A DNA stretch of 64,000 bases from an uncultured Bacteroidota bacterium (GTDB taxonomy: Bacteria > Bacteroidota > Bacteroidia > Bacteroidales > P3), in the NCBI GenBank assembly GCA_902784465.1, contig CACZUZ010000001.1, positions 1 through 64,000 of the forward strand. Direction: 5' to 3'. The position numbers and the translations under genes are program-made. Of this stretch, positions 1 through 64,000 are shown in pieces. Position 1 is the first letter of the stretch; the number at the start of each line of letters is the position of its first letter. The notes under the pieces are model-generated. The model searched no databases and was not told the DNA's origin. It saw nothing but the letters and a program-made list of their open reading frames with translations.

Positions 1-411
1 GGGATTTTCCTGTGGATGCCCCCCCCCCTTGGGGTGTGGGCATCCACGGAAAAACTCCCTGTGCCTCAACGTTCCAAGTTTGGTTTACTGTTTACCGTTC
101 AATTTTTGCCGTTGTTTTGGAAGGAACTTGGAAGAGGGTTGGAAGGAGGTTGGAAGAAGGTTGAGAGCGAAGTTTCAGGTTTCAGGTTTGCTCGTTGCAT
201 TTAATTTATTCAGAGGTACTCGCAGCCTTCGGCACAGGATTCAGGTTCAAGGTTCTAAGTTCTACTTGAAACTGAATGTTTCATGCGGATAGCACGATTT
301 TTTATACTTGTGATACGAGTGATACGCGGAGATTTACTCAATGGATGTTGAGAAATCACTCTGCCCGCTGCAACTTCACAAAACGGATTTCGCTGAAACC
401 CTACTTGGACA
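1..411. repeat. Intergenic region with hairpin and repeat debris
   Basis: No gene is supported here. Positions 5-21 and 38-53 form an inverted repeat (GTGGATGCCC against GGGCATCCAC) around a run of about ten C, so a long hairpin is possible and the C run could slip. Positions 113-170 are a purine-rich series of near-repeats of TTGGAAG. Positions 301-400 resemble positions 3528-3600 (conserved pieces GATACG, GTGATACG, CTCTGCCCGC, CAACTT, CAAAAC, GCTGAAA), so this is part of an interspersed repeat family. Confidence 0.6.
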
Positions 412-660
412 TTAATGCCCATGAATTTGGCCGTTAATCAGCGGTTGCTCCGCTAACTCTTCCTCTAAAAGAGAATACACATATCCGGCACTTTGAAAAT
501 ATAGTTTTGTGTTGGGGTCGGAAAGCCGGGCGTAAGTCTGTGAACGATATAATACCGCGAAAGCTTCCTCTATCGACAGACCTTTTTCCTCCATCAATAT
601 AGCAACCAACTCCTCGGTCAGCTTGAGCTTAAGGAATTCAAAGCGTTTATGTAGCGTCAT
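412..660 (-). CDS. Small DUF3791-like protein, third gene of a TA-like trio
   Basis: This is an 82-residue, mostly helical protein with no signal peptide or membrane segment. It starts at an ATG that overlaps the stop of the DUF3990 gene by four bases (ATGA), so the two are translationally coupled. Small alpha-helical proteins of the DUF3791 type commonly accompany DUF3990 proteins; the pattern EEKGLSIEEAFAVLY and the later residues YVYSLLEEEL fit that kind of partner. An antitoxin or accessory role is an inference from position, and the family assignment is less certain than for the first gene of the trio. Confidence 0.65.
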   Translation of the reverse strand: MTLHKRFEFLKLKLTEELVAILMEEKGLSIEEAFAVLYRSQTYARLSDPNTKLYFQSAGYVYSLLEEELAEQPLINGQIHGH

Positions 661-1136
661 AGCTTCTTGAGTTTAAGAATGGAGGATTCTGTGCAGAAAG
701 CATACTGGAACGTTATACCGCGCATCAATTTCAGTTTCTGTAGAAAACGTTCCTTGTTGATATATCCGCCCTTGAACAGCGCCACTTGTTCCCCCACTTT
801 GTCGTTGGCAATAGGTCCGTAAACAATGTCATAATCGTGATGATATGCGGGTTTGCGCCTGTCTCTGTTAGCGAAGATGAAATCAGCCCAGGCTTCGGTA
901 TAGGCATCAAAGCGTAACACATTCAAAATTCCTGAAACCAGTTCCTGCTCGTCAAATTCAAAAGCAGTCACTTGGGGCACACCGCCCCACAGAGTGATAG
1001 CTGCGTATGCCCTGTCCCATGCCTGCTGCTCATCGGCTGACAGATAAAACGCACGTCCGAAATCCTTGAACGGACGCGACTTCGAGAGGTCTATCTTCTT
1101 GATGGCCACATTGCTGCCATGGTACAGTTTAATCAT
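657..1136 (-). CDS. DUF3990 family protein, ADP-ribosyltransferase-like toxin candidate
   Basis: The protein has 159 residues. The N-terminus reads LYHGSNVAIKKIDLSKSRPF, followed by DFGRAFYLSADEQQAWDRA. This HG...GxxFYL layout is typical of DUF3990, a family thought to have an ADP-ribosyltransferase-like fold. The remainder (FDEQELV, WADFIFANR, YDIVYGPIANDKV) matches the family pattern, and the length is normal. It sits between two DUF3791-type genes and overlaps both by four bases, giving a three-gene coupled operon. I infer a toxin-antitoxin or abortive-infection module; the target is unknown. Family membership is confident and the toxin role is not. Confidence 0.8.
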   Translation of the reverse strand: MIKLYHGSNVAIKKIDLSKSRPFKDFGRAFYLSADEQQAWDRAYAAITLWGGVPQVTAFEFDEQELVSGILNVLRFDAYTEAWADFIFANRDRRKPAYHHDYDIVYGPIANDKVGEQVALFKGGYINKERFLQKLKLMRGITFQYAFCTESSILKLKKL

Positions 1137-1354
1137 AGCGTACCTCCCTTGCGACGACAGTAGTCACCCAATTCGTCAACTACCTGGTCATAATCCTGGG
1201 TGTGCAGATACCCGTAGTGGTCAACCAGCAGACGGTCGCCACCGTATTGGCTGAGGTACTGGTAGGCAACAGGTTCGGTGTAACGGTGTTTTTTTGCAAA
1301 CATCGACACTATCATTGCGACAAAACCTATCTTGTTATATGTTATTTCCGGCAT
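1133..1354 (-). CDS. DUF3791 family protein, probable antitoxin partner
   Basis: This is a 73-residue protein. The pattern KKHRYTEPVAYQYLSQYGG, then LVDHYGYLHTQ and DELGDY, is the DUF3791 layout (helix, aromatic-Gly turn, YxxLHT motif, acidic end). It is the first gene of the trio and its stop overlaps the DUF3990 start (ATGA). A -7 box lies 25 bases upstream at 1379-1386, so the operon probably starts here. An antitoxin role is inferred from the constant pairing of DUF3791 with DUF3990; it has not been shown from this sequence. Confidence 0.8.
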   Translation of the reverse strand: MPEITYNKIGFVAMIVSMFAKKHRYTEPVAYQYLSQYGGDRLLVDHYGYLHTQDYDQVVDELGDYCRRKGGTL

Positions 1355-1378
1355 GATTCAACGACTGATTTCAAAATG

Positions 1379-1386
1379 CAAAAGTA
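1379..1386 (-). promoter_or_regulatory. Bacteroidota -7 box for the DUF3791-DUF3990 operon
   Basis: On the minus strand this reads TACTTTTG followed by C, an exact match to TAnnTTTG, 24 bases before the first ATG of the trio. Confidence 0.6.
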
Positions 1387-1427
1387 CTAAATATTCTTGA
1401 TATGGCGAGGAAATAATTTCAGTTAAG

Positions 1428-1740
1428 AGTTCCAAGTTCAAGGTTCTAAGTTCTAAATTCTACTTGAAACCGCTTGTTTCATGCTGTTATGTCACACAGA
1501 AAGCACGGAAATCACAGAAAGGCTTCGTCCTGCGACGAAGTTTTGTGGTCACACAGATTTCACGGATGGCACAGATTATTTTGCCTTCGGCAAATTTTTG
1601 CGAGTCCCTGTTGTGCGGCAGTCGCTCACCGCAAGGTGAGCAAATCTGTGTTATCTGTGTGACATTATTCTATTTCGCGGATGGCACGGATTTCTGCCTG
1701 ACGGCGGTTAAGCTCGTTTTCGCTCGCTAACCATAATACT
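1428..1740. repeat. Interspersed repeat, copy A
   Basis: The core at 1491-1576 (starts GTCACACAGAAAGCACGG) recurs at 3418-3503 and 9664-9749 with only a few changes over 86 bases. Inside it CTTCGTC-CTGC-GACGAAG makes a 7-bp hairpin. The flank includes further short inverted words such as GCCTTCGGC and CTCACCGCAAGGTGAG. No coding function is seen. Confidence 0.7.
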
Positions 1741-1778
1741 TTTTGTACCATTCGGGCAGGGGCTTTCTGCATCATGAG

Positions 1779-1838
1779 GCCGTCCGGGCCATAGACGGTG
1801 AAGAAGCGGAGGCCTGTGGTGGGGATGTTGTAGAGCTT
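1779..1838 (-). pseudogene. Fragment of a UDP-glucuronate-epimerase-like gene
   Basis: One frame encodes KLYNIPTTGLRFFTVYGP, which closely matches the conserved region after the catalytic Tyr-x-x-x-Lys of NAD-dependent sugar-nucleotide epimerases, especially UDP-glucuronate 4-epimerases. The similarity stops on both sides: upstream is repeat DNA at 1881-1950 and downstream is repeat copy A. It is a remnant, not a functional gene. A second scrap of the same gene type, from an earlier part of the protein, lies at 9398-9457 on the same strand. Confidence 0.6.
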
Positions 1839-1880
1839 GCTGTTGCGTGTCTCCGACACGCCGCATTTGCACCGCGTCGT

Positions 1881-1950
1881 CCTCACCCCACACTGCGCTC
1901 CACTTCGTTGCGCTTGTATGGGGTTAATGAGGTGTCGTGCCTTCGGCACG
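1881..1950. repeat. 70-bp interspersed repeat, copy 1
   Basis: CCTCACCCCACACTGCGCTC and the following bases to GTATGGGGTT recur at 5603-5672. ACCCCA and TGGGGT form an outer inverted pair, and CGTGCCTTCGGCACG is a separate hairpin at the end; the second copy has a different hairpin of the same shape. Function unknown. Confidence 0.6.
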
Positions 1951-1998
1951 AGGAGGGGCGAGGGTCGAGGTCCGAAAGAAGAGGGGCTGCTGCGGATT

Positions 1999-3195
1999 TC
2001 AATGATTCAAAAGGAATTCCCTTGCACTGCAAGCGATAATCCCTGAATCGTGAATCAGTCCGACATTCGGATCCATCGTCACCACATACTTGGGATAATT
2101 GTCCATGATCATCTTGAGGTTGCCAAACTCGCGCTCGTAAGTCTCTTCTCCTGTCACTTGCAAGGCTACCTGCACATATATCACCTCATCGCCACGACGA
2201 CCCACAAAGTCAATCTCCTTCCCGTTCAGCTGACCCACATACACATCATAACCGCTGCGCCTGAGTTTCAGATAGACTGCTCCCTCCAGCACCTTCTCTA
2301 TATCCAAACTGCGCTTGTCGCGGCACAGATAATTCCGCAGGCCCAAATCCTCGAAATAATACTTGTCCTGCTGCTCAAAAACGCTCTTGCCCTTGATGTC
2401 GTAGCGTTTCACCCGGTCGATCATATAGGTGTCGCACAAGGCATCCATATATTCGCCCACTGTATTTGCCGAAACAGCCAAACTGCTTCCTTTTAAGTAT
2501 TTAGCTATGCTATTGGCAGAGAAAATCTTTCCGCTATTGTCTGCCACAAATCGGGTCAGATTATCAAGCAGTGACACGTTGCGCACATTCTTGCGACGCA
2601 CGATGTCCTTCACAAAAATGGTGTCGTAGATGCTGCCCAGATACTCCGTCCTGGTACGCTCGTCCTCCATGGGGATTCGGTAGAGGAACGGCAGACCGCC
2701 CCAGCGCAGGTATTGTGAAAAAGCGTTGTCAGAATCCTCCAGACCATAGAACTTCAGGAACTCCCGATAGTCCAGACTGCTTACGTGTACACGATGATAG
2801 CGGCCTGCAAACGACGAAGCTATGTCGCTCGACAACATGGCCGCATTGCTGCCCGTCACCATCACGTCCACTCCGTCCTGCTTCACCCAGTAGCGCAAAG
2901 CTTTCTCAAACTCCTCAACCTCCTGCACTTCGTCTATCAGCACATAGTTGCGCTGCCTCTCGCATACCGACGTCTTGATTTGCTCCGACAGTTCACGGAA
3001 CGTGGTTATGTCAGCATTTGCAGGATTCTCCATATCAATGTATATCACGTTGCCGTCAGCGGCCAGTTCAGCGGCCAGCAGCTCTAGGATGCAACTCTTC
3101 CCGGCACGACGGTGACCGGTCAACACAACTGCCTCGCCTCTGCCCAGTATACTGCGAACCAACGCCATATAATCATTGCGACATATTATCTCCAT
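1999..3195 (-). CDS. AAA family ATPase with C-terminal DUF4143 domain
   Basis: This cytoplasmic protein of 398 residues has Walker A GHRRAGKS at about 27-34, Walker B LIDEVQ at about 86-91, and VTGSNAAML at about 113-121 in the sensor I position. The C-terminal part carries EGAVYLKLRRSG and then KEIDFV...VQVA, a nuclease-like fold signature typical of DUF4143. Length is normal for the family. I place the start at the ATG at 3195: a longer frame to 3213 begins with TTG inside the -7 box and would not be transcribed. The role of these single-gene ATPases is unknown; many lie in variable or defence-rich regions. A second full relative is at 41785-43095. Confidence 0.85.
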   Translation of the reverse strand: MEIICRNDYMALVRSILGRGEAVVLTGHRRAGKSCILELLAAELAADGNVIYIDMENPANADITTFRELSEQIKTSVCERQRNYVLIDEVQEVEEFEKALRYWVKQDGVDVMVTGSNAAMLSSDIASSFAGRYHRVHVSSLDYREFLKFYGLEDSDNAFSQYLRWGGLPFLYRIPMEDERTRTEYLGSIYDTIFVKDIVRRKNVRNVSLLDNLTRFVADNSGKIFSANSIAKYLKGSSLAVSANTVGEYMDALCDTYMIDRVKRYDIKGKSVFEQQDKYYFEDLGLRNYLCRDKRSLDIEKVLEGAVYLKLRRSGYDVYVGQLNGKEIDFVGRRGDEVIYVQVALQVTGEETYEREFGNLKMIMDNYPKYVVTMDPNVGLIHDSGIIACSAREFLLNH

Positions 3196-3210
3196 AATTA
3201 GATTTTTTTG

Positions 3211-3218
3211 CAAAAATA
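3211..3218 (-). promoter_or_regulatory. -7 box for the DUF4143 ATPase
   Basis: The minus strand reads TATTTTTG followed by C, matching TAnnTTTG, 15 bases before the chosen ATG at 3195. The short leader supports the shorter start. Confidence 0.55.
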
Positions 3219-3289
3219 CAAAAAATTCTCAATATACAGCGAACTTTCTTGACGATTATGGGACACACTGTCGGCTTCCGCCGCATAAG

Positions 3290-3600
3290 GCTCCAAGTTT
3301 CAGGTTTCAAGTGGTTTCAGGTCGTCCACACTTGAATCTTGAAACTTGAAACGGCCGTAAGGCCTATGAAACTTGAAACGGATGGCACAGATAATTGCAG
3401 CTTTCGCTGCTTATAATGTCACACAGAAAGCACGGAAATCACGGAAAGGCTTCGTCCTGCGACGAAGTTTTGTGGTCACACAGATTTCACGGATGGCACG
3501 GATTTCACAGATTCTTTTTCTACTTGCGATACGGGTGATACGTGGAGTTACGCAACATTACTCTGCCCGCAGCAACTTTACAAAACAGCCTTTGCTGAAA
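3290..3600. repeat. Interspersed repeat, copy B
   Basis: The core 3418-3503 is copy B of the 86-bp repeat also found at 1491-1576 and 9664-9749. It is preceded by several variants of TTGAAACTTGAAAC and followed by a tail (3528-3600) similar to 301-400. No gene is seen. Confidence 0.65.
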
Positions 3601-3602
3601 AC

Positions 3603-3941
3603 TTACGCTTTGTCAGACAGGATTTCCTCCTGCACTATACATAATTTGTAAATATCGATATTCTCAAAATTTTCTTCGCCTGGATGAATGTGATAGGCAT
3701 GAAATCCAAGCTGGGGAGTGTTGCCTTCGTTCTCAAAATAGATATAGCATCCGTTATTGACATCGTAGTACCATAATTCGGACTCTTGGTCACGACCAAC
3801 GGCATACTTCAACAACTCATTAGTCATAGCCTCGTCCGTCAGCAACTGGGCTGCTTCTTCCCTGTTCCTATGATGATTGGCGTCACCATGTTTGGGATTA
3901 TAAGATAAGTTCGTTTGGGTTGCCTGTTCTCCGACACCCAT
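3603..3941 (-). CDS. Hypothetical protein, possibly the frameshifted 3' part of a longer gene
   Basis: This frame of 112 codons encodes an acidic, soluble protein I do not recognise. The first 13 codons overlap, in another frame, the end of a 42-codon frame that begins exactly at the stop of the upstream ATPase (3898-4026). Residues from about 14 on (YNPKHGDANHHRNREEAAQL) look like genuine coding sequence. The likeliest reading is that 3898-4026 and this frame were one gene of about 130-140 residues before a single-base indel near 3900-3930. If intact as written, it would start at the ATG at 3941, directly after an in-frame TAA. Function is unknown. Confidence 0.45.
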   Translation of the reverse strand: MGVGEQATQTNLSYNPKHGDANHHRNREEAAQLLTDEAMTNELLKYAVGRDQESELWYYDVNNGCYIYFENEGNTPQLGFHAYHIHPGEENFENIDIYKLCIVQEEILSDKA

Positions 3942-4026
3942 TTAAGGGACATGTGGGAACTTTTTGCGCATCCACATACTCCCGAAACAAAAGATACACC
4001 GTAGTCTTCGGATTCATGGCAGGCAT
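3898..4026 (-). CDS. Short ORF coupled to the ATPase stop, probable 5' part of a broken gene
   Basis: TGATG joins the ATPase stop (4028-4026) and the ATG at 4026, a one-base overlap typical of translational coupling. The 42-codon product begins MPAMNPKTTVYLLFREYVDA, which looks like a real start of a soluble protein, then runs to TAA at 3898. The downstream frame at 3603-3941 overlaps its end and probably carries the rest. Which base change broke the frame cannot be decided from one sequence. Confidence 0.4.
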   Translation of the reverse strand: MPAMNPKTTVYLLFREYVDAQKVPTCPLNGCRRTGNPNELIL

Positions 4027-5162
4027 CAAAGGTAGAGTTTTTCCAAATCCGTTGCATATTGCTCGAAGAACATACGTGGGGCACCAATGATATGTCCGAC
4101 TTTAGTGACTTTGAGGTTTTGCACGGTGGACTCGAAATGGCCGTCTTCATTCGTTCTTCCGGAGAAGAACAAGACCTGGAAGCCATCGGTTGTTAGTTTC
4201 CCATCCTTGACTGCCAGCAACGATGTGTTCAAGATATGGTCGCTGTGTGTTTCGACGAAGACCTGGAGATTCTTCCTGTTGGCCATCTCGATTATGGCAT
4301 TCATCAGTTTTGCCTGTGCCGCAGGGTGGAGATGAGCCTCCGGTTTTTCCACGATAATCATGTCTTTCTCCTTTGCAATTGCCAAAGCTGTGACCACCGT
4401 CAGAATAAAGCCATGACCATAGCCCACATTGACAGGGCGGAACAAAACGCTGTCTTTGACAGAATTCAAAGTAAAAATAAGTTCGTTGGCAGAAGGTTCC
4501 AACTTGATTTCCGCTCCACCAAGAATCTCATTCATCATTTTTTCAACTTCCTGCAGACATCCGTCTTCACGATGGTTCCACAGGACACTGAGTACATTGG
4601 CGCCATCAGGTGTCAACGTGATGGCATTCTCGTCGAGAGCTTCCCTGTAAGGAGCCGCAATGCGGTTGGCGGCTATATAATGAACATGACGTATAGCCAT
4701 CAGCGATGGATAGTCGCTCAACCTGGAGAGGCGCACATCGAAACCAGAGCTGAAATCGGAACTGAAACTCCCCATCGAGTTGCCCGAACTGTCCATGATG
4801 GATTTGCCATTCACCGAGACATTGGACAATTCGATGAGAGTGTTTTTGGAAGCACCATGGTCATACGCAATACGGAAATCATTGTCGGTGGCATCGTCGG
4901 TGACAAGATGGAACAGGATAGTGGAGTCACTGTCATAGACATAGTGGACATCGGAATAAACTCCAAGATCAATCCATTTCCCCTTGGGCATAAGGGCATT
5001 CGTTGCCTCGGCATCCCAAGTTTGGGCAAGCATAAGCAAAACCTGGCACAACGAGGATTTGCCACGCCCGTTAGCACCGGTAAGCAGATTGACTTTTCCA
5101 AGCTCAAGCATTGGAGTCTGCCTCAAACCCTTAAAACGCTCTATCTGTATTCCCTTAATCAT
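4026..5162 (-). CDS. AAA/OLD-like ATPase with DUF3696-like C-terminus
   Basis: The protein has 378 residues and is cytoplasmic. It has Walker A GANGRGKSS at about 29-37, an ABC/SMC-type Walker B IIVEKPEAHLHPAAQ at about 268-282, and a switch histidine in VETHSDHILN. The last 60 residues (GRTNEDGHFES, VTKVGHIIGAP, FFEQYATDLEKL) match the pattern of the DUF3696 tail on this ATPase class. It is OLD-like in architecture but lacks the Toprim nuclease. Its start overlaps the SinR-like gene by eight bases and its stop overlaps the next ATG, so three frames are coupled. ATPases of this group are common in phage-defence loci, which is the inferred role. Confidence 0.82.
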   Translation of the reverse strand: MIKGIQIERFKGLRQTPMLELGKVNLLTGANGRGKSSLCQVLLMLAQTWDAEATNALMPKGKWIDLGVYSDVHYVYDSDSTILFHLVTDDATDNDFRIAYDHGASKNTLIELSNVSVNGKSIMDSSGNSMGSFSSDFSSGFDVRLSRLSDYPSLMAIRHVHYIAANRIAAPYREALDENAITLTPDGANVLSVLWNHREDGCLQEVEKMMNEILGGAEIKLEPSANELIFTLNSVKDSVLFRPVNVGYGHGFILTVVTALAIAKEKDMIIVEKPEAHLHPAAQAKLMNAIIEMANRKNLQVFVETHSDHILNTSLLAVKDGKLTTDGFQVLFFSGRTNEDGHFESTVQNLKVTKVGHIIGAPRMFFEQYATDLEKLYL

Positions 5163-5433
5163 TTGTCACACTTTTAATCCATGTCCAAAAAGCATTCGGC
5201 ATCCATCCTTGCATACTGCTTTCGGGAATCCTCGTGATAAAAACCATGTCTTTATCGCTATGCAGATAACGTCTTAATTTTTCCACTTCGCGTTCTTCAT
5301 CCAGCTGAACGGCCGAAACAAACCATACATCATCCATAGGATGCTGGAAACTGCCAAGGGACTTGATGTGTTCCTTCAAACCGCTGTAGTCGTATAGGCG
5401 TTCATTTATGCTGTATGCAATGAGATAGACCAT
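5155..5433 (-). CDS. SinR-family (Cas2-like fold) small protein
   Basis: This 92-residue protein begins MVYLIAYSINERLYDYSGL, then KEHIKSLGSFQHPMDDVWFV. The strand-helix start with LIAYSIN, the DY(S/T)xL segment and the GxxxHPxDDVWFV segment are the hallmarks of SinR-family proteins, which share the ferredoxin-like Cas2 fold. A longer frame begins at 5481, but a -7 box lies at 5457-5464 inside it, so the ATG at 5433 is preferred. The ATPase start overlaps this gene by eight bases. There is no CRISPR array or cas1 nearby, so this is a Cas2-like relative acting with an ATPase, probably in defence (inference). Confidence 0.75.
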   Translation of the reverse strand: MVYLIAYSINERLYDYSGLKEHIKSLGSFQHPMDDVWFVSAVQLDEEREVEKLRRYLHSDKDMVFITRIPESSMQGWMPNAFWTWIKSVTND

Positions 5434-5456
5434 TTTTTCAATCGTAAAATAATTTG

Positions 5457-5464
5457 CAAAAGTA
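5457..5464 (-). promoter_or_regulatory. -7 box for the SinR-like/ATPase operon
   Basis: The minus strand reads TACTTTTG followed by C, a perfect TAnnTTTG, 23 bases upstream of the ATG at 5433. It decides the start of the SinR-like gene. Confidence 0.65.
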
Positions 5465-5559
5465 CAAAAAATCCATGACATCGATGAAATTAAATTGATA
5501 CTATCAAAAACAGTAATTGATTATCAGCAAACTAACAAACATCCTACTTGCGTAATTCC

Positions 5560-5680
5560 CCAGTCAGTGCCCCCTCCGTAACGTAGGAGTGGAGTGTGCA
5601 GCCCTCACCCCACACTGCGCTCCACTTCGTTGCGCTTGTATGGGGTTGTTGAGGTGCCGTGTCTCCGGCACGCTTTTTCG
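5560..5680. repeat. Interspersed repeats left of the DUF1016 gene
   Basis: 5560-5599 (CAGTCAGTGCCCCCTCCG, then GGAGTGGAGTGTGC) is a diverged copy of 7526-7565, in the same orientation on the other side of the nuclease gene. 5603-5672 is copy 2 of the 70-bp repeat at 1881-1950 and ends in the hairpin GTGCCG-TGTCTC-CGGCAC. Confidence 0.55.
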
Positions 5681-5887
5681 TGTCTTTCGTGTTTTTCGAT
5701 TTCAAGGCGCTCATGGGCATACCACGCGACCTACGGTTCAGTTCCTCTTGCGGGGTCTCCTGTTTAGTTGTAGAAGCTATTCTGTTGGTTTTACGGTAGT
5801 GTTTATACTCTAAACTGATAATAATCAGATTGTTTCGAGCTTAAAACTTGCTAAAAATCACCGCTATTCGCTTTGTAGAAGGTGGTT

Positions 5888-5914
5888 AACGAAAACGATA
5901 ACGAAAACGATAAC
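5888..5914. repeat. Solo copy of the S23-cassette end repeat
   Basis: A 27-base sequence alternates GAAAAC and GATAAC. The same 27 bases, inverted, abut the start of the four-helix-bundle gene at about 8154-8180. The rest of 5681-6165 has no gene, only low-complexity pyrimidine-rich DNA. Confidence 0.6.
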
Positions 5915-6165
5915 TTAAATCATTGATAACGAATATGATAAAGATACCGAAAACCCAGTAGCCGAAACGGCGTATCTTCTTGGCCTCTTCTAACCCTCTT
6001 TTTAGCAACGCCTTACTCTCTTCTTGACCTCTTCTTGGCGTCGCCTTACCCTGGTCTTACCCTCGGCATGTCTATTTCTGCCCGTCTTGTTTTCTCGTTG
6101 CTTGCCTGTTACCACGGCGAACAGAAGAGTTTTTCTTTGTTTGATGTTCTACATCGCAGAGGGTT

Positions 6166-7404
6166 TTATTGTTTGCCCGTATTCTCACGCAGCAGGAAGT
6201 CGTGGATTTTTTCTTTGCTGGGAAGTTGCAGTTCGTATCGGGCGACAAACAACTGAGGGTCAGTGAATGGTGCCAGATACTGAACCATCTCTTGACCGTA
6301 TTCGGTACACAAAAGCAGTCCTACCGGTGGGTTGTCATCGGGCTGCATATAGTGTTGACGATAATACTCCATATACAACTGCATCTGCGCCACGTCCGAA
6401 TATTGCAGTCTCTCCCCCTTCAAGTCCACGATCACATGACACTTCAGGATACGGTGGTAGAATATTAAGTCCGCCTTGTAATAGCGGTCGTCAATCAGTA
6501 GTCGCTTTTGTTCATCCTCCAAACAGAATCCCATACCCAACTCCATGATGAAGTCGCGCAGGTGTTGTCGGAGGGCATCCTCCAAGTCTATCTCTCCAAT
6601 AGTATCTTTTGCCCGAAGCCCAAGAAACTCAAATATGTATGGAGACTTGATTTCTTCAGCAAACGATGGCTTGTCTGCTTTGCTGTTCACACGTTTGGAC
6701 AGCAATTCGGGGTTCTTGCTCCAGCCACTCCGTGTATAATAGTTGGAGTCTATCTGTCGCTGCAACTCCCTCACGCTCCACGGGCCTCGCATGGCTTCGA
6801 TGGCGTAAAAAGCCCGTTGAAGATCATCTTCCACATGTAGCAGTTGAACTATATGCGTGAACGATAGGCGATTAAACAACATTTGCGGAACAGCCTTCAC
6901 ACTACCGTCCGACATACTCATCGCAAATCCATCCCTTGAAACTTCCTGTACCGACAAAATACTTTCAGATTTCGCTGTCATTGACTGAGCTATTTGAAGC
7001 GGCGCAAATTCGCCATTCAGAGAGTGGCGAATCTCGTCCAGCCACAATTCGCCATTCAGAGAGTGGCGAATTTGAAATTCGCTTTGGAGATACGCTCCTA
7101 TTATGGTCCGCAGGTCGGGATAATACAGGTAAAACTGCCGAAAGTTCTTCAAATTCGACACCCCGTAACTTTTTCCGCCAAGCCTTTTAGAGAGTTCCTG
7201 CAATAGATTTGTACCGTATTTAGCTCGGTCATTCCCCTGTTGTTCATACTCCACGATATATAGTCCTGTCAGCCACGCACGCGTCGTAACGTTCCTGTTA
7301 ATGATGAGACGAGCATCTTGCTGCAAAACATTTCCTACTGTCTGGATATGTTGCACCAGGGACTCAAAATCGCCAGTATTCATTTTGTCGATACTTTTCT
7401 CCAT
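6166..7404 (-). CDS. YhcG/DUF1016 family PD-(D/E)xK nuclease
   Basis: The protein has 412 residues. The N-terminal DUF1016 half has the usual layout (INRNVTTRAWLTGLYIVEYE, YGTNLLQELSKRL, FYLYYPDL). The C-terminal half is the nuclease domain: DLIFYHRILKCHVIVDLKGE carries the D...DLK core, followed by DVAQMQLYMEYYR and VGLLLCTEYG. The ATG at 7404 is preferred to a GTG two codons upstream. YhcG-type proteins are often found beside type I restriction genes or alone in defence islands; none of the restriction genes is here. A 13-codon palindromic segment is repeated twice in frame at residues around 112-133. Role in DNA degradation during defence is inferred from the family. Confidence 0.85.
   Translation of the reverse strand: MEKSIDKMNTGDFESLVQHIQTVGNVLQQDARLIINRNVTTRAWLTGLYIVEYEQQGNDRAKYGTNLLQELSKRLGGKSYGVSNLKNFRQFYLYYPDLRTIIGAYLQSEFQIRHSLNGELWLDEIRHSLNGEFAPLQIAQSMTAKSESILSVQEVSRDGFAMSMSDGSVKAVPQMLFNRLSFTHIVQLLHVEDDLQRAFYAIEAMRGPWSVRELQRQIDSNYYTRSGWSKNPELLSKRVNSKADKPSFAEEIKSPYIFEFLGLRAKDTIGEIDLEDALRQHLRDFIMELGMGFCLEDEQKRLLIDDRYYKADLIFYHRILKCHVIVDLKGERLQYSDVAQMQLYMEYYRQHYMQPDDNPPVGLLLCTEYGQEMVQYLAPFTDPQLFVARYELQLPSKEKIHDFLLRENTGKQ
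7008..7071. repeat. In-frame palindromic repeat, two copies
   Basis: ATTCGCCA-TTCAGAGAG-TGGCGAAT occurs at 7008-7032 and again, identical, at 7047-7071, spaced 39 bases (13 codons). Each is a perfect 8-bp inverted repeat. They encode the repeated peptide IRHSLNGE within the linker of the DUF1016 protein. Confidence 0.8.
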
Positions 7405-7525
7405 TGTCACAATACAATATTCCTGTCAAGATAACGAAAAACTGGCGGAATTATTGCGCAAAGTATAGATTCCAGACCAAATAGTGAGTCAACATCAAAA
7501 TGTAACACAGTTGTTCGTAAGTACT

Positions 7526-7565
7526 CCAGTCAACGCCCCTGCCTAAAACTTGGAGAGGAGTATGC
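7526..7565. repeat. Diverged direct repeat right of the DUF1016 gene
   Basis: CCAGTCAACGCCCCTGCC and GGAGAGGAGTATGC match 5560-5599 with the same spacing. The two copies frame the nuclease gene in direct orientation. Confidence 0.5.
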
Positions 7566-7623
7566 TGCCGGGTAGTTGCGGGCGGCGGGAGTTGTCCTGC
7601 CTGTGGTGAGGGGAATAAACCCC

Positions 7624-7758
7624 TCAGATTTTCTTCAGGAGGCGTTGGGTTTCATGTAATTCTTTCTGTATCAGTTCTATTCGTTCCTTAAGCTGTTCCT
7701 GGGTGGGTAGGACGTCCTTGATACGGACGTTGTTGTAAGTGGCTACGTCAGAAAAACG
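7624..7758 (-). pseudogene. 3' fragment of an unidentified gene with coiled-coil end
   Basis: An open frame ends at TGA 7624-7626 and reads back through QLKERIELIQKELHETQRLL, a strong heptad pattern, to DVATYNNVRIKDVLPTQ. It is cut at about 7758 where the S23-cassette left repeat begins and has no start codon. I do not recognise the parent protein. Confidence 0.4.
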
Positions 7759-7785
7759 AAGACAATAACGATAACGAAAACCAAA
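7757..7785. repeat. Left end repeat of the S23 cassette
   Basis: AATAACGATAACGAAAAC is the same alternating GATAAC/GAAAAC sequence as at 5888-5914 and lies immediately after the stop of the four-helix-bundle gene. The right-hand copy is inverted. Confidence 0.55.
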
Positions 7786-7786
7786 A

Positions 7787-8149
7787 CTAGCTTCGCAATA
7801 TGCGGATAAGGCCAGCTAGTTGTTTTTCAATTACTGTAATTCCGCTATATAATTCTATGTATTTTTCGTCGTCAATATATCCTACTTTGTTAGCAATCAA
7901 GAGTTGTGTTTCTACTTCGTATGAGCTGCCCAGTGCTGTGTCAAGGTAGTGAGCAAACTCAACATCAGATGGTTTCGCAGACCCTTCTGCTATGTTGCTG
8001 CTTATACTGACTGCGGCACGCTGAAGTTGGTCGCAAAGGCCTTTCTTCTCAAACCAAGGCATCTTGTCAGTCTGCTGATATATCTTGGTGCTATACTCCA
8101 CCGCATCCTGCCAAACTTTATAGTTTCGAAAGTTTCTTGCTTTCTCCAT
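7787..8149 (-). CDS. Four-helix-bundle protein, 23S rRNA intervening-sequence (S23) family
   Basis: The protein has 120 residues. The family signature is complete: FRNYKVWQDAVEYSTKIYQQ, then CDQLQRAAVSISSNIAEGSA with the diagnostic SNIAEG, then FAHYLDTALGSSYEVETQL and LLIANKVGYID. These proteins form a small helical bundle first seen encoded in 23S rRNA intervening sequences and related to the Avd protein of diversity-generating retroelements; their own function is unclear. The gene here is free-standing, not in an rRNA, and is tightly framed by an inverted pair of GATAAC/GAAAAC repeats, suggesting a mobilisable cassette. Confidence 0.9.
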   Translation of the reverse strand: MEKARNFRNYKVWQDAVEYSTKIYQQTDKMPWFEKKGLCDQLQRAAVSISSNIAEGSAKPSDVEFAHYLDTALGSSYEVETQLLIANKVGYIDDEKYIELYSGITVIEKQLAGLIRILRS

Positions 8150-8152
8150 TTT

Positions 8153-8183
8153 CCGTTATCGTTTTCGTTATCGTTTTCGTTAA
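8153..8183. repeat. Right end repeat of the S23 cassette
   Basis: CCGTTATCGTTTTCGTTATC and the next 11 bases are the exact reverse complement of the solo repeat at 5888-5914 over 27 bases. They stop three bases before the ATG of the S23 gene. Confidence 0.7.
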
Positions 8184-8381
8184 TATGCGACAGCATCGCG
8201 CGGATTCTCACGTATCTTTTTTATATTTGAGATATGAGTGATACGTGGATATGTCGCGGTGATGAGTACGTTGTAATTCTGCAACGGGTTGTTGCAATTT
8301 TTCGCCAGACATTTCTTGCGCAGTCTGTGAGAGAATTCCATTTCGTATTTTTCTACCGGCTTAGGAGAGTTTTTGCATTTA

Positions 8382-8474
8382 GAGCGAGTTGCACTTATCG
8401 ACCGCCTCATCCGTCTGCACCGCCACCATCCCGACGCCAAAATCCTCGGCCACTCCGAACTGGCCGTAATTAGA
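8382..8474 (+). pseudogene. Fragment of an N-acetylmuramoyl-L-alanine amidase gene
   Basis: A plus-strand frame reads ERVALIDRLIRLHRHHPDAK and continues ILGHSEL. This matches the region of Amidase_2-type enzymes where a helix is followed by YPxAxIxGHxDL. The usual following KxCPxFD segment is lost and the frame runs into the end of the kinase gene. Such amidases are frequent in Bacteroidales mobile and phage-like elements, so this is probably a scrap of one. Confidence 0.5.
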
Positions 8475-9240
8475 CGAATTTCACAATGCAGTCAATGCAA
8501 ATGGGTTTCCCCGTGACTTCGTCTATGAACACATTGGCAGGGTGCATATCCTCCAATGCAATACGGTCTGACGTGTAGTTCACGCCCTGTCCATTCCAGT
8601 TATCCCGAAAGCCCTTTGCTGCTACCATCTCATCAATCTCGGACTTACTAGCCAATCGCCGGCAGCTCACATAGGGCTGTGTCAGAATGATACGCATTAA
8701 GTGATCGCTGTCGCGAGTGAACCCTGTCACAAGCATAGCCGTTTCCGGGAAAAGATAGTTATGAAGGATGATTGCCTCCAAGGCTTTCTGCCAGGTGGAA
8801 TATATAGAAGTACGCTCTTTTACCACTGATGGATCTCCACTTCGATAATACACCTTGGCTTCAGCACCCTGTGCTATCATAGGTCCGAGGGAACGAAGTA
8901 GGATTGCATCTGAATCTTCAACCCATAAACGTGCAGCCTTAGCCCATTGTTCAATGGCTTTTTCCTGCGCCTCGTCTATCTTCCAATTGCTTGGGCGGAT
9001 TCCTTGGCTTGTTGCAGCATCTGCACCTGCCTCAAGGCTTGCTCTAGCGTAGCCTGCGATGATGGTCGCCCCAATGAGAGGCGCGCCTGCCTTGCAGACT
9101 CCTGAATGTTCTTCGAGAGTGTAGCGAGAAAAGTTTGTTCGTCCATTGATTATATCGTTTGAAAAGTCATCTATAATATCCAGAGTCCGAGCAGAAAAAC
9201 CCTCAGCATCAATCTGTTTATATATCTCGTTCAGACTCAT
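8470..9240 (-). CDS. Polyvalent-protein-type Ser/Thr/Tyr kinase-like protein
   Basis: The protein has 256 residues with no membrane segment. The C-terminal two thirds show a compact kinase-like core: EAKVYYRSGDPSVVKE carries the probable nucleotide-binding lysine, and LEDMHPANVFID followed by GKPICID mimics the catalytic loop and metal-binding Asp of kinases found in phage and mobile-element polyvalent proteins. The N-terminal 90 residues are unassigned. The ATG at 9240 is chosen because a -7 box lies at 9259-9266; a longer frame would start inside it. It is probably a mobile-element cargo gene. Substrate unknown. Confidence 0.6.
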   Translation of the reverse strand: MSLNEIYKQIDAEGFSARTLDIIDDFSNDIINGRTNFSRYTLEEHSGVCKAGAPLIGATIIAGYARASLEAGADAATSQGIRPSNWKIDEAQEKAIEQWAKAARLWVEDSDAILLRSLGPMIAQGAEAKVYYRSGDPSVVKERTSIYSTWQKALEAIILHNYLFPETAMLVTGFTRDSDHLMRIILTQPYVSCRRLASKSEIDEMVAAKGFRDNWNGQGVNYTSDRIALEDMHPANVFIDEVTGKPICIDCIVKFV

Positions 9241-9258
9241 TTCAAGTTTTTTACTTTG

Positions 9259-9266
9259 CAAAGATA
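9259..9266 (-). promoter_or_regulatory. -7 box for the polyvalent-type kinase gene
   Basis: The minus strand reads TATCTTTG followed by C, an exact TAnnTTTG, 18 bases before the ATG at 9240. Confidence 0.6.
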
Positions 9267-9397
9267 CAACTTTTATTCCAACCACGGAGTGTGTTTGTAC
9301 TTTTTAACATTAGCATCGGCCTGAAACCTGGAACAATTATGGTTAGCTCATCAAGCACGCAGGCCGTGAATGGAGGTCTTGCAGCAGATGACATGGT

Positions 9398-9457
9398 ACT
9401 TGCATACACTAAATGCTCTACAGGGTTGTGCCTACCTGCTTCAACGATCATTTTCGG
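9398..9457 (-). pseudogene. Second fragment of a UDP-glucuronate-epimerase-like gene
   Basis: A minus-strand frame encodes IVEAGRHNPVEHLVYAS, close to the conserved segment before the SSxxYG loop of NAD-dependent epimerases (family pattern LEACRxxxVEHLVYASSSS). The match breaks right after YAS. The fragment belongs earlier in the protein than the scrap at 1779-1838. Both are on the minus strand and in the order expected if one gene had been split by the DNA between them. Confidence 0.5.
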
Positions 9458-9574
9458 CATCAAGGAGATTGGAGACTACTTTATCAAGGTGTCGGACGAG
9501 ATGAACCAGCTGAGATTGGAACTGTCGGAGCTTGATTAGGGTAGCATGGGGGCTCCACAAGGGCTCCACGTATC

Positions 9575-9835
9575 TCGCGGATTTTCACGTATCTTTTTTT
9601 TAGGTTTATGTCACACAAATTTCACAGATCTCACAGATTCTTGCTGCTTTCGCTGCTTATAATGTCACACAGAAAGCACGGAAATCACGGAAAGGCTTCG
9701 TCCTGCGACGTAGTTTTGTGGTCACACAGATTGCACGGATGGCACAGATAATGCGGATTTTCGGATAAGAGGGATTTTCGGATTTTCAGATTTTTCTTCA
9801 CACAGATTACACGGATTGCACAGATTATGGTTGTT
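9575..9835. repeat. Interspersed repeat, copy C
   Basis: The 86-bp core at 9664-9749 matches 1491-1576 and 3418-3503; here the hairpin arm is mutated (GACGTAG instead of GACGAAG). It is preceded by GCTGCTTTCGCTGCTTATAA, also seen before copy B, and followed by several CACACAGATT(A/G)CACGGAT units. Confidence 0.65.
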
Positions 9836-10076
9836 TGAGGTTCTGGGGGTTCGACACGTTCCATGACTTTGCGTTCCCTCGGGGAGGGGGGCTGGGCGGG
9901 GTGCCGGGTTTACGCGGCGTGCCGTCGGGGGGGGGCGCGGTTAATCCCCCGCGGATTAACCGACGGGCGGCGGCGGGGGCGTTGTGCGCGGAGCGGCGTG
10001 GTGTATGCGGAGGGGAGAGGTGGCACAGGAATGCTGGCTCATGGGACTATTGCCACAGGTGGGTTTCGGAACGGCA
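9836..10076. other. G-rich intergenic stretch without a supported gene
   Basis: GC content jumps here and there are runs of six to seven G. Open frames exist on both strands but none has family features. Together with the adjacent repeats it looks like non-coding debris between the accessory island and the tRNA. Confidence 0.5.
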
Positions 10077-10077
10077 T

Positions 10078-10107
10078 AAAAAAAGGCCGTCCGGATTGGA
10101 CGGCCTT
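10078..10107 (-). terminator. Rho-independent terminator of the tRNA-Val gene
   Basis: On the minus strand AGGCCGTCC-AATCC-GGACGGCCT forms a 9-bp GC-rich stem followed by seven T. It begins directly at the encoded CCA end of the tRNA. Confidence 0.85.
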
Positions 10108-10184
10108 GGTGATCTGCACAAGATTTGAACTTGTGACCTCTTGCCTGTCAAGCAAGCGCTCTAAACCAACTGAGCTAGCAGATC
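10107..10184 (-). tRNA. tRNA-Val, anticodon GAC
   Basis: The minus strand folds as a complete cloverleaf. The acceptor stem GATCTGC pairs with GCAGATC, the D-arm GCTC...GAGC encloses AGTTGGTTTA, and the anticodon stem CTTGC/GCAAG encloses TTGACAG (anticodon GAC). The T-arm is ACAAG-TTCAAAT-CTTGT, followed by discriminator A and encoded CCA. The conserved GTTCAAAT fixes the minus strand; reading the plus strand as tRNA-Asp (GTC) would invert the T-loop. It has a promoter upstream and a terminator downstream. Confidence 0.93.
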
Positions 10185-10206
10185 ATTTTTCTCTCGAAAT
10201 CGGTTG

Positions 10207-10236
10207 CAAAAGTATGAAGTTTTTTGGAACTGACAA
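10207..10236 (-). promoter_or_regulatory. Complete Bacteroidota promoter for the tRNA-Val gene
   Basis: The -7 box TACTTTTG (10207-10214, minus strand) is followed by C. A TTG lies exactly 19 bases upstream (10234-10236), the normal -33 spacing. It is 22 bases before the mature tRNA 5' end. The remaining DNA to 10403 is AT-rich with no gene. Confidence 0.75.
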
Positions 10237-10403
10237 AAAAGTTTTTTGTTTATTGCGGATTATTCTGTTTTATTATATGTTAAATAATTGAGTATTAATT
10301 AATAATTAATTATTAAAATTTTATTTTTTTCTCTGTCGCTGATACGAAAATGCCATAAAAATACCTGCTCGGTTTCGTTTTTTTTCCAAAAATTGAGACA
10401 TTT

Positions 10404-11531
10404 TTACATGCATTTTCTGACCAAAACGTCGGCTACGGCTTCTATGTCAGCCTTGGTTAAATAGGGGTGCATCGGCAATGATAATACGGTTTCGCATAAC
10501 TTGTTGGAAATGTATGTGTCATACGGCATGGCGTTGCTGATTCCTTTGAATGCTGTTTGACTGTGCATAGGGTGGGGGTAGTATATCATTGATGGTATTC
10601 TGGCCTCATTCAGAGCTTGTTGCACCTCGCCTCGCTGCTCGCTGCCGGCAAGTTGGATGGTGTATTGCGCCCAACTCGAACCGAAACCATTTGGTATCGT
10701 GGGCGTCGTCACACTGTTTTTCAGTAGGTCTGTGTAAAGTCTGGCGGCTTCGTTCACTCGCTCCAGTTCTTCATCAAAAACATTGAGTTTCACTTGCAGT
10801 ACAGCGGCTTGTAAGGTGTCGAGTCGCGAGTTGAGGCCTATGCGGACGTTGTCGTATTTGTTGCTGCCTTTGCCGTGTACGCGGTAGGATGCCACAAGGG
10901 CTGCCCATTCGTCGTTGTTGGTGAACAGGGCGCCGCCGTCGCCATAGCATCCCAGCGGCTTGGCGGGGAAAAACGAGGTGGTCGCTATGTCGCCAAACGA
11001 ACAGGCTTTCTTGCCGTCAATGCTTCCGCCGAACCCCTGGGCTCCGTCTTCGAGGATTAGCATCCCATGTCGGTCTGCAATCTCGCGGATGGCGGCAAAG
11101 TTGGCCGGCAGGCCGAAAAGGTCGACGGCGATGACTACACGTGGACGAAGCAACCCCTCCGATTCGACCTTTTCGATGGCGTTCTCCAGACTTTCAGGGT
11201 CGATGTTGTAGGTTGCGGCATCGACATCGACAAATACCGGCGTGGCCGACTCTATCGCAACAACCTCGGCTGATGCAAAAAAGGTGAAGTCGGGCACAAA
11301 GACTGCGTCGCCTTGCCCTACGCCCCATGCTTTAAGTGCCAGGGTGAGGGCGTCGGTGCCGTTGGCGCAGGTGAGGCAATGTTTCACCCCCACGTATGCG
11401 GCAAGCTGCTCCTCCAGCGCCTTCACCTGTGGCCCCATAATATATTGGGCACTGGATGCGACATCCAATATGGCACGTTCCATTTTGGGTCGCAAGGCTT
11501 CGTATTGTTTGGATAAATCTTTAAAAATCAT
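10404..11531 (-). CDS. DegT/DnrJ/EryC1/StrS family PLP aminotransferase
   Basis: The protein has 375 residues. The PLP-binding lysine is K191 in SFFPAKPLGCYGDGGA, the ring-stacking/acidic part is ILEDGAQGFGG around D162, and substrate-site features include CANGTDALTLAL and RIGLNSRLDTLQAAVLQ. The order and length are typical of sugar aminotransferases that make amino sugars for surface polysaccharides; the closest resemblance I see is to WbpE-type enzymes acting on UDP-3-keto-hexuronic acids, but the exact substrate cannot be read from sequence. The ATG at 11531 is preferred over a TTG one codon upstream. It stands alone behind its own promoter. Confidence 0.88.
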   Translation of the reverse strand: MIFKDLSKQYEALRPKMERAILDVASSAQYIMGPQVKALEEQLAAYVGVKHCLTCANGTDALTLALKAWGVGQGDAVFVPDFTFFASAEVVAIESATPVFVDVDAATYNIDPESLENAIEKVESEGLLRPRVVIAVDLFGLPANFAAIREIADRHGMLILEDGAQGFGGSIDGKKACSFGDIATTSFFPAKPLGCYGDGGALFTNNDEWAALVASYRVHGKGSNKYDNVRIGLNSRLDTLQAAVLQVKLNVFDEELERVNEAARLYTDLLKNSVTTPTIPNGFGSSWAQYTIQLAGSEQRGEVQQALNEARIPSMIYYPHPMHSQTAFKGISNAMPYDTYISNKLCETVLSLPMHPYLTKADIEAVADVLVRKCM

Positions 11532-11542
11532 CAAAAAAGAAT

Positions 11543-11577
11543 GCAGTCTGATATTCTTGAATCAGACTGCAAAGTTA
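11543..11577 (-). promoter_or_regulatory. -7 box and initial hairpin of the aminotransferase transcript
   Basis: The minus strand reads TAACTTTG (11570-11577) followed by C. Starting at the last base of the box, GCAGTCTGAT and ATCAGACTGC (11543-11552 and 11561-11570) form a perfect 10-bp inverted repeat with an 8-base loop. The hairpin lies at or over the transcription start, so it is either an operator or a 5'-end stabilising stem. Confidence 0.6.
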
Positions 11578-11613
11578 CGCATAGTAATCCAACTGACAAA
11601 ATAAAACTTGTGT

Positions 11614-12769
11614 TCAGAAATTTATGCTCACTCCGAATGTGTGGAGCTTGTCGGCACCTATGCCGCTGCGGAAAGTGGGGAGGAGGTCGTAGGTGAGCGA
11701 GAGGGTGGCTCTCGTCAGCGGGCCTCCGCCAATGCCAACATGAGCGCGGAGCTGCCAGGGGTTGAAGACATCCACTTTCTCGCGGCTGCGGTGCCAGCGG
11801 TTGTCGTCGCCCATTGTGCGTGTCACGAGGCGGCCGGAGATGTTGTACATTACAGCCATTCCGAAGTCCAGACGATAGGGTGGCATTCCGGTTTTCTCGT
11901 TTTTCTTGCCGATTGAATAGGTGAAGCTGTAATCCAGGCCAAGGTTCTCCGAAAAAAGGTGCTGCTGGGGGTTGAGGGCACCATGGCTGTCATCCAACAC
12001 GAGGGCGTTGCCATCTTTCTTGACGGTGTTGAGGAGCCGGCTACATTCGGTGTCGAAACGCAGATAGGGCGTGAAACTCAGTCGTTTGGTGATGTCTGCA
12101 TTAATCATGTACAATTGTAGGTTGAAGCGGTAGTTCTCTCCGCGGTTGTATGGAGAGCCTTGCCTGTTGTTCATATAGAGGGGGATGGGGGCTGTGATGC
12201 CGCCGTTCAGGAACAGTCCTTTAATTGAGCTGGACAGGTAACCACGGGTCTTGACAGTGAGATGCTTGGCGGTGTCGCTCACGTAGAGGGGGCCGTTGAC
12301 TCTTCTGGCGCGATTGAGCTTGGTGTCGAGGCTTACCATTGCCGGGCATTCGAGGCTTGCCCCTTCTGATTGGCGGATTTTTAGATTGTCTTTCGCCACG
12401 ATGCTGTCCATCTTCAGGCTTCCGTTGTAATCGATGTATATGTCGAGCGATTTGGGGCTGCGCCATACCGAACCGCTGACTTTGGCATTTTCTCCAATAT
12501 TAATATCGTTCAGTCTTTCGGAGAAGGTGAGTGCTGCGGTGGTGACGGTGGCGTCTTAAGAAGGCGTGGCAGATGGTGACGATGGCAATTTGGGGTTTGT
12601 CGCCCTGCATGATGTGTACTTGCCAGCCGGAGGTAATGTTGAGGCTTTTGATGTTGGCAGGTATGGATTGCGTGATGCGGTATTCTTCTTGGGCGTGTAG
12701 TTCGCTGGCAAAGCTGAAGAATATGATTATTGCAAATATTGCTGCTGCGAGGAGTGTTGATTTTTTCAT
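11614..12769 (-). pseudogene. GIN (DUF2807)-type outer-membrane protein gene, frameshifted
   Basis: The N-terminal frame (12500-12769) encodes a signal peptide (MKKSTLLAAAIFAIIIFFSF) and the GIN-like start YRITQSIPANIKSLNITSG with VHIMQGDKPQIAIVT. It then shifts frame near 12557, where TTCTTAAGACGCC would read correctly as TTCTTAGACGCC with one A fewer. The second frame continues the repetitive beta pattern (LNDINIGENAKVSGSV, SLDIYIDYNGSLKMD) and ends in a C-terminal half rich in amphipathic strands typical of an outer-membrane barrel (LSLTYDLLPTFRSGIGADKL). Restored, the product is about 384 residues. It is third in the sigma-factor operon. Either a true recent mutation or a sequencing/assembly error. 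Confidence 0.7.
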
Positions 12770-12863
12770 GGCTTTGGGTTGTCTGTTAATGATTGAAGTT
12801 TAATTACTTCGAAACGCGTTTCTGATTATAAAGACGTTGAATGTCTGGTATTCTTACAGTTTT

Positions 12864-13538
12864 TTAGAAATTTATTTTCCCTAGTTCGTAAGTGATGCTG
12901 GTTGAACTGTTTGTCAAGGCCAGTAGGGGACGGCTGTCGGCTGTTGCCGGTTGCGAGATGATTGATGTCTTTTTGGTGCCGACAAGGCGATTTGATGTTC
13001 GCTCGTACACTGTTTTTTGGGGTTTCGTGGCTACGCTATTGTCGGCAAGCTGGGCCTGTTCTATGGAATTATCTAAAATGATGCTGTCGTTATCTGCGCG
13101 ATTTACCCCATCAACCGAGTTCTCCTTTTCTGCAAGCATGGGTGTATCCCTTTCTGCTGTGCTTGAGGCAATTGCTTTTGTGACGGTTTTTTGTTTGTGG
13201 AAAGAGTCCGTAGGTGTCGTTGGCGATGGTTTGTCGACGGTGATGGAAGGCTCAGGTTGGGTGTTTTGCGGAACGGTGTCTATCTTGGCTACGATTGTGC
13301 CAGGATTTACGGGCGGCTCTGGCTGCAAGGCACGGAGACCGATGCTGACCATGAGGAGGATGCCGGCGGCGATGCCCATCGATAGCCACAATGTGCGGCG
13401 GTTTCTGCTCTTCTTGGAGGCGGCTTCTGCTGCTGCCCATTGGTCGACGAGGTCGCTGAGCTTCTGTTGGCGGCGGAGGTCTTTCTGCTTGCGTTTGGCA
13501 GCGTCAAATAATTGCTGGAGATTATCGGGCGTATTCAT
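12864..13538 (-). CDS. Single-pass membrane protein, putative anti-sigma partner
   Basis: The protein has 224 residues. The first 45 are charged and helical (KRKQKDLRRQQKLSDLVDQW). One membrane segment spans about residues 50-68 (LWLSMGIAAGILLMVSIGL), followed by a Ser/Thr/Pro-rich low-complexity periplasmic tail. There is no standard zinc-binding anti-sigma motif. Its ATG lies 17 bases inside the end of the ECF sigma gene, so the two are co-translated. That position and topology suggest a regulator that tethers the sigma factor, but this is inference. Confidence 0.7.
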   Translation of the reverse strand: MNTPDNLQQLFDAAKRKQKDLRRQQKLSDLVDQWAAAEAASKKSRNRRTLWLSMGIAAGILLMVSIGLRALQPEPPVNPGTIVAKIDTVPQNTQPEPSITVDKPSPTTPTDSFHKQKTVTKAIASSTAERDTPMLAEKENSVDGVNRADNDSIILDNSIEQAQLADNSVATKPQKTVYERTSNRLVGTKKTSIISQPATADSRPLLALTNSSTSITYELGKINF

Positions 13539-14040
13539 TTTTCAGTTTTGTTTTAAGGGTTTGTATGGCTCTTGAGATGGTGGTGTAAATGTTCGATGAG
13601 GTCATCTTCATGTTTTTTTCTATTTCTGCTATCTCTTTCTCTTCGAGGTAGCGCAGCCGTATCAGCTGTCGCTGTTTCTCAGGCAGGTCGTCGAGCATGC
13701 TGTGAAGCATGGCGCTGCGTCGTTCGGTAAGTTCCACCTCTTCTGATATCTCTTCTGTCAGGTCGTGAAGGTTCAGTGTCGCATCTACGTCGGATGAGGC
13801 GAACTCTTTCGAATGTCCCTTTGAGCGGATGATGTCGATGCATCTCGCTCGGGTGGCCTGCATCACATACGCTTTGATGTTCACCACTTTGTCTAGCTTG
13901 TCGCGACTTTCCCACAGGTGCATGAAAACCTCCTGTACAGCATCCTCCGCATCCGTTGCATCGCCAAGCATACGTTCGGCTAATATCTGCAGATGGCTCT
14001 GAAGAGGGATGATGTTTTTTTTGAATGCGTCAGTGGTCAT
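13522..14040 (-). CDS. ECF-type RNA polymerase sigma factor
   Basis: The protein has 172 residues. Region 2 is seen in LAERMLGDATDAEDAVQEVF (the DAEDxVQ motif) and MHLWESRDKL...NIKAYVMQATRARCIDIIRS. Region 4 is seen in SMLDDLPEKQRQLIRLRYLE, then EKEIAEIEKNMKMTSSNIYTTISRAIQTLK, a helix-turn-helix for the -35 element. It heads an operon with a membrane partner and a GIN-type outer-membrane protein, an arrangement typical of envelope-responsive sigma systems in Bacteroidota. It lies divergently from the Wza-like gene, which could be a target. Confidence 0.92.
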   Translation of the reverse strand: MTTDAFKKNIIPLQSHLQILAERMLGDATDAEDAVQEVFMHLWESRDKLDKVVNIKAYVMQATRARCIDIIRSKGHSKEFASSDVDATLNLHDLTEEISEEVELTERRSAMLHSMLDDLPEKQRQLIRLRYLEEKEIAEIEKNMKMTSSNIYTTISRAIQTLKTKLKNEYAR

Positions 14041-14064
14041 TTGTCATTTTTTTCTACCCATAAG

Positions 14065-14080
14065 ACGAGAAACTTCTCGT
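14065..14080. promoter_or_regulatory. Perfect inverted repeat in the sigma/export intergenic region
   Basis: ACGAGAA-AC-TTCTCGT is a 16-base perfect dyad 25 bases upstream of the sigma factor ATG. Its size and place suit an operator or a 5'-UTR hairpin. No regulator is identified. Confidence 0.45.
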
Positions 14081-14138
14081 TTTCTTACATTCTTTTCAAA
14101 AAAAATTTTTTTCTTCTTAAATAATAGATTATTCTTCG

Positions 14139-14146
14139 TATTTTTG
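14139..14146 (+). promoter_or_regulatory. -7 box for the polysaccharide export gene
   Basis: TATTTTTG followed by C matches TAnnTTTG and lies 47 bases before the ATG at 14194. Confidence 0.6.
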
Positions 14147-14193
14147 CAGAAATATAGAATACCGAATATCTTATCCAAAATAGTGTTTGTCAG

Positions 14194-15078
14194 ATGTTTA
14201 TTCGAATAATTAAGCTTTTTTCTGTCTCCTTGGCTATCATTATGGCTATGGTTTCATGCCACACTCGCGAGGTTGCCTACCTCAGCGATGCCACTCGCGA
14301 CAGCATGCAGAATATTCTCTCCACCTACACCGCCACCATTCTTCCAGGCGACCAGCTCTACATCTACGTGTCCAGCGAAACACCTGAGAGTGTCATCCCC
14401 TTCAACCAGGAAACCCATAGGTTTGCTATCGACGTCAACAGTCAGAAGGTTCCCGGCAATAGCCAAGGCGGTGTCATCTCGCAGCAAAAAGCAGCTCTTA
14501 TTGAGAAATCGCAACATGTGTCCGCTGATGTTTCCGGTTATTTTGTCTCCGAGCAAGGCACAATCCAGTTTCCCGTCCTTGGCGACATCGATGTCGTCGG
14601 CATCACCTACGACAGTCTCAGCCACTATCTTGAAGACCGCCTTCGCAACGAGGGTTATGTCATCGACCCCCAGGTCACCATCAGGCTTAAGAATTTCCGC
14701 GTCACCGTTGTCGGCGAGGTGAGGGTGCCTCGTCAGGTTTTCGCCGACGGAACGCGCCTCACCATCTTCGAGGCTTTGGCCATCTGTGGCGACATCACCG
14801 ACCAAGGCTTGCGCAACAACGTCACCGTTGTACGCACCGAGGGCGGCAATTATGAGATTGGCGAAATTGACCTTACAAAACGTGAGATGCTGGAATCGCC
14901 CTACTATTACCTGCACAATAACGATATAGTTTATGTCGAGCCTAACCGTCGCAAGAAAATCGACTCCGACCGCGATCCCAATACACCCAAGTATATAAGT
15001 ATTGCGGTGAGTACGTGGAGTATTATCAATTCCAATATCCGAAGGGTTCAGGTAAACAGGAGAAGGGGAGTGTATTGA
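14194..15078 (+). CDS. Wza-like polysaccharide export lipoprotein
   Basis: The protein has 294 residues. The signal peptide ends in a lipobox with C22 (MAMVSCHT). The polysaccharide export domain follows (ILPGDQLYIYVSSETPE, then GYFVSEQGTIQFPVLGDIDV and LSHYLEDRLRNEGYVIDPQV). Next comes a SLBB domain (VTVVGEVRVPRQVFADG, LTIFEALAICGDITDQG, NNDIVYVEPN). Family members form the outer-membrane export channel for capsule or exopolysaccharide. No partner tyrosine kinase or polymerase lies beside it; the downstream gene is convergent and only one base away. Confidence 0.88.
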   Translation: MFIRIIKLFSVSLAIIMAMVSCHTREVAYLSDATRDSMQNILSTYTATILPGDQLYIYVSSETPESVIPFNQETHRFAIDVNSQKVPGNSQGGVISQQKAALIEKSQHVSADVSGYFVSEQGTIQFPVLGDIDVVGITYDSLSHYLEDRLRNEGYVIDPQVTIRLKNFRVTVVGEVRVPRQVFADGTRLTIFEALAICGDITDQGLRNNVTVVRTEGGNYEIGEIDLTKREMLESPYYYLHNNDIVYVEPNRRKKIDSDRDPNTPKYISIAVSTWSIINSNIRRVQVNRRRGVY

Positions 15079-15079
15079 T

Positions 15080-16327
15080 TTATATATTGTTGCCAGCTGC
15101 AAATCCGGTGGTGAAAGCCAGTTGCAGGTTGTAGCCGCCAGTGTCGGCGTCAAGGTCTAGCACCTCGCCCACGAGGTACAGCCCCTTTATCAGTCGCGAC
15201 TCCATTGTTTTGGGATTCACCTCTTTGAGGCTTACGCCTCCCTGTGTCACTATGGCCTCCTCGAAGTTGCCCGTTCCCGTCAGCGTGAAGGTGAAGTCTT
15301 TGAGGAATGCCAGGAGACGTTTCCGCTCTGCCCCGTTAATCTGGTTCAGACGTTTGTAGTATTCTATATGGAGGTTCTGCAATGCCAGCGGCACCAGTTC
15401 GGCAGGCAGCCACAGGCGCAGCGCGTCGTTGAAAAGGCGTGTGCCGTTGCCGTTAAGGTCGTTGATGAGGCGTTTGTCGAGGGTCGTTTCGTCGATGGCC
15501 GGTTTCAGGTCCAGGTGTGCCAGCAGCTGGGTGCCTTCATGAAGCGGTCCTGTCGCTATGCGGCTGGCAGAGAGTACTATCGGTCCGTCGATGCCGTCTG
15601 TGGTGAAGCTCATCTCGCCGAAATGTTCGCTCAGTTTTTTGCCGTCGAGGTTGGTGATGGTCAGTTTCACGTTTCTCAGTGCGAAGTTCACCAATTCCGG
15701 CGGTATTTTCAGGTCGCTTTTCAGGCTCACCAGTGCGGGTCTGCGAGGCGCGAGGGTGTGTCCGGCAGCTTCGGCCATACGATAGCCGTCGCCTGTCGAG
15801 CCGGTGAGCGGATAGCTCATGCCTCCGGTGGCTACGACGATCCTGTCGCCACGAAGACTGGTGCCGTCGGCAAGGCGTACACCTTGGGCAAAGCCTTCAC
15901 CGATGGTTATCTCCGCCACACGGCATCCTTTGCGTATCTCCACGTTGGGCATCCTCTCCAGCTCTGTGACCAGAGCCAGAAAAATGTCGAGCGACTTGCC
16001 GCTCTTAGGGTATACGCGGTTGCCGCGCTCCACCACCAGCGGCACGCCCAGCTCTTCGAACAACGCCATCAGCTGTGTGTTGAAAAACTGCGAGAAGGAG
16101 TTGCGCATGAAGCGCGGATCCTGTCCCACATGGGCGAGGAAATCCTTCATCGTCGCCGTGTTGGTGAGGTTGCAGCGACCTTTGCCAGTTATGCGCAGCT
16201 TCAGTCCAGGCTGCTGCATCTTCTCGAGCAGCAGCACCTCTTTCCCCCGGCGGGCAGCCATCAGCGCCGTCATCATGCCGGCAGCCCCACCGCCGACAAC
16301 AATCACACGGTTGTTTTCTGCTTCCAT
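15080..16327 (-). CDS. BaiN/HI0933-type NAD(P)/FAD-dependent oxidoreductase
   Basis: The protein has 415 residues. The FAD-binding Rossmann motif is VIVVGGGAAGMMTALMAARR at the N-terminus, the family signature is LKLRITGKGRCNLTN, and a second nucleotide-contact segment is VATGGMSYPLTGSTGDGY. The C-terminal LYLVGEVLDLDADTGGYNLQ is the FAD-end motif of HI0933-like flavoproteins. The in vivo substrate is uncertain. The ATG at 16327 is chosen; a TTG three codons upstream is possible. It follows the UspA gene by 31 bases and is probably co-transcribed. Confidence 0.9.
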   Translation of the reverse strand: MEAENNRVIVVGGGAAGMMTALMAARRGKEVLLLEKMQQPGLKLRITGKGRCNLTNTATMKDFLAHVGQDPRFMRNSFSQFFNTQLMALFEELGVPLVVERGNRVYPKSGKSLDIFLALVTELERMPNVEIRKGCRVAEITIGEGFAQGVRLADGTSLRGDRIVVATGGMSYPLTGSTGDGYRMAEAAGHTLAPRRPALVSLKSDLKIPPELVNFALRNVKLTITNLDGKKLSEHFGEMSFTTDGIDGPIVLSASRIATGPLHEGTQLLAHLDLKPAIDETTLDKRLINDLNGNGTRLFNDALRLWLPAELVPLALQNLHIEYYKRLNQINGAERKRLLAFLKDFTFTLTGTGNFEEAIVTQGGVSLKEVNPKTMESRLIKGLYLVGEVLDLDADTGGYNLQLAFTTGFAAGNNI

Positions 16328-16358
16328 TGCCTGCAATATAAATATGTATATAGATTTC

Positions 16359-17192
16359 TTACCTTGCTATGTCTCCGATGTCCTCGGGATGGATGCAGAG
16401 TACGGGAATCTGCGATTTGTGTACAATCTGCTGGGCGTTGGTGCCAAGGAATAGGCGTGCCAGCAGGCGGTCCTGCTCGGTGTTTATCACCACCAGGTCG
16501 GCGTCGATGCTTGCTGCATAGTCGAGTACGGTTTTCGAGTAGTTCTGGTATTTCCTTCCGCAGCAGTTGTATTCGATGCCCTCTTTGGCGAAAAATTCCT
16601 CCACTTGTTTCAGGTAGGTGCGCAGCGTCATGGCGTCTTCGGCACTCTCCAACAGGCCTAGGATGAATACTTTCGAGCCGAAGATGCGTGCCATCTGGGC
16701 CGCAGGGCCCACTTTCTGGCGTGAGTTGGCATTCACGCGGATGGGTACCACTATGTTGTCCAGCTTCTTGTGGAAGTTATAGCCCTCGCGGATGGTGAGG
16801 GTAGGGCAGGGGGCCTCCTGCAGGATGCGTACCGCCGTGCTGCCCATCCAGTATTTCTCGAATCCCGATGCTCCGTTGGTGCCTATTACAATCATGGGCG
16901 ACTCCTCTTTGCGGGCCTCTTCCGACAGGCATGTCGCCACCTTGCCGCTCAGTATGCCCCACTCTATGGTGCCATGCTTCATGTTGGGCTGGTACTTGCT
17001 GCAGAGCTGCTGCAATTTCTCCTCGGCCAGGTGTGCCGTCAGCTCCATCTGGTCGTTGCTAAGCAGTTTTTTCTCTTTCTTTACCCAAAGGAGTTTTATG
17101 CCGGTTTTGAACTGGTTTGCAATGTCTACTGCTATTTCAAGAGCCACGTATGAGCCCTTCGAGAAGTCGGTGCCAACAATTACTGGTTTCAT
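16359..17192 (-). CDS. Universal stress protein with two UspA domains
   Basis: The protein has 277 residues. The first UspA domain runs from PVIVGTDFSKGSYVALE to about residue 140 and contains the ATP-binding signature GTNGASGFEKYWMGSTA (G-x2-G-x9-G-S). The second, from VVPIRVNANSRQKVG to the C-terminus, is degenerate: its equivalent loop reads INTEQDRLLARLFLGTNAQQ. Such tandem proteins bind ATP with one half and respond to stress or growth arrest. It is probably the first gene of a two-gene unit with the flavoprotein. Confidence 0.9.
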   Translation of the reverse strand: MKPVIVGTDFSKGSYVALEIAVDIANQFKTGIKLLWVKKEKKLLSNDQMELTAHLAEEKLQQLCSKYQPNMKHGTIEWGILSGKVATCLSEEARKEESPMIVIGTNGASGFEKYWMGSTAVRILQEAPCPTLTIREGYNFHKKLDNIVVPIRVNANSRQKVGPAAQMARIFGSKVFILGLLESAEDAMTLRTYLKQVEEFFAKEGIEYNCCGRKYQNYSKTVLDYAASIDADLVVINTEQDRLLARLFLGTNAQQIVHKSQIPVLCIHPEDIGDIAR

Positions 17193-17322
17193 GGTAAGAT
17201 GGTTGTATGCTTGGTTTTTATATGCTTTTGTTTTTTTTCAACGTGTTTTGTGCAATAATATTGTATAAGACTAAAAAAATCCTTATTTTTATTATTTCAT
17301 CTGCTAATCCAAAAAAAATACG

Positions 17323-17330
17323 TACTTTTG
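17323..17330 (+). promoter_or_regulatory. -7 box for the ruvB transcription unit
   Basis: TACTTTTG followed by C is an exact TAnnTTTG, 40 bases upstream of the ruvB start. ruvB, hutI and the LolD-like gene follow with gaps of 24 bases each, so all three may share it. Confidence 0.65.
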
Positions 17331-17370
17331 CATTTTCATTTTCTGTCGTCCACATTTCAATAACAGCCCC

Positions 17371-18396
17371 TTGAACTCTAATCTCGATCCTACCGGAAAC
17401 AGCCAGAGCGTGCGCGAACGCGAGGTGGAGCGTGCCCTGCGACCCAAGGCCTTCGACAATTTCGCCGGTCAGCAGCAGGTCCTCGACAACCTCCGTGTCT
17501 ACGTCCAGGCCGCCAAGTCGCGTGGCGAGTCGCTCGACCATGTGCTGCTTCATGGCCCTCCAGGCCTCGGCAAGACAACCCTCTCGCACATCATTGCCAA
17601 CGAGTTGGGTGTCAACATGAAGATGACCTCCGGCCCTGTGCTGGACAAACCCGGCGACCTCGCCGGACTGCTCACCTCCCTCGGACAGAACGATGTCCTT
17701 TTTATCGATGAGATCCACCGCCTTTCTCCTATCGTCGAGGAGTATCTCTATTCGGCCATGGAGGACTACCGCATCGACATCATGATAGAGTCCGGCCCTG
17801 CCGCCCGCAGCGTTCAGCTCAACCTGAAGCCTTTCACCCTTGTGGGTGCCACCACACGCTCGGGAATGCTTACCGCTCCCTTGCGTGCCCGCTTCGGCAT
17901 CACTTGCCGCCTGCAGTACTACGACGCCCAGACGCTTACCCAGATTGTCACACGCTCGGCGACTCTCCTTAATGTCAAGATTACCAGCGAGTCGGCAATA
18001 GAGATTGCCCGTCGCAGCCGCGGCACTCCCCGCATCGCCAACCTCCTCCTTCGCCGTGTGCGCGACTTTGCGCAGGTCAAGGGCGACGGCACCATCACCC
18101 TCGACATCGCCCGCTACGCCCTCCAGGCTCTCAACGTCGACCGTAATGGCCTCGACGAGATGGACATCCGCATTCTCTCCACCATCATCGACAAGTTCAA
18201 GGGCGGTCCTGTGGGGCTCACCACCATCGCCACCGCCGTGGGCGAGGATGCCGGCACCATCGAGGAGGTCTATGAGCCTTATCTTATACAGGAAGGCTAC
18301 ATTATGCGTACCCCTCGCGGCCGTGAGGTCACCCCGCTGGCCTACCAGCACCTGGGCAAAATACGCACCGCAGGCTCACAAAGCGAACTATTCTAA
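17371..18396 (+). CDS. ruvB: Holliday junction branch migration helicase subunit RuvB
   Basis: The protein has 341 residues, the normal length. Walker [11 protein letters not shown] is at 61-70, Walker B FIDEIHRL at 111-118, sensor region [19 protein letters not shown] follows, and the C-terminal winged helix carries [16 protein letters not shown]. RuvB is the hexameric motor that drives branch migration with RuvA, handing junctions to RuvC; neither partner gene is in the window. The start is a TTG: it is the only usable start codon between the -7 box and the conserved region [11 protein letters not shown]. Confidence 0.97.
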
Positions 18397-18420
18397 CTGA
18401 ACATTCAATAATCTTATCCA

Positions 18421-19683
18421 ATGAAAACCTTAGTCAAAAACATAAAAGAACTTGTTGGCATCGAAACCACCCCCCAGCTTCGCAAGCAGGGCAAGGAAAT
18501 GTCTCGGCTTGAGACTGTCAAGGATGCCTACCTTATAGTGGAAGACGGCAAATTCGCAGCCTTCGGCCCTATGAGGGCGGAAAACGGAGATGCATACCCC
18601 GATAGCATCAAAAATGCAAAATTCGACATCGAGATTGATGCCACCGACAGGCTTGTTTTCCCGTCGTTTTGTGACTCGCACACCCATCTTGTCTACGCCA
18701 ATTCGCGCGAGATGGAGTTTGTCGACAAGATCCGCGGACTCAGCTATGAGGAGATAGCCAAGAGGGGTGGGGGTATCCTCAACTCGGCAAAGGCTACAGC
18801 GGCGGCCTCCGAGGACGAACTCTACGATATGGCTTGGCGTCGCCTCGAGGAGGTGATGCGTCTTGGCACCGGTGCCATCGAGATCAAGAGTGGCTACGGC
18901 CTGACAACCGAGAGCGAATTGAAGCTTCTGCGTGTAATCCGCCGCCTCAAGGAGAACTCGCCGCTGACCATCAAGTCTAACTTCCTTGGAGCGCACGGCA
19001 TCCCTATGGAATATCGCGGACATCAGGAAGACTATGTTGATTTGGTCATCAACGAGATGATTCCGCTCGTCGCCGCCGAAGGCTTGGCCGATTTCATTGA
19101 TGTCTTCTGCGACCAGGGCTTCTTCACCTGCGAGGACACCGAGCGTATCCTCGATGCCGGAATAAAGTACGGCATGAGACCCAAAATCCACGCCAACGAG
19201 ATGGCCATCTCCGGTGGCGTGCAGGTCGGCGTGAAATATGGAGCCATCTCTGTCGACCACCTCGAGCAGATGGGCGACGCCGAAATCGAGTGCCTGAAAG
19301 GCACCGAGACCATGCCCACCATCCTTCCCGGTTGCGCCTTCTTCCTCAATCTGCCGCTCTCGCCCGCCCGCAAGATGGTCGACGCTGGCCTGCCTGTGGC
19401 TATGGCTTCCGACTACAATCCTGGCACTTCACCGTCCAACAATATGCAACTCATCCTCTCGATGGCCTGCATCCGCTATAGGCTCACCCCCGAGGAGGCT
19501 TTCAACGCCACTACGCTCAATACGGCATACGCCATGGGTGTGAGCAACGAGCTTGGCTCCATAGCCGTCGGCAAGAAGGCCAACTTCTACATCACCAAGT
19601 CCATCCCCAGCTACGAGTATATGCCCTACGCCTACGGCGAGAACAAGGTCGAACGCATTTTCCTCAACGGCGTCGAACTCTAA
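18421..19683 (+). CDS. hutI: Imidazolonepropionase
   Basis: The protein has 420 residues, normal for the enzyme that hydrolyses 4-imidazolone-5-propanoate to N-formimino-L-glutamate in histidine breakdown. The metal-binding HTH is in CDSHTHLVYANSRE (H87, H89), followed by YEEIAKRGGGILNSAKAT. Later ligands are in FLGAHGIP, KIHANEMA and the Asp of ASDYNPGTSP. The other hut genes are not present in the window, so the pathway is dispersed or incomplete here. It starts 24 bases after ruvB. Confidence 0.96.
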   Translation: MKTLVKNIKELVGIETTPQLRKQGKEMSRLETVKDAYLIVEDGKFAAFGPMRAENGDAYPDSIKNAKFDIEIDATDRLVFPSFCDSHTHLVYANSREMEFVDKIRGLSYEEIAKRGGGILNSAKATAAASEDELYDMAWRRLEEVMRLGTGAIEIKSGYGLTTESELKLLRVIRRLKENSPLTIKSNFLGAHGIPMEYRGHQEDYVDLVINEMIPLVAAEGLADFIDVFCDQGFFTCEDTERILDAGIKYGMRPKIHANEMAISGGVQVGVKYGAISVDHLEQMGDAEIECLKGTETMPTILPGCAFFLNLPLSPARKMVDAGLPVAMASDYNPGTSPSNNMQLILSMACIRYRLTPEEAFNATTLNTAYAMGVSNELGSIAVGKKANFYITKSIPSYEYMPYAYGENKVERIFLNGVEL

Positions 19684-19707
19684 CCACCAATTTTCCACCC
19701 CCTCTCG

Positions 19708-20361
19708 ATGATTATCGCTTCCAATATCAATAAAAGCTACGGGCCACTGCAGGTGCTGAAAGATGTGAGCATCCATGTCGCCAAAGGCGAGGTGGTCTCC
19801 ATTGTGGGTGCCTCCGGTGCCGGCAAGACGACGCTGCTTCAGATTGTTGGCACCCTCGACAAGGCCGACTCCGGCAAGGTGCTAATCGATGGGCATGATG
19901 TCACCTCGATGGGCGAACGGGCCTTGGCGGCTTTCCGCAACAAGAACATCGGTTTCGTTTTCCAGTCCAACAACCTGCTGCCCGAGTTCACCGCTCTCGA
20001 AAACATCTGTCTGCCAGCCATGATTGCGGGGCATCGCCTGGACGAGGTCCGCGATGATGCCAGCCGGCTGCTCGATTTCCTTGGCATCGGCCAGCGCGCC
20101 AACCACAAGCCCTCGCAGCTTTCGGGCGGCGAACAGCAACGTGTCGCCGTTGCGCGAGCACTAATCAACAAGCCCACTGTGGTGCTTGCCGATGAGCCTT
20201 CCGGCAACCTCGACACCCTCCATGCCCGCGAGCTTCATGAGCTCTTTTTCCGTCTGCGAGACCAGTACAACCTGACATTCGTGATAGTTACCCACAACAG
20301 CGACCTTGCCACCATGTCCGACCGCCAGATTATTCTCCGCGACGGTCGCGTTGCCGACTGA
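19708..20361 (+). CDS. LolD-like ABC transporter ATP-binding protein
   Basis: The protein has 217 residues. Walker [10 protein letters not shown] is at about 34-42, the Q-loop is in [13 protein letters not shown], the signature is [15 protein letters not shown], Walker B is [12 protein letters not shown], and the switch His is in [10 protein letters not shown]. The short length and NLD after Walker B place it in the LolD/MacB ATPase group, which extracts lipoproteins from the inner membrane with LolC/E. No permease gene is adjacent, so LolD identity is likely but not proven. Confidence 0.85.
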
Positions 20362-20451
20362 TACAGATATATGCACACTTGCATACCTGCCCAAAAAAGT
20401 AAATGAACCGTAGTACCAAATTCCGTAAACAGTAAACCATATCCATCTCCT

Positions 20452-21267
20452 ATGCTTGTAAAGAAAAACAGACCCGAAAAGAAATTCCGAGAACAAAATG
20501 AAAACCAATCGTTTCACGTGAAACATAGTTCATCCAACAGCAAGCAGCTGGTATTTGGGATGCGTCCTGTGTTGGAGGCTATACAGTCTGATATTCAGAT
20601 AGAAAGGCTTTTTATCCAGACAGGCTTGGACGGCGCTCTGTTTCAGGAACTTCGTGCCGCCATTAAGCAGCGTAATCTGCCCTATCAGATGGTTCCCGTC
20701 GAAAAACTAAATCGCCTGACCTCGGGCAACCACCAGGGTGTAGTGGCAACAATATCACCCATCACCTACCGTGATTTCACCGAGACTCTTCAGTCTCTTG
20801 TCGACACTGGTGTGTCACCATTCATTCTCATGCTCGACCATATCACCGATGTCCGCAATATGGGTGCTATAGTCCGTACTGCTGAATGTGCTGGCGTTCA
20901 TGCTGTTGTCATCCCCGACCACGGCTCGGCGCAACTCAACGAAGATGCCATCAAGACCTCTTCTGGAGCTCTCCTAAGAATGCCTATCTGCCGCGAGTCT
21001 AATCTCAAGACGGTGCTCAACCTCGCCCATCAGTACGACCTTCAGGTTTGTGCCGCCACCGAGAAAGGGGCAACCTCCTATCTCGAGGTCGATTTCCGCA
21101 AACCCACGCTCCTCATTATGGGCTCCGAGGATACAGGCATTAGCTCCGACCTCCTTCGCCTCGCCGATGTCCGTGCCGCTCTGCCCATTCATGGCGACAT
21201 CCAGTCGCTCAATGTCTCTGTGGCTGCCGGCATTTTTATCTACGAGGCTCTCCGTCAGAGAATGTAG
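20452..21267 (+). CDS. rlmB: 23S rRNA 2'-O-ribose methyltransferase RlmB (SpoU/TrmH family)
   Basis: The protein has 271 residues. The substrate-binding domain begins LVFGMRPVLEAIQSDIQIER at about 33. The SpoU knot motifs are all present: LDHITDVRNMGAIVRTAECA, LIMGSEDTGISSDLL, and LPIHGDIQSLNVSVAAGIFI. Family enzymes methylate G2251 of 23S rRNA. The first 32 residues are an extension not needed for the fold, and it is this stretch that contains a parS site (20510-20525). A strong terminator follows the stop. Confidence 0.92.
   Translation: MLVKKNRPEKKFREQNENQSFHVKHSSSNSKQLVFGMRPVLEAIQSDIQIERLFIQTGLDGALFQELRAAIKQRNLPYQMVPVEKLNRLTSGNHQGVVATISPITYRDFTETLQSLVDTGVSPFILMLDHITDVRNMGAIVRTAECAGVHAVVIPDHGSAQLNEDAIKTSSGALLRMPICRESNLKTVLNLAHQYDLQVCAATEKGATSYLEVDFRKPTLLIMGSEDTGISSDLLRLADVRAALPIHGDIQSLNVSVAAGIFIYEALRQRM
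20510..20525. other. parS-like ParB binding site
   Basis: CGTTTCACGTGAAACA differs from the bacterial parS consensus TGTTTCACGTGAAACA only at the first base; the inner 14 bases GTTTCACGTGAAAC are a perfect palindrome. It lies inside the coding sequence of the non-conserved N-terminus of rlmB (encoding SFHVKH). ParB binds such sites to load at the chromosome segregation centre, usually near the replication origin. Confidence 0.8.
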
Positions 21268-21296
21268 CCTTCTGCCTGAAACCATACTTCAAATTC

Positions 21297-21326
21297 AAGC
21301 AGGTCCATTGTGACCTGCTTTTTTTT
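21297..21326 (+). terminator. Rho-independent terminator after rlmB
   Basis: AAGCAGGTC-CATTGT-GACCTGCTT forms a 9-bp stem followed by eight T, 29 bases after the stop codon. Confidence 0.9.
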
Positions 21327-21696
21327 GTCAAGTAGCAACTCGTCAAATGGGCATTGGACATTCCTGCCTCACAAACAGGAATGCTGTTATTCTATTTAAC
21401 ATCTTTTAACAAACTATTTTCACCCCAATGTGCCACTATATCATCAAAAAAAGGGCCATTATTCCATGTTTTGGAAACTCATGGCGACAAACACTATTTT
21501 TTGCAGCAAAAATATTGAAAATCAGAATGTGTAGAAATAATTTTAGTTTATTAATATAAAAAGCAGTCGAAAATATGTCGTATTTACTACTTTTTATGTA
21601 ACTTTGCTCGTTCATTTTGCACGGAAAAGACTCCCTTTTTCTGGCTCTTTTCTGCGTATAAATCACTCATTTCGAAAAAAATAAAAGTATAATTAT
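21327..21696. other. AT-rich upstream region of the giant surface gene
   Basis: No gene is seen. CATTCCTG at 21359-21366 and CAGGAATG at 21376-21383 form an 8-bp hairpin. The plus strand at 21599-21606 reads TAACTTTG followed by C, a -7 box that gives a leader of roughly 85 bases before the ATG at 21697. Confidence 0.6.
21599..21606 (+). promoter_or_regulatory. -7 box for the giant T9SS cargo gene
   Basis: TAACTTTG followed by C is an exact match to TAnnTTTG. Confidence 0.6.
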
Positions 21697-24600
21697 ATGA
21701 AGAAAAAATCTTTACTGCTAAGTCTCATTTTCATGCTTTTGGCTTTCGCTGCCAACAGCCAGATAGTGACGAAGTACCAGCAAGGTTTCGAAACCACGGA
21801 TGATAACACATCCTACTCTGGCCTCGTGGGTAGCACATCTGTTGTCACTAACCTCCATTCGTCGGGGAACAGGGCTTACAAACTGGGACATATCTTTGGC
21901 TCTGAGAGTATTTTACTGCTGGATACCATCGACTTTTCCGACAATGGCTCCTACCAGCATGCCTATCTCGAGTTCATGCACATTTGCGATGTCGACCCCC
22001 TCGCCACTGCCAGTGCCAGTAGTGTTGCCATCGTCGAGGTCAAGATGATTGGCGACGACCAGTGGCGTGTCCTCGACGGTAACGACAACTACGACATGTC
22101 GTGGGGAGGTGGTAGCTCTGAGTTCATCGGCAGTAGCTCCTTCTCTAAGCAGTCCTATCCGGTATGGACTGGCAATACGCCCAACAACGGCTGGTGGAAG
22201 CTTGAACGTTTCAAACTTATCAACTTCTTCAATACCATGTCGCTGTCCGACCGTAAGATGCTTATCCGTTTCCGCCTCTTCTCGAGGACGACGGGCTATC
22301 AGGCCGGTGCTGGCGAGGATGCTTGGTATATCGACAACATCAGGGTCACCGCAAGCCCCAACTCCATGCTTGTACCTACCATCACCATGATCGACTGCCC
22401 CGACAATGCTGTCTATCCCAATAGTCGTGCAGCCCATGTCGCCGCCGATTTTACCACTACCCTCGCTCAGGGTATGTGCAACGACTCTGTCTACATGGAA
22501 TACCAGCTGGGTCGTTCCGCGCAGGTGGTGAGGAGAACCCTCACTCCTGTTGCCGGACATGCAGGCCGTTATGAGGGCTATATCCCTTTCTGCGGCTACG
22601 ATACGGTGGTCCGTTATCATATTGTCGGTAAAGACAACTCATTGAACCATAACTTGGCATCATATCCGCAAGACCCCACCGCTTGGGCAGAGTTCCGGTT
22701 CATCAGAGGTAACGAACTCAGTTTCTGGCCTATCAATCAGGAAAGCTCGTCCTCGTCGGGAAACAACACCATACCATTCCCCAACTTCGGAGACTACAAG
22801 GCTGAAATCATTTACGATAGTGCGGAACTTGCACCCATCTTCGGTCCAGGTGCCATAACCCAGATCCGTTTCCCTGTCGCTGCCAATGTAGTGAACTCTG
22901 TCCGTAACCGCTTGGTCATCAAGATGAGCAACGTCAATTCGGACTTTAGCCTGCCTAGCAGTGACAAGTTCTACCAGGAATTTCAGAAAACGGTCTACGA
23001 CTCGTCTCTCGTCATCACCCAGAACAACAACACCTCGGGAACTATCTATCTCCAGGACACCTTCTTCTATGCTGGCAAGGGTCTGCGTGTCACTATGATT
23101 ACCGACAACAACAACGACCCCTCCGCTGTCTCGGTACGCACCGCCAATGCACCCGCCAACAGCACCACCAGTGGCGCTATCCACACCGGCTACAACGCAA
23201 CATACGGTTTCGACCCCTTCAGCTCGTCGTGGTTCCTTAACGGTACCCGCGTCGCCACTCGCCCCAATTTTTACCTGCGTACATGGCGTAACGCTCCGTT
23301 GCTTTATGATGCCGGTGTCAGCGGATTCATCCATCCCAACGACTCAACCCCAGCTGTGGCTTACGCCTCCAATAATGTGGAAGTGACCCTCAAGAACTAT
23401 GGTGCGCTTCCCATCAACAATGTCCGCATCTACTATCAGGTGGACGACAGCACCCACAAGTATTACGACTGGTCTGGCAACCTCGCCGGTGGCGGATCCG
23501 CAAATGTAGTTATCAATACCACGCAGAACTACACGCCAGGCTATCATGAGTTGCGTGCCTGGGTCGACGACTCTGTGACCTCCGTGGGACTCCGCTACCG
23601 CGACCACGAGCCGTTCAACGACACCCTCTGGACCAAGTTCATCGCCTGCGACGGCCCTATGCGTGGTGTTCGCACCGTCGGAACTCCTACATCCGACTAT
23701 GCCACCCTCGACAAGTTCCTCTATGCCGTCAGTCAGTGCGGTGTCGACAGCGTCCTCACCGTCAAGCTGGCCCCCGGCACCTACGTGGGCCCCATCGTAA
23801 TCCCCTTCATCCCCGGTGCATCGGCTGTCAACTATGTGCAGTTTGAACCTGCATCTCCTACCGGTGGCCAGAACACTGTCGTTTTCCAGGCCCCTGCCGA
23901 AGTCAACGGTAGCCAGGGCGGCTTGTCGAACTCGATTGTCAACATGCAGCAAACAAGGTATGTGCGTTTCTCAAGGGTGGGCTTCTCAAGCAATGCTACA
24001 AACAACCGCGCCACCTATCTTGTCCGTATGGGTACCAACAGTGTTGGATGCCAGTTCCTCGACTGCGTCTTTGCCGAAGGCAATGGCAGTGGCGTCAGCG
24101 AGTCGTTCATGACCGCCTCCTCGCTACTCTATTCCGGTGGCGCCGACTCGCTGCTGGTAAGGAATTGCCAGTTCGGCCGCGGCTCGCAGGGCATCAACCT
24201 CGTAGGCCCGGCACAGGACAATATGGCTCATGGCAACCGCGTCATAGGCTGCTCGTTCAACAACCAGAATGTGAACAGCGTTATCGTGCGTAACCAGTAT
24301 GGCGCCGAGGTCGACAGCAACACCTGCAACCAGGTCTACTCCAACTCCAGCTATGCCATCCTGCTGCAAGACTGCAGCGGCGCAACCCGTGTGACACGCA
24401 ACACTGTCTATGTCACCTCGGGAGCCTCCTGCATCGGCGCCACCAACTTCTTCGGCAGCGCCGCCGGCTATGCCATCGTAGCCAACAACATGCTTGTCTG
24501 CGCTGATGATGGTGAGTCGAACATGCTTACTACCCCTCTCAACATTATCACCGCCGACCATGCCAAGGTTGTCTTCAATTCCATTAAGATGACCGCTCCT

Positions 24601-27600
24601 CAGCGCAACGGCATAGCCGCAGCCACCTTTGGCGGTGGCGTACTGAGCAACAGCTACTTCTACAACAATATCATCGGCTGTTTCGACACCCTCAACTTCG
24701 CTTTCAGCTACATCCCCACCGATACTTCTGTTAATTATATTGGTAACAATATATATTATTCTCTCAGCCCTGTCCTCAACAAGTACGACGGTATCAACTG
24801 CTACTCGATGACCAACTGGCAGAACCACCTGCCTTCCGACATCAACTCGCAGAATGTCAACCCGGGCTTCCTCAACATCACCACCACTGACCTCCGCTCC
24901 TACAGCCAGAACGTCAAGGGTCATGCCGTCCCCATTTCCGAGGTCACCAACGACATCTTCGACACGTTGCGTAATCCCACGGCTCCCTGTATCGGTGCCT
25001 TCGAGTTCTCGGCGCTGCCTTACGACTTCGAAGTCATCGAGTTCGTCGAACCTTACGACGAATATTGTGTCGCCCCCACTGCTGCTCCGCTCCGTGTTGT
25101 CATAAAGAACAGCGGTGTCAATGCCTATGATCCCTCCACTCAGGTCATGCAGCTCACCTATTCGCGTGGCACCCAGCCCGGCCAGATGACTCCCGGCGTT
25201 TCGGGCAATGTCATCATCAACCGCGCCATCCCTGCCCTCGACACCATCATCTTCAACACTGGCGTCACCATCCCGTTCCCCACTGTTGGAACGCGCGACA
25301 CTACATACACCGTCTATACTTGGCTCACCTCTACTTTCGACCCCAACCCCGCCAATGACACCAGCGTCACATCGGTTACTTCCCACTACCATTATCCGGC
25401 TCCTAACGGGTTGACCCACAACTCCAACTATGGCGAAGCTGCCACTGTTACCGTCAATGGCGGTTTGCAGACTTGGTATTCAAATGTGTATACTTCCAGC
25501 GCCCAGCATAAGTCCGAGGTCTACTGGTATTCTGATGCCGAAGCCGACGCTATATGGCGCGGCAACACTTTCGTCACCGAGCCCCTATACTACGACACTA
25601 CTTTCTATATCCGCCAGCGTCGCGACTATCCCCTCGTGAAAATCACTGAGGTACAGTTCAAACAGAACCTCCCGGGTGCCACCTATCCCATGCCCCTGTG
25701 GATGAACAGCGCCTCCGACTTCGCTGTCGAGCTCACCAACGTCGGCGACTACCCGGCCTACGTCGAAGGCGACACCCTGCAGACTGTCAGCAACACCAGC
25801 GGTCTGCGGCACGTCTATCGTATGCCCAACGTGGTGATTCAGCCAGGTCGCACGCTCGTCATGCAGTTCGTGGCCTCTATGAACAATATCGACTCGAGCC
25901 TCTACCTCTGCGCCAGGAAAAAAATCTCGCCGGCCCAGACTGCCAACCTTGGCGTCATCTACCGCAGTGGCGGTGTCATCCAGGATGCTCTCGCCATCAA
26001 CAACATTATCAGCCAAAACGACTGGATCAACCTCGGTGTCCCCAACCATGTGTGGAATGGCCCGGCCATCACGCTTGTCGACACCATACCGTCGGCCGGT
26101 TTCACACGCTTGGCTTGGCCTACAAGCACCACCTCGTTTGCCAACAGCTACACCCTGTGGCGTTACGCTACCGACGATGCCCGCATGACCTTGGGTACCA
26201 CCGACCAGCGCCTCATCCGCTTTGTCGACAATGGCTGTCCGGGCGACACGGCTTCCGTACACATCCATCTTGTCAACATCCCCGATGTCGACATGACTGT
26301 AGAGGAATTTAGCATCAGCGACGGCTGCGGTCTTGGTATCACCCCCATCACCGTCGATGTCTCCAACCGTGGCGCTACGCCCAGCTCACAGGTCATACTC
26401 CACTACAAGGCCGTAGGCCATACTCAGTATGCCGGTCAGGCCATCGCTTTGCAGGAATGCGTCGACACCATCTCGCCGAGCATGGGCTCGCTCGCCCAGT
26501 TGACACACACCTTCTCTGTCGCCCCCGACTTCACGGTGGCCTCTGCCTCGGTCGACTTCGATTTCATGGTATGGGTCGAGAAACAGTCTGCCGACAATAT
26601 CACCTTCAACGATACTGTCAAGTTCTCGCTCACCTCTATGTATATGCCTGCTGCTCCCACCGTCAAGACCTACGACACTGTGGACTACGACCATGTGGCT
26701 ACCCTCACCTCCATAGTGCCGCTGACCGACTCGCTGGCTTGGTACGACAGGCACATGAACCCGCTCGACACCTGCAATGTCTATGTCACCGGCCATATCT
26801 ATGAACCCGACACTTTCTATGTCACCTCCTTCGGTGCCCGTATCAGTCAGGCCCATGTCGGTGAACTGTCGGCCACCAACACCTATAATACCTATCCGGC
26901 CGTGTTCAACCCCAACAAGAGGTTCATTAGGGAACAGTATCTCTTCTTGGCTCAGGACCTTCTCGATGCCGGCCATTCCGCAGGCCCCATCCAGACTATC
27001 TCTTTCTATCTCGACACCATACTCGCTCCTGCAGGCACAATGACCTTCACCGACTATGTACTCTCTCTCGGCGCCACCAACACTGCCAACTTCTCTTCCA
27101 ACTCCAACTGGAAGGATGTGACCCAGTATTTCAGTGTCGACTCGCTGGTTCTCACCAACGATGACCGCGGTTGGGTCACCCACAACCTCGCCAACGCCTT
27201 TATGTGGAACGGTGTTGACAATATCGTTGTCGAGGTGACACGTGGCATGGATGCCGCTATATCTCAGGGTGCCAAGGTGCGCTACACCAACGGCCCAACC
27301 AACACAGTACTCTTCAAGAACGACAACACCAGCGATGTCTCCGATTTCACCGGCAATGGTGCTCGTTCCAACAAACGTCCCGATATCCAGTTCGGCTTTG
27401 TCGACTATGGATGCGAAGGTCCTGCTGTCCCCATCTACTTGGCTGTTGCCAATGTCCCCGATGCCGATGGCGCCCTCTCTTGGCCTATGTTAGGCGACAG
27501 TACTGCCGCTTTCTCATCCTGCGACTCCACCGACATCCAAGTGTCGCTCCGCAATATGGGCGGCCAGTCGATACCTTCCTACAATATCGACTACTGGATT

Positions 27601-30600
27601 GATGGCCAGCACGGTGTATACACCAGCACATCATCCTTGACTTTCAACTCCACCGTGAATGTCAACGTCACCAAGTTCCTCTTCACTCCCGGACGCCACT
27701 CGCTTCGCATGGCTGTCAATGTCCCTGGCGACACTGTCCATTCCAACGACACCATCTCCCGTCTCATTAATGTACGCTTCTGTGCCGGCCACTACTCGAT
27801 AGGCACCGGCGGACTCTATGCCAACTTCAGCGCTGCTGTCGATACCCTTATGAACGCCGGCGTCGATGGCAATGTCATCTTCGATGTGGCCAACGGGACC
27901 TACAACGAGCAGATTGTACTCGGCCCCATCGACGGTGTCTCCCCCACCAGCACTGTCACCTTCCGCGGCGACGACAGCAACCCCTCGAATGTCACACTCC
28001 GTTTTGCTACTGTCCAGCAGGACAACTACGTCCTCAAAGTTGACGGCTCTGACTTTGTCTCCTTCAAGGGTATCAAGTTCTCCAGCCGCGGCGCGAACAA
28101 CTACAACAACGTCATCGATATATCGAACTGCAACCAGCTGCGTTTCGACAGCGTCGAGGTTGTCACCAAAGGCGGCCTCAACAACCAGAACGCCTCCTGC
28201 TTTGTTGTCGGCGATGAGGTGCGTGCACTCTATGTCACCAATTCGGTTATCGACAGCGGCTATTGCGGCATCCGCAGCAACCGCTCTGCCCTGGGTGTCT
28301 CTGAAGGTTTCTACATCACCGGCAACATTATCAGGAACTTCATGACAACCGGTGTCAACCTCCGCCGCATAGATGATGTCCACATCACCAACAATGACAT
28401 CACCACCGGCGCCAACGCCAACCGTGCTCTCACCGGTATCTTCGTCGCGCAGCATGAAGGTCCCATCGCCATCGAGCGCAACACGGTGGCTCTTGCCGAC
28501 AACCAGACGGGCAACAAGATTGGCATCCGCCTCGTGAACATCAATGCCGCCAACGCCACTATGGGTATTGTCTCCAACAATATGTGCTCCAACGTCGGCA
28601 AGAATACCACCTCGGTGGGCATCAGCATCGACAGCTGTACCTGGCTGAATGTCTTCTTCAACTCCTGCCGCATTGTCCCCGTCAACACTGCCGGCAACCA
28701 GAACTCCAGGGCTCTCTATGTGGGTACTACCAGTTCGCAGATATCCATCATGAACAACTGCTTGTCGGTCGACGGCGCCGGCTATGCCTTGTATGTGCAG
28801 ATGGCTGCCAATGTGATGAACTGCAACTTCAACGACTATTATGTCGGCGGCAATAACTCTTACCTTGCTTACTTTGGCGGCACTTCCTGCTTCACCTTCG
28901 ACGAGCTCCGTCAGGCCGACCACATGGACAACAACTCCTGGAACCTGAAACCCTACTTCGTCTCCAGTACCGACCTCCACTACTCGATGGGTACTCTCTG
29001 CGAACGTGCACAGTACAACACCCTTGTACCTCTCGACCGCGACGGCTTGATCCGTCCACAGATTCCAAGCCCCACAATAGGAGCCCACGAGTTTGAACGC
29101 CCCACCCACAACGTGGCTATCATGGAAATCTATTCCCCGACAATGTCAACCGACAATGTCGAGAGCGACACCCTCTGGATATGTGTCAAGCTCACCAATG
29201 ACGGCACCTCTACCGAGAGCAACCTCAACTGGTTCGCCTACGTCCAGAGCAACCCCACCCAGCTCCGCACCACCAACCATGCTGTCGACGAACTGTTGCC
29301 TCAAGATACCCTCTATGACTGCAACTATATCGTCATGCCCGTTGGCGTCATCGATACGCAGGTCATCGTCGTCGAGTTCCCGTTGACGGGCGATGCCGAG
29401 CCGAGCAACAACACCCTCACCAGCACCTTCTTCCTCGACAATGCCTACAACCTGCAGGCTGTCCAGACCTTAATCTATGACAGCTCCGGATGCCGTCTCC
29501 AGAACACCCAGGTGGGTGTGCGACTCAGAAACGTCGGCCGCAAGAACTTCGCCGCTGGTACTCCGATACCCGTCGGATTCCAGGCCATCCTGCAGACTAC
29601 GGGCATCACTGTACCGACGCTGCCCACGTCGTTCGTCGAGACGGTCAATCTCCCCGTCGAAGTGGAACCCAATGCCGAGGTGACCCTCGATTTCACGCAG
29701 CGAGCCAACCTCTATCCCACCGGCAACGACAAGGATATCGTGGTGCGTGCCCGTGCCTGGAGCAGCTACCAGCACGACCAGAAGCCGGCCAACGACACTA
29801 CATCTTACGTGAACCACAACTCGTACTACACACCCAACTCGCCCATCGGTGTCGACATCCATATCCCTTACGCCACTTGGGACACCCTCCATGCTTCTCA
29901 GACCGACACGCCACCCACTGGTTCCGTAATTCACCGCCCGATTCGTTGGTATCAGGATTCTCTGCAAGAACCTCCATTCTTGGCACCTGCCAGCTATGCC
30001 CCCTCCACTATTTGGAACACACCTCAGTATTTCCGCGACACCACCTATTGGCTCGCCTGCATCAGCGCACACGGCAGCGAGGCTATCAATGCCTGCACGA
30101 GCTACTATAGCCCCATCCATGTCTTTATCAATCCGCGTGTACCCGTCGACTTGTCTGTCCTCGAGGTCGTCGAACCTGTCGGTAACCGCGTCTATATGAC
30201 CGAAGACTCCGTAAAGATCCGTATCATCAACTACGGCAACCAGCCTCAGAACAACATACCGGTACGCTACCAGCTCTTCGACAGGAACAACACCCTGCTG
30301 CAGGATGTCACGGAGGTATGCCCTGTTTCTGTGGCGCCCGACTCGACATACGTCTACCGTTTCGACTCGCTACTTTCCATCCCAAGCTGGACAGCCCCCA
30401 ACAACCAGTACAAACTGCGTGTTTGGACAGACATGAGCAACGAGATGGTGCGTATCAACGATACATTGCGCTACCTGCAGGAATTCATTGCGGTGCCTGA
30501 CAATAACTATCCCGATGCCGTGGTCGAGAACAAGCCTGGACTCGACATCACTCGCGTCGCCTACAGCTCGATGGATAACTATGTGTCGCCTGCCGGACAT

Positions 30601-33600
30601 AAGTATATCAACTTTACCAATGCCACGATGAACAAAACTGCCATTGTGAATCCAGCTACCATCGACACCATTGTGCTTCCCGACTATGGCGGCACCGCCA
30701 ACGCTCAGCAGGTGGGCGAATTGCGTGCTCTGCACCTCGTCAAGGCTACCTCCGACACCATGATTGTCGAGGTCAACAACAGCGACAAGGGCAACGATGA
30801 CGCCACCAAGGCATGGCTCTCTGTATGGATTGACCTCGACCGTGACGGCCATTTCAGCTTCCTTCCCGAGGAGATTGACAGCGTCATGCACTATGAGTAT
30901 CCTTACACTGAGATTGTCTATCAAGACACTATCATTGCAGCACATCCCAAGAAGTTCCTCTTGAACCTCCCCGACAATATCCGCACCGGCTACACACGCA
31001 TGCGTGTTGTCGTCAATCAGGGTGCCCACGAGGCACAGTCGTTCCTCGAGACCAGTGGCGACCCCAAGAGCATCCAGTTTGGCTGTGTCCACGACTATCT
31101 GCTCTATATCGAAGACCGTCCTACTGATATCGACATTGCCGCCGCCCGCGTGGTGTCGCCGCGTTCCCAGTTCATCGGAGGCAATACAGGCTACACTGCA
31201 GGTGACTCTGTGACCGTCTTTGTCCAGATTACCAACAAGGGCTACCAGACCATCAGCGGCGCGACAGTATCCTACCGCTTCCAGAATCAGGGCAATCCTC
31301 TCGAGACCGGCGACATCAACTGGACTGGCTCCTTGGCTCGCGGCGAGAGCGCTGTCGTCGAACTGCCCAGACGTGTCTTCGCCGAGGGTGTCACCAATTT
31401 CCGTTGCGTCGTCACCACACCTGGCGACACCTGCATCCAGAACGACACTCTGCTCTACCAGTACTACCGTGCACCGTTGAAGACCCTCATCTATGCCGAC
31501 AACTTCGAGGGCCTCAGCGACTGGTTTACTCCTAAAGGTTATTCGCCGTTCAACACCAACCTCTGGCAGCGTGGACAGTCGCACAAGCCAAACATTATGG
31601 CCTGCGTCAGCGACTCCAACATCATGGCAACCAATATCAGTGGTCTGGTCAATGTGGCCGCCACGGGTAATGTGAGCTACGCCTACACGCCTATTTTCGA
31701 CATCTCGGTGCTCCGTCCCGACACCCTTGAACTCTGGGTGGCTCGCGACATGGCCGAAGGTCATCTGGCCCGTATCGAATACAGCGACTACCTGGGCCGC
31801 TGGGTTAACATCAGCACCGGTCAGGACACGCTATGGTACAACACTGGTGCCGGCTGGGATTCGATAAGCTCTGGCTATGGCTACCAGTTCTGTCGCTTCC
31901 CGCTTTCAAAGATTGGCGGCGACTTCCAGCAGCGTCTCCAACTTCGTTTCGTCTACAAGGCCGAAACTGAGTCGATGGCTTGCGATGGTATCGGTATCGA
32001 CAACTTCAAGGTTGGCCGTGCCCGCCGTAACCTCGATGTGGGTGTGATTGCTATCACCTATCCTATCTTGCCCAAGTTTGGCGAAACAATCAACCCGAAG
32101 GTCATCATCAAGAACTATGGTCTCGACACTCTCCACAGCATCGAGCTTGCCTACCTGCCTTATGGTAGCAACCTTGCCAAGATTGGTACCTACGAGAGCG
32201 AGGAGGGCCTGCTGCCTGGCGGCACCGACCTCTTCGAGTTCAACGCGCCCTTCATCGTCCGCAACGACTTCCCCGACACCTTCTCAATCTGTGCCTACAC
32301 CACAGTCAATATGGACCTCTACCGCGACAACGACAGCGTCTGTGCCGACTTCGGTCTTGCACCTCTCGACAACGACATGGGTATGATATCGTTCCAGAGC
32401 CCTCTCGAACGTTGCATCGCCGGCGACTCGATTGTGGTGACAACGCGAATCCGTAACTTCGGCCAGGCTCCTGTGGCCTCCGCCAATGTGACCTATATCT
32501 ACAACGGCAACTTCGAGGTGAACGAGACCATCAATTTTGTCGACATCTTAGGCCATGAGCTTGAATCGTTCGAGTATCTCAACTACTCGTTCAAGCAGAA
32601 GTTCCGTGCCTCGATGGGTATCATGGATCTCTTGGCTTACATAAAGCTCGACAATGACGACTATGTCTACAACGACACCATAGCCATGAAGATACATGGT
32701 CTCTCGGCCATCACCGACCTCAAGGCCCGTGCTGTGATTGTCAACACGTCCAACCAGCATGCCACGAAGATTCAGCTTATTGTCGACAATGTTGGAGCCC
32801 GTGCAGTGGAAGACATGACTATGGGCTTCTGGTACTACAACGACACGTCGACGCTTGTCGAGACTACTTATCATTGCCCGACCCCGCTGCCGGCACTGAG
32901 CTCCTTGTATTATGAGTTCCCCGTTTCGTATGAATGGCACGCCGAGTACTTCAGGTATGTCACCGGCTATGTGAAGACAGCTGGCGATATGGATCCGAGC
33001 AACGACACCACAGACGTCATTGTCGACCGCTATGAAGACATGAAGGCAATCCGTGTCCTTGTCGAGGAAAACCGTTCAGACTCTTGCCTTGTGCGTTTCG
33101 AATTCGAGAATGTCGGCAACGTCGTCTCCCGTAATGACCAAGACTTTGAGGTCGTAGGTTATATCAACGGGGAGAAATTGAAGGGTAGATATCATATCAC
33201 TACTGAACCAGGACATGTCTGGTATGTCGACCTGCCAAATAAGATTCAGAAGAATTCGCAGCGCGAATATACTGGTTATATGGAGCTTAAATTCCGTGCT
33301 GGCGACAGTGACTCATCCAACAACCAAACTACTCGCATCGAGGTGGTCAACTATCTTGGCATTCCTTTCGCCAACAAGGATGGCGGCATGGAGCTCGAGC
33401 AGAACTACCCGAACCCATTCGACAACACTACCCGCATCGACTTCTATCTGCCCACGTCAGGAAATGTCCGCTTCTTCGTGATGGACGAGCTTGGACGCAT
33501 GGTCTATCAGAAGATGCAGGAGTATGAGGCTGGCGAACAGTCGATACACTACAATGCCGACGGACTCACTTCCGGTGTCTACTACTATGGCATCGAGAAG

Positions 33601-33642
33601 GATGGCAAGAAGCTGATGCGCCGCATGGTACTGTCGAAGTAA
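21697..33642 (+). CDS. Giant multidomain surface protein, T9SS cargo with C-terminal sorting domain
   Basis: The product is 3981 residues with a signal peptide (MKKKSLLLSLIFMLLAFAAN). Rough layout: jelly-roll/MAM-like domain 25-235; parallel beta-helix 660-1100; Ig-like WY...TTFY modules near 1280, 1670 and 2740; a possible lamin-tail-like domain 1310-1440; a second beta-helix 2030-2460; a GEVED-like domain 2950-3130 (WIDLDRDGHF, TRMRVVV); a second jelly-roll 3260-3445. At least ten CARDB-like repeats share the pattern VxxxNxG (for example near 1130, 1550, 1947, 2839, 3172, 3469, 3582). The last 80 residues, from LEQNYPNPFDNTTRIDFYLP to GVYYYGIEKDGKKLMRRMVL, are a type A T9SS sorting domain. 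It is probably anchored or released at the cell surface as an adhesin; no catalytic module is evident. Confidence 0.93.
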   Translation: MKKKSLLLSLIFMLLAFAANSQIVTKYQQGFETTDDNTSYSGLVGSTSVVTNLHSSGNRAYKLGHIFGSESILLLDTIDFSDNGSYQHAYLEFMHICDVDPLATASASSVAIVEVKMIGDDQWRVLDGNDNYDMSWGGGSSEFIGSSSFSKQSYPVWTGNTPNNGWWKLERFKLINFFNTMSLSDRKMLIRFRLFSRTTGYQAGAGEDAWYIDNIRVTASPNSMLVPTITMIDCPDNAVYPNSRAAHVAADFTTTLAQGMCNDSVYMEYQLGRSAQVVRRTLTPVAGHAGRYEGYIPFCGYDTVVRYHIVGKDNSLNHNLASYPQDPTAWAEFRFIRGNELSFWPINQESSSSSGNNTIPFPNFGDYKAEIIYDSAELAPIFGPGAITQIRFPVAANVVNSVRNRLVIKMSNVNSDFSLPSSDKFYQEFQKTVYDSSLVITQNNNTSGTIYLQDTFFYAGKGLRVTMITDNNNDPSAVSVRTANAPANSTTSGAIHTGYNATYGFDPFSSSWFLNGTRVATRPNFYLRTWRNAPLLYDAGVSGFIHPNDSTPAVAYASNNVEVTLKNYGALPINNVRIYYQVDDSTHKYYDWSGNLAGGGSANVVINTTQNYTPGYHELRAWVDDSVTSVGLRYRDHEPFNDTLWTKFIACDGPMRGVRTVGTPTSDYATLDKFLYAVSQCGVDSVLTVKLAPGTYVGPIVIPFIPGASAVNYVQFEPASPTGGQNTVVFQAPAEVNGSQGGLSNSIVNMQQTRYVRFSRVGFSSNATNNRATYLVRMGTNSVGCQFLDCVFAEGNGSGVSESFMTASSLLYSGGADSLLVRNCQFGRGSQGINLVGPAQDNMAHGNRVIGCSFNNQNVNSVIVRNQYGAEVDSNTCNQVYSNSSYAILLQDCSGATRVTRNTVYVTSGASCIGATNFFGSAAGYAIVANNMLVCADDGESNMLTTPLNIITADHAKVVFNSIKMTAPQRNGIAAATFGGGVLSNSYFYNNIIGCFDTLNFAFSYIPTDTSVNYIGNNIYYSLSPVLNKYDGINCYSMTNWQNHLPSDINSQNVNPGFLNITTTDLRSYSQNVKGHAVPISEVTNDIFDTLRNPTAPCIGAFEFSALPYDFEVIEFVEPYDEYCVAPTAAPLRVVIKNSGVNAYDPSTQVMQLTYSRGTQPGQMTPGVSGNVIINRAIPALDTIIFNTGVTIPFPTVGTRDTTYTVYTWLTSTFDPNPANDTSVTSVTSHYHYPAPNGLTHNSNYGEAATVTVNGGLQTWYSNVYTSSAQHKSEVYWYSDAEADAIWRGNTFVTEPLYYDTTFYIRQRRDYPLVKITEVQFKQNLPGATYPMPLWMNSASDFAVELTNVGDYPAYVEGDTLQTVSNTSGLRHVYRMPNVVIQPGRTLVMQFVASMNNIDSSLYLCARKKISPAQTANLGVIYRSGGVIQDALAINNIISQNDWINLGVPNHVWNGPAITLVDTIPSAGFTRLAWPTSTTSFANSYTLWRYATDDARMTLGTTDQRLIRFVDNGCPGDTASVHIHLVNIPDVDMTVEEFSISDGCGLGITPITVDVSNRGATPSSQVILHYKAVGHTQYAGQAIALQECVDTISPSMGSLAQLTHTFSVAPDFTVASASVDFDFMVWVEKQSADNITFNDTVKFSLTSMYMPAAPTVKTYDTVDYDHVATLTSIVPLTDSLAWYDRHMNPLDTCNVYVTGHIYEPDTFYVTSFGARISQAHVGELSATNTYNTYPAVFNPNKRFIREQYLFLAQDLLDAGHSAGPIQTISFYLDTILAPAGTMTFTDYVLSLGATNTANFSSNSNWKDVTQYFSVDSLVLTNDDRGWVTHNLANAFMWNGVDNIVVEVTRGMDAAISQGAKVRYTNGPTNTVLFKNDNTSDVSDFTGNGARSNKRPDIQFGFVDYGCEGPAVPIYLAVANVPDADGALSWPMLGDSTAAFSSCDSTDIQVSLRNMGGQSIPSYNIDYWIDGQHGVYTSTSSLTFNSTVNVNVTKFLFTPGRHSLRMAVNVPGDTVHSNDTISRLINVRFCAGHYSIGTGGLYANFSAAVDTLMNAGVDGNVIFDVANGTYNEQIVLGPIDGVSPTSTVTFRGDDSNPSNVTLRFATVQQDNYVLKVDGSDFVSFKGIKFSSRGANNYNNVIDISNCNQLRFDSVEVVTKGGLNNQNASCFVVGDEVRALYVTNSVIDSGYCGIRSNRSALGVSEGFYITGNIIRNFMTTGVNLRRIDDVHITNNDITTGANANRALTGIFVAQHEGPIAIERNTVALADNQTGNKIGIRLVNINAANATMGIVSNNMCSNVGKNTTSVGISIDSCTWLNVFFNSCRIVPVNTAGNQNSRALYVGTTSSQISIMNNCLSVDGAGYALYVQMAANVMNCNFNDYYVGGNNSYLAYFGGTSCFTFDELRQADHMDNNSWNLKPYFVSSTDLHYSMGTLCERAQYNTLVPLDRDGLIRPQIPSPTIGAHEFERPTHNVAIMEIYSPTMSTDNVESDTLWICVKLTNDGTSTESNLNWFAYVQSNPTQLRTTNHAVDELLPQDTLYDCNYIVMPVGVIDTQVIVVEFPLTGDAEPSNNTLTSTFFLDNAYNLQAVQTLIYDSSGCRLQNTQVGVRLRNVGRKNFAAGTPIPVGFQAILQTTGITVPTLPTSFVETVNLPVEVEPNAEVTLDFTQRANLYPTGNDKDIVVRARAWSSYQHDQKPANDTTSYVNHNSYYTPNSPIGVDIHIPYATWDTLHASQTDTPPTGSVIHRPIRWYQDSLQEPPFLAPASYAPSTIWNTPQYFRDTTYWLACISAHGSEAINACTSYYSPIHVFINPRVPVDLSVLEVVEPVGNRVYMTEDSVKIRIINYGNQPQNNIPVRYQLFDRNNTLLQDVTEVCPVSVAPDSTYVYRFDSLLSIPSWTAPNNQYKLRVWTDMSNEMVRINDTLRYLQEFIAVPDNNYPDAVVENKPGLDITRVAYSSMDNYVSPAGHKYINFTNATMNKTAIVNPATIDTIVLPDYGGTANAQQVGELRALHLVKATSDTMIVEVNNSDKGNDDATKAWLSVWIDLDRDGHFSFLPEEIDSVMHYEYPYTEIVYQDTIIAAHPKKFLLNLPDNIRTGYTRMRVVVNQGAHEAQSFLETSGDPKSIQFGCVHDYLLYIEDRPTDIDIAAARVVSPRSQFIGGNTGYTAGDSVTVFVQITNKGYQTISGATVSYRFQNQGNPLETGDINWTGSLARGESAVVELPRRVFAEGVTNFRCVVTTPGDTCIQNDTLLYQYYRAPLKTLIYADNFEGLSDWFTPKGYSPFNTNLWQRGQSHKPNIMACVSDSNIMATNISGLVNVAATGNVSYAYTPIFDISVLRPDTLELWVARDMAEGHLARIEYSDYLGRWVNISTGQDTLWYNTGAGWDSISSGYGYQFCRFPLSKIGGDFQQRLQLRFVYKAETESMACDGIGIDNFKVGRARRNLDVGVIAITYPILPKFGETINPKVIIKNYGLDTLHSIELAYLPYGSNLAKIGTYESEEGLLPGGTDLFEFNAPFIVRNDFPDTFSICAYTTVNMDLYRDNDSVCADFGLAPLDNDMGMISFQSPLERCIAGDSIVVTTRIRNFGQAPVASANVTYIYNGNFEVNETINFVDILGHELESFEYLNYSFKQKFRASMGIMDLLAYIKLDNDDYVYNDTIAMKIHGLSAITDLKARAVIVNTSNQHATKIQLIVDNVGARAVEDMTMGFWYYNDTSTLVETTYHCPTPLPALSSLYYEFPVSYEWHAEYFRYVTGYVKTAGDMDPSNDTTDVIVDRYEDMKAIRVLVEENRSDSCLVRFEFENVGNVVSRNDQDFEVVGYINGEKLKGRYHITTEPGHVWYVDLPNKIQKNSQREYTGYMELKFRAGDSDSSNNQTTRIEVVNYLGIPFANKDGGMELEQNYPNPFDNTTRIDFYLPTSGNVRFFVMDELGRMVYQKMQEYEAGEQSIHYNADGLTSGVYYYGIEKDGKKLMRRMVLSK

Positions 33643-33729
33643 CTCTACAATCAAAAAACTAATCTTATAGACCTACAGAATTTCATAAAACACGTTAGCG
33701 GGGAGCACCTTATTGCCGATGGGCAGCGG

Positions 33730-35049
33730 GTGCTCCTTGCTGTCAGTGGCGGACGCGATTCGGTGACGCTGCTCGATCTCATGTGCCGCGCCGGCTTTGA
33801 TGTCGGTGTGGCTCATTGCAATTTTCATCTGCGTCCAGGCGATTGCGACCGCGACGAGGCGTTCGTCAGGCATCTGGCTGCCAATCACTCGCTGCCCTGC
33901 TTTGTCGCTCAGTTCAACACGGTTGAGTATGCCAACGCTGAAGGCCTCTCTGTCGAGGAGGCTGCCAGGAGACTGCGATACCGTTTTTTCGAAGAGATAA
34001 GAATGAGGGAGGGCTACAGCCTGATAGCCACGGCTCATCATCGCGACGATGCCATAGAGACGTTCTTTATCAATCTTCTGCGTGGCTCTGGCATAGCAGG
34101 GTTGCATGGCATTCCCCAACGCAACGGGGCTATTGTCCGGCCGCTGCTGCCCTTTGGCCGCGACGAGATTGACGCTTACGTTGCCAGTCGCGGGTTGCAG
34201 TATGTGGAGGATGTCACCAATGCCCAGCCGCTCTATCTTCGCAACCGCATAAGACTCCAGCTGTTGCCCTTGCTGCGCGACATATCGCCCTCGTTCGATG
34301 CCGTCATGGAAAACAATATGCAACATCTTGCCGATGCCGACACCATCTACCAAGGAAGAATTGAGGAACTGAAAAGACATCTGTGCGTCGATGGCGGTAA
34401 GGGCGAGGAGGAGCAAGGCGGCGAGAAGGGGAGAGCTGTCGTAATCAATATCAGTGAGCTACGCAAGTGTCAGCCGTTGCCGACAATACTTTTTGAGCTG
34501 TTGCGTCCATTTGGGTTTAACAGTGCCGTGTCGGCCCAGATTGCCGCTTCGCTGGATGCACAAAGTGGCAGACAGTTCTTCTCGCCCACACATAGGCTGG
34601 TGAAGGACCGTGAGAATCTGATTATCACTGTCTCCCAAAGCAGGTCGGACAACACTGCTCAACAACAAGGTGACAGTTGTCTGCTGTATGAGGATTTGGA
34701 TTACCGCTCGTTGCCGATATCGTTGTCCATAAGCGTTTTCGGTTACGAAGGCAAGGTGCCGCGACTGCCTAAGAACGAGGCATGGTTCGACAAGGGCAAG
34801 CTGCTTTTCCCGCTGCTGTTGCGTCGATGGCGGGATGGCGACCGTTTTCGACCTTTCGGCATGAAGGGGACGCGACTTGTCAGCGACTTGTTCAGCGACC
34901 TCAAGCTGTCGTTGGACGAGAAGGAAAACGCTTGGCTTCTCTGCAACGGCGACGGCACAATCCTCTGGGTTGTAGGCCACAGGGCTTCCCAGTTCGCCGC
35001 AATCGACCACACGACGAAAGAGGTCGTCGGCTTTAAATTGTGGAGGTAA
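33730..35049 (+). CDS. tilS: tRNA(Ile)-lysidine synthase
   Basis: From a GTG start the product has 439 residues. The PP-loop SGGRDS is at residues 6-11, followed by VAHCNFHLRPGDCDRDEAFV and ATAHHRDDAIETFFINLLRG. The N-terminal ATPase domain ends with YLRNRIRLQLLP, and C-terminal TilS domains follow (DGDRFRPFGMKGTRLVSDLF). It makes lysidine at C34 of tRNA-Ile(CAU). The conserved N-terminal helix is encoded upstream of the GTG, from about 33661, in a frame with no ATG, GTG or TTG back to the stop of the giant gene. The true start is therefore probably a rare codon (ATA or CTT near 33664-33667), or the GTG form is used and is slightly short. Confidence 0.9.
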   Translation: MLLAVSGGRDSVTLLDLMCRAGFDVGVAHCNFHLRPGDCDRDEAFVRHLAANHSLPCFVAQFNTVEYANAEGLSVEEAARRLRYRFFEEIRMREGYSLIATAHHRDDAIETFFINLLRGSGIAGLHGIPQRNGAIVRPLLPFGRDEIDAYVASRGLQYVEDVTNAQPLYLRNRIRLQLLPLLRDISPSFDAVMENNMQHLADADTIYQGRIEELKRHLCVDGGKGEEEQGGEKGRAVVINISELRKCQPLPTILFELLRPFGFNSAVSAQIAASLDAQSGRQFFSPTHRLVKDRENLIITVSQSRSDNTAQQQGDSCLLYEDLDYRSLPISLSISVFGYEGKVPRLPKNEAWFDKGKLLFPLLLRRWRDGDRFRPFGMKGTRLVSDLFSDLKLSLDEKENAWLLCNGDGTILWVVGHRASQFAAIDHTTKEVVGFKLWR

Positions 35050-36316
35050 TCTTTATACCCACCAGGCGGTCGTAGCGCGTGCCGGGGGCGTGGTAGTAGA
35101 CCAGCACGGTGTAGTCGTTGGGCATCTCGAAATGGTCGCCCTCAATGCGTGAGGTCTGGGCAACGCTGTCGCCAACAGGAAGGAAGAGCAGTTGGTAGGA
35201 ATAGTAGCCTTGTTTCAGGAGCAGCCGTTTGGTGTAGGCTTTGTAGCGGCCGTTCCATTCCATACGGCTGTTGTCGTCGAGCTTCCATTCGGTCAACTCT
35301 CCCACTATGTGTATGTTGCCGTCGAGGTAGGGCTTCTCTATGGGCAGGCTGAAGTTGACCCACACGTAGTCGGCCTCAATCTGAGGGTTCTGGCGGTCGC
35401 GGATATTGGTTTTCATGCCTCCGTTCAGGCTGTTGTACTGTGTGTAGACTTTGCGGCCTCGCAGCTCGTCGGGCTGCAGAAAGGCGAAGATATGGCCTCC
35501 GGCCATCTCGATGCGCTGCACGTGGTACATAGTGGCACGGAGATTGCTGAGGTCGAAATAGCGGAAATGGTTGCCTCCAGGGAACACATTCTGTTTTTGC
35601 CACTGATAGAGGATTGAACTGCCGCTGTAACCGCTTGAAGTGAGTATGCGGGTAAGGTCCCCGCGGCGGTTCTGCCGAGCGACGACGGTGTAGTGGTCTG
35701 CCTGGCCCGTGAGAAAACTGTTCCTGTTGGGAGTGACGGCGACGCTCAGTTCCTGGTCGTTGTTGAAATGCCCCGTGGCCCCTCGCGGACGGTCAACGGT
35801 GACATCAATATCTACGGCATTCTCAACCACATAGAAGCGTCGTGTGAGGAGTATGCTGTCGTCGTCACCTTCAGGGAAGACCTCTATGGTGTAGTTGCCC
35901 GAGGCGATAAAATAGCCGTAGGCAACAGGGAATGTCTGGTAGTAGTTGGTATAGTCGATGAGTGTGGTGAAGGAGGTCTGGTAGTTGTCGACGCTGCCTT
36001 CCGCAGGTCCGCTAAAGAACTCGGCGGGGTCGAGACCGTCGGGAGTCCAATGGCGGTCGCAGTGGCGGATGCGGTAGCGCAGGTTGTGAGGGATGGGGGA
36101 GAGGATGTCGAAACGCAACAGCAGCTGCGTTGTGGGTTCGCCAGGCTCTCTCATAATGATGACGGGCAGCCCCAGCTCGTTGTCGACAGGGGATAGGTAG
36201 ACGCTTTTAATGCTCCCTTCCCAGTTGTCATCAGTCTGTGCCAGAGCGCTGCTTGGGGAAAAAAGGATGCTCTGAGCCAGAATGAATAATACTATGGTTG
36301 ACAGTTTATTAATCAT
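35033..36316 (-). CDS. Type IX secretion system plug-type protein (DUF5103)
   Basis: The protein has 427 residues with a signal peptide (MINKLSTIVLFILAQSILFS). The body is the DUF5103 pattern: IKSVYLSP, LRYRIRHCDRHWTPDGLDPA, YFIASGNYTIEVFPEGDDDS, FYVVENAVDIDVTVDRPRG, and the C-terminal HFEMPNDYTVLVYYHAPGTR with YDRLVGI. Plug proteins close the periplasmic side of the SprA translocon when empty. The ATG at 36316 is chosen for the signal peptide; the frame extends upstream but has no features. It is convergent with tilS (17-base overlap) and starts 9 bases after the beta-barrel gene, so the two form an operon. Its nearness to the giant T9SS cargo is suggestive. Confidence 0.88.
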   Translation of the reverse strand: MINKLSTIVLFILAQSILFSPSSALAQTDDNWEGSIKSVYLSPVDNELGLPVIIMREPGEPTTQLLLRFDILSPIPHNLRYRIRHCDRHWTPDGLDPAEFFSGPAEGSVDNYQTSFTTLIDYTNYYQTFPVAYGYFIASGNYTIEVFPEGDDDSILLTRRFYVVENAVDIDVTVDRPRGATGHFNNDQELSVAVTPNRNSFLTGQADHYTVVARQNRRGDLTRILTSSGYSGSSILYQWQKQNVFPGGNHFRYFDLSNLRATMYHVQRIEMAGGHIFAFLQPDELRGRKVYTQYNSLNGGMKTNIRDRQNPQIEADYVWVNFSLPIEKPYLDGNIHIVGELTEWKLDDNSRMEWNGRYKAYTKRLLLKQGYYSYQLLFLPVGDSVAQTSRIEGDHFEMPNDYTVLVYYHAPGTRYDRLVGIKITSTI

Positions 36317-36324
36317 TGTTTTTC

Positions 36325-36984
36325 TTACAGGAATCGTTTTCCGACGGAAAGGACGGCTTTGAACGGACGGACATAGAGGCGGTGGGAGTCGGCGTTGAGG
36401 AGGTCGGTGACACCATAGCGCACATCCAGCTGCAGAAACCACCAAGAGGGTGTCTGGTAGGCTATGGCGAAGGCAAGTCCGGCATTGAGGTCGCCCATGG
36501 CGAACGAGGGTTGTTCGGTGACGGGGTCGGCGGCAACGGTGCGCGAGTAGGGGTTGGTGAGCTCGTTGCTGCCATATAGGGTGCTAGCCAGCACAAAGTG
36601 GGTGTAGGGCCCGAGGCAGATGTTGACTTCCGATTGACGGAGATTGAACGTATACTCCGCTGCCATGCCCAGCTCCATGGCGAAGGTGAAAAGATGACCG
36701 TCGTCGCTGCCTTTGAACAGCTGTATATGCTCCATGCCTGCCGACGGGATGAAGCGCAGTGCCCAGGGCTCGGAGATGTGGTAGTCGAAGAAGAGTCCCA
36801 GCTCGGCCCCGATTCCTGGTGCCGCCCTGTCGGGTGCGCCTACGGCAGACTGCAGGTTGAGGCTGTAGTTGAGGATATTGGCTCCGGTAACAAAGCCCCA
36901 TGTGGTATGCTGACGGTAGTCGTCGAGGGTGTCCTGCGCAAAAGCCACGGAGAATAGAAAAAGGATGATAATGAGACGTTTCAT
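36325..36984 (-). CDS. Outer-membrane beta-barrel protein
   Basis: The protein has 219 residues with a signal peptide (MKRLIIILFLFSVAFAQ). The mature part has eight or so amphipathic strands (WGFVTGANILNYSLNLQSA, IGAELGLFFDYHI, FTFAMELGMAAEYTF, VNICLGPYTHFVL, LNAGLAFAIAYQT, WWFLQLDVRYGV) and ends in FKAVLSVGKRFL with the aromatic C-terminus of barrel proteins. It resembles small PorT-like/porin-family barrels, but I cannot assign a named family. It lies directly upstream of the T9SS plug gene. Confidence 0.75.
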   Translation of the reverse strand: MKRLIIILFLFSVAFAQDTLDDYRQHTTWGFVTGANILNYSLNLQSAVGAPDRAAPGIGAELGLFFDYHISEPWALRFIPSAGMEHIQLFKGSDDGHLFTFAMELGMAAEYTFNLRQSEVNICLGPYTHFVLASTLYGSNELTNPYSRTVAADPVTEQPSFAMGDLNAGLAFAIAYQTPSWWFLQLDVRYGVTDLLNADSHRLYVRPFKAVLSVGKRFL

Positions 36985-37003
36985 GTATAATAGTGATTGC
37001 TTG

Positions 37004-37030
37004 ATTGCTTTATTGCCTACCCCGCCCACC
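37004..37030. repeat. 27-bp direct repeat, copy 1
   Basis: ATTGCTTTATTGCCTACCCC followed by GCCCACC matches 39783-39809 at 24 of 27 positions. The two copies frame the first DUF5686 gene. Confidence 0.65.
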
Positions 37031-37041
37031 TTGCATAAAAA

Positions 37042-39714
37042 TTACAGCGTAAACTTGAAGTCGATTTTTATAAAACTTTTCTGTTTCCAGTCCATGCCAT
37101 CGTTGTAGGAGATGCGGCGGAAGTAGTCGATGCGAATGAATTTGAAGATGTTCTCTATGCCGATGTTGAATTCCATATAAGGCTCTTTGCCAAGGGTGTT
37201 TACCCCTTCGGGCATACGGAAGAGGCCTGCATTATGCACTGCGGGGTCTTCGGGAAGGTTGGGGTTGTTGCGCGCCGAGAGACCGCCATAAATCATGTTG
37301 AATCCCACTATCTCGCGTAGCCTCAAGCGGTTGATGAGCGGAATCCAGTTCAGGATCCAGCCTTTCAGGTGGTAGCAAGCGAAGAACGACACATACTGGT
37401 CGACGACAAACTCCATGGGGCGCATGGTGTTGAAGGTGTTCTCCGACACGTAGCGTCCGTCGTTGGCCGAGGGGAAGGTGAGGCGTGTGTAGGGAGCGCG
37501 TCCCCACACCATTCCGGATTGCAGCCGTGTGTCGATATGGCCGAAGGAACCGAGCCAGAAACGCTTGTCGCTGAGGAAGTCGGTACGCTGGAAACGGAGC
37601 CCGCAGTCGAGGATGGAGACGCGGTGCGAGATGCTGATGGAGGGGGCGTCGCGCAGCAGCGAGAAGGAGCCTGCATTGCCGGGTCTGCGGTTCTCGGGAC
37701 TCAGGTCGGGACGGAAACTAAGGCTGCCCTTCCATTCGGCTTCGCGGAAGTTACGCAAGTCTTTGAGGGTGCCATCTTCTTGATACTGCTGGTAGTTGAG
37801 GGTGCCGGCTAGCTCGTATTGCCTTGCCGCCACCCAGGTATCGAAACTGATGTTGTTGCGCCATTGGCGACTGTAGCGTAGGGCCGACTGCAGCACATAT
37901 TGCACGCTGTGGGGACGGTCGTTAGAGCTCCAGATGTTGTCGCGCGTGTATTTCCCCAACCCCTGTCCGGGAGCCTCCAGCTCGTAGGATGCCATGAGGC
38001 TCAGCTGGTTGAGCCGTCCGTCGTAGGAGTGCTTGTCTTTCTTGTTGAACGAATGCTTGTAGGTGGCGTTGAATTTCGGGCGTTGGTCGCGGAAACCGTA
38101 GGCCACATAGCCCTCTAGGAAGTTGCGGGGGTTGAATGCTGCGGTGGTCATGCCGCCCAGGCGGATGCGCCATCCCTCCTCGTGGTTATAGCTGACGAAG
38201 TTGAAGATGGGTCCAAGGTCGAACTTGCTCTCGCTGCGGACTGTAGATGTGGGTATGTAACCCACCAGATAGAGGTTGGCGGCCTTCTTGACAAACTGGA
38301 ATTCAGGGAAGCGTGCCAGCTCGTAACGCAGGCTGTCGGTGAGGGTCTCCTTGGGGGTCAGTATGATGGGACGCTCGCGGTTCCACTGGCTGCGCATCCA
38401 CTTGGTGCGTGCCAGCGAGGCGGTGTGCACAAAGCGTGGGAAGAGGCTGTCGGGCAGCATTTCGGCTTCCGGGGTCAGGTCGTGCGAGAAATAGATGCGT
38501 GTCTGATGCACATACATCTCCTGCAGCTTCTTGTGGATATACATTCGGCCGTAGGCATCGCAACGGTCGGGGAGGTAGCTGGGCAATGCGGAAATGTGGG
38601 AATTCGTTAATGTGTCAGTTGGGGAGAGGGAATTCTTCATGAATATGGAGTCGCGGTCGGTGGCCAGCCGGTAGTTCTGCACGATGGTGAGGTCGCGCAC
38701 AAAGTTGAGGTTGACGTTTTTGGAGACGGTCATGTTATAGTGTACCACAGAGTAGGTGGAGTCGAGGGCCACATACATCTGTCCTGTGAAGCCGTAGCTG
38801 CGGACGTTGGAGGGCACGAAGGAAAGCTCTACGCACGGCACGCCGAACATCTCAACCGTGTCGGTGATGAAGAAGCGGTAGAAGGTGGTGCCGATGGTGC
38901 TGTTGAGAGGACTTGTGAAATGGTTGAGCATCAGCTCGATGTCGTTGTCGTATATGTCGATGGGGGCAAACATCGAGTTGAGGCTCTGCTCTATGCCTTC
39001 CACATCAAGGGCCTGGTCAAGGCCTTCGGCACGCTTGGCGGTGATGAGGGTGCGGTCTTGCTTGGGCTTGATGCGGTGCGACTGCTCCATCATCTTCTCG
39101 CGCATCGACACTATCAGTATTGGCGTGGCGTCGAAAGGGGTCTCGTCGATGTATTTCTCCAGAAACTTGAACTTTCGCCAGAGGCGTTTGTTCTCGAAGT
39201 CGGGATAGAAGTCGTCGAGAGCGATGATGGTCTTTTCGTATGCGCGGCGACGGTACTGGTCGAGACCCTGCATGCGGTTCTGGCTCTTATGCTCTATGAC
39301 GTTCTCGGCCAGCTCAACGGCGGGGTTGTTGCGGCGGCGGTAGCGGCTGCGTTTCTTCTTCGATGCCTTGATTTCCACTGGCTTCATGAGGTTGCTCTTG
39401 GGCGTGAGCGCGATTTTTGCGTTACGCTTGACGGTGCCGGCCTTGACGGCGACGACGAGTGGCTGATAGCCCATCATCTGGAGCCTTACCGAGTCGTGTC
39501 CGTCGGTGTTGGAGATGTAGAACTTGCCGGCAAGGTCGGTCGTGGTACCTATGGTGGTGCCCACAAAGCCGACCTGCACGAAGGGTAACGCCTCGCCGGT
39601 TTGTGCATCCACCACCTTGCCGCCATAGCCAGTGGTACGCTGCTGGGCGGCAATGAAACTGAAGGTAGGGGATAGAAAGGCGAGAAGCAGTATGGGTAGA
39701 ATTATTTTTTTCAT
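37042..39714 (-). CDS. DUF5686 outer-membrane protein with carboxypeptidase-like regulatory domain, paralogue 1
   Basis: The protein has 890 residues with a signal peptide (MKKIILPILLLAFLSPTFSF). Residues 25-115 are a carboxypeptidase-regulatory/CarbopepD fold (GGKVVDAQTGEALPFVQVGF, TTDLAGKFYI, DSVRLQMMGYQPL). The rest is DUF5686: RRRNNPAVELAENVI, NIDIYDND-type IDIYDNDIELMLNHFTSP, CVELSFVP, GQMYVALDS, and a C-terminal barrel ending in FNIGIENIFKFIRIDYFRRI. The ATG at 39714 is preferred over a TTG upstream. Family members are outer-membrane proteins of unknown role. A paralogue lies at 60823-63501, and the two share an identical 67-base stretch. Confidence 0.85.
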   Translation of the reverse strand: MKKIILPILLLAFLSPTFSFIAAQQRTTGYGGKVVDAQTGEALPFVQVGFVGTTIGTTTDLAGKFYISNTDGHDSVRLQMMGYQPLVVAVKAGTVKRNAKIALTPKSNLMKPVEIKASKKKRSRYRRRNNPAVELAENVIEHKSQNRMQGLDQYRRRAYEKTIIALDDFYPDFENKRLWRKFKFLEKYIDETPFDATPILIVSMREKMMEQSHRIKPKQDRTLITAKRAEGLDQALDVEGIEQSLNSMFAPIDIYDNDIELMLNHFTSPLNSTIGTTFYRFFITDTVEMFGVPCVELSFVPSNVRSYGFTGQMYVALDSTYSVVHYNMTVSKNVNLNFVRDLTIVQNYRLATDRDSIFMKNSLSPTDTLTNSHISALPSYLPDRCDAYGRMYIHKKLQEMYVHQTRIYFSHDLTPEAEMLPDSLFPRFVHTASLARTKWMRSQWNRERPIILTPKETLTDSLRYELARFPEFQFVKKAANLYLVGYIPTSTVRSESKFDLGPIFNFVSYNHEEGWRIRLGGMTTAAFNPRNFLEGYVAYGFRDQRPKFNATYKHSFNKKDKHSYDGRLNQLSLMASYELEAPGQGLGKYTRDNIWSSNDRPHSVQYVLQSALRYSRQWRNNISFDTWVAARQYELAGTLNYQQYQEDGTLKDLRNFREAEWKGSLSFRPDLSPENRRPGNAGSFSLLRDAPSISISHRVSILDCGLRFQRTDFLSDKRFWLGSFGHIDTRLQSGMVWGRAPYTRLTFPSANDGRYVSENTFNTMRPMEFVVDQYVSFFACYHLKGWILNWIPLINRLRLREIVGFNMIYGGLSARNNPNLPEDPAVHNAGLFRMPEGVNTLGKEPYMEFNIGIENIFKFIRIDYFRRISYNDGMDWKQKSFIKIDFKFTL
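38573..38639. repeat. 67-bp stretch identical in both DUF5686 paralogues, copy 1
   Basis: Bases 38573-38639 are identical to 62375-62441, encoding NSLSPTDTLTNSHISALPSY, while the flanking codons and the rest of the genes differ widely. Confidence 0.85.
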
Positions 39715-39782
39715 CTTTTTCCGAAACGCGGAAAATTCTTTTTTATTGTGAGCAATATTCAAAGTGGCATAACGTTATCTTG

Positions 39783-39809
39783 AATGCTTTAATGCCCACC
39801 CCGCCCACC
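39783..39809. repeat. 27-bp direct repeat, copy 2
   Basis: AATGCTTTAATGCCCACCCC followed by GCCCACC; the partner is 37004-37030. It lies in the upstream region of both the DUF5686 gene and the divergent peptidase gene. Confidence 0.65.
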
Positions 39810-39836
39810 CATGATATTCACCAATAACATTATACA

Positions 39837-41474
39837 ATGAAAAAAATTACTTTATTTGTTATGGCAGCAGCAATGCTTATGGCCGTTGGTTGCAAAGGCA
39901 AACAGCAGCCCGTCGAAAAATCCGAAATTCAGCAGAAAGTTGACGAATATGCTGAGTTTGAACTTAAATCCGACCTTGTTGCCGGCCTCTCGGCCAACGA
40001 GAAGGAGCTGGTGAAAATCTTCATCCAGATTAGCGAGATCATGGACGAAATCTACTGGGACCAGTATTTCGGCAACGAGAACCGCAAGGCCCTCGACGCC
40101 ATCAGCGACCCCGCCATCCGCGCTTTCGCCAATATCCAGTATGGCGCCTGGGACCGTCTCGACAGCGAGAAACCTTTTGTCCCCGGCTATGGTGAACGCC
40201 CCAAGGGCGCCAACTTCTACCCGACAGACATGACCGAGGAGGAGTATGCAGCCCTTGAAGACCCTCTGAAGGAGAGCCAGTACAGCGTCATCCGCCGCGA
40301 CCAGAACGGCAAGCTTTACGTCATGCCTTACCATGAGGCTTGGAAAGAACAGCTCGCCAAGGTCGACGCCCTGCTCGAGAAAGCTATCGCCCTTGCCGAC
40401 AATGCCGGCCTGAAAAAATACCTCGAGGCTCGCCGCGAGGCCTTCAAGACCGACGACTATTTCCAGAGCGACATGGTATGGATGGACATGAAAGACTCGA
40501 AGCTCGACTTTGTCGTCGGCCCCATCGAGAACTACGACGACGCCCTGCACGGCCTGAAATGCTCGCAGGAGGCTTACGTCCTCATCAAGGATGAGCAGTG
40601 GAGCAACGACCTCTCCAAGTTTGCAGCCATGCTGCCCGAGATGCAGAAACTCCTCCCTTGCGACGAGAAGTACAAGAAAGAGGTGCCGGGTACCGACTGC
40701 GACATCAACGTCTATGACGTGGTCTACTACGGTGGCGACTGCAATGCTGGCTCCAAGACCATTGCCATCAACCTCCCCAACGACGAGCGTGTGCAGCTCG
40801 CCAAGGGTAGCCGTCGTCTGCAGCTGAAGAACGCCATGCGCGCCAAGTTCGACAACATCATGATTCCCATCGCCAAGCTGATGGTCTGCGACGAGCAGGT
40901 CGACAGCGTCACATTCAATGCCTTCTTCGGCAACACCTGCTACCACGAGGTGGCTCACGGTCTGGGCATCAAGAACACCGTCACCGGCCGTGGCCCTTGC
41001 CGTCAGGCTCTCGGCGCACAGTACAGCGCATGGGAGGAGGCCAAGGCCGATGTGTGCGGTTTGTTCCTCACCGAGCAGCTCATCGAGCGTGGCGAAATCA
41101 CCAACACCACTGTCGCTCAGAACTATATCACCTTCATCGCCGGCATCCTCCGCAGCGTCCGTTTTGGCGCCACCGAGGCTCACGGTGTTGCCAACATCAT
41201 GTGCTACAACTTCTTTGAGAAGGCCGGCGCTTTCAGCCGCAACGCTCAGGGCAAATATGTCATCAATGTTGAGAAGGCTCGCGCCGCCGCACGCGAGTGG
41301 GCATCAATCATCATCGCCATGGAAGGCGAGGGCGACATGGCCGCCGCCAAGGCCTACAGCGACAAGAACGGCAAAATCAGTGCCGACCTCCAGCAGGACC
41401 TCGATGCCATCCGCGACGCCAACATCCCACGCGACATTGTCTACAAGCAGGGCGCAAGCGTGCTGGGACTCTAA
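39837..41474 (+). CDS. M49-type (dipeptidyl-peptidase III-like) zinc metallopeptidase, lipoprotein
   Basis: The protein has 545 residues. The signal peptide ends in a lipobox with C19 (AVGCKG). The zinc site is HEVAH at 370-374 in NTCYHEVAHGLG, with the third ligand in WEEAKADVCGLF (E400/E401). Family M49 classically has HEXXGH, one residue longer; this HEXXH variant with EExKAD is characteristic of a bacterial branch. It probably trims peptides in the periplasm or at the outer membrane. Monocistronic: a tandem terminator follows. Confidence 0.85.
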   Translation: MKKITLFVMAAAMLMAVGCKGKQQPVEKSEIQQKVDEYAEFELKSDLVAGLSANEKELVKIFIQISEIMDEIYWDQYFGNENRKALDAISDPAIRAFANIQYGAWDRLDSEKPFVPGYGERPKGANFYPTDMTEEEYAALEDPLKESQYSVIRRDQNGKLYVMPYHEAWKEQLAKVDALLEKAIALADNAGLKKYLEARREAFKTDDYFQSDMVWMDMKDSKLDFVVGPIENYDDALHGLKCSQEAYVLIKDEQWSNDLSKFAAMLPEMQKLLPCDEKYKKEVPGTDCDINVYDVVYYGGDCNAGSKTIAINLPNDERVQLAKGSRRLQLKNAMRAKFDNIMIPIAKLMVCDEQVDSVTFNAFFGNTCYHEVAHGLGIKNTVTGRGPCRQALGAQYSAWEEAKADVCGLFLTEQLIERGEITNTTVAQNYITFIAGILRSVRFGATEAHGVANIMCYNFFEKAGAFSRNAQGKYVINVEKARAAAREWASIIIAMEGEGDMAAAKAYSDKNGKISADLQQDLDAIRDANIPRDIVYKQGASVLGL

Positions 41475-41540
41475 AAACAAAACACATAAATAGTTGATTG
41501 TACATCAACTAACCTGTCTCGGATTACAAATCCTTGGTTA

Positions 41541-41657
41541 CTTAGTTATCTCGGATTTATAATCCGAGATATTTTTTTTCATGATTATCCGCACGTACCT
41601 TAGTTATCTCGGATTTGTAATCCGAGATATTTTTTTCCATGATTATCTGCACGTATC
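41541..41657 (+). terminator. Tandemly duplicated rho-independent terminator
   Basis: Two 58-59 base units (41541-41598 and 41599-41657) are almost identical. Each contains TATCTCGGATT-TAT-AATCCGAGATA (TGT loop in the second) followed by seven or eight T. A third decayed unit, GTCTCGGATTACAAATCC, lies at 41516-41533. The stem is nearly palindromic, so it may also act on the opposite strand. Confidence 0.85.
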
Positions 41658-41784
41658 CCCAAAAGCCTCGGAGAGATGGTACCAGCTCCAGTCTTGAAAA
41701 GTTCACAAATTTGTGGTCCACAATTTGTGGAATAATAAAAGTTCCAGCAATTCATAAAAAAACTACTGTTTATAGGGCGATTTT

Positions 41785-43095
41785 TTATGAAGCGCTCGCA
41801 TCTAATGTCCACTTCCATGCTGGGACAACATGAACTACCCCACATTCTGTTTCTATATCCCGCTCCTCTTCGTGTGTGATGATCCACATATCTCGACACC
41901 CAGTAGCCTTGGAAGCCTCAAGCAATCCCGACAACTCACGGTTATATGTGTTCGGTTCACTCATATCCCATGTTACCTGGACAAGACTTTCAACATTTTC
42001 CTGTCGACTAATAACAAAGTCACATTCTCCTCTTCCCTTAAAATATGTGAGTTTCTGCATCTCTCCAAGCGATCTTCTCAAATGCAGATAAACCGCATTC
42101 TCCAACATTTTCCCATTGTCGTCGCTTTGCGGTTTAAGGGTCAATTTGCGGAGACCATTGTCTATACAATAGAACTTCGTTTCCGAGGTTATGGCTCGAT
42201 GCACGCTGGCTGTATACCTGCTAAGGGGTAAAAAAAGATAGATGGCCTCACATTGCTCTGCAAGGGTGTAGGCACGTTCTTTGCTGAGCGACACTCCCAT
42301 AGACTTAAGCTCGTTAAAGATTTTATTGATGGACGTTGGCTTAGTGACATTCTCCATGACACGGCGAATATAGTATCGGACAACTGTTGCCGGACTGATG
42401 TTAAAGTGTTCAACCATATCGCGGTAAAGCATCACATAGTAGTAGTCGCTCAAGATTTTGTCCCGCAACTCTTTCTCGGCCATTACCACTTCGGGAAATC
42501 CTCCCCACATAAGGTATTCGTCGAACAATGTCACCAAACGCGCGCGTGATGCGGCGCTGTAAAGATTTGTATCCACCTTACGGAATCGACAAACCTCGTC
42601 GAAAGACAAGGGGAACTCCTCATACTGCAACGACCGCCCCCTCAAAACAGTCGCCAACTCTGATGAAAGCATCTGCGAGTTACTGCCGGTTATATATATA
42701 TTCCGGCATTCTTCCTCATATATTCTTCTGACAAAGCTCTGCCAATCCGAAGCCATCTGCACCTCATCGAAAAACATATAAACGTCATGCAAAGGGATGT
42801 CTGGATATAGTTCGCGATATGCAACAATAATCGTGTCAAGGTTTTGACCGTCCCATTTTATTCGTTCATCATCAAAATTGAAAAAAAGTATCTGCTTACG
42901 TTCTACTCCTTTTGCAAGCAATTGTTTTATAGTTAATAAAAGTAACGTCGACTTTCCGCAACGTCGAACGCCTGGAACAGTTATTATTTTCCCACTACTT
43001 ATGGGCAATTTCATATTTCTTTCAACAGAATCAATCGTTTCCAATCGCACTTGAGAATTTACAATCAACTGTTTTACAAGTTCTTTATCTGTCAT
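41785..43095 (-). CDS. AAA family ATPase with C-terminal DUF4143 domain
   Basis: The protein has 436 residues. Walker A GVRRCGKST is at 42-50, Walker B VYMFFDEVQ at 105-113, YITGSNSQML follows as the sensor, and the C-terminal part has LENAVYLHLRRSLG and GECDFVISRQE...LVQVTWD, the nuclease-like DUF4143 core. It is related to the gene at 1999-3195 at family level but clearly diverged. It is transcribed alone from a -7 box at 43128-43135. Function unknown. Confidence 0.88.
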   Translation of the reverse strand: MTDKELVKQLIVNSQVRLETIDSVERNMKLPISSGKIITVPGVRRCGKSTLLLLTIKQLLAKGVERKQILFFNFDDERIKWDGQNLDTIIVAYRELYPDIPLHDVYMFFDEVQMASDWQSFVRRIYEEECRNIYITGSNSQMLSSELATVLRGRSLQYEEFPLSFDEVCRFRKVDTNLYSAASRARLVTLFDEYLMWGGFPEVVMAEKELRDKILSDYYYVMLYRDMVEHFNISPATVVRYYIRRVMENVTKPTSINKIFNELKSMGVSLSKERAYTLAEQCEAIYLFLPLSRYTASVHRAITSETKFYCIDNGLRKLTLKPQSDDNGKMLENAVYLHLRRSLGEMQKLTYFKGRGECDFVISRQENVESLVQVTWDMSEPNTYNRELSGLLEASKATGCRDMWIITHEEERDIETECGVVHVVPAWKWTLDASAS

Positions 43096-43127
43096 GATGC
43101 TTTTTTATGATAGTTATTTACAAAGTG

Positions 43128-43135
43128 CAAATATA
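43128..43135 (-). promoter_or_regulatory. -7 box for the second DUF4143 ATPase
   Basis: The minus strand reads TATATTTG followed by C, 32 bases before the ATG. An AT-rich imperfect dyad (TTCCTTTATAAAAGGAA) lies just upstream at about 43143-43160. Confidence 0.55.
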
Positions 43136-43161
43136 CAAACTTTTCCTTTATAAAAGGAAAG

Positions 43162-43535
43162 TGTTTTATATTTTTTTCCTTTTTCGAAGGATAATTCTCA
43201 CCTCGTCCCATGATGTTTTCTGTCCATTTGGGAGTGCTGGCTGGTTTTGCTCCGGTTTTCCACCCGCGATACCCGCAGGCGTTTACCGCTTTACTATGAT
43301 ATGATTGATTTGTGGAACTTCAAGGGTCTAGTTAGAGCGTAAACGCTATATTATATGTTTATCTACTGTTTATCTTTCTGTTTCTGTTATGTTTTGGTTA
43401 TTATTTATTGTTCCGTTTTCAGGGTGCAAAAGTACAATTTTTTTCAACCTGTAAAGTTGAAAAAATGTGTTTTTCACTTGAAATATCTCCTAAAAACATT
43501 GCGAGTTTCACCATCATATATCCTAAATCCAATAG
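43162..43535. other. Intergenic region with a 10-bp inverted repeat
   Basis: No gene is supported. TTTTTTCAAC (43439-43448) and GTTGAAAAAA (43456-43465) form a perfect inverted repeat around CTGTAAA. The sequence CTTTACAGG recurs at the other edge of the remnant (43907-43915), so these may mark the borders of an inserted element. A minus-strand TACTTTTG at about 43424-43431 resembles a -7 box. Confidence 0.45.
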
Positions 43536-43903
43536 CAACTTCTCTGACGGCCGAGTGGTCGAGAAGATGGTCAAGGTTATTAGGAGGTGCGGCATTCCTG
43601 CCGCACATTAACAACAAACTGTTGAAAAACAAAGGGAAAGCCGAGGGTTTGGCAAATTATCGTGTGCGGCAGGAATGCCGCACCTCCAGCTATGCAATGC
43701 GAAAGGCTCTGGCCCTTCGCAACTCCAGCAAACCTGTGGAGAAGGCGAACGACATATGCGTCGCAAAGAGACAGACGCACAACGGCATGTTCTGGTCACC
43801 CAGTGGCATCGCCGCCCTCGCTGTCATCTCTGCCGTCAATAGCAACGAAGAACTCTCCCAATGGCTAAATGAAAGGACTTTGAACTTCAGAATGGTGGCT
43901 TAG
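43536..43903 (+). pseudogene. Transposase-like gene remnant
   Basis: The frame before the hairpin element reads SDGRVVEKMVKVI, and the frame after it reads MRKALALRNSSKPVEKAND, then QTHNGMFWSPSGIAALAVIS and ending EELSQWLNERTLNF. The NGMxWSxxGxxAL pattern followed by a short polar tail is what the C-terminus of some DDE transposases looks like. The N-terminal catalytic part is missing. I cannot name the IS family. Confidence 0.4.
43583..43687. mobile_element. 105-bp MITE-like hairpin element
   Basis: GGAGGTGCGGCATTCCTGCC with the next bases GCAC (43583-43606) is perfectly repeated in inverse orientation at 43664-43687. Each 24-base arm also contains its own small dyad (TGCGGCA-TTCC-TGCCGCA). 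It interrupts the transposase-like remnant and has no coding capacity. Confidence 0.75.
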
Positions 43904-43908
43904 CAACT

Positions 43909-43974
43909 TTACAGGTCGAGCTTTTTTAAGAGCAAGGTGTCGCTAATCCTTGGAAGATAGTTTGATACATTCAT
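43909..43974 (-). pseudogene. 5' end of a third DUF4143-type ATPase gene
   Basis: The minus strand encodes MNVSNYLPRISDTLLLKKLDL and then stops. The NYLPRIxDxxL start is typical of a branch of AAA/DUF4143 ATPases, where it precedes the Walker A segment. It sits behind an intact -7 box at 43997-44004. The rest of the gene is replaced by the transposase-like remnant. Confidence 0.5.
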
Positions 43975-43996
43975 AGATTTTGTATTTAATCAAGTG

Positions 43997-44004
43997 CAAA
44001 GATA
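43997..44004 (-). promoter_or_regulatory. -7 box for the truncated DUF4143 gene
   Basis: The minus strand reads TATCTTTG followed by C, 22 bases before the ATG of the 21-codon fragment. Confidence 0.5.
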
Positions 44005-44010
44005 TCACTA

Positions 44011-44080
44011 TTTTAAGAAATGGCCAAAAATAGTTTTAAGAAATGGCCAAAAATAACTTTAAGAAATGGCTAAAAATAAT
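44011..44080. repeat. 23-bp tandem repeat, three units
   Basis: TTTTAAGAAATGGCCAAAAA followed by TAG occurs three times in a row with one or two changes (the third has GGCT). It lies upstream of the -7 box at 43997-44004, so it may affect that promoter. Confidence 0.75.
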
Positions 44081-44152
44081 TCGCCCCTCAATTTATACAA
44101 AAATGCGGTCAACTGCATATACTATGCTTACTACTTGTTAAATTACAATACG

Positions 44153-44596
44153 TTACCAGTAACGATGTTGCCATGAAATCGTTTCGCCATCTCCTTCAAT
44201 TATAAAGCGAAAGTGTATGTTGTTCTCATCACTCCCTTCGCTCCAGCGGACCAGGTATTCGACAGTGTCCTTGACAATAAACTCCGGATAAACGAGAAGT
44301 GTGTCGTATGGAAGCACCACCACCTTTTGCTGGGCAGTTCTGACATCGAGCAAGGTTACATTATCCACGACAGGAGAAACTATTTCAAACAATAGCGAGA
44401 AGACTGTATCTCCTGTTCGAAAAAGAATGGAGTCCCGAACAGTCACTCCATTAAGAATTTTGAAAGCAGAATAATCTGACGCGCTGGCAATAGATTCTGA
44501 TGATGAAGAAGAGGAGATGACAAATCCATCATCATCACACGATGCAAACAGTGAAATTAAAATTACTGCTGAAAGGAAAAGTTTAGTTTTTTTCAT
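44153..44596 (-). CDS. Small lipoprotein, last gene of the signalling cluster
   Basis: The protein has 147 residues. The signal peptide ends in a lipobox with C20 (SLFASCDDDG). The acidic residues after the cysteine and the serine-rich linker (ISSSSSSESIASASDYS) suggest surface or outer-membrane location. The remainder is beta-rich (VVDNVTLLDVRTAQQKVVVL, VEYLVRWSEGSDENNIHFRF). I do not recognise a family. It follows the WG-repeat genes by 45 bases and is in the same direction, so it probably belongs with them. Confidence 0.65.
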   Translation of the reverse strand: MKKTKLFLSAVILISLFASCDDDGFVISSSSSSESIASASDYSAFKILNGVTVRDSILFRTGDTVFSLLFEIVSPVVDNVTLLDVRTAQQKVVVLPYDTLLVYPEFIVKDTVEYLVRWSEGSDENNIHFRFIIEGDGETISWQHRYW

Positions 44597-44641
44597 AAAG
44601 ATAAGATTATTAAGTTTTACAAATTGTTTATATTGACAGTC

Positions 44642-46552
44642 TTAATAAGGCTTTAATTCAGAGATGTTCACACCTTGTGTTTTAAGGAACTTGAGTGACC
44701 ATTTGTCGTAACCAGCAAGAGCCCCAAGATACATGAAAACCACTGCTTTATCACGGTCTTTCTGGCAACCATTTCCATGCCAAAGGGCATAACCGCAATA
44801 ATTAATAGCTTGAGAATTAAAATTTAATCTTGCGGCTATCAGGTTCAAACGAATTGCCATATCATAATCTATTTTACAGCCCTTTCCATTAAAATACATG
44901 TAAGCCAATGCTGCAATGGCATCGGGATTGCCACCTTGTGCCGCACGATGACACCATTCGAATGCTTTGGCATAATTTTTATTACTATAGTAGTGCCGAT
45001 ACAAAGCATATTGGCAAGCATCTATACCTTTTTCTGCTGCTTTAACAAGACCATCGAAATCATTATTAAAATCAAATTCTGAGTTGTATTCTTTTCCATA
45101 ATTACCAATAATAACAGTGTCACGCCCTGTTTTCGACACCAAATAGCCTGAGCCCAATACCCAAGGCTTCCCTCCATAGAATAATTTTCTATAACCGTTT
45201 TTTGTGATGACATTCCCTGCGGTATCAATAAGATTCCATAGTCCATCCTCTTTCACCCATGCAGATCCTTCTCTGAACTTTTTTGCATCGTCGTATTTGC
45301 AAGGTATTACTATCTCACCAACGGAATTGATAAAGCCACTTTTCCCATTCTTTATAACTTTTGCTCGATTATTATCTCCAAAACAATAAGCATCTTCAAA
45401 TTGCGGTGTTATAACCTCTTTGCCCACCAAGTTTACATATCCATATTTATTGACTGTGTTATCACCTTCAACCTTTTTGATTGCAACTCTGCACAAACTT
45501 GTGTAGCCTGGGAAGCCGCAATTACAGACCCAATCATATTTGAATTCGGTTAATTGCTCCACCGCTATTTTCCCTTCATTCCATGAACCAATGCCAAACA
45601 ATGCCCATTTGTTGTTTTTTTTGAATAAAACAGGATATGAATCGTTGTAATTACTGACAAAACCATCATAAATACAGGGTAATACTTCCTCTCCTTTTCC
45701 GTTGAGCAGTCCATATTTACCATCTTTTCTAACAACAGTGGTAGAAATACCATAGCGCAACGAAGATCTCACTACAGTATCGTAAACAATAGGAACCACC
45801 TCTATACCTTTTTTGCTAACAAACCCATACTTCCCTTCTTGATAGACGCGTTCAAGCATTACGTTATCGTCCCAATGCATATCATCGTATGTCGTTTTTT
45901 CTGAATAGGTATATTTCAGAGGGGTTATAGCTACCCCATTGGAATCGATAAATCCATACTTTCCATGATACAAAACGAAAGATATGCCGCTTGATCCTTT
46001 TGCAACGGAATCGTACTTTGCTCCAAGAGGAATTGTCACGATGTTGTCTTGCCATCCTTTCTGATAGATATTAACTGTAGCAGTGACATATTCAATGCCA
46101 TAACCATATATCCCAAAAGACATTTTTCTGCCTTCAGTTGTCAAGTTTTTATTCCATCTTACAGTAATCGAATTGTTTTGCTTGTCTACATTAACAATCT
46201 CACAATTGGTTATGGTTGTGTTTGCAACGCTCCACCCGTCAGAATCCATTATTGAACTTGAAACCCTGAAAGTCATATCTGTTACATCTGGTTCAACAGT
46301 CAATTCCAATTCCCTCTGACCATTTATTTTCAATACTGGCTTGCAATTATTCATTCCTTCTTTGGCTTTCCTGCCATTTTCGAAACGATTTGCATCAGGG
46401 CACTGTGAAGCCTTCTTATAGTAATCGTATGCCGAGTTCCATTTGCCACGAGCGTAGGCAGCATCGGCTTTTTGTATGTTTGGCTCATAACACTGAGCCA
46501 TTGACATATTGACAATAACTAATGCCGTTATAAAAAACAAGAGATTTTTCAT
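44642..46552 (-). CDS. Exported WG-repeat protein with BACON-like and Sel1 repeats
   Basis: From the ATG at 46552 the product has 636 residues. Layout: signal peptide (MKNLLFFITALVIVNMSMAQ); a TPR-like module starting CYEPNIQKADAAYARGKW with CPD and KAKEGMNNC; a BACON-like beta domain; at least seven WG-type repeats (KYGFIDSNGVAITPLKY, KYGFVSKKGIEVVPIVY, KYGYVNLVGKEVITPQF, KSGFINSVGEIVIPCKY); C-terminal Sel1-like repeats (AFEWCHRAAQGGNPDAIAAL, YMYFNGKGCKIDYDMA). An ATG at 46615 overlaps the upstream stop (ATGA) but would add 21 residues before a good signal peptide. Probably a periplasmic or surface scaffold; partners unknown. Confidence 0.8.
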   Translation of the reverse strand: MKNLLFFITALVIVNMSMAQCYEPNIQKADAAYARGKWNSAYDYYKKASQCPDANRFENGRKAKEGMNNCKPVLKINGQRELELTVEPDVTDMTFRVSSSIMDSDGWSVANTTITNCEIVNVDKQNNSITVRWNKNLTTEGRKMSFGIYGYGIEYVTATVNIYQKGWQDNIVTIPLGAKYDSVAKGSSGISFVLYHGKYGFIDSNGVAITPLKYTYSEKTTYDDMHWDDNVMLERVYQEGKYGFVSKKGIEVVPIVYDTVVRSSLRYGISTTVVRKDGKYGLLNGKGEEVLPCIYDGFVSNYNDSYPVLFKKNNKWALFGIGSWNEGKIAVEQLTEFKYDWVCNCGFPGYTSLCRVAIKKVEGDNTVNKYGYVNLVGKEVITPQFEDAYCFGDNNRAKVIKNGKSGFINSVGEIVIPCKYDDAKKFREGSAWVKEDGLWNLIDTAGNVITKNGYRKLFYGGKPWVLGSGYLVSKTGRDTVIIGNYGKEYNSEFDFNNDFDGLVKAAEKGIDACQYALYRHYYSNKNYAKAFEWCHRAAQGGNPDAIAALAYMYFNGKGCKIDYDMAIRLNLIAARLNFNSQAINYCGYALWHGNGCQKDRDKAVVFMYLGALAGYDKWSLKFLKTQGVNISELKPY

Positions 46553-46611
46553 GGTTCTATTATTATAGCAATTAGAAATTTGCATCATTTTAATTAACAA
46601 TCGTTTATACC

Positions 46612-49071
46612 TCATAGCTCGTCAATAATATGAAATCTCTTGTCGATATAATAGTTCTTTCCATCTATAACTACTTTTGCACGTCCGCCTGTAAATTGAC
46701 CAGCACTATCGAAAATTGTAGGTATCACAATCTTGCCTGTTTTATCAATATAGCCCCATTTCGCACCAATCTTCACAGCTGCCAGCTCCTCCGAAAAAGG
46801 CTGAGCCTGATTGAATTGAGGCTGTATTGTCACGATGCCGAGCGTATCATTGAAAAACCCATAAATGTCATTGACAGAAAAGATTGATGGCGAAAAAGAT
46901 GTATTACCAATATTAATCTTCTTATGGTTCATTCCGTTTATATAATTACCGTTGGAATCAATTGTCATACAATAGTATTTGCCAAAAAGTGTTAATGTTC
47001 CATCTGAATTGAACGAAATATCCGGCCATTCAAGACGTGGAATATCATATATTTCACCTTTCCTATTGATTAGACTCGTTGAGTGCTTACCTCGTGCTAC
47101 TGCTAAACCATTTATCATAGGAGTCAATTGACTGAATGCACTGTCAACAATTTTCACTCCGTTCTTGTCAATAAGGCTGTAGCCCTCTTCCCCTTCGGTA
47201 ACTGCAATGGCATTTTTAAACAAATAAGTAAGGCAATTATGATCCTGACTATAACAACCATCATGAATATGCCCTATAATACAGAATTGTGTCTTTCCTT
47301 TTTTGTCAATAAAACAAATTGTCTTTTGGCTATTTTCGCCACTATTGCTTGTTGTTACAGCCGCCAAGCCCTCTGAAAATATTCTCGGAATAACTTCAGA
47401 AAAACCCTCATTAAACACGTTTCCTTTTGTATCAATTATATACCACCGCATACTATTTTCATCATAGACTTTGGCGAATCCATCTGAAAAAGGGAGTATG
47501 AATCTATATGATGGTTTTATCAATATTGTTCCATCAAGATTACAGTATCCAGACGAACTATTTTCTTTTCTAAAACCAATAATACCATCTGCAATAAAAT
47601 ACACATCATAAACATCTTTAGGTAACTGTATTTTCGTACCATCTCTCTTAATTACAAACCATTGCCAATATATCTTTTTCCCTGTCCATATACTATACTT
47701 TATTGCGATACCGTCTTCTGAAAAAAAACGAGACATTTCATAGTCCATGTCTGTATAATCTTTTTGTATTAATGAACCATTGTTATTCCATAATTCTATA
47801 CAACGCTTAACATGGGCTTCTCTATTGTTATAAGGAAAATTAGTATAATCATTTGTATCGTAAAAAATTGCATAATCATCGTTATCAAATCTGTGAAACC
47901 CAAGATGCTTTTTATCGTTCAATTCGTATTTTTTCAATGCATGTATTCCATTTTTGCCAACAGAATAAAGGGTAACAGTTCGATTCTTATTGTCAATATC
48001 ATCATCACTTTTTTCAACCTTCAAAAAGCAGTTATTGTTGATTGGATATAATCCAAATGACCAAACATAATGTTCTCTACCCGAATTTTCGGTATTGTTG
48101 ATTGAAAGTTTCCATAAATTAAATCTGTTTTTATAGAAAAGTGTTGAGGAAATGAATACAATCTCTCCTTTATGACTTATAAAACCGCTAACATTACCTT
48201 TCTTAAACGGTATGGCCGAATTTGGATTGACATTCAGATTTCCGATATCTATACGGGCTTTGGCTTTAAGATCTTCTTTGTTGCTGCAATCAGACTGAGT
48301 TACATGTATTGTTGCTGACTGGTTGTTGTAAGAAACTGTAATTGATTTGTCTCGACTGATGATTTTACTTTCGTTTGTATTCACAATCAGAAAGAACTGG
48401 TCTGACTCTTTCTGGACTGACATCCACGATGCATCGATGCCGGAAATGGTATAGTCCAGTCCTGAGGGTATGCCGCCGACATCGAAACGTGTCACGCCCC
48501 CCTCCCAAGAGAAAGAGCGTTCTAAATGTGTTCTGCCATTCACGGTCAGGCAACCATTAGCTTGAATTATTTGTATTTTTGCCACGGCATCGTATCTCAT
48601 ATCAATACATTGAGGACGAAATCCACCTTCGCCACTTATAGTAATCAACCACTCTCGAGGGGCTGTTGAAGTATTTTCATTCCATGACACTGTCAGTTTG
48701 CCGTCTGAAACATCAGGTGTAACAGACAATCCATTATTCGTGTTTGAAATCACAGACCACGAGGAGAGCCTTAAACTCTTTATGTCGAAGGACTGTTTGC
48801 CGGCATCTGATGATACTTTGACAATGATATCCTTCTCGCCATTGACAGTCAAGACAGGCAAACATTTGTATAACCCTTCTTTGGCTCTACTGCCATTATC
48901 GTGGCTTCTCGAATCAGGACAACACAGGGCACTGTCGTAGTGAGCAGCTGCCGTTTTGTAATTTCCTCTTGCATAAGCGGCATCAGCCTTCTTCAAATGA
49001 GGCTCATAACATTGGGCGCATAAATGTATAGATGCCATTATGCAAAGAAAAAGGATGATTTGATTTTTCAT
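46612..49071 (-). CDS. Exported protein with TPR-like module, two BACON-like domains and WG repeats
   Basis: The protein has 819 residues with a signal peptide (MKNQIILFLCIMASIHLCAQ). The N-terminal module CYEPHLKKADAAYARGNYKT with CCPDSRS and AKEGLYKC is shared with two other cluster proteins. Two BACON-like domains follow at about 80-165 and 180-260 (LSSWSVISN; ASWMSVQKE, YNNQSATIHVTQSD). From about 280 the sequence is divergent WG/beta-propeller-like, with clear WG units at the end (AVKIGAKWGYIDKTGKIVIP, AKVVIDGKNYYIDKRF). No membrane anchor, lipobox or T9SS tail is seen, so it is probably periplasmic. It is tightly linked to the next WG gene. Confidence 0.8.
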   Translation of the reverse strand: MKNQIILFLCIMASIHLCAQCYEPHLKKADAAYARGNYKTAAAHYDSALCCPDSRSHDNGSRAKEGLYKCLPVLTVNGEKDIIVKVSSDAGKQSFDIKSLRLSSWSVISNTNNGLSVTPDVSDGKLTVSWNENTSTAPREWLITISGEGGFRPQCIDMRYDAVAKIQIIQANGCLTVNGRTHLERSFSWEGGVTRFDVGGIPSGLDYTISGIDASWMSVQKESDQFFLIVNTNESKIISRDKSITVSYNNQSATIHVTQSDCSNKEDLKAKARIDIGNLNVNPNSAIPFKKGNVSGFISHKGEIVFISSTLFYKNRFNLWKLSINNTENSGREHYVWSFGLYPINNNCFLKVEKSDDDIDNKNRTVTLYSVGKNGIHALKKYELNDKKHLGFHRFDNDDYAIFYDTNDYTNFPYNNREAHVKRCIELWNNNGSLIQKDYTDMDYEMSRFFSEDGIAIKYSIWTGKKIYWQWFVIKRDGTKIQLPKDVYDVYFIADGIIGFRKENSSSGYCNLDGTILIKPSYRFILPFSDGFAKVYDENSMRWYIIDTKGNVFNEGFSEVIPRIFSEGLAAVTTSNSGENSQKTICFIDKKGKTQFCIIGHIHDGCYSQDHNCLTYLFKNAIAVTEGEEGYSLIDKNGVKIVDSAFSQLTPMINGLAVARGKHSTSLINRKGEIYDIPRLEWPDISFNSDGTLTLFGKYYCMTIDSNGNYINGMNHKKINIGNTSFSPSIFSVNDIYGFFNDTLGIVTIQPQFNQAQPFSEELAAVKIGAKWGYIDKTGKIVIPTIFDSAGQFTGGRAKVVIDGKNYYIDKRFHIIDEL

Positions 49072-49135
49072 TAGTAGTTATAATAATATACTGTTAAATA
49101 AATACTTAGAATAATAATCTTTGAGAGAGCATGAT

Positions 49136-49363
49136 CTACCCCACACGTCTGTACATACCATTCAGTATACTTTCTTCACATTTATCATTAAGGAAGTTGT
49201 GAAGAGGCATCATAAATCTTATGCCGAAGCTTTGTCTGTAAGAGTAACGCCACGACAGTGCATAATCTAATTCAAGACCGGATGACAGCATACTCTTTAT
49301 TGCGTTTTTCAGACTACCAGAAGCACCAACAACAAAATCATAAAAGACACCTGATTCTATCAT
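49136..49363 (-). CDS. 3' part of a small outer-membrane protein, possibly frameshifted
   Basis: This is a 75-codon frame whose ATG overlaps the stop of the preceding frame by four bases. It continues the same barrel-like pattern (GVFYDFVVGASGSLKNAIKS, LELDYALSWRYSYRQSFGIR). It has no signal peptide, so alone it could not be exported. The simplest reading is that it is the end of the protein encoded at 49360-49830, separated by a single-base change in the run of A near 49370. Confidence 0.5.
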   Translation of the reverse strand: MIESGVFYDFVVGASGSLKNAIKSMLSSGLELDYALSWRYSYRQSFGIRFMMPLHNFLNDKCEESILNGMYRRVG

Positions 49364-49830
49364 GATTTTTCTCCAATAACAACTCCAGCGCGTGGTTGAA
49401 AGTAGAATCCCCTTAGATTATTGTCATTTTTTTTGAAAGTAATCCCTTGACTCTTGAAATGGACCCCAACATACACTCCAAAGCGGTTCCATTTATACGT
49501 ACCGTCTAAGCCAATGCTGTAATCGCCAAGGTGTTTGAACGGATTGCTAAAAGCACTGTGATAAGGTCCATAGATTTCATTTGACTCGAAGCCGTTTTTT
49601 TCTATGCCAACAGGAAAAGCATCGGAAGGGTTTGGCATAAGAAATAGATAAATATCTTTAGCATTTGGATCCTCAATTAGGAAATAGAGTGCACGATAAA
49701 AAGATGTATAAATCAGCAGTGAATAGTAATTGGTAGTCCATGCCTTAGCGTTGAGGGGAAAACCCGTCTGAGCATTGGAACGAACTACAAACAAGATAAA
49801 AATGAATAGAAAGAGAACTACTTTCTTCAT
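49360..49830 (-). CDS. Small outer-membrane protein with signal peptide, N-terminal part
   Basis: The product is 156 residues with a signal peptide (MKKVVLFLFIFILFVVRSNA). The mature sequence contains alternating hydrophobic strands and turns (DYSIGLDGTYKWNRFGVYVG, FYFQPRAGVVIGEK) and stops abruptly in a strand. The frame at 49136-49363 seems to supply the missing strands; together they would be about 230 residues, a normal size for a small beta-barrel. No family recognised. Confidence 0.55.
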   Translation of the reverse strand: MKKVVLFLFIFILFVVRSNAQTGFPLNAKAWTTNYYSLLIYTSFYRALYFLIEDPNAKDIYLFLMPNPSDAFPVGIEKNGFESNEIYGPYHSAFSNPFKHLGDYSIGLDGTYKWNRFGVYVGVHFKSQGITFKKNDNNLRGFYFQPRAGVVIGEKS

Positions 49831-49880
49831 GATAATGTGTTTGTTTGAAGTTGGATTACAACTGTTTAAAAAGCCTTATA

Positions 49881-51665
49881 TTAGTTTGTTCGTCTGGATG
49901 AAAAATATTGATTTACAATGGCAATTGCCGAATCATAGTAAGGTACGTATTCTGCTGTGGTGCTGCTTCTCCATTCATAAAGGATGCTCTTTCCATTACA
50001 GAACACGCTGTCTACTTCCTTTAGTACAGGTATCAATATTTCGTTATAATAACGATTTATATCTGGCTGCTTGAAATCACAGCCTGAATATTCAATGCCA
50101 CAACTACCAGTTGTGACGATATTACTAGGATTTCCCGAAAAATAGGTTTTCATTTGTTCGGACATAATCTCAAGACTTAACGCAAAAGGTACCAGCTGTT
50201 TCAACTTTCCCATTTCTTCGGACTTAGAATAGTAGTAGTTAAATGTGTACGATGAAAGTGTATTAACTATTCTTGTTGATAATTCTGAGCATCTTGAAAG
50301 GTAAGCCTGAATCGTGTCGGTTGTTTCATTGTGAATTGATGAATAGTCACCTATGGAAGCATTGCTCGAAGGGTCTGAATAGTTCCATGCATAGTTCAGT
50401 GCTGCTAAATTATGCTCTGCATTGTCATACCGAACCATACAAATCAACGCATCATCAACATGCTCACCCTGTGGATAGTTATCAATATATGATTCGTATG
50501 AAGAAATATTATTTTCTTTTTTAGTTGCATGCCAGGCTTTACGTTCCTCATTTCCAAATCGAGTTAATAACAATGAGCCAAGGACAATACCAGCCATCAC
50601 CCATAATAATATATTTGTTATTGTTTTGTTGTATTTGTGCCAAAACTCCGACATTTTTTTCCATATAGAAGTGTGCGGAATGGAGTCTGGTTCCGGTGTC
50701 GGAGGGGTAGGGGATGATGAACCTGAGAATGACTTCCTTCTTTTTAATTTATCCTCTTTTATCTCTTTAGGAGCGCCCGGCCATTCCACTTTTCTTTGTT
50801 CGCTTTTCAATACATTTTGGGCGTAAACAAGTAGTTGGTCTGCGTGGGGGCGCTGAGATGGCTCTTTGGCCATGCAGTCGTAGATAAGTTGTTTCAACTC
50901 ATCAGAAAATCCCCTGCGCGTTATTTCGGGTATTTTCTGACCTATTGTCGGATTCAAACAATCACCCCCACACTCGACAAATGGTCGCCGTCCCTCCACT
51001 ATCTCAAATAACATAGCTCCAAACGACCAGATGTCGCTTGCTAACACAGAAAATCCTTTTCCTCTTGGAAAACGTTCCGGGGCTGCATAGTCTACAGTCA
51101 TGGCACTGTCTACAGTATGCTCTGAATCATCATTCGTGGAAGAAAGCGAGCTTAATCTTCTTTTGCTTATTCCAAAGTCCGATATGGCATACATGCCATT
51201 TGTACGGATTAGAATATTTGCAGGTTTTATGTCTTGATGAACAATAGGATCTGCAACTTCCGACGAAGAGCCGTCAAGACGTTCTTTGGGTCTCTTGTTT
51301 TCAGCCAGACGCTTCAAGCCTGAAGACACGTCACGAATCAAATGCCAAACTTCGATTTCAGTCAGATCCTTGTCTGCAAGGTCGGCGTTGCATAACTCCA
51401 TTACAAGGTAAGGAACAGTGCCTTCAGTAATGTCGACATAAGAAGGTGTCAACAAATTATCGTGATGAATATGCATCACACGAGTATATTCTTTGACAAT
51501 ATCCTGAGCTGCTTTTTTACTGTCTCCTTTCAAATGGATTTTAATAGCGAAGTATTTGTGCGTTACCTTGTCAAATGCTTTCCACACCTCACCAAATCCT
51601 CCTGCGCCAAGCCTCTCTTCTAAACGATAGCGTCCTGCAAAGATGTCATTTTTATGTAAATTCAT
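49881..51665 (-). CDS. Membrane-bound Ser/Thr protein kinase
   Basis: The protein has 594 residues. Kinase domain 12-290: glycine loop LGAGGFGEVW at 19-28, ATP-binding K42 in FAIKIH, catalytic loop VHQDIKPANI at 142-151 with Gln in place of the usual Arg (HQD, not HRD), DFG at 163-165, and APE in VDYAAPERFP. A Pro/Ser-rich linker (300-335) and one membrane segment at about 350-368 (TNILLWVMAGIVLGSLLL) follow, then a 220-residue periplasmic helical region of unknown fold. A Hanks-type receptor kinase with an extracytoplasmic sensor is the natural reading. It is the second kinase of the cluster and has no FHA domain. Confidence 0.92.
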   Translation of the reverse strand: MNLHKNDIFAGRYRLEERLGAGGFGEVWKAFDKVTHKYFAIKIHLKGDSKKAAQDIVKEYTRVMHIHHDNLLTPSYVDITEGTVPYLVMELCNADLADKDLTEIEVWHLIRDVSSGLKRLAENKRPKERLDGSSSEVADPIVHQDIKPANILIRTNGMYAISDFGISKRRLSSLSSTNDDSEHTVDSAMTVDYAAPERFPRGKGFSVLASDIWSFGAMLFEIVEGRRPFVECGGDCLNPTIGQKIPEITRRGFSDELKQLIYDCMAKEPSQRPHADQLLVYAQNVLKSEQRKVEWPGAPKEIKEDKLKRRKSFSGSSSPTPPTPEPDSIPHTSIWKKMSEFWHKYNKTITNILLWVMAGIVLGSLLLTRFGNEERKAWHATKKENNISSYESYIDNYPQGEHVDDALICMVRYDNAEHNLAALNYAWNYSDPSSNASIGDYSSIHNETTDTIQAYLSRCSELSTRIVNTLSSYTFNYYYSKSEEMGKLKQLVPFALSLEIMSEQMKTYFSGNPSNIVTTGSCGIEYSGCDFKQPDINRYYNEILIPVLKEVDSVFCNGKSILYEWRSSTTAEYVPYYDSAIAIVNQYFSSRRTN

Positions 51666-51694
51666 TAGTACTAGTAATATTTATCATTTGTAAA

Positions 51695-52231
51695 TTACCA
51701 TTCTTTAATTACTATATTCCCCTCTGATATCAAATCATCATTTTCGCGGCACCAATATTTCATATAATCATACATCCCTTGAATTCCAGCTCTATTATCA
51801 GAACCTCCCATGCTTACGTAATAGACGTCACTCCTTTTTATAATATATACATTATGTAACCCTCTGTCAAATAATTTTTTCGCAAATTGGGATGCAGATG
51901 CGAGATTTACAGAGAAACCTGCAATAATATCATATTTATATCTACTATTTGGTTCGACATTGACCATATCTGTAGGATTTGGTAACGTCGAAGTTCTTTT
52001 TGGTTTTTGCAGCCTCTTATCACATTTTCTAATACCATTTTTTGCAGTTTGTCCTTCATTGAAATTCTTGGCATCTGGACATCTTAGGGCCTTTTGATAC
52101 AATGATTTTGCTTCCTTGAATTTGCCTGCATCAAATGCTTTATCAGCTTCTTTAATATTAGGTTGATAGCATTGTGACCATGCATTCGCAGAAAGAAATA
52201 TGAGAGCGAGAAAAAGCGAGCTATATTTCAT
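51695..52231 (-). CDS. Exported protein with TPR-like module and SPOR-like C-terminus
   Basis: The protein has 178 residues with a signal peptide (MKYSSLFLALIFLSANAWSQ). The N-terminal module CYQPNIKEADKAFDAGKFKE with CPDAKNF and AKNGIRKC is the same as in the two WG-repeat proteins. The C-terminal 75 residues (YDIIAGFSVNLASASQFAKK, then VYIIKRSDVYYVSMGG and YDYMKYWC) follow the beta-alpha-beta layout of SPOR domains, which bind peptidoglycan. I infer a periplasmic, possibly cell-wall-associated partner. It starts 29 bases... upstream of the second kinase gene, in the same direction. Confidence 0.7.
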   Translation of the reverse strand: MKYSSLFLALIFLSANAWSQCYQPNIKEADKAFDAGKFKEAKSLYQKALRCPDAKNFNEGQTAKNGIRKCDKRLQKPKRTSTLPNPTDMVNVEPNSRYKYDIIAGFSVNLASASQFAKKLFDRGLHNVYIIKRSDVYYVSMGGSDNRAGIQGMYDYMKYWCRENDDLISEGNIVIKEW

Positions 52232-52389
52232 GCAATTACAAGGATTAGATTAACTGTTTAGTCTTTTTGTTGGTGTCTGTTTATGTGTTGATTGATAGGT
52301 GCTTTGTTGTTTTGATTACTCACGATTTACTTGGGTAAAAAAACAGGACGTAATGACCTTGAAACAAAGAAGGAAGGACATTCGGGCGA

Positions 52390-53700
52390 TTAAGTGGTAG
52401 GGGTCAGGTCTTTATTGGCGTTACCACTTTTAGTCTCTGCTGTATCGACTGGCTCTTTTTTCGTGACGGGTTTTGATGCTCTTGAATTAGCATCAGCACC
52501 CTGATCTTCAGTATCAACGCCTTGATCTTCAGCATTGACATCCTGCTCTTCGACAGTATCAGAAACCGTGTCAGCATACAACATAGTATCTTGTCCGGGA
52601 TGCGTAAGTCTATGGTTTTGTACCATCATGCCAGAAATGAATACCAACACTACGACAATCACACCAACAATTATTGAAAGCTGCTTTCGATGACAGTGAT
52701 AAAAATCAAGCAAACCATGGAATACATTTTTCTTCTGTTTGATCTGGCTATTTTCTGGATTTTCATTTTGGGAAGTTTCTTCTATTACGATGTCTTTAGA
52801 CTCCTCATTTTTATTTTCATTAATCTGTAAGAGGATTGCAGTCACATTGTCATACCAGTCGCAACGTCGGGCGGCATCGAAGAGACAGGTGAGGGTGTCC
52901 TTTAATGAATCCCTATTTCGAGACAGAATATCTTGGATGTTTTCATCCGAATATGGCTCGCCATTTGATCGGAGGCGTCCGTCGTCAAACAGCACACCGC
53001 TCAAGCCATCGCTGCAAAGCATGATTAAGTCTCCATCTTCCAAATCGAACTGTCGAGACTCGGGCCCGGCATTACCCTTGCTTCCACCGCCAAGGCAGTG
53101 GGTGATGATATTGCCCTGTGGATGAGAGAAAGTCTCTTCATATTTGAGCTGTTTCTTGCGAACCATATCCTGTACCATAGAATGGTCTTCAGAAAGCATT
53201 TCCAGCCCTTTGCTCGGATGGTAACGGTAGGCTCGACTGTCTCCGCACCATGTAACCGTCAATTCATTTCCCACAATCCATGCCATAATGATTGTGCTTC
53301 CCATACCATGGCGGTTGGGGTTGGCTTCGGCATCGTTACGTATGTTTTGGTCTGCTGATTTAACAATCTTCTCGAGATGTTTTGCACGGGATTCCCTTGA
53401 AGGAAAATCTTTTTCAGATACAATTGCTGAGGCTATCATTTCCTTAACCGTGCTTACAGCTATTTGAGATGCGACTTCGCCGGCATTGTGTCCTCCCATA
53501 CCATCCGCCACTACCATCAAAACACCCTTTTCTGGTAAAGATGTGGTGGTGTCGAAGGAAACGGATGCTCCTATATCGCCCACATTAGGAATGATAGCGA
53601 AACTATCCTCATTGCCCTCGCGAGGTGCACAGGGGTCATACTTACCAGCTGCTTCGGTTCGTGCGGCTATCCTGTAACTGAATGATTCTACTTGTTCCAT
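52390..53700 (-). CDS. Membrane-anchored PP2C-type Ser/Thr phosphatase
   Basis: The protein has 436 residues. PP2C domain 8-300: NEDSF at 30-34, VVADGMGGHNAGEVAS around D66 (metal site), CGDSRAYRY, LIMLCSDGLSG and the final metal ligand in YDNVTAILLQ. One membrane segment lies at about 340-361 (LSIIVGVIVVVLVFISGMMV), followed by an acidic tail with short repeats (EDQGVDTEDQGADAN). The phosphatase faces the cytoplasm and would reverse kinase output. Its ATG shares a base with the TAA of the gene before it (TAATG), so the two are coupled. Confidence 0.93.
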   Translation of the reverse strand: MEQVESFSYRIAARTEAAGKYDPCAPREGNEDSFAIIPNVGDIGASVSFDTTTSLPEKGVLMVVADGMGGHNAGEVASQIAVSTVKEMIASAIVSEKDFPSRESRAKHLEKIVKSADQNIRNDAEANPNRHGMGSTIIMAWIVGNELTVTWCGDSRAYRYHPSKGLEMLSEDHSMVQDMVRKKQLKYEETFSHPQGNIITHCLGGGSKGNAGPESRQFDLEDGDLIMLCSDGLSGVLFDDGRLRSNGEPYSDENIQDILSRNRDSLKDTLTCLFDAARRCDWYDNVTAILLQINENKNEESKDIVIEETSQNENPENSQIKQKKNVFHGLLDFYHCHRKQLSIIVGVIVVVLVFISGMMVQNHRLTHPGQDTMLYADTVSDTVEEQDVNAEDQGVDTEDQGADANSRASKPVTKKEPVDTAETKSGNANKDLTPTT

Positions 53701-54563
53701 TAGTTTTTCTTGTTTCTTTTATTCTTTTTACCCTGATTATGTTGTGAGTGAGGTGATGGAGTCAGTTCGTTGACAGGTTCCTCATCAGGGCTTGAACCAA
53801 CTTGATTGTTAGCAATGTTACGGTGAATTGGTACCAGCAACCATCCAGCACTATCCTTAATTGCTATGCCAGCCACCCTTAATTGTATCATGCCGGCCTT
53901 TGGATATGTGGGTACAACCCATACAGCACCGACAGGTTTAGGTGCGGCAACGCTGTCGCGAACCATACTTGGCATTGCTGGAACTACAACGGGTTGGGCT
54001 GTTATTGAGCCATTTAATTCCGAGGAACATACAATAGCCGACGTTGAAACTGCACCTGCTTTGCCAAGTGTATCCGATGCGAAACACCAAAGCAACCAAC
54101 CATTCCTGTAAGAAGTGTCGCTATGTATCGACAAAGCGGGGATGTTGACTAAAGAATCTGAACGCACACTCATTATTAAGGATGATGAAGAATCTATGCT
54201 TATTGGCAAAGAACTGTACGAACTATCCCCAATTGGTCGAAAGGACATTTCACTCAGTACGGGTTTGTGAGATTGACTATACCGCGTGTAGTCTGTGTCG
54301 TACAACCATGGTTTAATGGATGACGAGGCTGTAATAAGACCAGAGTCGGTTACAATGCCCAAAGTATATCCTTGACTGAATTCTGTCCGGTTGTTTCTTC
54401 CATAATGTTGCCCTGAACTATCTTGTAATTTGTATGCGCTGCATACTACAACAAGCGAAGGTTCAATAGACTGCTTCACCATTGCTTGATTGGGAGTTAT
54501 GCCCCATTGAGCCGACACGGCTATCGGCAACAATACAAAAGTCGTTATGAGTATTCTTTTCAT
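53700..54563 (-). CDS. Exported protease-like protein lacking catalytic residues
   Basis: The protein has 287 residues with a signal peptide (MKRILITTFVLLPIAVSA). It shows a chymotrypsin-like order without the triad. YTLGIVTDSGLITASSSI sits where active enzymes have GFxLxxGxxVTAxHC; the region before the end, IQLRVAGIAIKDSAGWLLVP, resembles the strand after the catalytic serine (VVVGIVS...WAVPI) in the neighbouring protease, but GNSGGP is absent. The C-terminus is a basic, polar tail (QHNQGKKNKRNKKN). I infer an inactive paralogue of the adjacent FHA-protease; confidence in the fold is moderate. It starts 4 bases after that gene. Confidence 0.6.
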   Translation of the reverse strand: MKRILITTFVLLPIAVSAQWGITPNQAMVKQSIEPSLVVVCSAYKLQDSSGQHYGRNNRTEFSQGYTLGIVTDSGLITASSSIKPWLYDTDYTRYSQSHKPVLSEMSFRPIGDSSYSSLPISIDSSSSLIMSVRSDSLVNIPALSIHSDTSYRNGWLLWCFASDTLGKAGAVSTSAIVCSSELNGSITAQPVVVPAMPSMVRDSVAAPKPVGAVWVVPTYPKAGMIQLRVAGIAIKDSAGWLLVPIHRNIANNQVGSSPDEEPVNELTPSPHSQHNQGKKNKRNKKN

Positions 54564-54567
54564 GGTT

Positions 54568-56193
54568 TTATCTGTTTCCGATTCTACTTATTGGCACAGC
54601 CCAATTATACAGTGAAGACCTACTATCCCCACGTGAAACTATTCCGACGACCACTAATTTACCATTTTTAACTGCAAAAATGGGTCCACCAGAATTACCA
54701 TGGTCTGTTCCTGTTGAATGCATTATACATCCATTACTGGAAATGCCAGATTGGGTCACATTCATTTGATATGAAATAGGTTCTATCCTGCTTGCACTTT
54801 CGACCCCCAGTCCCATTGGGAAACCCATAACAAGCAATTGTTGCTGACTTGAAAGGTTCGTGCTCAATGTGGCATCAGCCTCCAGCGTACCTGTATATTG
54901 AGTTTGTGCCCATGCCCAATCCGTGGCAAACATTGTAGGATCCCAACCCTCTATTAATGGGAATACGAAACGCCACTTTATGGCCGTACCGTCCTCTGCG
55001 GTTGCGACAGTTTCGACATGATCTCTGCTTCTGTCTATGTGGAATTGGTCGGAAGTAAGAGAGATACGACGTCCGCTTTTGCTTGAATAGGCCGTTATGT
55101 ACGATTTCATCTTCAAGTCAGACCTCGTTAATGTTGATCTTGCCCATTGAGCATAAGAGTTTGTGTCGTTATAGGAATTATACCACCAGCCTTCGACACA
55201 ATGACGTGCCGTGACAAAGCGGCCATCGTTTAGCAGAAAACCCGTTGCGGTCCAACCATATTGTGACGTGCGAACCTCACCACTTTCATTTCTATAGTAA
55301 TATGGGATTTCTACCTCTTCACCATTAATTACCACTACGGTTTTTGCAACAATAAAGAATACATCGGCTGCAAGATTTTGGTTGTTCATCATCTCATCAA
55401 TGCCGGGTTCTCTAGTCGGAGGTGTCACAGATTCTAGTCGTCTACGTTCTTGGGCTGATATTCGATTTTCTTGCTCTTCTATTTTCTGCTGAAGACCCGC
55501 AACCTCTTCAGCTCTTTCAATATTATTTCTGTCAAGTTCTTCTTGAAGGGCCTCTATTACTCTCTGGTGATGTATATGCTCATAAACAGCATAAGCAACC
55601 CATAATACAGCTAAAGCAACAATAATTCCGATAAGAGTTTTTATGGTTTTCTTATAGGGTGCAATGGCTTGGCTTACAACATTCCTTACAAATGTTGTTC
55701 CTCGAGATTTGCTGCGCAAGTTCTGTATGCTGTTCTCTTTTGGAACTACAAAGCGGATTGTCGGACCGCCTTTTGCGAGCTGAATAGTGTCACCGTTTTG
55801 CAGCACATATTTCTTGAAGGAATCTTCTGGTCTTATGATGCGGCTACCACCATTGACTATGGTGCTGTTTGTCTTAGAAAGATGCTCCAAAGTCCATTCA
55901 CCGCCGTTGCGGGAGATTGAGATGTGCTTGCCACTCACTTTACCTTCGATGCCCTCATCCCGATACCTTACAGCGCAACTGCTACTGCGACCAATCTCAA
56001 CATAGTCGACAAGTATTTGTTTCTTCTCACCAACATGATGTGATGACGTGTCGCTTAAGAATTCTATTTCGAAATAATAGCCATCTTTTTTCCCGAATGC
56101 TGCACCGATGCTTTGACCAATGCTGCGTGAGAACGATGGTTTACGTCCTGGCATAGAGGACGTTTGATTTCGGGTTTCTCCGTGTGTAGCCAT
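54568..56193 (-). CDS. FHA domain-transmembrane-trypsin-like serine protease fusion
   Basis: The protein has 541 residues. FHA domain about 41-138 (EIGRSSSCAVRY, GKHISISRNGGEWTLEHLSK, NGDTIQLAKG), membrane segment about 184-205 (IKTLIGIIVALAVLWVAYAV), coiled coil about 210-255, then a trypsin-like domain. The catalytic residues are H331 in VTARHCVEG, probably D425 in FATDWAWAQ, and S501 in GTDHGNSGGPIFA. The FHA part is cytoplasmic and would bind phosphothreonine from the kinases; the protease is in the periplasm. The ATG at 56193 is chosen, as the longer frame overlaps the previous gene without features. This looks like an output component. Confidence 0.88.
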   Translation of the reverse strand: MATHGETRNQTSSMPGRKPSFSRSIGQSIGAAFGKKDGYYFEIEFLSDTSSHHVGEKKQILVDYVEIGRSSSCAVRYRDEGIEGKVSGKHISISRNGGEWTLEHLSKTNSTIVNGGSRIIRPEDSFKKYVLQNGDTIQLAKGGPTIRFVVPKENSIQNLRSKSRGTTFVRNVVSQAIAPYKKTIKTLIGIIVALAVLWVAYAVYEHIHHQRVIEALQEELDRNNIERAEEVAGLQQKIEEQENRISAQERRRLESVTPPTREPGIDEMMNNQNLAADVFFIVAKTVVVINGEEVEIPYYYRNESGEVRTSQYGWTATGFLLNDGRFVTARHCVEGWWYNSYNDTNSYAQWARSTLTRSDLKMKSYITAYSSKSGRRISLTSDQFHIDRSRDHVETVATAEDGTAIKWRFVFPLIEGWDPTMFATDWAWAQTQYTGTLEADATLSTNLSSQQQLLVMGFPMGLGVESASRIEPISYQMNVTQSGISSNGCIMHSTGTDHGNSGGPIFAVKNGKLVVVGIVSRGDSRSSLYNWAVPISRIGNR

Positions 56194-56206
56194 ATTATTG
56201 TTTTTT

Positions 56207-56950
56207 TTATTTGTATAGACGATTGATAAGGTTGTGAAGCACATACGTCCTCATCCGTGTGTAAAGGTCGTCCTGTCGTTTTTGGAGAGCATGGATGGCC
56301 AGCATGAGGATAATGCTTAAAAAGAGTGCGACAAGTGTGGTGTCGAAAGCCACCGCAAGTGCGCTGGTGACTTTCTCAATTCCTTCGGGTGATGAAGCCT
56401 CGTTGGCATAGCCTAAAGATGATGCAATTCCGAGTACGGTTCCAATAAAACCCACGGATGGAATGGCCCACGAAATATAGCGAATAAACGACTGGTCGCT
56501 TTCCACTTCGGCATTCAAATTGGCCGATTCACTTTCGAGCACACTCAAAGCCTCGGATGATGATTTGCTTATGCGGTACTTCAAACATACCATTATGGCA
56601 AGGTCTACCAACTGGAAATGCGTTTGCTTGTTTTTCTCCTCCAGTTTCTGTTTCAGCTGATAAGCATCGTCGGCACTATATAGCCACTCTTTATCCTCGA
56701 CCAAAAAATGTCTGTCGAAAGCCTGCTCTTCATAACGCAATTTGTTGCTTATGGCAGCAACTTCCAAGATGCCCCAGAAGAATAGGAAATAGGTGGCACC
56801 TTGTATTAGTCCTGCAGGTAGGTCGCCACCAAGCATAACAATAATCCTTGCAGGTTTTTCTCCTAAGTTGCCAATCATTACAAGAATGGCCATCAAAATA
56901 GCAGCCAACAGGATGCTGATAACTACTCTGCTTGTTCTTGTCTTTATCAT
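56207..56950 (-). CDS. MotA/TolQ/ExbB-like proton channel protein
   Basis: The protein has 247 residues. Predicted membrane segments lie at about 7-27, 45-67, 158-180 and 195-220. The last two carry the family signature: YISWAIPSVGFIGTVLGIAS and then SALAVAFDTTLVALFLSIIL. The loop between segments 2 and 3 is cytoplasmic and helical. Family members form a pentamer around a MotB/TolR-type dimer and use ion flow to do mechanical work. It overlaps the TolR/MotB-like gene by four bases, which supports the pair. Confidence 0.9.
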   Translation of the reverse strand: MIKTRTSRVVISILLAAILMAILVMIGNLGEKPARIIVMLGGDLPAGLIQGATYFLFFWGILEVAAISNKLRYEEQAFDRHFLVEDKEWLYSADDAYQLKQKLEEKNKQTHFQLVDLAIMVCLKYRISKSSSEALSVLESESANLNAEVESDQSFIRYISWAIPSVGFIGTVLGIASSLGYANEASSPEGIEKVTSALAVAFDTTLVALFLSIILMLAIHALQKRQDDLYTRMRTYVLHNLINRLYK

Positions 56951-57813
56951 TGTTGTTGTAAATTAATATTGTTTTCTGTTACTGTTAAGACACCAATCGT
57001 AACCATTTGGCCTGGAGTGGTAAGCGTGATTCTTCGGTATGGGATTTTTATTTCATTTGCTTTGCCAGGGTGTAATGTCACATAACCTTCGACGTGTGCT
57101 GATGATGCATTACTCATGGATGCTTGGCTATAGATGTTAACTGCAATGCGATACCTGCCAGGTTTGATATGTCTTTGATAGAACAATTCATACCTGTCAT
57201 CATCAGAATTCTCTCGTGAGGTTATATCCTCATTCAACTGGCCAAAAGCAGTTATTTTTTTATGGTAAAAACAAGTTTCATTGGTGTTCAAATCCGTAAC
57301 ATACAAATCAACATCAATGTTCTCTCGCCACAAACAGACCACGCCGAGTTCTGCGTCCACGCCAAAAATTCGGCCAACTTGGCTGGCTTGTCTTTGCCTG
57401 TTCAGTTGTTCCTCCAACTCGGCAATACGTTGCCGCTGTTGTTCCGCTTGTTCTGCTTGCTGTCGCAACTGTTCAATTTCTTGCCTCAACCTCTCGTTTT
57501 CCTGTCTGGACTGAGCCAACTGCTGTTGCATTGTGTTTACCTGTTCTGAAAGTCGCTCGATCGTGTTTTGGAGTTCTTCTATCTGTTGCATGATTGCATC
57601 AAACTGCTCTTGTGGAACAGAATTCTCCAATTGTTGCATCATTTCTGCAAGTTCTGTTACTTGAATTCCAGCCTGTGTAATTTCTTCCATCGCCTGCTGG
57701 TCTGCGGATGACATCTTGGGTACAATAACGAACAGAATGATGACTGCGGCCAAAGCACCTGAAAGTAGGTCAAGGAATGAAGTACCAAATACATTTATCT
57801 CTTTGCGTTCCAT
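56947..57813 (-). CDS. MotB/TolR-like channel partner with long coiled coil
   Basis: The protein has 288 residues. The N-terminus is a short cytoplasmic tail and a single membrane segment, NVFGTSFLDLLSGALAAVII at 8-27, with D16 where MotB/TolR proteins have the proton-binding Asp. Residues 38-140 are a long coiled coil rich in Gln and Glu (AEQAEQQRQRIAELEEQLNR). The C-terminal domain (ELGVVCLWRENIDVDLYVTD, PGRYRIAVNIYSQ) is beta-rich, unlike the OmpA-like peptidoglycan-binding domain of MotB. It pairs with the MotA/ExbB-like gene. A peptidoglycan or substrate contact through the C-terminal domain is inference. Confidence 0.85.
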   Translation of the reverse strand: MERKEINVFGTSFLDLLSGALAAVIILFVIVPKMSSADQQAMEEITQAGIQVTELAEMMQQLENSVPQEQFDAIMQQIEELQNTIERLSEQVNTMQQQLAQSRQENERLRQEIEQLRQQAEQAEQQRQRIAELEEQLNRQRQASQVGRIFGVDAELGVVCLWRENIDVDLYVTDLNTNETCFYHKKITAFGQLNEDITSRENSDDDRYELFYQRHIKPGRYRIAVNIYSQASMSNASSAHVEGYVTLHPGKANEIKIPYRRITLTTPGQMVTIGVLTVTENNINLQQQ

Positions 57814-57823
57814 AATTCATTTA

Positions 57824-59242
57824 TTAAGTCCAACGTGGGTTCTTATGCCTCTCTCCACCATAATATAACCATCCATCTGAATCATAGCCATAAACTCGGA
57901 TGCGTATTTCCCCAATATAAATGATATCGTCTACCTCAAGGCGAACACCATTCAATCCATCGACTTCACGAGAATTGACGTATGTGCCATTTTTTGAACG
58001 CTGCCAAGAATGTGTTTCTTTGAGGTATTGTCCATCTCGAATATACCAATGATGGCCAGTCTCATCCCATTCTAATGTTGCATGATGACGTGAAATAAAT
58101 CGGTTTTCGTCGTCATATAGTTCGATATCATTAATCACTCCGTCGTAGTGACGCCCAATTGTCAATATACATTTGCCTTTATCACGTAATCCTGTGTGCG
58201 GCATTCCCCTTTTATCCCCATATAAAACCACTAAACCATAATCGGATATTTGTGGATAGTTGTGAATTATTCCCCTACTTTTACTATGGGTATAATTATT
58301 ATCACTTGTCTGAGTATTACATATTTGTGGAAATTGCATTTCGATCTGGGCAATTAATTCTTTGACGTCACCCTGTCGCTTTTGATAGTTTCCTTTCAAA
58401 CATGGCTCCAAAAAATTCATCCAAAACCTCGCATTATTAGTATTAGCTAAAGCATTGCGATTCCATTCATCATTGTTTGCATGGGCATAGTAGACTGCCA
58501 TATCGGAATCGGTACGGATTGAGCCAAAGGGGAATGCACCAGTTAGTAACATGTAATTCATCACAGCGAAGGCGAAAACGTCTATCGTAGGCATAACCAT
58601 TACCTCCTTTTTTCCACGGATAGGATTGACCTGTTCTGGGGGGGCAAAAGCTTTGGTATAGAACGATTGCTTAGGAACACCCATTACATATTGTGTGGTG
58701 TATCGGTTGTTTTCATCACCAGCCAAATCAAAATCATTCAGAGCAATTGTCCCATCAGTACGAAGCATGACATTTTCTGGTTTGATATCACGATGCACCA
58801 TTCCTTTGCTATGCAGTTCATATAGTCCAAGAAGAACCTGATGCATGCATCGTATAACCTCTTGTTCTCGGCGGCTATTCTCGACTTTTTCAAAATAGTC
58901 AAGCAAATCACCATTAGGACAAAACTCCATCACGTAAAAGGGATTGCCTTCGACTTCGCCGCAATCAACAGAATGAACCAGATGTTTACTTGGAGCGTTC
59001 ATTACTTGGTAGGCTCTTTCAAACCGCTTCCTGTAATTATCTTGTTCCTTCTTATTTAGAGTCCATAATTTCAACACCTTCAGTGCAAACGATTTTTCAT
59101 CGGTACATGATTTTACAAGATACACTATACCAAAGCCGCCCTCGCCAAGTTTGCGGATAACCTCATAATTCTTGGCAGTGTCAGTATTGTTTTTCCCCTT
59201 GATGATATCACCAGATTTCAATATACATTCTTGAGGCATCAT
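57824..59242 (-). CDS. Ser/Thr protein kinase with C-terminal FHA domain
   Basis: The protein has 472 residues with no membrane segment. Kinase domain about 25-280: glycine loop LGEGGFGIVYLV at 32-43, K55 in FALKVLK, HRDIKPEN at 150-157, then NDFDLAG at 169-175, where the usual DFG is DFD. APPEQ is the APE equivalent. FHA domain about 345-455: LTIGRHYDGVINDIELYDDE, FISRHHATLEWD and SKNGTYVNSREVDG. The ATG at 59242 is used; a TTG nine codons earlier overlaps the upstream gene. Combined writer and reader of phosphothreonine in one protein, as expected for the hub of this cluster. Confidence 0.92.
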   Translation of the reverse strand: MMPQECILKSGDIIKGKNNTDTAKNYEVIRKLGEGGFGIVYLVKSCTDEKSFALKVLKLWTLNKKEQDNYRKRFERAYQVMNAPSKHLVHSVDCGEVEGNPFYVMEFCPNGDLLDYFEKVENSRREQEVIRCMHQVLLGLYELHSKGMVHRDIKPENVMLRTDGTIALNDFDLAGDENNRYTTQYVMGVPKQSFYTKAFAPPEQVNPIRGKKEVMVMPTIDVFAFAVMNYMLLTGAFPFGSIRTDSDMAVYYAHANNDEWNRNALANTNNARFWMNFLEPCLKGNYQKRQGDVKELIAQIEMQFPQICNTQTSDNNYTHSKSRGIIHNYPQISDYGLVVLYGDKRGMPHTGLRDKGKCILTIGRHYDGVINDIELYDDENRFISRHHATLEWDETGHHWYIRDGQYLKETHSWQRSKNGTYVNSREVDGLNGVRLEVDDIIYIGEIRIRVYGYDSDGWLYYGGERHKNPRWT

Positions 59243-59252
59243 AATAAAATAC

Positions 59253-59972
59253 CTATTGTCCTGTTTCAAAACGGAAATACTTATTCCCTAATACTATGAC
59301 ATCACCATTGTCGATTGGGGTCTTCCCCTTGACAACAAGATATGTCTGATGCGTAGAACTGACATCTTCAATATACCATTGTCCTCCCTCGTTTGTCACA
59401 TGGATGTGTTTTCGGGAAATATGGTTGTCGTTTGGCGCAAGTTCTTCCCTGCCTAAAATGACATCGTCGACTGTATATGTCTTAGATTCACCAAGATTTC
59501 CGTTTTTGTCACATAATCCGATCTTGAATTCCGGATTAGCCATATTCCAGACTGGTTCAGATTGATTCCGGCTGAAAGAAGCAGATTGCCTGCTTCCTTT
59601 TTCATTTTCATCTTTCTGTTCAAGATTATTCTGACAATTTGGACATACTTTGACTCCTGGACGAAGCACATATCCACAAACAGGGCAACTGCTGTTTCTC
59701 TCCTCATAGTCTTCTCCCACCGTGGGCTGTCTCATCTCTGAACTGCTGAAACGATGACTATCGTGATTTGGCGGCAAACTGTTTATCCTTTCCCTTACAA
59801 TTGAGCCTTCCAGTGATGCGTTACAACTGCAACACTTTTTTGCCCCAGCAGGGTTCATTGTACCACAAAAATTGCAACGGATCTCACCTCCGTGATTTTT
59901 GGTCTCTTTGCTACTATTAGGGCAACCGTCGGCGTGACCGTTTATCTGGCCACAGATTTCACATCTTCCCAT
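59253..59972 (-). CDS. Zinc-ribbon and FHA domain protein, first gene of the signalling cluster
   Basis: The protein has 239 residues and is cytoplasmic. Cys-rich elements: CEICGQINGHADGC at 4-17, CNFCGTMNPAGAKKCCSC at 33-50, and CPVCGYVLRPGVKVCPNC at about 95-112, the last two being classic zinc ribbons. A polar linker leads to an FHA domain at about 150-235 (DDVILGREELAPNDNHISRK, HIHVTNEGGQWYIEDVSS, NGDVIVLGNKYFRF). It is probably a phosphothreonine-reading adaptor. It is the most upstream gene of the co-directional cluster and precedes the kinase by 10 bases. Confidence 0.88.
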   Translation of the reverse strand: MGRCEICGQINGHADGCPNSSKETKNHGGEIRCNFCGTMNPAGAKKCCSCNASLEGSIVRERINSLPPNHDSHRFSSSEMRQPTVGEDYEERNSSCPVCGYVLRPGVKVCPNCQNNLEQKDENEKGSRQSASFSRNQSEPVWNMANPEFKIGLCDKNGNLGESKTYTVDDVILGREELAPNDNHISRKHIHVTNEGGQWYIEDVSSTHQTYLVVKGKTPIDNGDVIVLGNKYFRFETGQ

Positions 59973-60822
59973 TGTCGTTATTTTTCAATATGCCGACCTG
60001 ATTCCCGATGACGGCTAAATAAAAACAAGCATGGAATCAATGTTGTCTAGTTTCTTACTATAGAGGTTTTGCCCGACCTGTCAGAAAAGAAACCTTTGAA
60101 CCTTATCCATGCTCAAAATATGCAGAGGCCATGAGCCAAAACATATCCAAAACGAGCAAAGGCATCAGTATCGAAGATTCTTCTGACATATAGTAATTTG
60201 GGCAAATTTCTATAGTGAATCCATACAAATGCTTTTCTTTGCAGCATATGACATGACTCTCGTCAAATTGCGCTGCAAATGTACGCATTTTTTCCGATAC
60301 TGATGCAATTTTAGATAAGGTTCTCTGTAAATATAATGATAATCAAATGATTTAATAATGTCTTCTAGGGCTGAATAGAGGCAATAGTGGTGTTTTTTAT
60401 CGCAGGAATATTGTTTTTTCAAAGAATAATGAAAATTACAATATTAAGTTGATACTGAAAAAACATTTCATCATTACGCAGATGATTAGTACCTTTGCAT
60501 TTCGAAACATGTTTTTTGGGGGGATAGAAAAAGCTTAACATCGAAACAGAATGCTACCACAGTTGACCCTAAAATTTCACAAGATCACATCGTGGCGCTT
60601 TGCGTCCCCGCAAAGCGAGACTATCTATGTGGAGTGAATGCCTAATCTCTCATTGAGTACAATACTCGCTATAACGTATGACTTTTCTATCAATATGGTT
60701 GTGGTGGCGTCTCTTCGAGACGCAGGGAGGGTTGTTGTGTCTGTCACCGCACTGCGCTCCGCTTGTACGGTGTTATTGAGATTAAGCCTCTCCGAGACTA
60801 TCCCGCTCTCAGTTTTCCGTTT
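59973..60822. other. Long upstream region of the signalling cluster, no supported gene
   Basis: The minus strand at 60276-60283 reads TACATTTG, a -7 box with a leader of about 300 bases before the first cluster gene; only a 14-codon frame (MSYAAKKSICMDSL) follows it closely. On the plus strand TACCTTTG at 60490-60497 is a second, outward -7 box leading only to a 9-codon frame. Hairpins lie at 60596-60617 (CGCTTTGC/GCAAAGCG) and 60707-60723 (GCGTCTC/GAGACGC). The DNA changes from AT-rich to GC-rich near 60.7 kb. Confidence 0.55.
60276..60283 (-). promoter_or_regulatory. Candidate promoter of the kinase/FHA/PP2C cluster
   Basis: The minus strand reads TACATTTG followed by C, an exact TAnnTTTG, with a TTG 22 bases upstream. 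It is the only good match found between the cluster and the next gene. Confidence 0.5.
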
Positions 60823-63501
60823 TTATAGCATGAGGCGGACGCCGAAGCGGATTGCGCCGCACTGGCTGGGGGTGAGGCCGTCGGTGTAGGTGAGGCGGCG
60901 GACATAGTCGATGCGTAACACTCGCAAGATGTTCTCTATGCCTATGCTGAACTCCATGTAGGGGGTGTTGCCCAGAGCCTGGGTGCCGGTTGGGAATTGG
61001 TAGAGGCCGGCATTATTAGCCTTAAAGGGGTTGTTTTTATCGGATAGCGCGCCGTAGAGTGCGTTGAAGCCTACCACTTCGCGGAGCTTTAGGCGGCGTA
61101 TTAGCGGCACATGGTTGAGGATGAGGCCTTTGGCGTGATAGGTGGCATGGAGCGACACGTAGCGGTCGACGATGAACTCCATGGGGTACATGGTGTTGAA
61201 TGCTGAGGACTCAAGGAAGATGCCGATGTTGCCGTCGGGGATGATGAGCCGCGGCAGTGGCACACGGTTCCAGATGATGCCCGCCTTGAGGCTCAGGTCG
61301 GCAAAGCCCATGATGTCGAGCCAGAAGCGTTTTTCGGCACTGAGGTCGGTGCGTTGGTAGAGGAACCCGTTGCCGTCGCCGTTGCCTGACAGATGGAATC
61401 CGTCGCTGCTCATATAGGCTATCCGGTGGCTAAGGACTATGGTGGGTATGTCTTTTTTCAGCCGCATCAGCGAGGCATTGCCAGGCCGTCCGAAATCCTC
61501 TACCATGTAGGGGTAGTAGGCCAGTCGTGCCGTCCATTCGGCTTCGGCAAAATGAGCCACCTCGGTGAGCGAGCCGTCCTCGTGGTATCGGCGATAGTGG
61601 AGTCCGCTGGTGGGGGTATAGTGGCGTGCTGCCAGCCATGTGTCGAAGTTGAGATGGCTGGGGAACTCCTTGCGTAGCCGCAGCTGAGCTTCGGCTACAT
61701 ACTGCATGTTGTATTCCAAGTCATTGGACGATGAAATGTTGTCGCGGTCCAGCTTCTCGTATTTCTGTCCTGGCACCTCCAGGTCGTAGGAGGCCTTGAG
61801 GCTTACCAGGCTCATGGGGTTTTCGTGCGAGTTGTGCTCTTTCTCGTCGAAGGTGTGAATCAGCGTGGTGCTGAATTTCGGACGCCGGTCGCGGAAACCG
61901 TAGGCGGCATAGCCTTCGATGAAGTTGCGGCGGCTGAGCCGTGCCGTGGTCATGCCTCCTACGCGTAGTCGCCATCCCTCGTGCTGGTTGTGGCTCACGA
62001 AATTGTAGACAGGCCCTATGTCGAAACGACTCGAGTCGCGCTCACTGCGTGTGTTGATATGGCCTGTGACGACGGCGAGGGAGAATTTCTTCAGGAACCG
62101 TATCTCGGGTAGCTGCTTGATGTCGTGACGCATGCTGTCGACGCCACGCTCACCTTTGGTGAGGGGTATGCTGCGTATGGTGTCCCATTTGACGGCGCGC
62201 AGCTGCTTGCGAGGCAGGGCCGCCGTCGAGGTGAGGGGCTTGAAGAGGCTGTCGGGCAGCACGACGGCAGAGTCGCCGAAACGATAGTCGTCGTGGCAGG
62301 TGGTTTGCTGGAAATAGAGCTCCTGCAGACCACGGCTAACGTATATTCGGCCATAGATGTCGCTACGTTCGGGCAGGTAGCTGGGCAATGCGGAAATGTG
62401 GGAATTCGTTAATGTGTCAGTTGGGGAGAGGGAATTCTTCACGAACAATGAGTCGCGTTCGGTGGCCTGGCGGAAAGTCTGCCTTATCGTGAGGCCGTGT
62501 ACGTAGTTGATGTTGACAGTGCGCGACACTGTCATGACGCAGGCCACCACGGCATAGCTGCTGTCGAGGGCCACGAGCATCTGGCCGGTGAAGCCGTAGG
62601 TGCTTGTGTTGGCTGGCGCAAACGAGAGCTCGACGCAGGGCGTGCCGTCATATTCCAGCGTGTCGGTAATGTAATAGTGGTAGAAGGTTGTGGCAAGCAG
62701 CGTATGGAGCGGGCCTGTGAAGTGTGTGAGCATGATTTCGATGTCGTTGTCGTAGATGTCGACTGGGACAAACATGGCGCTGAAGGTGGAGTCCATGCCG
62801 TCTTGCCCCATCATCTCGTTCATGCCGGTGAGGTGGCGGGCTGTTATGAGCGACCGGCTGTTGTCGCCATGTTGCTCCGTGCGTTTGGTTTCGCGGATTG
62901 AGATGTAGAGTGCCGGAACCTCGTCGAAGGGGGTGCGGCCTATGTACTTCTCGATGGCTTTTAGTCGCCGCCACGGCCATTTGCGGTCGAAATCGTGTAC
63001 GAAGTCGTCGAGGGCAAGTACCTCTTTCTCGTAGGTGCAGCGCGAGAAACGGGTGTCGGAGGCGAGGCGGTTGCGCTCCTTGTTGGCGATGACGTTGCGT
63101 ACAAGGTCGACGGCTGGGTTGTTGCGCCGACGATAGCGGGCTCTGTGCCGTGAAGCGGTCACTTCGGTCGGCTTCAGGGTGTTGGTGTGAGGGTTAAGCT
63201 CGATTTTGACACCGCGTTTCATTGTGCCGTGGCGTATGGCGATGACTTTGGGTGTGTAGCCGAGCATCTTGAAGAGGACAGAATCGTGGCCGGGTTGCAA
63301 ATCTTTCTGGACGAGTTTGAAACGACCGTCGCCGTCGGTGACGGTGCCAATGGTGGTGCCGACGAAACCGACCTGGACGAAGGGAAGGCTCTCGCCGGAT
63401 TGGGCGTCGACAACGCGACCCTGTATGCCGGTCTGTTGGGCATGGGAAACAGAAAGAAAGAGGTTGAAGAGTGCTAATAATATGAGTGGAAGCTGTTTCA
63501 A
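60823..63501 (-). CDS. DUF5686 outer-membrane protein with carboxypeptidase-like regulatory domain, paralogue 2
   Basis: The product is 892 residues from a TTG start that overlaps the stop of the fucosidase gene (TTGA); no ATG gives the signal peptide (LKQLPLILLALFNLFLSVSH). Residues 22-110 are the regulatory CarbopepD-like domain (GRVVDAQSGESLPFVQVGFV, TDGDGRFKLVQ). The rest parallels the gene at 37042-39714 throughout: RRRNNPAVDLVRNVI, IDIYDND-type VDIYDNDIEIMLTHFTGP, GFRDRRPKFS, FSIGIENILRVLRIDYVRRL. Coupling to a glycosidase gene suggests a role in outer-membrane glycan handling, but the family function is unknown. Confidence 0.85.
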   Translation of the reverse strand: MKQLPLILLALFNLFLSVSHAQQTGIQGRVVDAQSGESLPFVQVGFVGTTIGTVTDGDGRFKLVQKDLQPGHDSVLFKMLGYTPKVIAIRHGTMKRGVKIELNPHTNTLKPTEVTASRHRARYRRRNNPAVDLVRNVIANKERNRLASDTRFSRCTYEKEVLALDDFVHDFDRKWPWRRLKAIEKYIGRTPFDEVPALYISIRETKRTEQHGDNSRSLITARHLTGMNEMMGQDGMDSTFSAMFVPVDIYDNDIEIMLTHFTGPLHTLLATTFYHYYITDTLEYDGTPCVELSFAPANTSTYGFTGQMLVALDSSYAVVACVMTVSRTVNINYVHGLTIRQTFRQATERDSLFVKNSLSPTDTLTNSHISALPSYLPERSDIYGRIYVSRGLQELYFQQTTCHDDYRFGDSAVVLPDSLFKPLTSTAALPRKQLRAVKWDTIRSIPLTKGERGVDSMRHDIKQLPEIRFLKKFSLAVVTGHINTRSERDSSRFDIGPVYNFVSHNQHEGWRLRVGGMTTARLSRRNFIEGYAAYGFRDRRPKFSTTLIHTFDEKEHNSHENPMSLVSLKASYDLEVPGQKYEKLDRDNISSSNDLEYNMQYVAEAQLRLRKEFPSHLNFDTWLAARHYTPTSGLHYRRYHEDGSLTEVAHFAEAEWTARLAYYPYMVEDFGRPGNASLMRLKKDIPTIVLSHRIAYMSSDGFHLSGNGDGNGFLYQRTDLSAEKRFWLDIMGFADLSLKAGIIWNRVPLPRLIIPDGNIGIFLESSAFNTMYPMEFIVDRYVSLHATYHAKGLILNHVPLIRRLKLREVVGFNALYGALSDKNNPFKANNAGLYQFPTGTQALGNTPYMEFSIGIENILRVLRIDYVRRLTYTDGLTPSQCGAIRFGVRLML
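62375..62441. repeat. 67-bp stretch identical in both DUF5686 paralogues, copy 2
   Basis: It is identical to 38573-38639, including all third codon positions, while neighbouring codons differ. Confidence 0.85.
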
Positions 63502-64000
63502 TTGTCGTAAATCTTGTCCATGTACAGGCCGATGTTGTTGATGACGGGGCAGGCAAGGGCGGAGTCGAAGGTTATGCGGACGACATGAGTGGTGACCGTA
63601 GGGATGAGGAGGATGCGTTTGTATCCTATGGTTGTGCCTTCGGCGACGGTTTCCCAAAATGTGTAGAATGTGTCGTCCGTCCCTTCGGGGAATACAACTT
63701 CACGTACTTCGACATGGTATTTCTGAACTCTCTGTCCGAGAGGGATATACTCCTGGAGCATGATGCGGTTGAAGGTCACGTTGGCATCGAAAAAGAGAGT
63801 CAGGGTAGGGGAAAGGACGCTGTCGTCGACTGTCCAGTAGCTGTCGTAGTCATCGTCGATGACGTTCAAGGGACTGTAGTGTTGGCATTTAACCTCTTTT
63901 GCATTTGTCCGTTGTCTGGGATTAGCAATCCAAGACTTCTGTTTGTATCCTCCTCTCACATGGGTGGCATCCACATGGGCTTTACTGGCCAGGTTGTTGG
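63498..64000 (-). CDS. Alpha-L-fucosidase (GH29-like), C-terminal part, runs off the window
   Basis: The frame is open to the right edge, so the gene is 5'-partial; at least 166 codons are present. The visible part is the C-terminal F5/8 type C-like domain of GH29 fucosidases: LASKAHVDATHVRGG, VIDDDYDSYWTVDD, NRIMLQEYIPLGQRVQKYHV, then EGTTIGYKRILLIPTVTTHV and CPVINNIGLYMD. The catalytic domain lies outside the window, so activity cannot be judged. The stop overlaps the TTG start of the DUF5686 gene. Confidence 0.8.
   Translation of the reverse strand, partial: NNLASKAHVDATHVRGGYKQKSWIANPRQRTNAKEVKCQHYSPLNVIDDDYDSYWTVDDSVLSPTLTLFFDANVTFNRIMLQEYIPLGQRVQKYHVEVREVVFPEGTDDTFYTFWETVAEGTTIGYKRILLIPTVTTHVVRITFDSALACPVINNIGLYMDKIYDN

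Follow-up and report, generated by a model that had tools for sequence, protein, structure and literature searches.

The window examined here, a 64,000-nucleotide stretch of DNA from an uncultured Bacteroidota bacterium, contains a dense block of kinase, FHA, phosphatase, protease and ion-channel-like genes. This locus raises the question of whether these genes form a genuine system and, if so, what such a system would do.

Organization of the block

The preliminary description had reported about 13 co-directional genes, most of them joined by overlaps and short gaps. All 13 ORFs were recovered on the minus strand (44153-59972), with intergenic distances of -38 to +288 bp (Table 1). Gene calls were mechanical ORFs, and identities were assigned by phmmer or HMM. 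The domain content read from the sequence was reproduced by Pfam (two Pkinase, PP2C, three FHA, MotA_ExbB, WG and Sel1 repeats), as were the fusions of FHA to a double zinc ribbon, to a kinase, and to a trypsin. The SPOR and BACON domains were only partly sustained, as Pfam matches exist but fall under the cut-off. The gene designated MotB/TolR-like was recognised from a single N-terminal transmembrane (TM) segment with an invariant Asp rather than from the Pfam matches listed. FHATryp probably starts at 56193, 17 codons into the listed ORF, because the closest homologue is 541 aa long and Met18 hardly varies. An Rfam scan of 41000-61000 gave no matches.

Table 1. Features of the locus (positions in the window).
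Feature	Coordinates	Strand	Description	Evidence
Insert	41476..60821		19,346 bp without counterpart in congener G076, whose syntenic site measures 98 bp	
ZnFHA	59253..59972	-	zinc ribbons (DZR) and FHA, 239 aa, predicted cytosolic	Pfam DZR 8e-7, FHA 1.4e-8; no TM window
KinFHA	57824..59269	-	481-aa fusion of a Ser/Thr kinase and FHA	Pfam Pkinase 1.7e-39, FHA 1.1e-14
MotB/ExbD-like subunit	56947..57813	-	one TM with invariant Asp15, coiled coil, C-terminal DUF2135-like beta domain, TerD-like fold	alignment and fold search
MotA/TolQ/ExbB-like subunit	56207..56950	-	247 aa	Pfam MotA_ExbB 1.2e-15
FHATryp	54568..56193 (listed ORF to 56244)	-	FHA, TM, coil, and a trypsin-like protease domain predicted to be periplasmic	Pfam FHA, Trypsin_2; TM window 203-221
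X287	53700..54563	-	secreted, HtrA/trypsin fold without conserved His or Ser; predicted pseudoprotease	
PP2C phosphatase	52390..53700	-	one TM and outer tail	Pfam PP2C_2 2.3e-15; TM window 342-360
Exported protein, variable part	51695..52231	-	TPR-like N-terminus and weak SPOR	SPOR E 0.0065, under cut-off
Kin2	49881..51665	-	one-pass membrane Ser/Thr kinase, outer C-terminal domain	Pfam Pkinase 2.5e-36; TM window 349-367
Exported 156-aa protein, variable part	49360..49830	-	N-terminal hydrophobic segment	
Exported TPR-like/BACON-like/WG-repeat protein, variable part	46612..49071	-		Pfam WG 1.4e-29, BACON 0.017
Exported WG-repeat and Sel1 protein, variable part	44642..46615	-		Pfam WG 4.7e-33, Sel1 2.3e-10
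Small putative lipoprotein, 147 aa	44153..44596	-	cassette membership putative	Pfam DUF6567 0.023 only

A cassette with recurrent gene order

Scanning one genome per species with a sequence pattern for the MotB-like gene returned 72 loci, of which 30 carry at least four of six core genes and 16 of these 30 carry all seven genes including X287. The 42 loci that failed the four-of-six rule were left out of the counts; they include Bacteriovoracaceae MotA-MotB pairs, MotB beside a divergent PP2C, L027, L028, and short contigs. The KinFHA of L017 and the MotA of L021, each split over two ORFs, were kept split. The recurrent order is ZnFHA (present in 26 of 30 loci), KinFHA, MotB-like, MotA-like, FHATryp, X287, and PP2C, followed mostly by one-pass kinases. 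Where both partners occur, they lie within 300 bp of each other in 24/25 loci for ZnFHA-KinFHA, 20/21 for FHATryp-X287, and 18/21 for X287-PP2C. Named carriers are Odoribacter laneus YIT 12061, Phaeodactylibacter xiamenensis KD52, and Bacteroides sp. 519.

Because these loci were found through MotB, MotAB is over-represented among them. Samples based on FHATryp correct for this bias but are small. FHATryp was found in 7 of 395 genomes of the class (E up to 1e-20) and 7 of 120 of the genus, each count including the window's own genome. Five of the six other class genomes have X287, PP2C, ZnFHA, and KinFHA beside FHATryp, although two of these five (L104 and L105), whose contigs match L043 and L038 in length, probably duplicate those two members of the 30; in the sixth, where a contig end cuts the locus, X287 and PP2C are beside it. 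The distribution, over Bacteroidota and related groups, is very patchy.

Kinase, FHA, and PP2C genes frequently cluster in bacteria, and a chance neighbourhood of unrelated signalling genes would be one explanation for the block. However, the genes stand in the same order, and next to one another, in 30 other loci from Bacteroidales, Balneolaceae, Saprospiraceae, and Chitinophagales; the neighbourhood is therefore not chance, and we consider that explanation refuted, its residual probability being minute. The preliminary description is supported in its view of the block as a system, which is real, conserved, and probably moved horizontally.

The cassette lies in an AT-rich insert

When the window was compared with L087 by blastn, homology stopped at 41475 and restarted at 60822, and in G076 the genes flanking the insert stand side by side. 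The GC content of the insert is 40.3% versus 54.6% and 56.4% in the flanks, and its GC3 is 0.40/0.34 versus 0.75, which bears out the suggestion that the block is AT-rich relative to the core genes on both sides. The window FHATryp is 37-39% identical to the copies of L010, L016, and L018 and 30-32% identical to those of congeners, whereas for the flanking M49 gene the identities are 87% (G024) and 66% (G028). The empty site, the GC3 gap, and these discordant identities agree with the horizontal transfer suggested earlier, and the sequence comparisons indicate that the cassette was likely acquired horizontally. The reported transposon debris was not corroborated: hairpins and an AAA_14/DUF4143 ATPase gene were seen, but no transposase was identified, two of the ORFs there having been scanned by Pfam. 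A search of the other loci at 1e-5 returned no relative of this ATPase, which was therefore dropped as a cassette component.

A membrane FHA-protease and its partner

The FHATryp triad His348/Asp442/Ser518, characteristic of S1 trypsin-like proteases, is retained in 30/30 aligned rows, and the FHA residues Arg86/Ser104/His107 are invariant in 30 rows (both in the numbering of the 558-aa ORF). In a crude hydropathy scan just 15 of 29 rows gave a single TM window, and the topology is therefore a prediction. X287 has an HtrA/trypsin fold but lacks the catalytic triad, with no conserved His and no strongly conserved Ser over 40 rows, and it is predicted to be a pseudoprotease. It went undetected in 9 of 30 loci and in L115, and is thus not obligatory.

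Kinases, phosphatase, and variable outer domains

The catalytic residues of the signalling enzymes are well kept. K64, D161, and D179 of KinFHA are invariant (28 rows); the window copy reads DFD where the other 26 readable copies read DFG, a change that may weaken this kinase. K42, H143, D145, and D163 of Kin2 are invariant (30 rows), with the Gly of DFG missing in three copies, and so are D66, D231, and D284 of PP2C (28 rows). PP2C has exactly one TM window in 26/27 proteins. A TM window starting at residues 290-480 was found in 28 of 29 Kin2 proteins, and 25 of 29 have exactly one; by the crude hydropathy scan, the other four have 4-5 windows (three proteins) or none (one protein).

The kinase domain of Kin2 does not vary between loci, but its outer domain does. 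Among the families listed (first 25 of 38; n=30), these domains comprise FGE (4), Sel1 (3), WG (2), Ank (2), and BACON, MORN, TPR, and CarboxypepD_reg (1 each), while that of the window Kin2 matches no family among the Pfam matches listed. Free neighbouring proteins (28 scanned) carry BACON (7), FGE (1), and MORN (1), as well as WG (2) and Sel1 (1), the last two being confined to the window's own proteins. The domain types common to Kin2 outer parts and free neighbours are a Rosetta-stone pattern. The exported WG/BACON/Sel1/SPOR proteins, previously placed within the machine, form the variable part and do not belong to the machine itself.

The MotA/MotB-like pair is dispensable

With a MotA_ExbB domain and a one-TM partner bearing a TM Asp, the pair belongs to the MotA/TolQ/ExbB and MotB/ExbD stator superfamily. 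Asp15 of the MotB-like protein is invariant (25 rows), its FLD motif occurs in 30/30 cassette proteins, and Thr171, Thr204, and Thr205 of the MotA-like protein are invariant (30 rows). The best 25 of 45 Pfam matches of the MotB-like protein all lie in its coiled coil, and its head matches the DUF2135-bearing protein L005 (residues 151-276, E 1.8e-6). By pattern, 22 of 30 heads are DUF2135-like and 5 are vWA; L020 and L029 were assigned by eye as DUF2135-like and L049 as vWA. In the predicted model, of modest overall confidence (pTM 0.49, head mostly pLDDT 85-97), the head resembles the TerD fold; Foldseek alone returned nothing below 0.001. Membership in TerD was not supported, as profile-profile comparison with TerD proteins of 10 loci, at low alignment depth, gave no match; the likeness was kept as one of fold only.

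An ion-driven envelope stator of the MotAB/TolQR/ExbBD kind could be the heart of the system, with the kinases, FHA proteins, and protease regulating it as in the Agl-Glt, flagellar, or T9SS motors. The invariant Asp15 and MotA threonines agree with this, as does the position of the two genes mid-operon with tiny gaps; moreover, in the Agl-Glt machinery of Myxococcus the FHA-domain membrane protein GltG accompanies the TolQ/R-type motor AglRQS (PMC3169522). The cited sections of that source describe no kinase/PP2C/trypsin core and note that this gliding apparatus lacks conservation among Bacteroidetes (PMC3169522). Against the stator as the heart, no OmpA domain was found for the MotB-like proteins scanned, among the matches listed, and six loci sampled through FHATryp have the cassette core without MotA/MotB in place: L101-L103, in whose genomes MotB has no match at 1e-10, and the congeners L114-L116. 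The absence in L114 and L115 refers to the fetched DNA: the L114 contig stops about 600 bp past ZnFHA, and that of L115 ends inside KinFHA, but there KinFHA is directly followed by FHATryp. MotB has no match genome-wide in G024 and G028 (L114). These loci do not support the ion-channel pair as a fixed part of the core; we rejected MotAB as an essential component, regard the pair as dispensable, and consider the stator-centred explanation quite unlikely. A TssR-like gene occurs in L029, with a relative in L115 and no others; by sequence, nothing in the PDB is related to the L115 protein.

Comparison with known systems

The T6SS-associated PpkA-PppA-Fha and the Ter-linked TerY-P systems combine a kinase with PP2C and FHA, or a zinc-ribbon kinase with PP2C. 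The window block differs in having no recognised T6SS genes: TIGR03354 (TagH/Fha) scored at most 29.4 bits against 120.25, no T6SS family appeared among the Pfam matches listed, and the MotB head shares only a TerD-like fold. MAD6 of MADS scored 128.9 and 99 bits against an NCBI cut-off of 460.

The KKP antiphage module encodes two Ser/Thr kinases, one with a cold-shock domain and one with FHA, plus a PP2C in one operon (PMC11341870). The window cassette also has two Ser/Thr kinases, one with FHA, and a PP2C. However, no cold-shock domain was found among the Pfam matches listed, the second kinase has a TM segment and an outer domain, and the cassette adds the zinc-ribbon FHA protein, the membrane FHA-trypsin, X287, and membrane sensor kinases; the KKP description cited mentions no protease (PMC11341870).

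Zorya, in the sections cited, likewise has a MotA/MotB-like pair with a conserved TM Asp and consists of ZorAB with ZorCD or ZorE (PMC11890865). The cassette lacks the C-terminal peptidoglycan-binding domain of ZorB, its head being DUF2135-like or vWA, and the long ZorA tail, since its MotA has 247 aa and ZorA models (461-683 positions) match weakly, at E 1.7e-6 at best. ZorC, ZorD, and ZorE gave no match among those listed (8 of 13 block proteins; best 25 rows for three), and in the cassette the pair is dispensable. The PADLOC matches listed for the block (2023 library; same 8 of 13 proteins, best 25 rows for three) are confined to kinases, proteases, coiled coils, and, weakly, ZorA. In line with the initial impression, we found no described system like this cassette in the literature searched, PADLOC, or NCBIfam, the matches of the latter two being generic or under cut-off.

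Defence or housekeeping

A defence role had been suggested as a possibility, and the evidence divides. The flanks showed no defence-island pattern in a scan, with no control set, that covered 125 of the 207 ORFs flanking or intervening. PADLOC matches there are few, the commonest family occurring in 3/125 (first 25 of 85 families); the families listed include a few methyltransferases and a single type II restriction enzyme. The most frequent Pfam families are housekeeping (first 25 of 149). The viral contigs and plasmids searched held no cassette copies. On the other side, a distant cassette of the same genus (L118) pairs an FHA-trypsin with a TIR-TM-lectin-type receptor, whose TIR, NADase-like, matches tir-1/SARM1 (E 5e-19) and whose outer part is similar to Treponema variable protein 1 (5e-10).

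A distinct antiphage system, in which envelope sensors detect infection and the protease (or a TIR NADase in cousins) kills or protects the cell, would accommodate L118. Kinase-phosphatase modules can be antiphage (PMC11341870), and conflict systems described in the cited parts of the literature join FGE/C-type-lectin heads to trypsin or TIR effectors (PMC10907252). The STAND/VMAP conflict systems share variable lectin-type heads, a trypsin-like peptidase, kinases and, with the cousin, TIR (PMC10907252, PMC7159879, in the sections cited), but no NTPase hub was recognised in the cassette core, where signalling would run through kinase/FHA/PP2C across the membrane. Against a dedicated antiphage system stand the scarce PADLOC matches, the presence of TIR in only one of the loci searched, and an L118 trypsin of only 28% identity; we judge it possible but on the unlikely side.

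Conversely, the cassette could be an accessory, non-immune regulator of envelope stress or cell-surface housekeeping, working by DegS-like regulated proteolysis under kinase control. The trypsin and HtrA-like folds fit such a role, as do the lack of viral or plasmid copies and the housekeeping character of the commonest flank families listed. Its patchiness, its varying sensors, and its place in an AT-rich insertion with an empty site argue against it, and we consider this explanation unlikely.

Proposed mechanism

The reading we favour most, with slightly less than even confidence, is that the cassette works as a phosphorylation-gated membrane protease with exchangeable sensors. Kin2 and the exported WG/BACON/Sel1 proteins would read a periplasmic or surface condition. 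Kin2 and KinFHA would then phosphorylate threonines bound by the three FHA proteins, which would gather at the membrane. Once its cytosolic FHA was bound, FHATryp would activate its external trypsin domain, regulated or scaffolded by X287, itself catalytically empty, and PP2C would return the system to its starting state. In some loci, the window among them, the MotA/MotB-like stator, headed by a DUF2135-like or vWA domain, would contribute proton-driven motion or ion flow.

The cassette likely senses envelope trouble and would respond by switching the protease on; as its purpose, we prefer an answer to envelope attack by phage, toxins, or competitors. It might further represent a new class of envelope receptor immunity, with swapped sensor heads (kinases or free exported proteins), a phosphothreonine/FHA relay, a periplasmic protease, and interchangeable actuators, namely a proton-driven stator with a DUF2135 or vWA head, a TssR-like/ABC module, or, in the cousin, a SARM1-like TIR NADase. 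We regard this extension as speculative and rather improbable.

The analysis offers a defined core (ZnFHA, KinFHA, FHATryp, X287, PP2C, and Kin2) with testable residues, in named carriers that make the cassette testable, and it adds unusual stator heads, DUF2135-like or vWA, to the MotAB superfamily. If the mechanism holds, it would be a case of inside-out bacterial signalling in which a kinase/FHA/phosphatase switch governs a protease across the membrane and receptor heads vary like those of immune receptors, and it would explain why WG, BACON, MORN, Sel1, and FGE domains accompany the kinases of Bacteroidota.

The gene block in the window is an insertion

The window belongs to a 2.53-Mb draft genome that is 84% complete and presumably from the Bacteroidales, judging from the closest records of this cassette. 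ORF and domain scans gave 13 minus-strand ORFs that agree with the list in the preliminary description (Table). They encode ZnFHA (zinc ribbons and FHA), KinFHA (a Ser/Thr kinase fused to FHA), a MotB-like and MotA-like pair (MotAB), FHATryp (FHA, membrane segment, coil and trypsin-like protease), X287 (a secreted predicted pseudoprotease of the HtrA/trypsin fold), the phosphatase PP2C, the membrane kinase Kin2 and further proteins. FHATryp likely starts at Met18 of the listed ORF, which turns the -38 overlap into a 13-bp gap, the median in other loci.

In the window, genes for an M49 peptidase and a DUF5686 protein flank the block, 19,346 bp apart. The same two genes lie 98 bp apart in the congener G076, with a spacer lacking homology, and are likewise side by side in G079. 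The GC content is 40% inside the insert versus 55-56% outside it. The block is thus an insertion, which additionally contains an AAA_14/DUF4143 ATPase gene and a 182-aa ORF, neither counted here among the parts of the cassette; the ATPase has no relative at 1e-5 in the other loci. Because of a perfect inverted repeat inside it, the 182-aa ORF may not be a real gene.

Table. Coordinates and arrangement of features in the window and in compared loci (L).
Feature	Location	Strand	Observation
Cassette	window 44153-59972	-	13 ORFs
Core block			ZnFHA, KinFHA, MotB-like, MotA-like, FHATryp, X287, PP2C in reading order; gaps -38 to 10 bp
After core block			SPOR-like, Kin2, 156-aa exported protein, two WG-repeat proteins, small lipoprotein; gaps -4 to 288 bp
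KinFHA	window 57827-59269	-	DFD instead of DFG; DFG in 26 other pattern-readable copies
182-aa ORF	window 43355-43903		possibly not a gene
Inverted repeat	window 43583-43687		perfect, 25 nt, 55-nt spacer, within 182-aa ORF
Hairpin units	window 41541-41655		two in tandem, 57 nt, 95% alike; left end of insert
Tandem repeats	window 44011-44079		three of 23 nt, downstream of cassette
DUF5686 paralogue	window 37063-39702		on one side of M49 gene
Second DUF5686 paralogue	window 60823-63657		on other side of M49 gene; insert lies between M49 gene and this paralogue
Eco57I-type restriction-modification gene	L040:14292-18089		adjoins cassette; also matches IS200-like transposase domain within itself (588-705)
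TssR-like and ABC ATPase genes	L029:16603-19990; L115:3-3125		adjoin kinase/FHA cassette
TIR - TM - FGE/lectin-type protein	L118:3045-4349	-	N- and C-terminal matches

Conservation and gene order

Scanning genome_contigs with a pattern from the MotB-like alignment yielded 72 loci, the records nearest to the window in this cassette being Bacteroidales. With the window's own locus left out, 30 carried at least four of ZnFHA, KinFHA, MotB, MotA, FHATryp and PP2C. Among these 30, ZnFHA was present in 26, KinFHA in 25, MotB in 30, MotA in 29, FHATryp in 29, X287 in 21 and PP2C in 29; 16 had all seven. Two main gene orders were observed, besides variants: ZnFHA-KinFHA-MotB-MotA-FHATryp-X287-PP2C-Kin2 (Bacteroidales records, Phaeodactylibacter), and MotA-MotB-FHATryp-(X287)-PP2C-ZnFHA-KinFHA with Kin2 at one end (Balneolaceae, Chitinophagales and others). 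The cassette is a conserved system.

Since this sample had been taken through MotB, a second was taken through FHATryp, which matched in 7/395 genomes of the class (E up to 1e-20), the window's own among them. MotAB was present in G230 and G428, which probably duplicate L043 and L038. In three genomes (G233, G326 and G355) the arrangement is FHATryp-X287-PP2C-ZnFHA-KinFHA; upstream of it lies an unrelated membrane protein, and none of the three gave a MotB match at 1e-10. Kin2 was found in two of them, and the contig ends in the third. A contig end also interrupts the cassette of G450. Among the congeners, L114 and L116 carry a core that lacks MotAB; at L115, FHATryp comes directly after KinFHA. 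Therefore, the kinase/FHA/phosphatase/protease core is the invariant part and MotAB an add-on.

Bacteriovoracaceae records among L053-L078 have a MotA-like gene followed by a MotB-like gene, with no kinase cassette in the DNA examined. In nine loci, mostly Chitinophagales (L030, L033, L036, L037, L041, L042, L044-L046), a MotB-like gene is divergent from a PP2C gene, with no MotA relative detected nearby. The sole MotB-like protein of each group scanned by Pfam (L056 and L030, respectively) has a vWA head.

Variable sensors and other modules

A transmembrane window starting at residues 290-480 was found in 28/29 Kin2 proteins, and 25/29 had exactly one transmembrane window in all. Among the first 25 of 38 families matched by 30 Kin2 proteins, those of the outer domains were FGE (4), Sel1 (3), WG (2), Ank (2), and BACON, MORN, TPR and CarboxypepD_reg (1 each); nine scanned singly included MORN, BACON, FGE, WG and CarboxypepD_reg. 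Free neighbour proteins (28 scanned, E up to 0.02) gave BACON 7, FGE 1 and MORN 1, besides WG 2 and Sel1 1, which are the window's own proteins; the window carries sensor heads in free form. Finding the same heads joined to a kinase at some loci and on their own at others suggests cooperation between the free heads and Kin2.

The TssR-like protein of L029 matches Pfam TssR (2.2e-14) and is 22% identical to that of L115 over 835 positions (E 6e-31). Together with the adjoining ABC ATPase, it may form a further actuator besides MotAB, or connect the cassette to the Bacteroidota T6SS.

Probable independent acquisition within the genus

The FHATryp profile matched 7/120 genus genomes, the window's own included: full length in G028, G077 and G024, and in the trypsin part alone in G591, G612 and G569. 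The full-length copies share 30-32% identity with the window copy, and those of loci L010, L016 and L018 share 37-39%; for the M49 gene, identity between G024 and the window is 87%. In G028, G077 and G024, FHATryp and the M49 gene lie on different contigs, which in draft genomes is suggestive only. Independent acquisition is the simplest reading.

Defence context and proposed function

No relatives were found in viral_contigs or plasmids. PADLOC, run on 125/207 flanking or intervening ORFs, returned 85 families, the commonest in three members; the first 25 families listed include a few methyltransferases and a single type II restriction enzyme. The commonest Pfam families in the flanks were Mur ligases, LepA and similar. 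This uncontrolled flank scan gives no sign of defence islands. An immune role is hinted at most strongly by a single case, L118, a distant FHA-trypsin cassette of the window's genus whose trypsin part is 28% identical and keeps the His and Ser motifs. There, a TIR domain seems to take the place of the kinase: the N-terminus of one of its proteins matches the TIR NADases tir-1 and SARM1 (4.9e-19) and its C-terminus Treponema variable protein 1 (5e-10).

No published description was found in the literature searched, which leaves out most subscription journals. The cassette is a real, mobile signalling cassette without a name so far. Its best reading, held tentatively and with a little less than even confidence, is that a phosphorylation relay of the kinases, FHA proteins and PP2C would switch on the trypsin domain of FHATryp outside the inner membrane, with exchangeable sensors.
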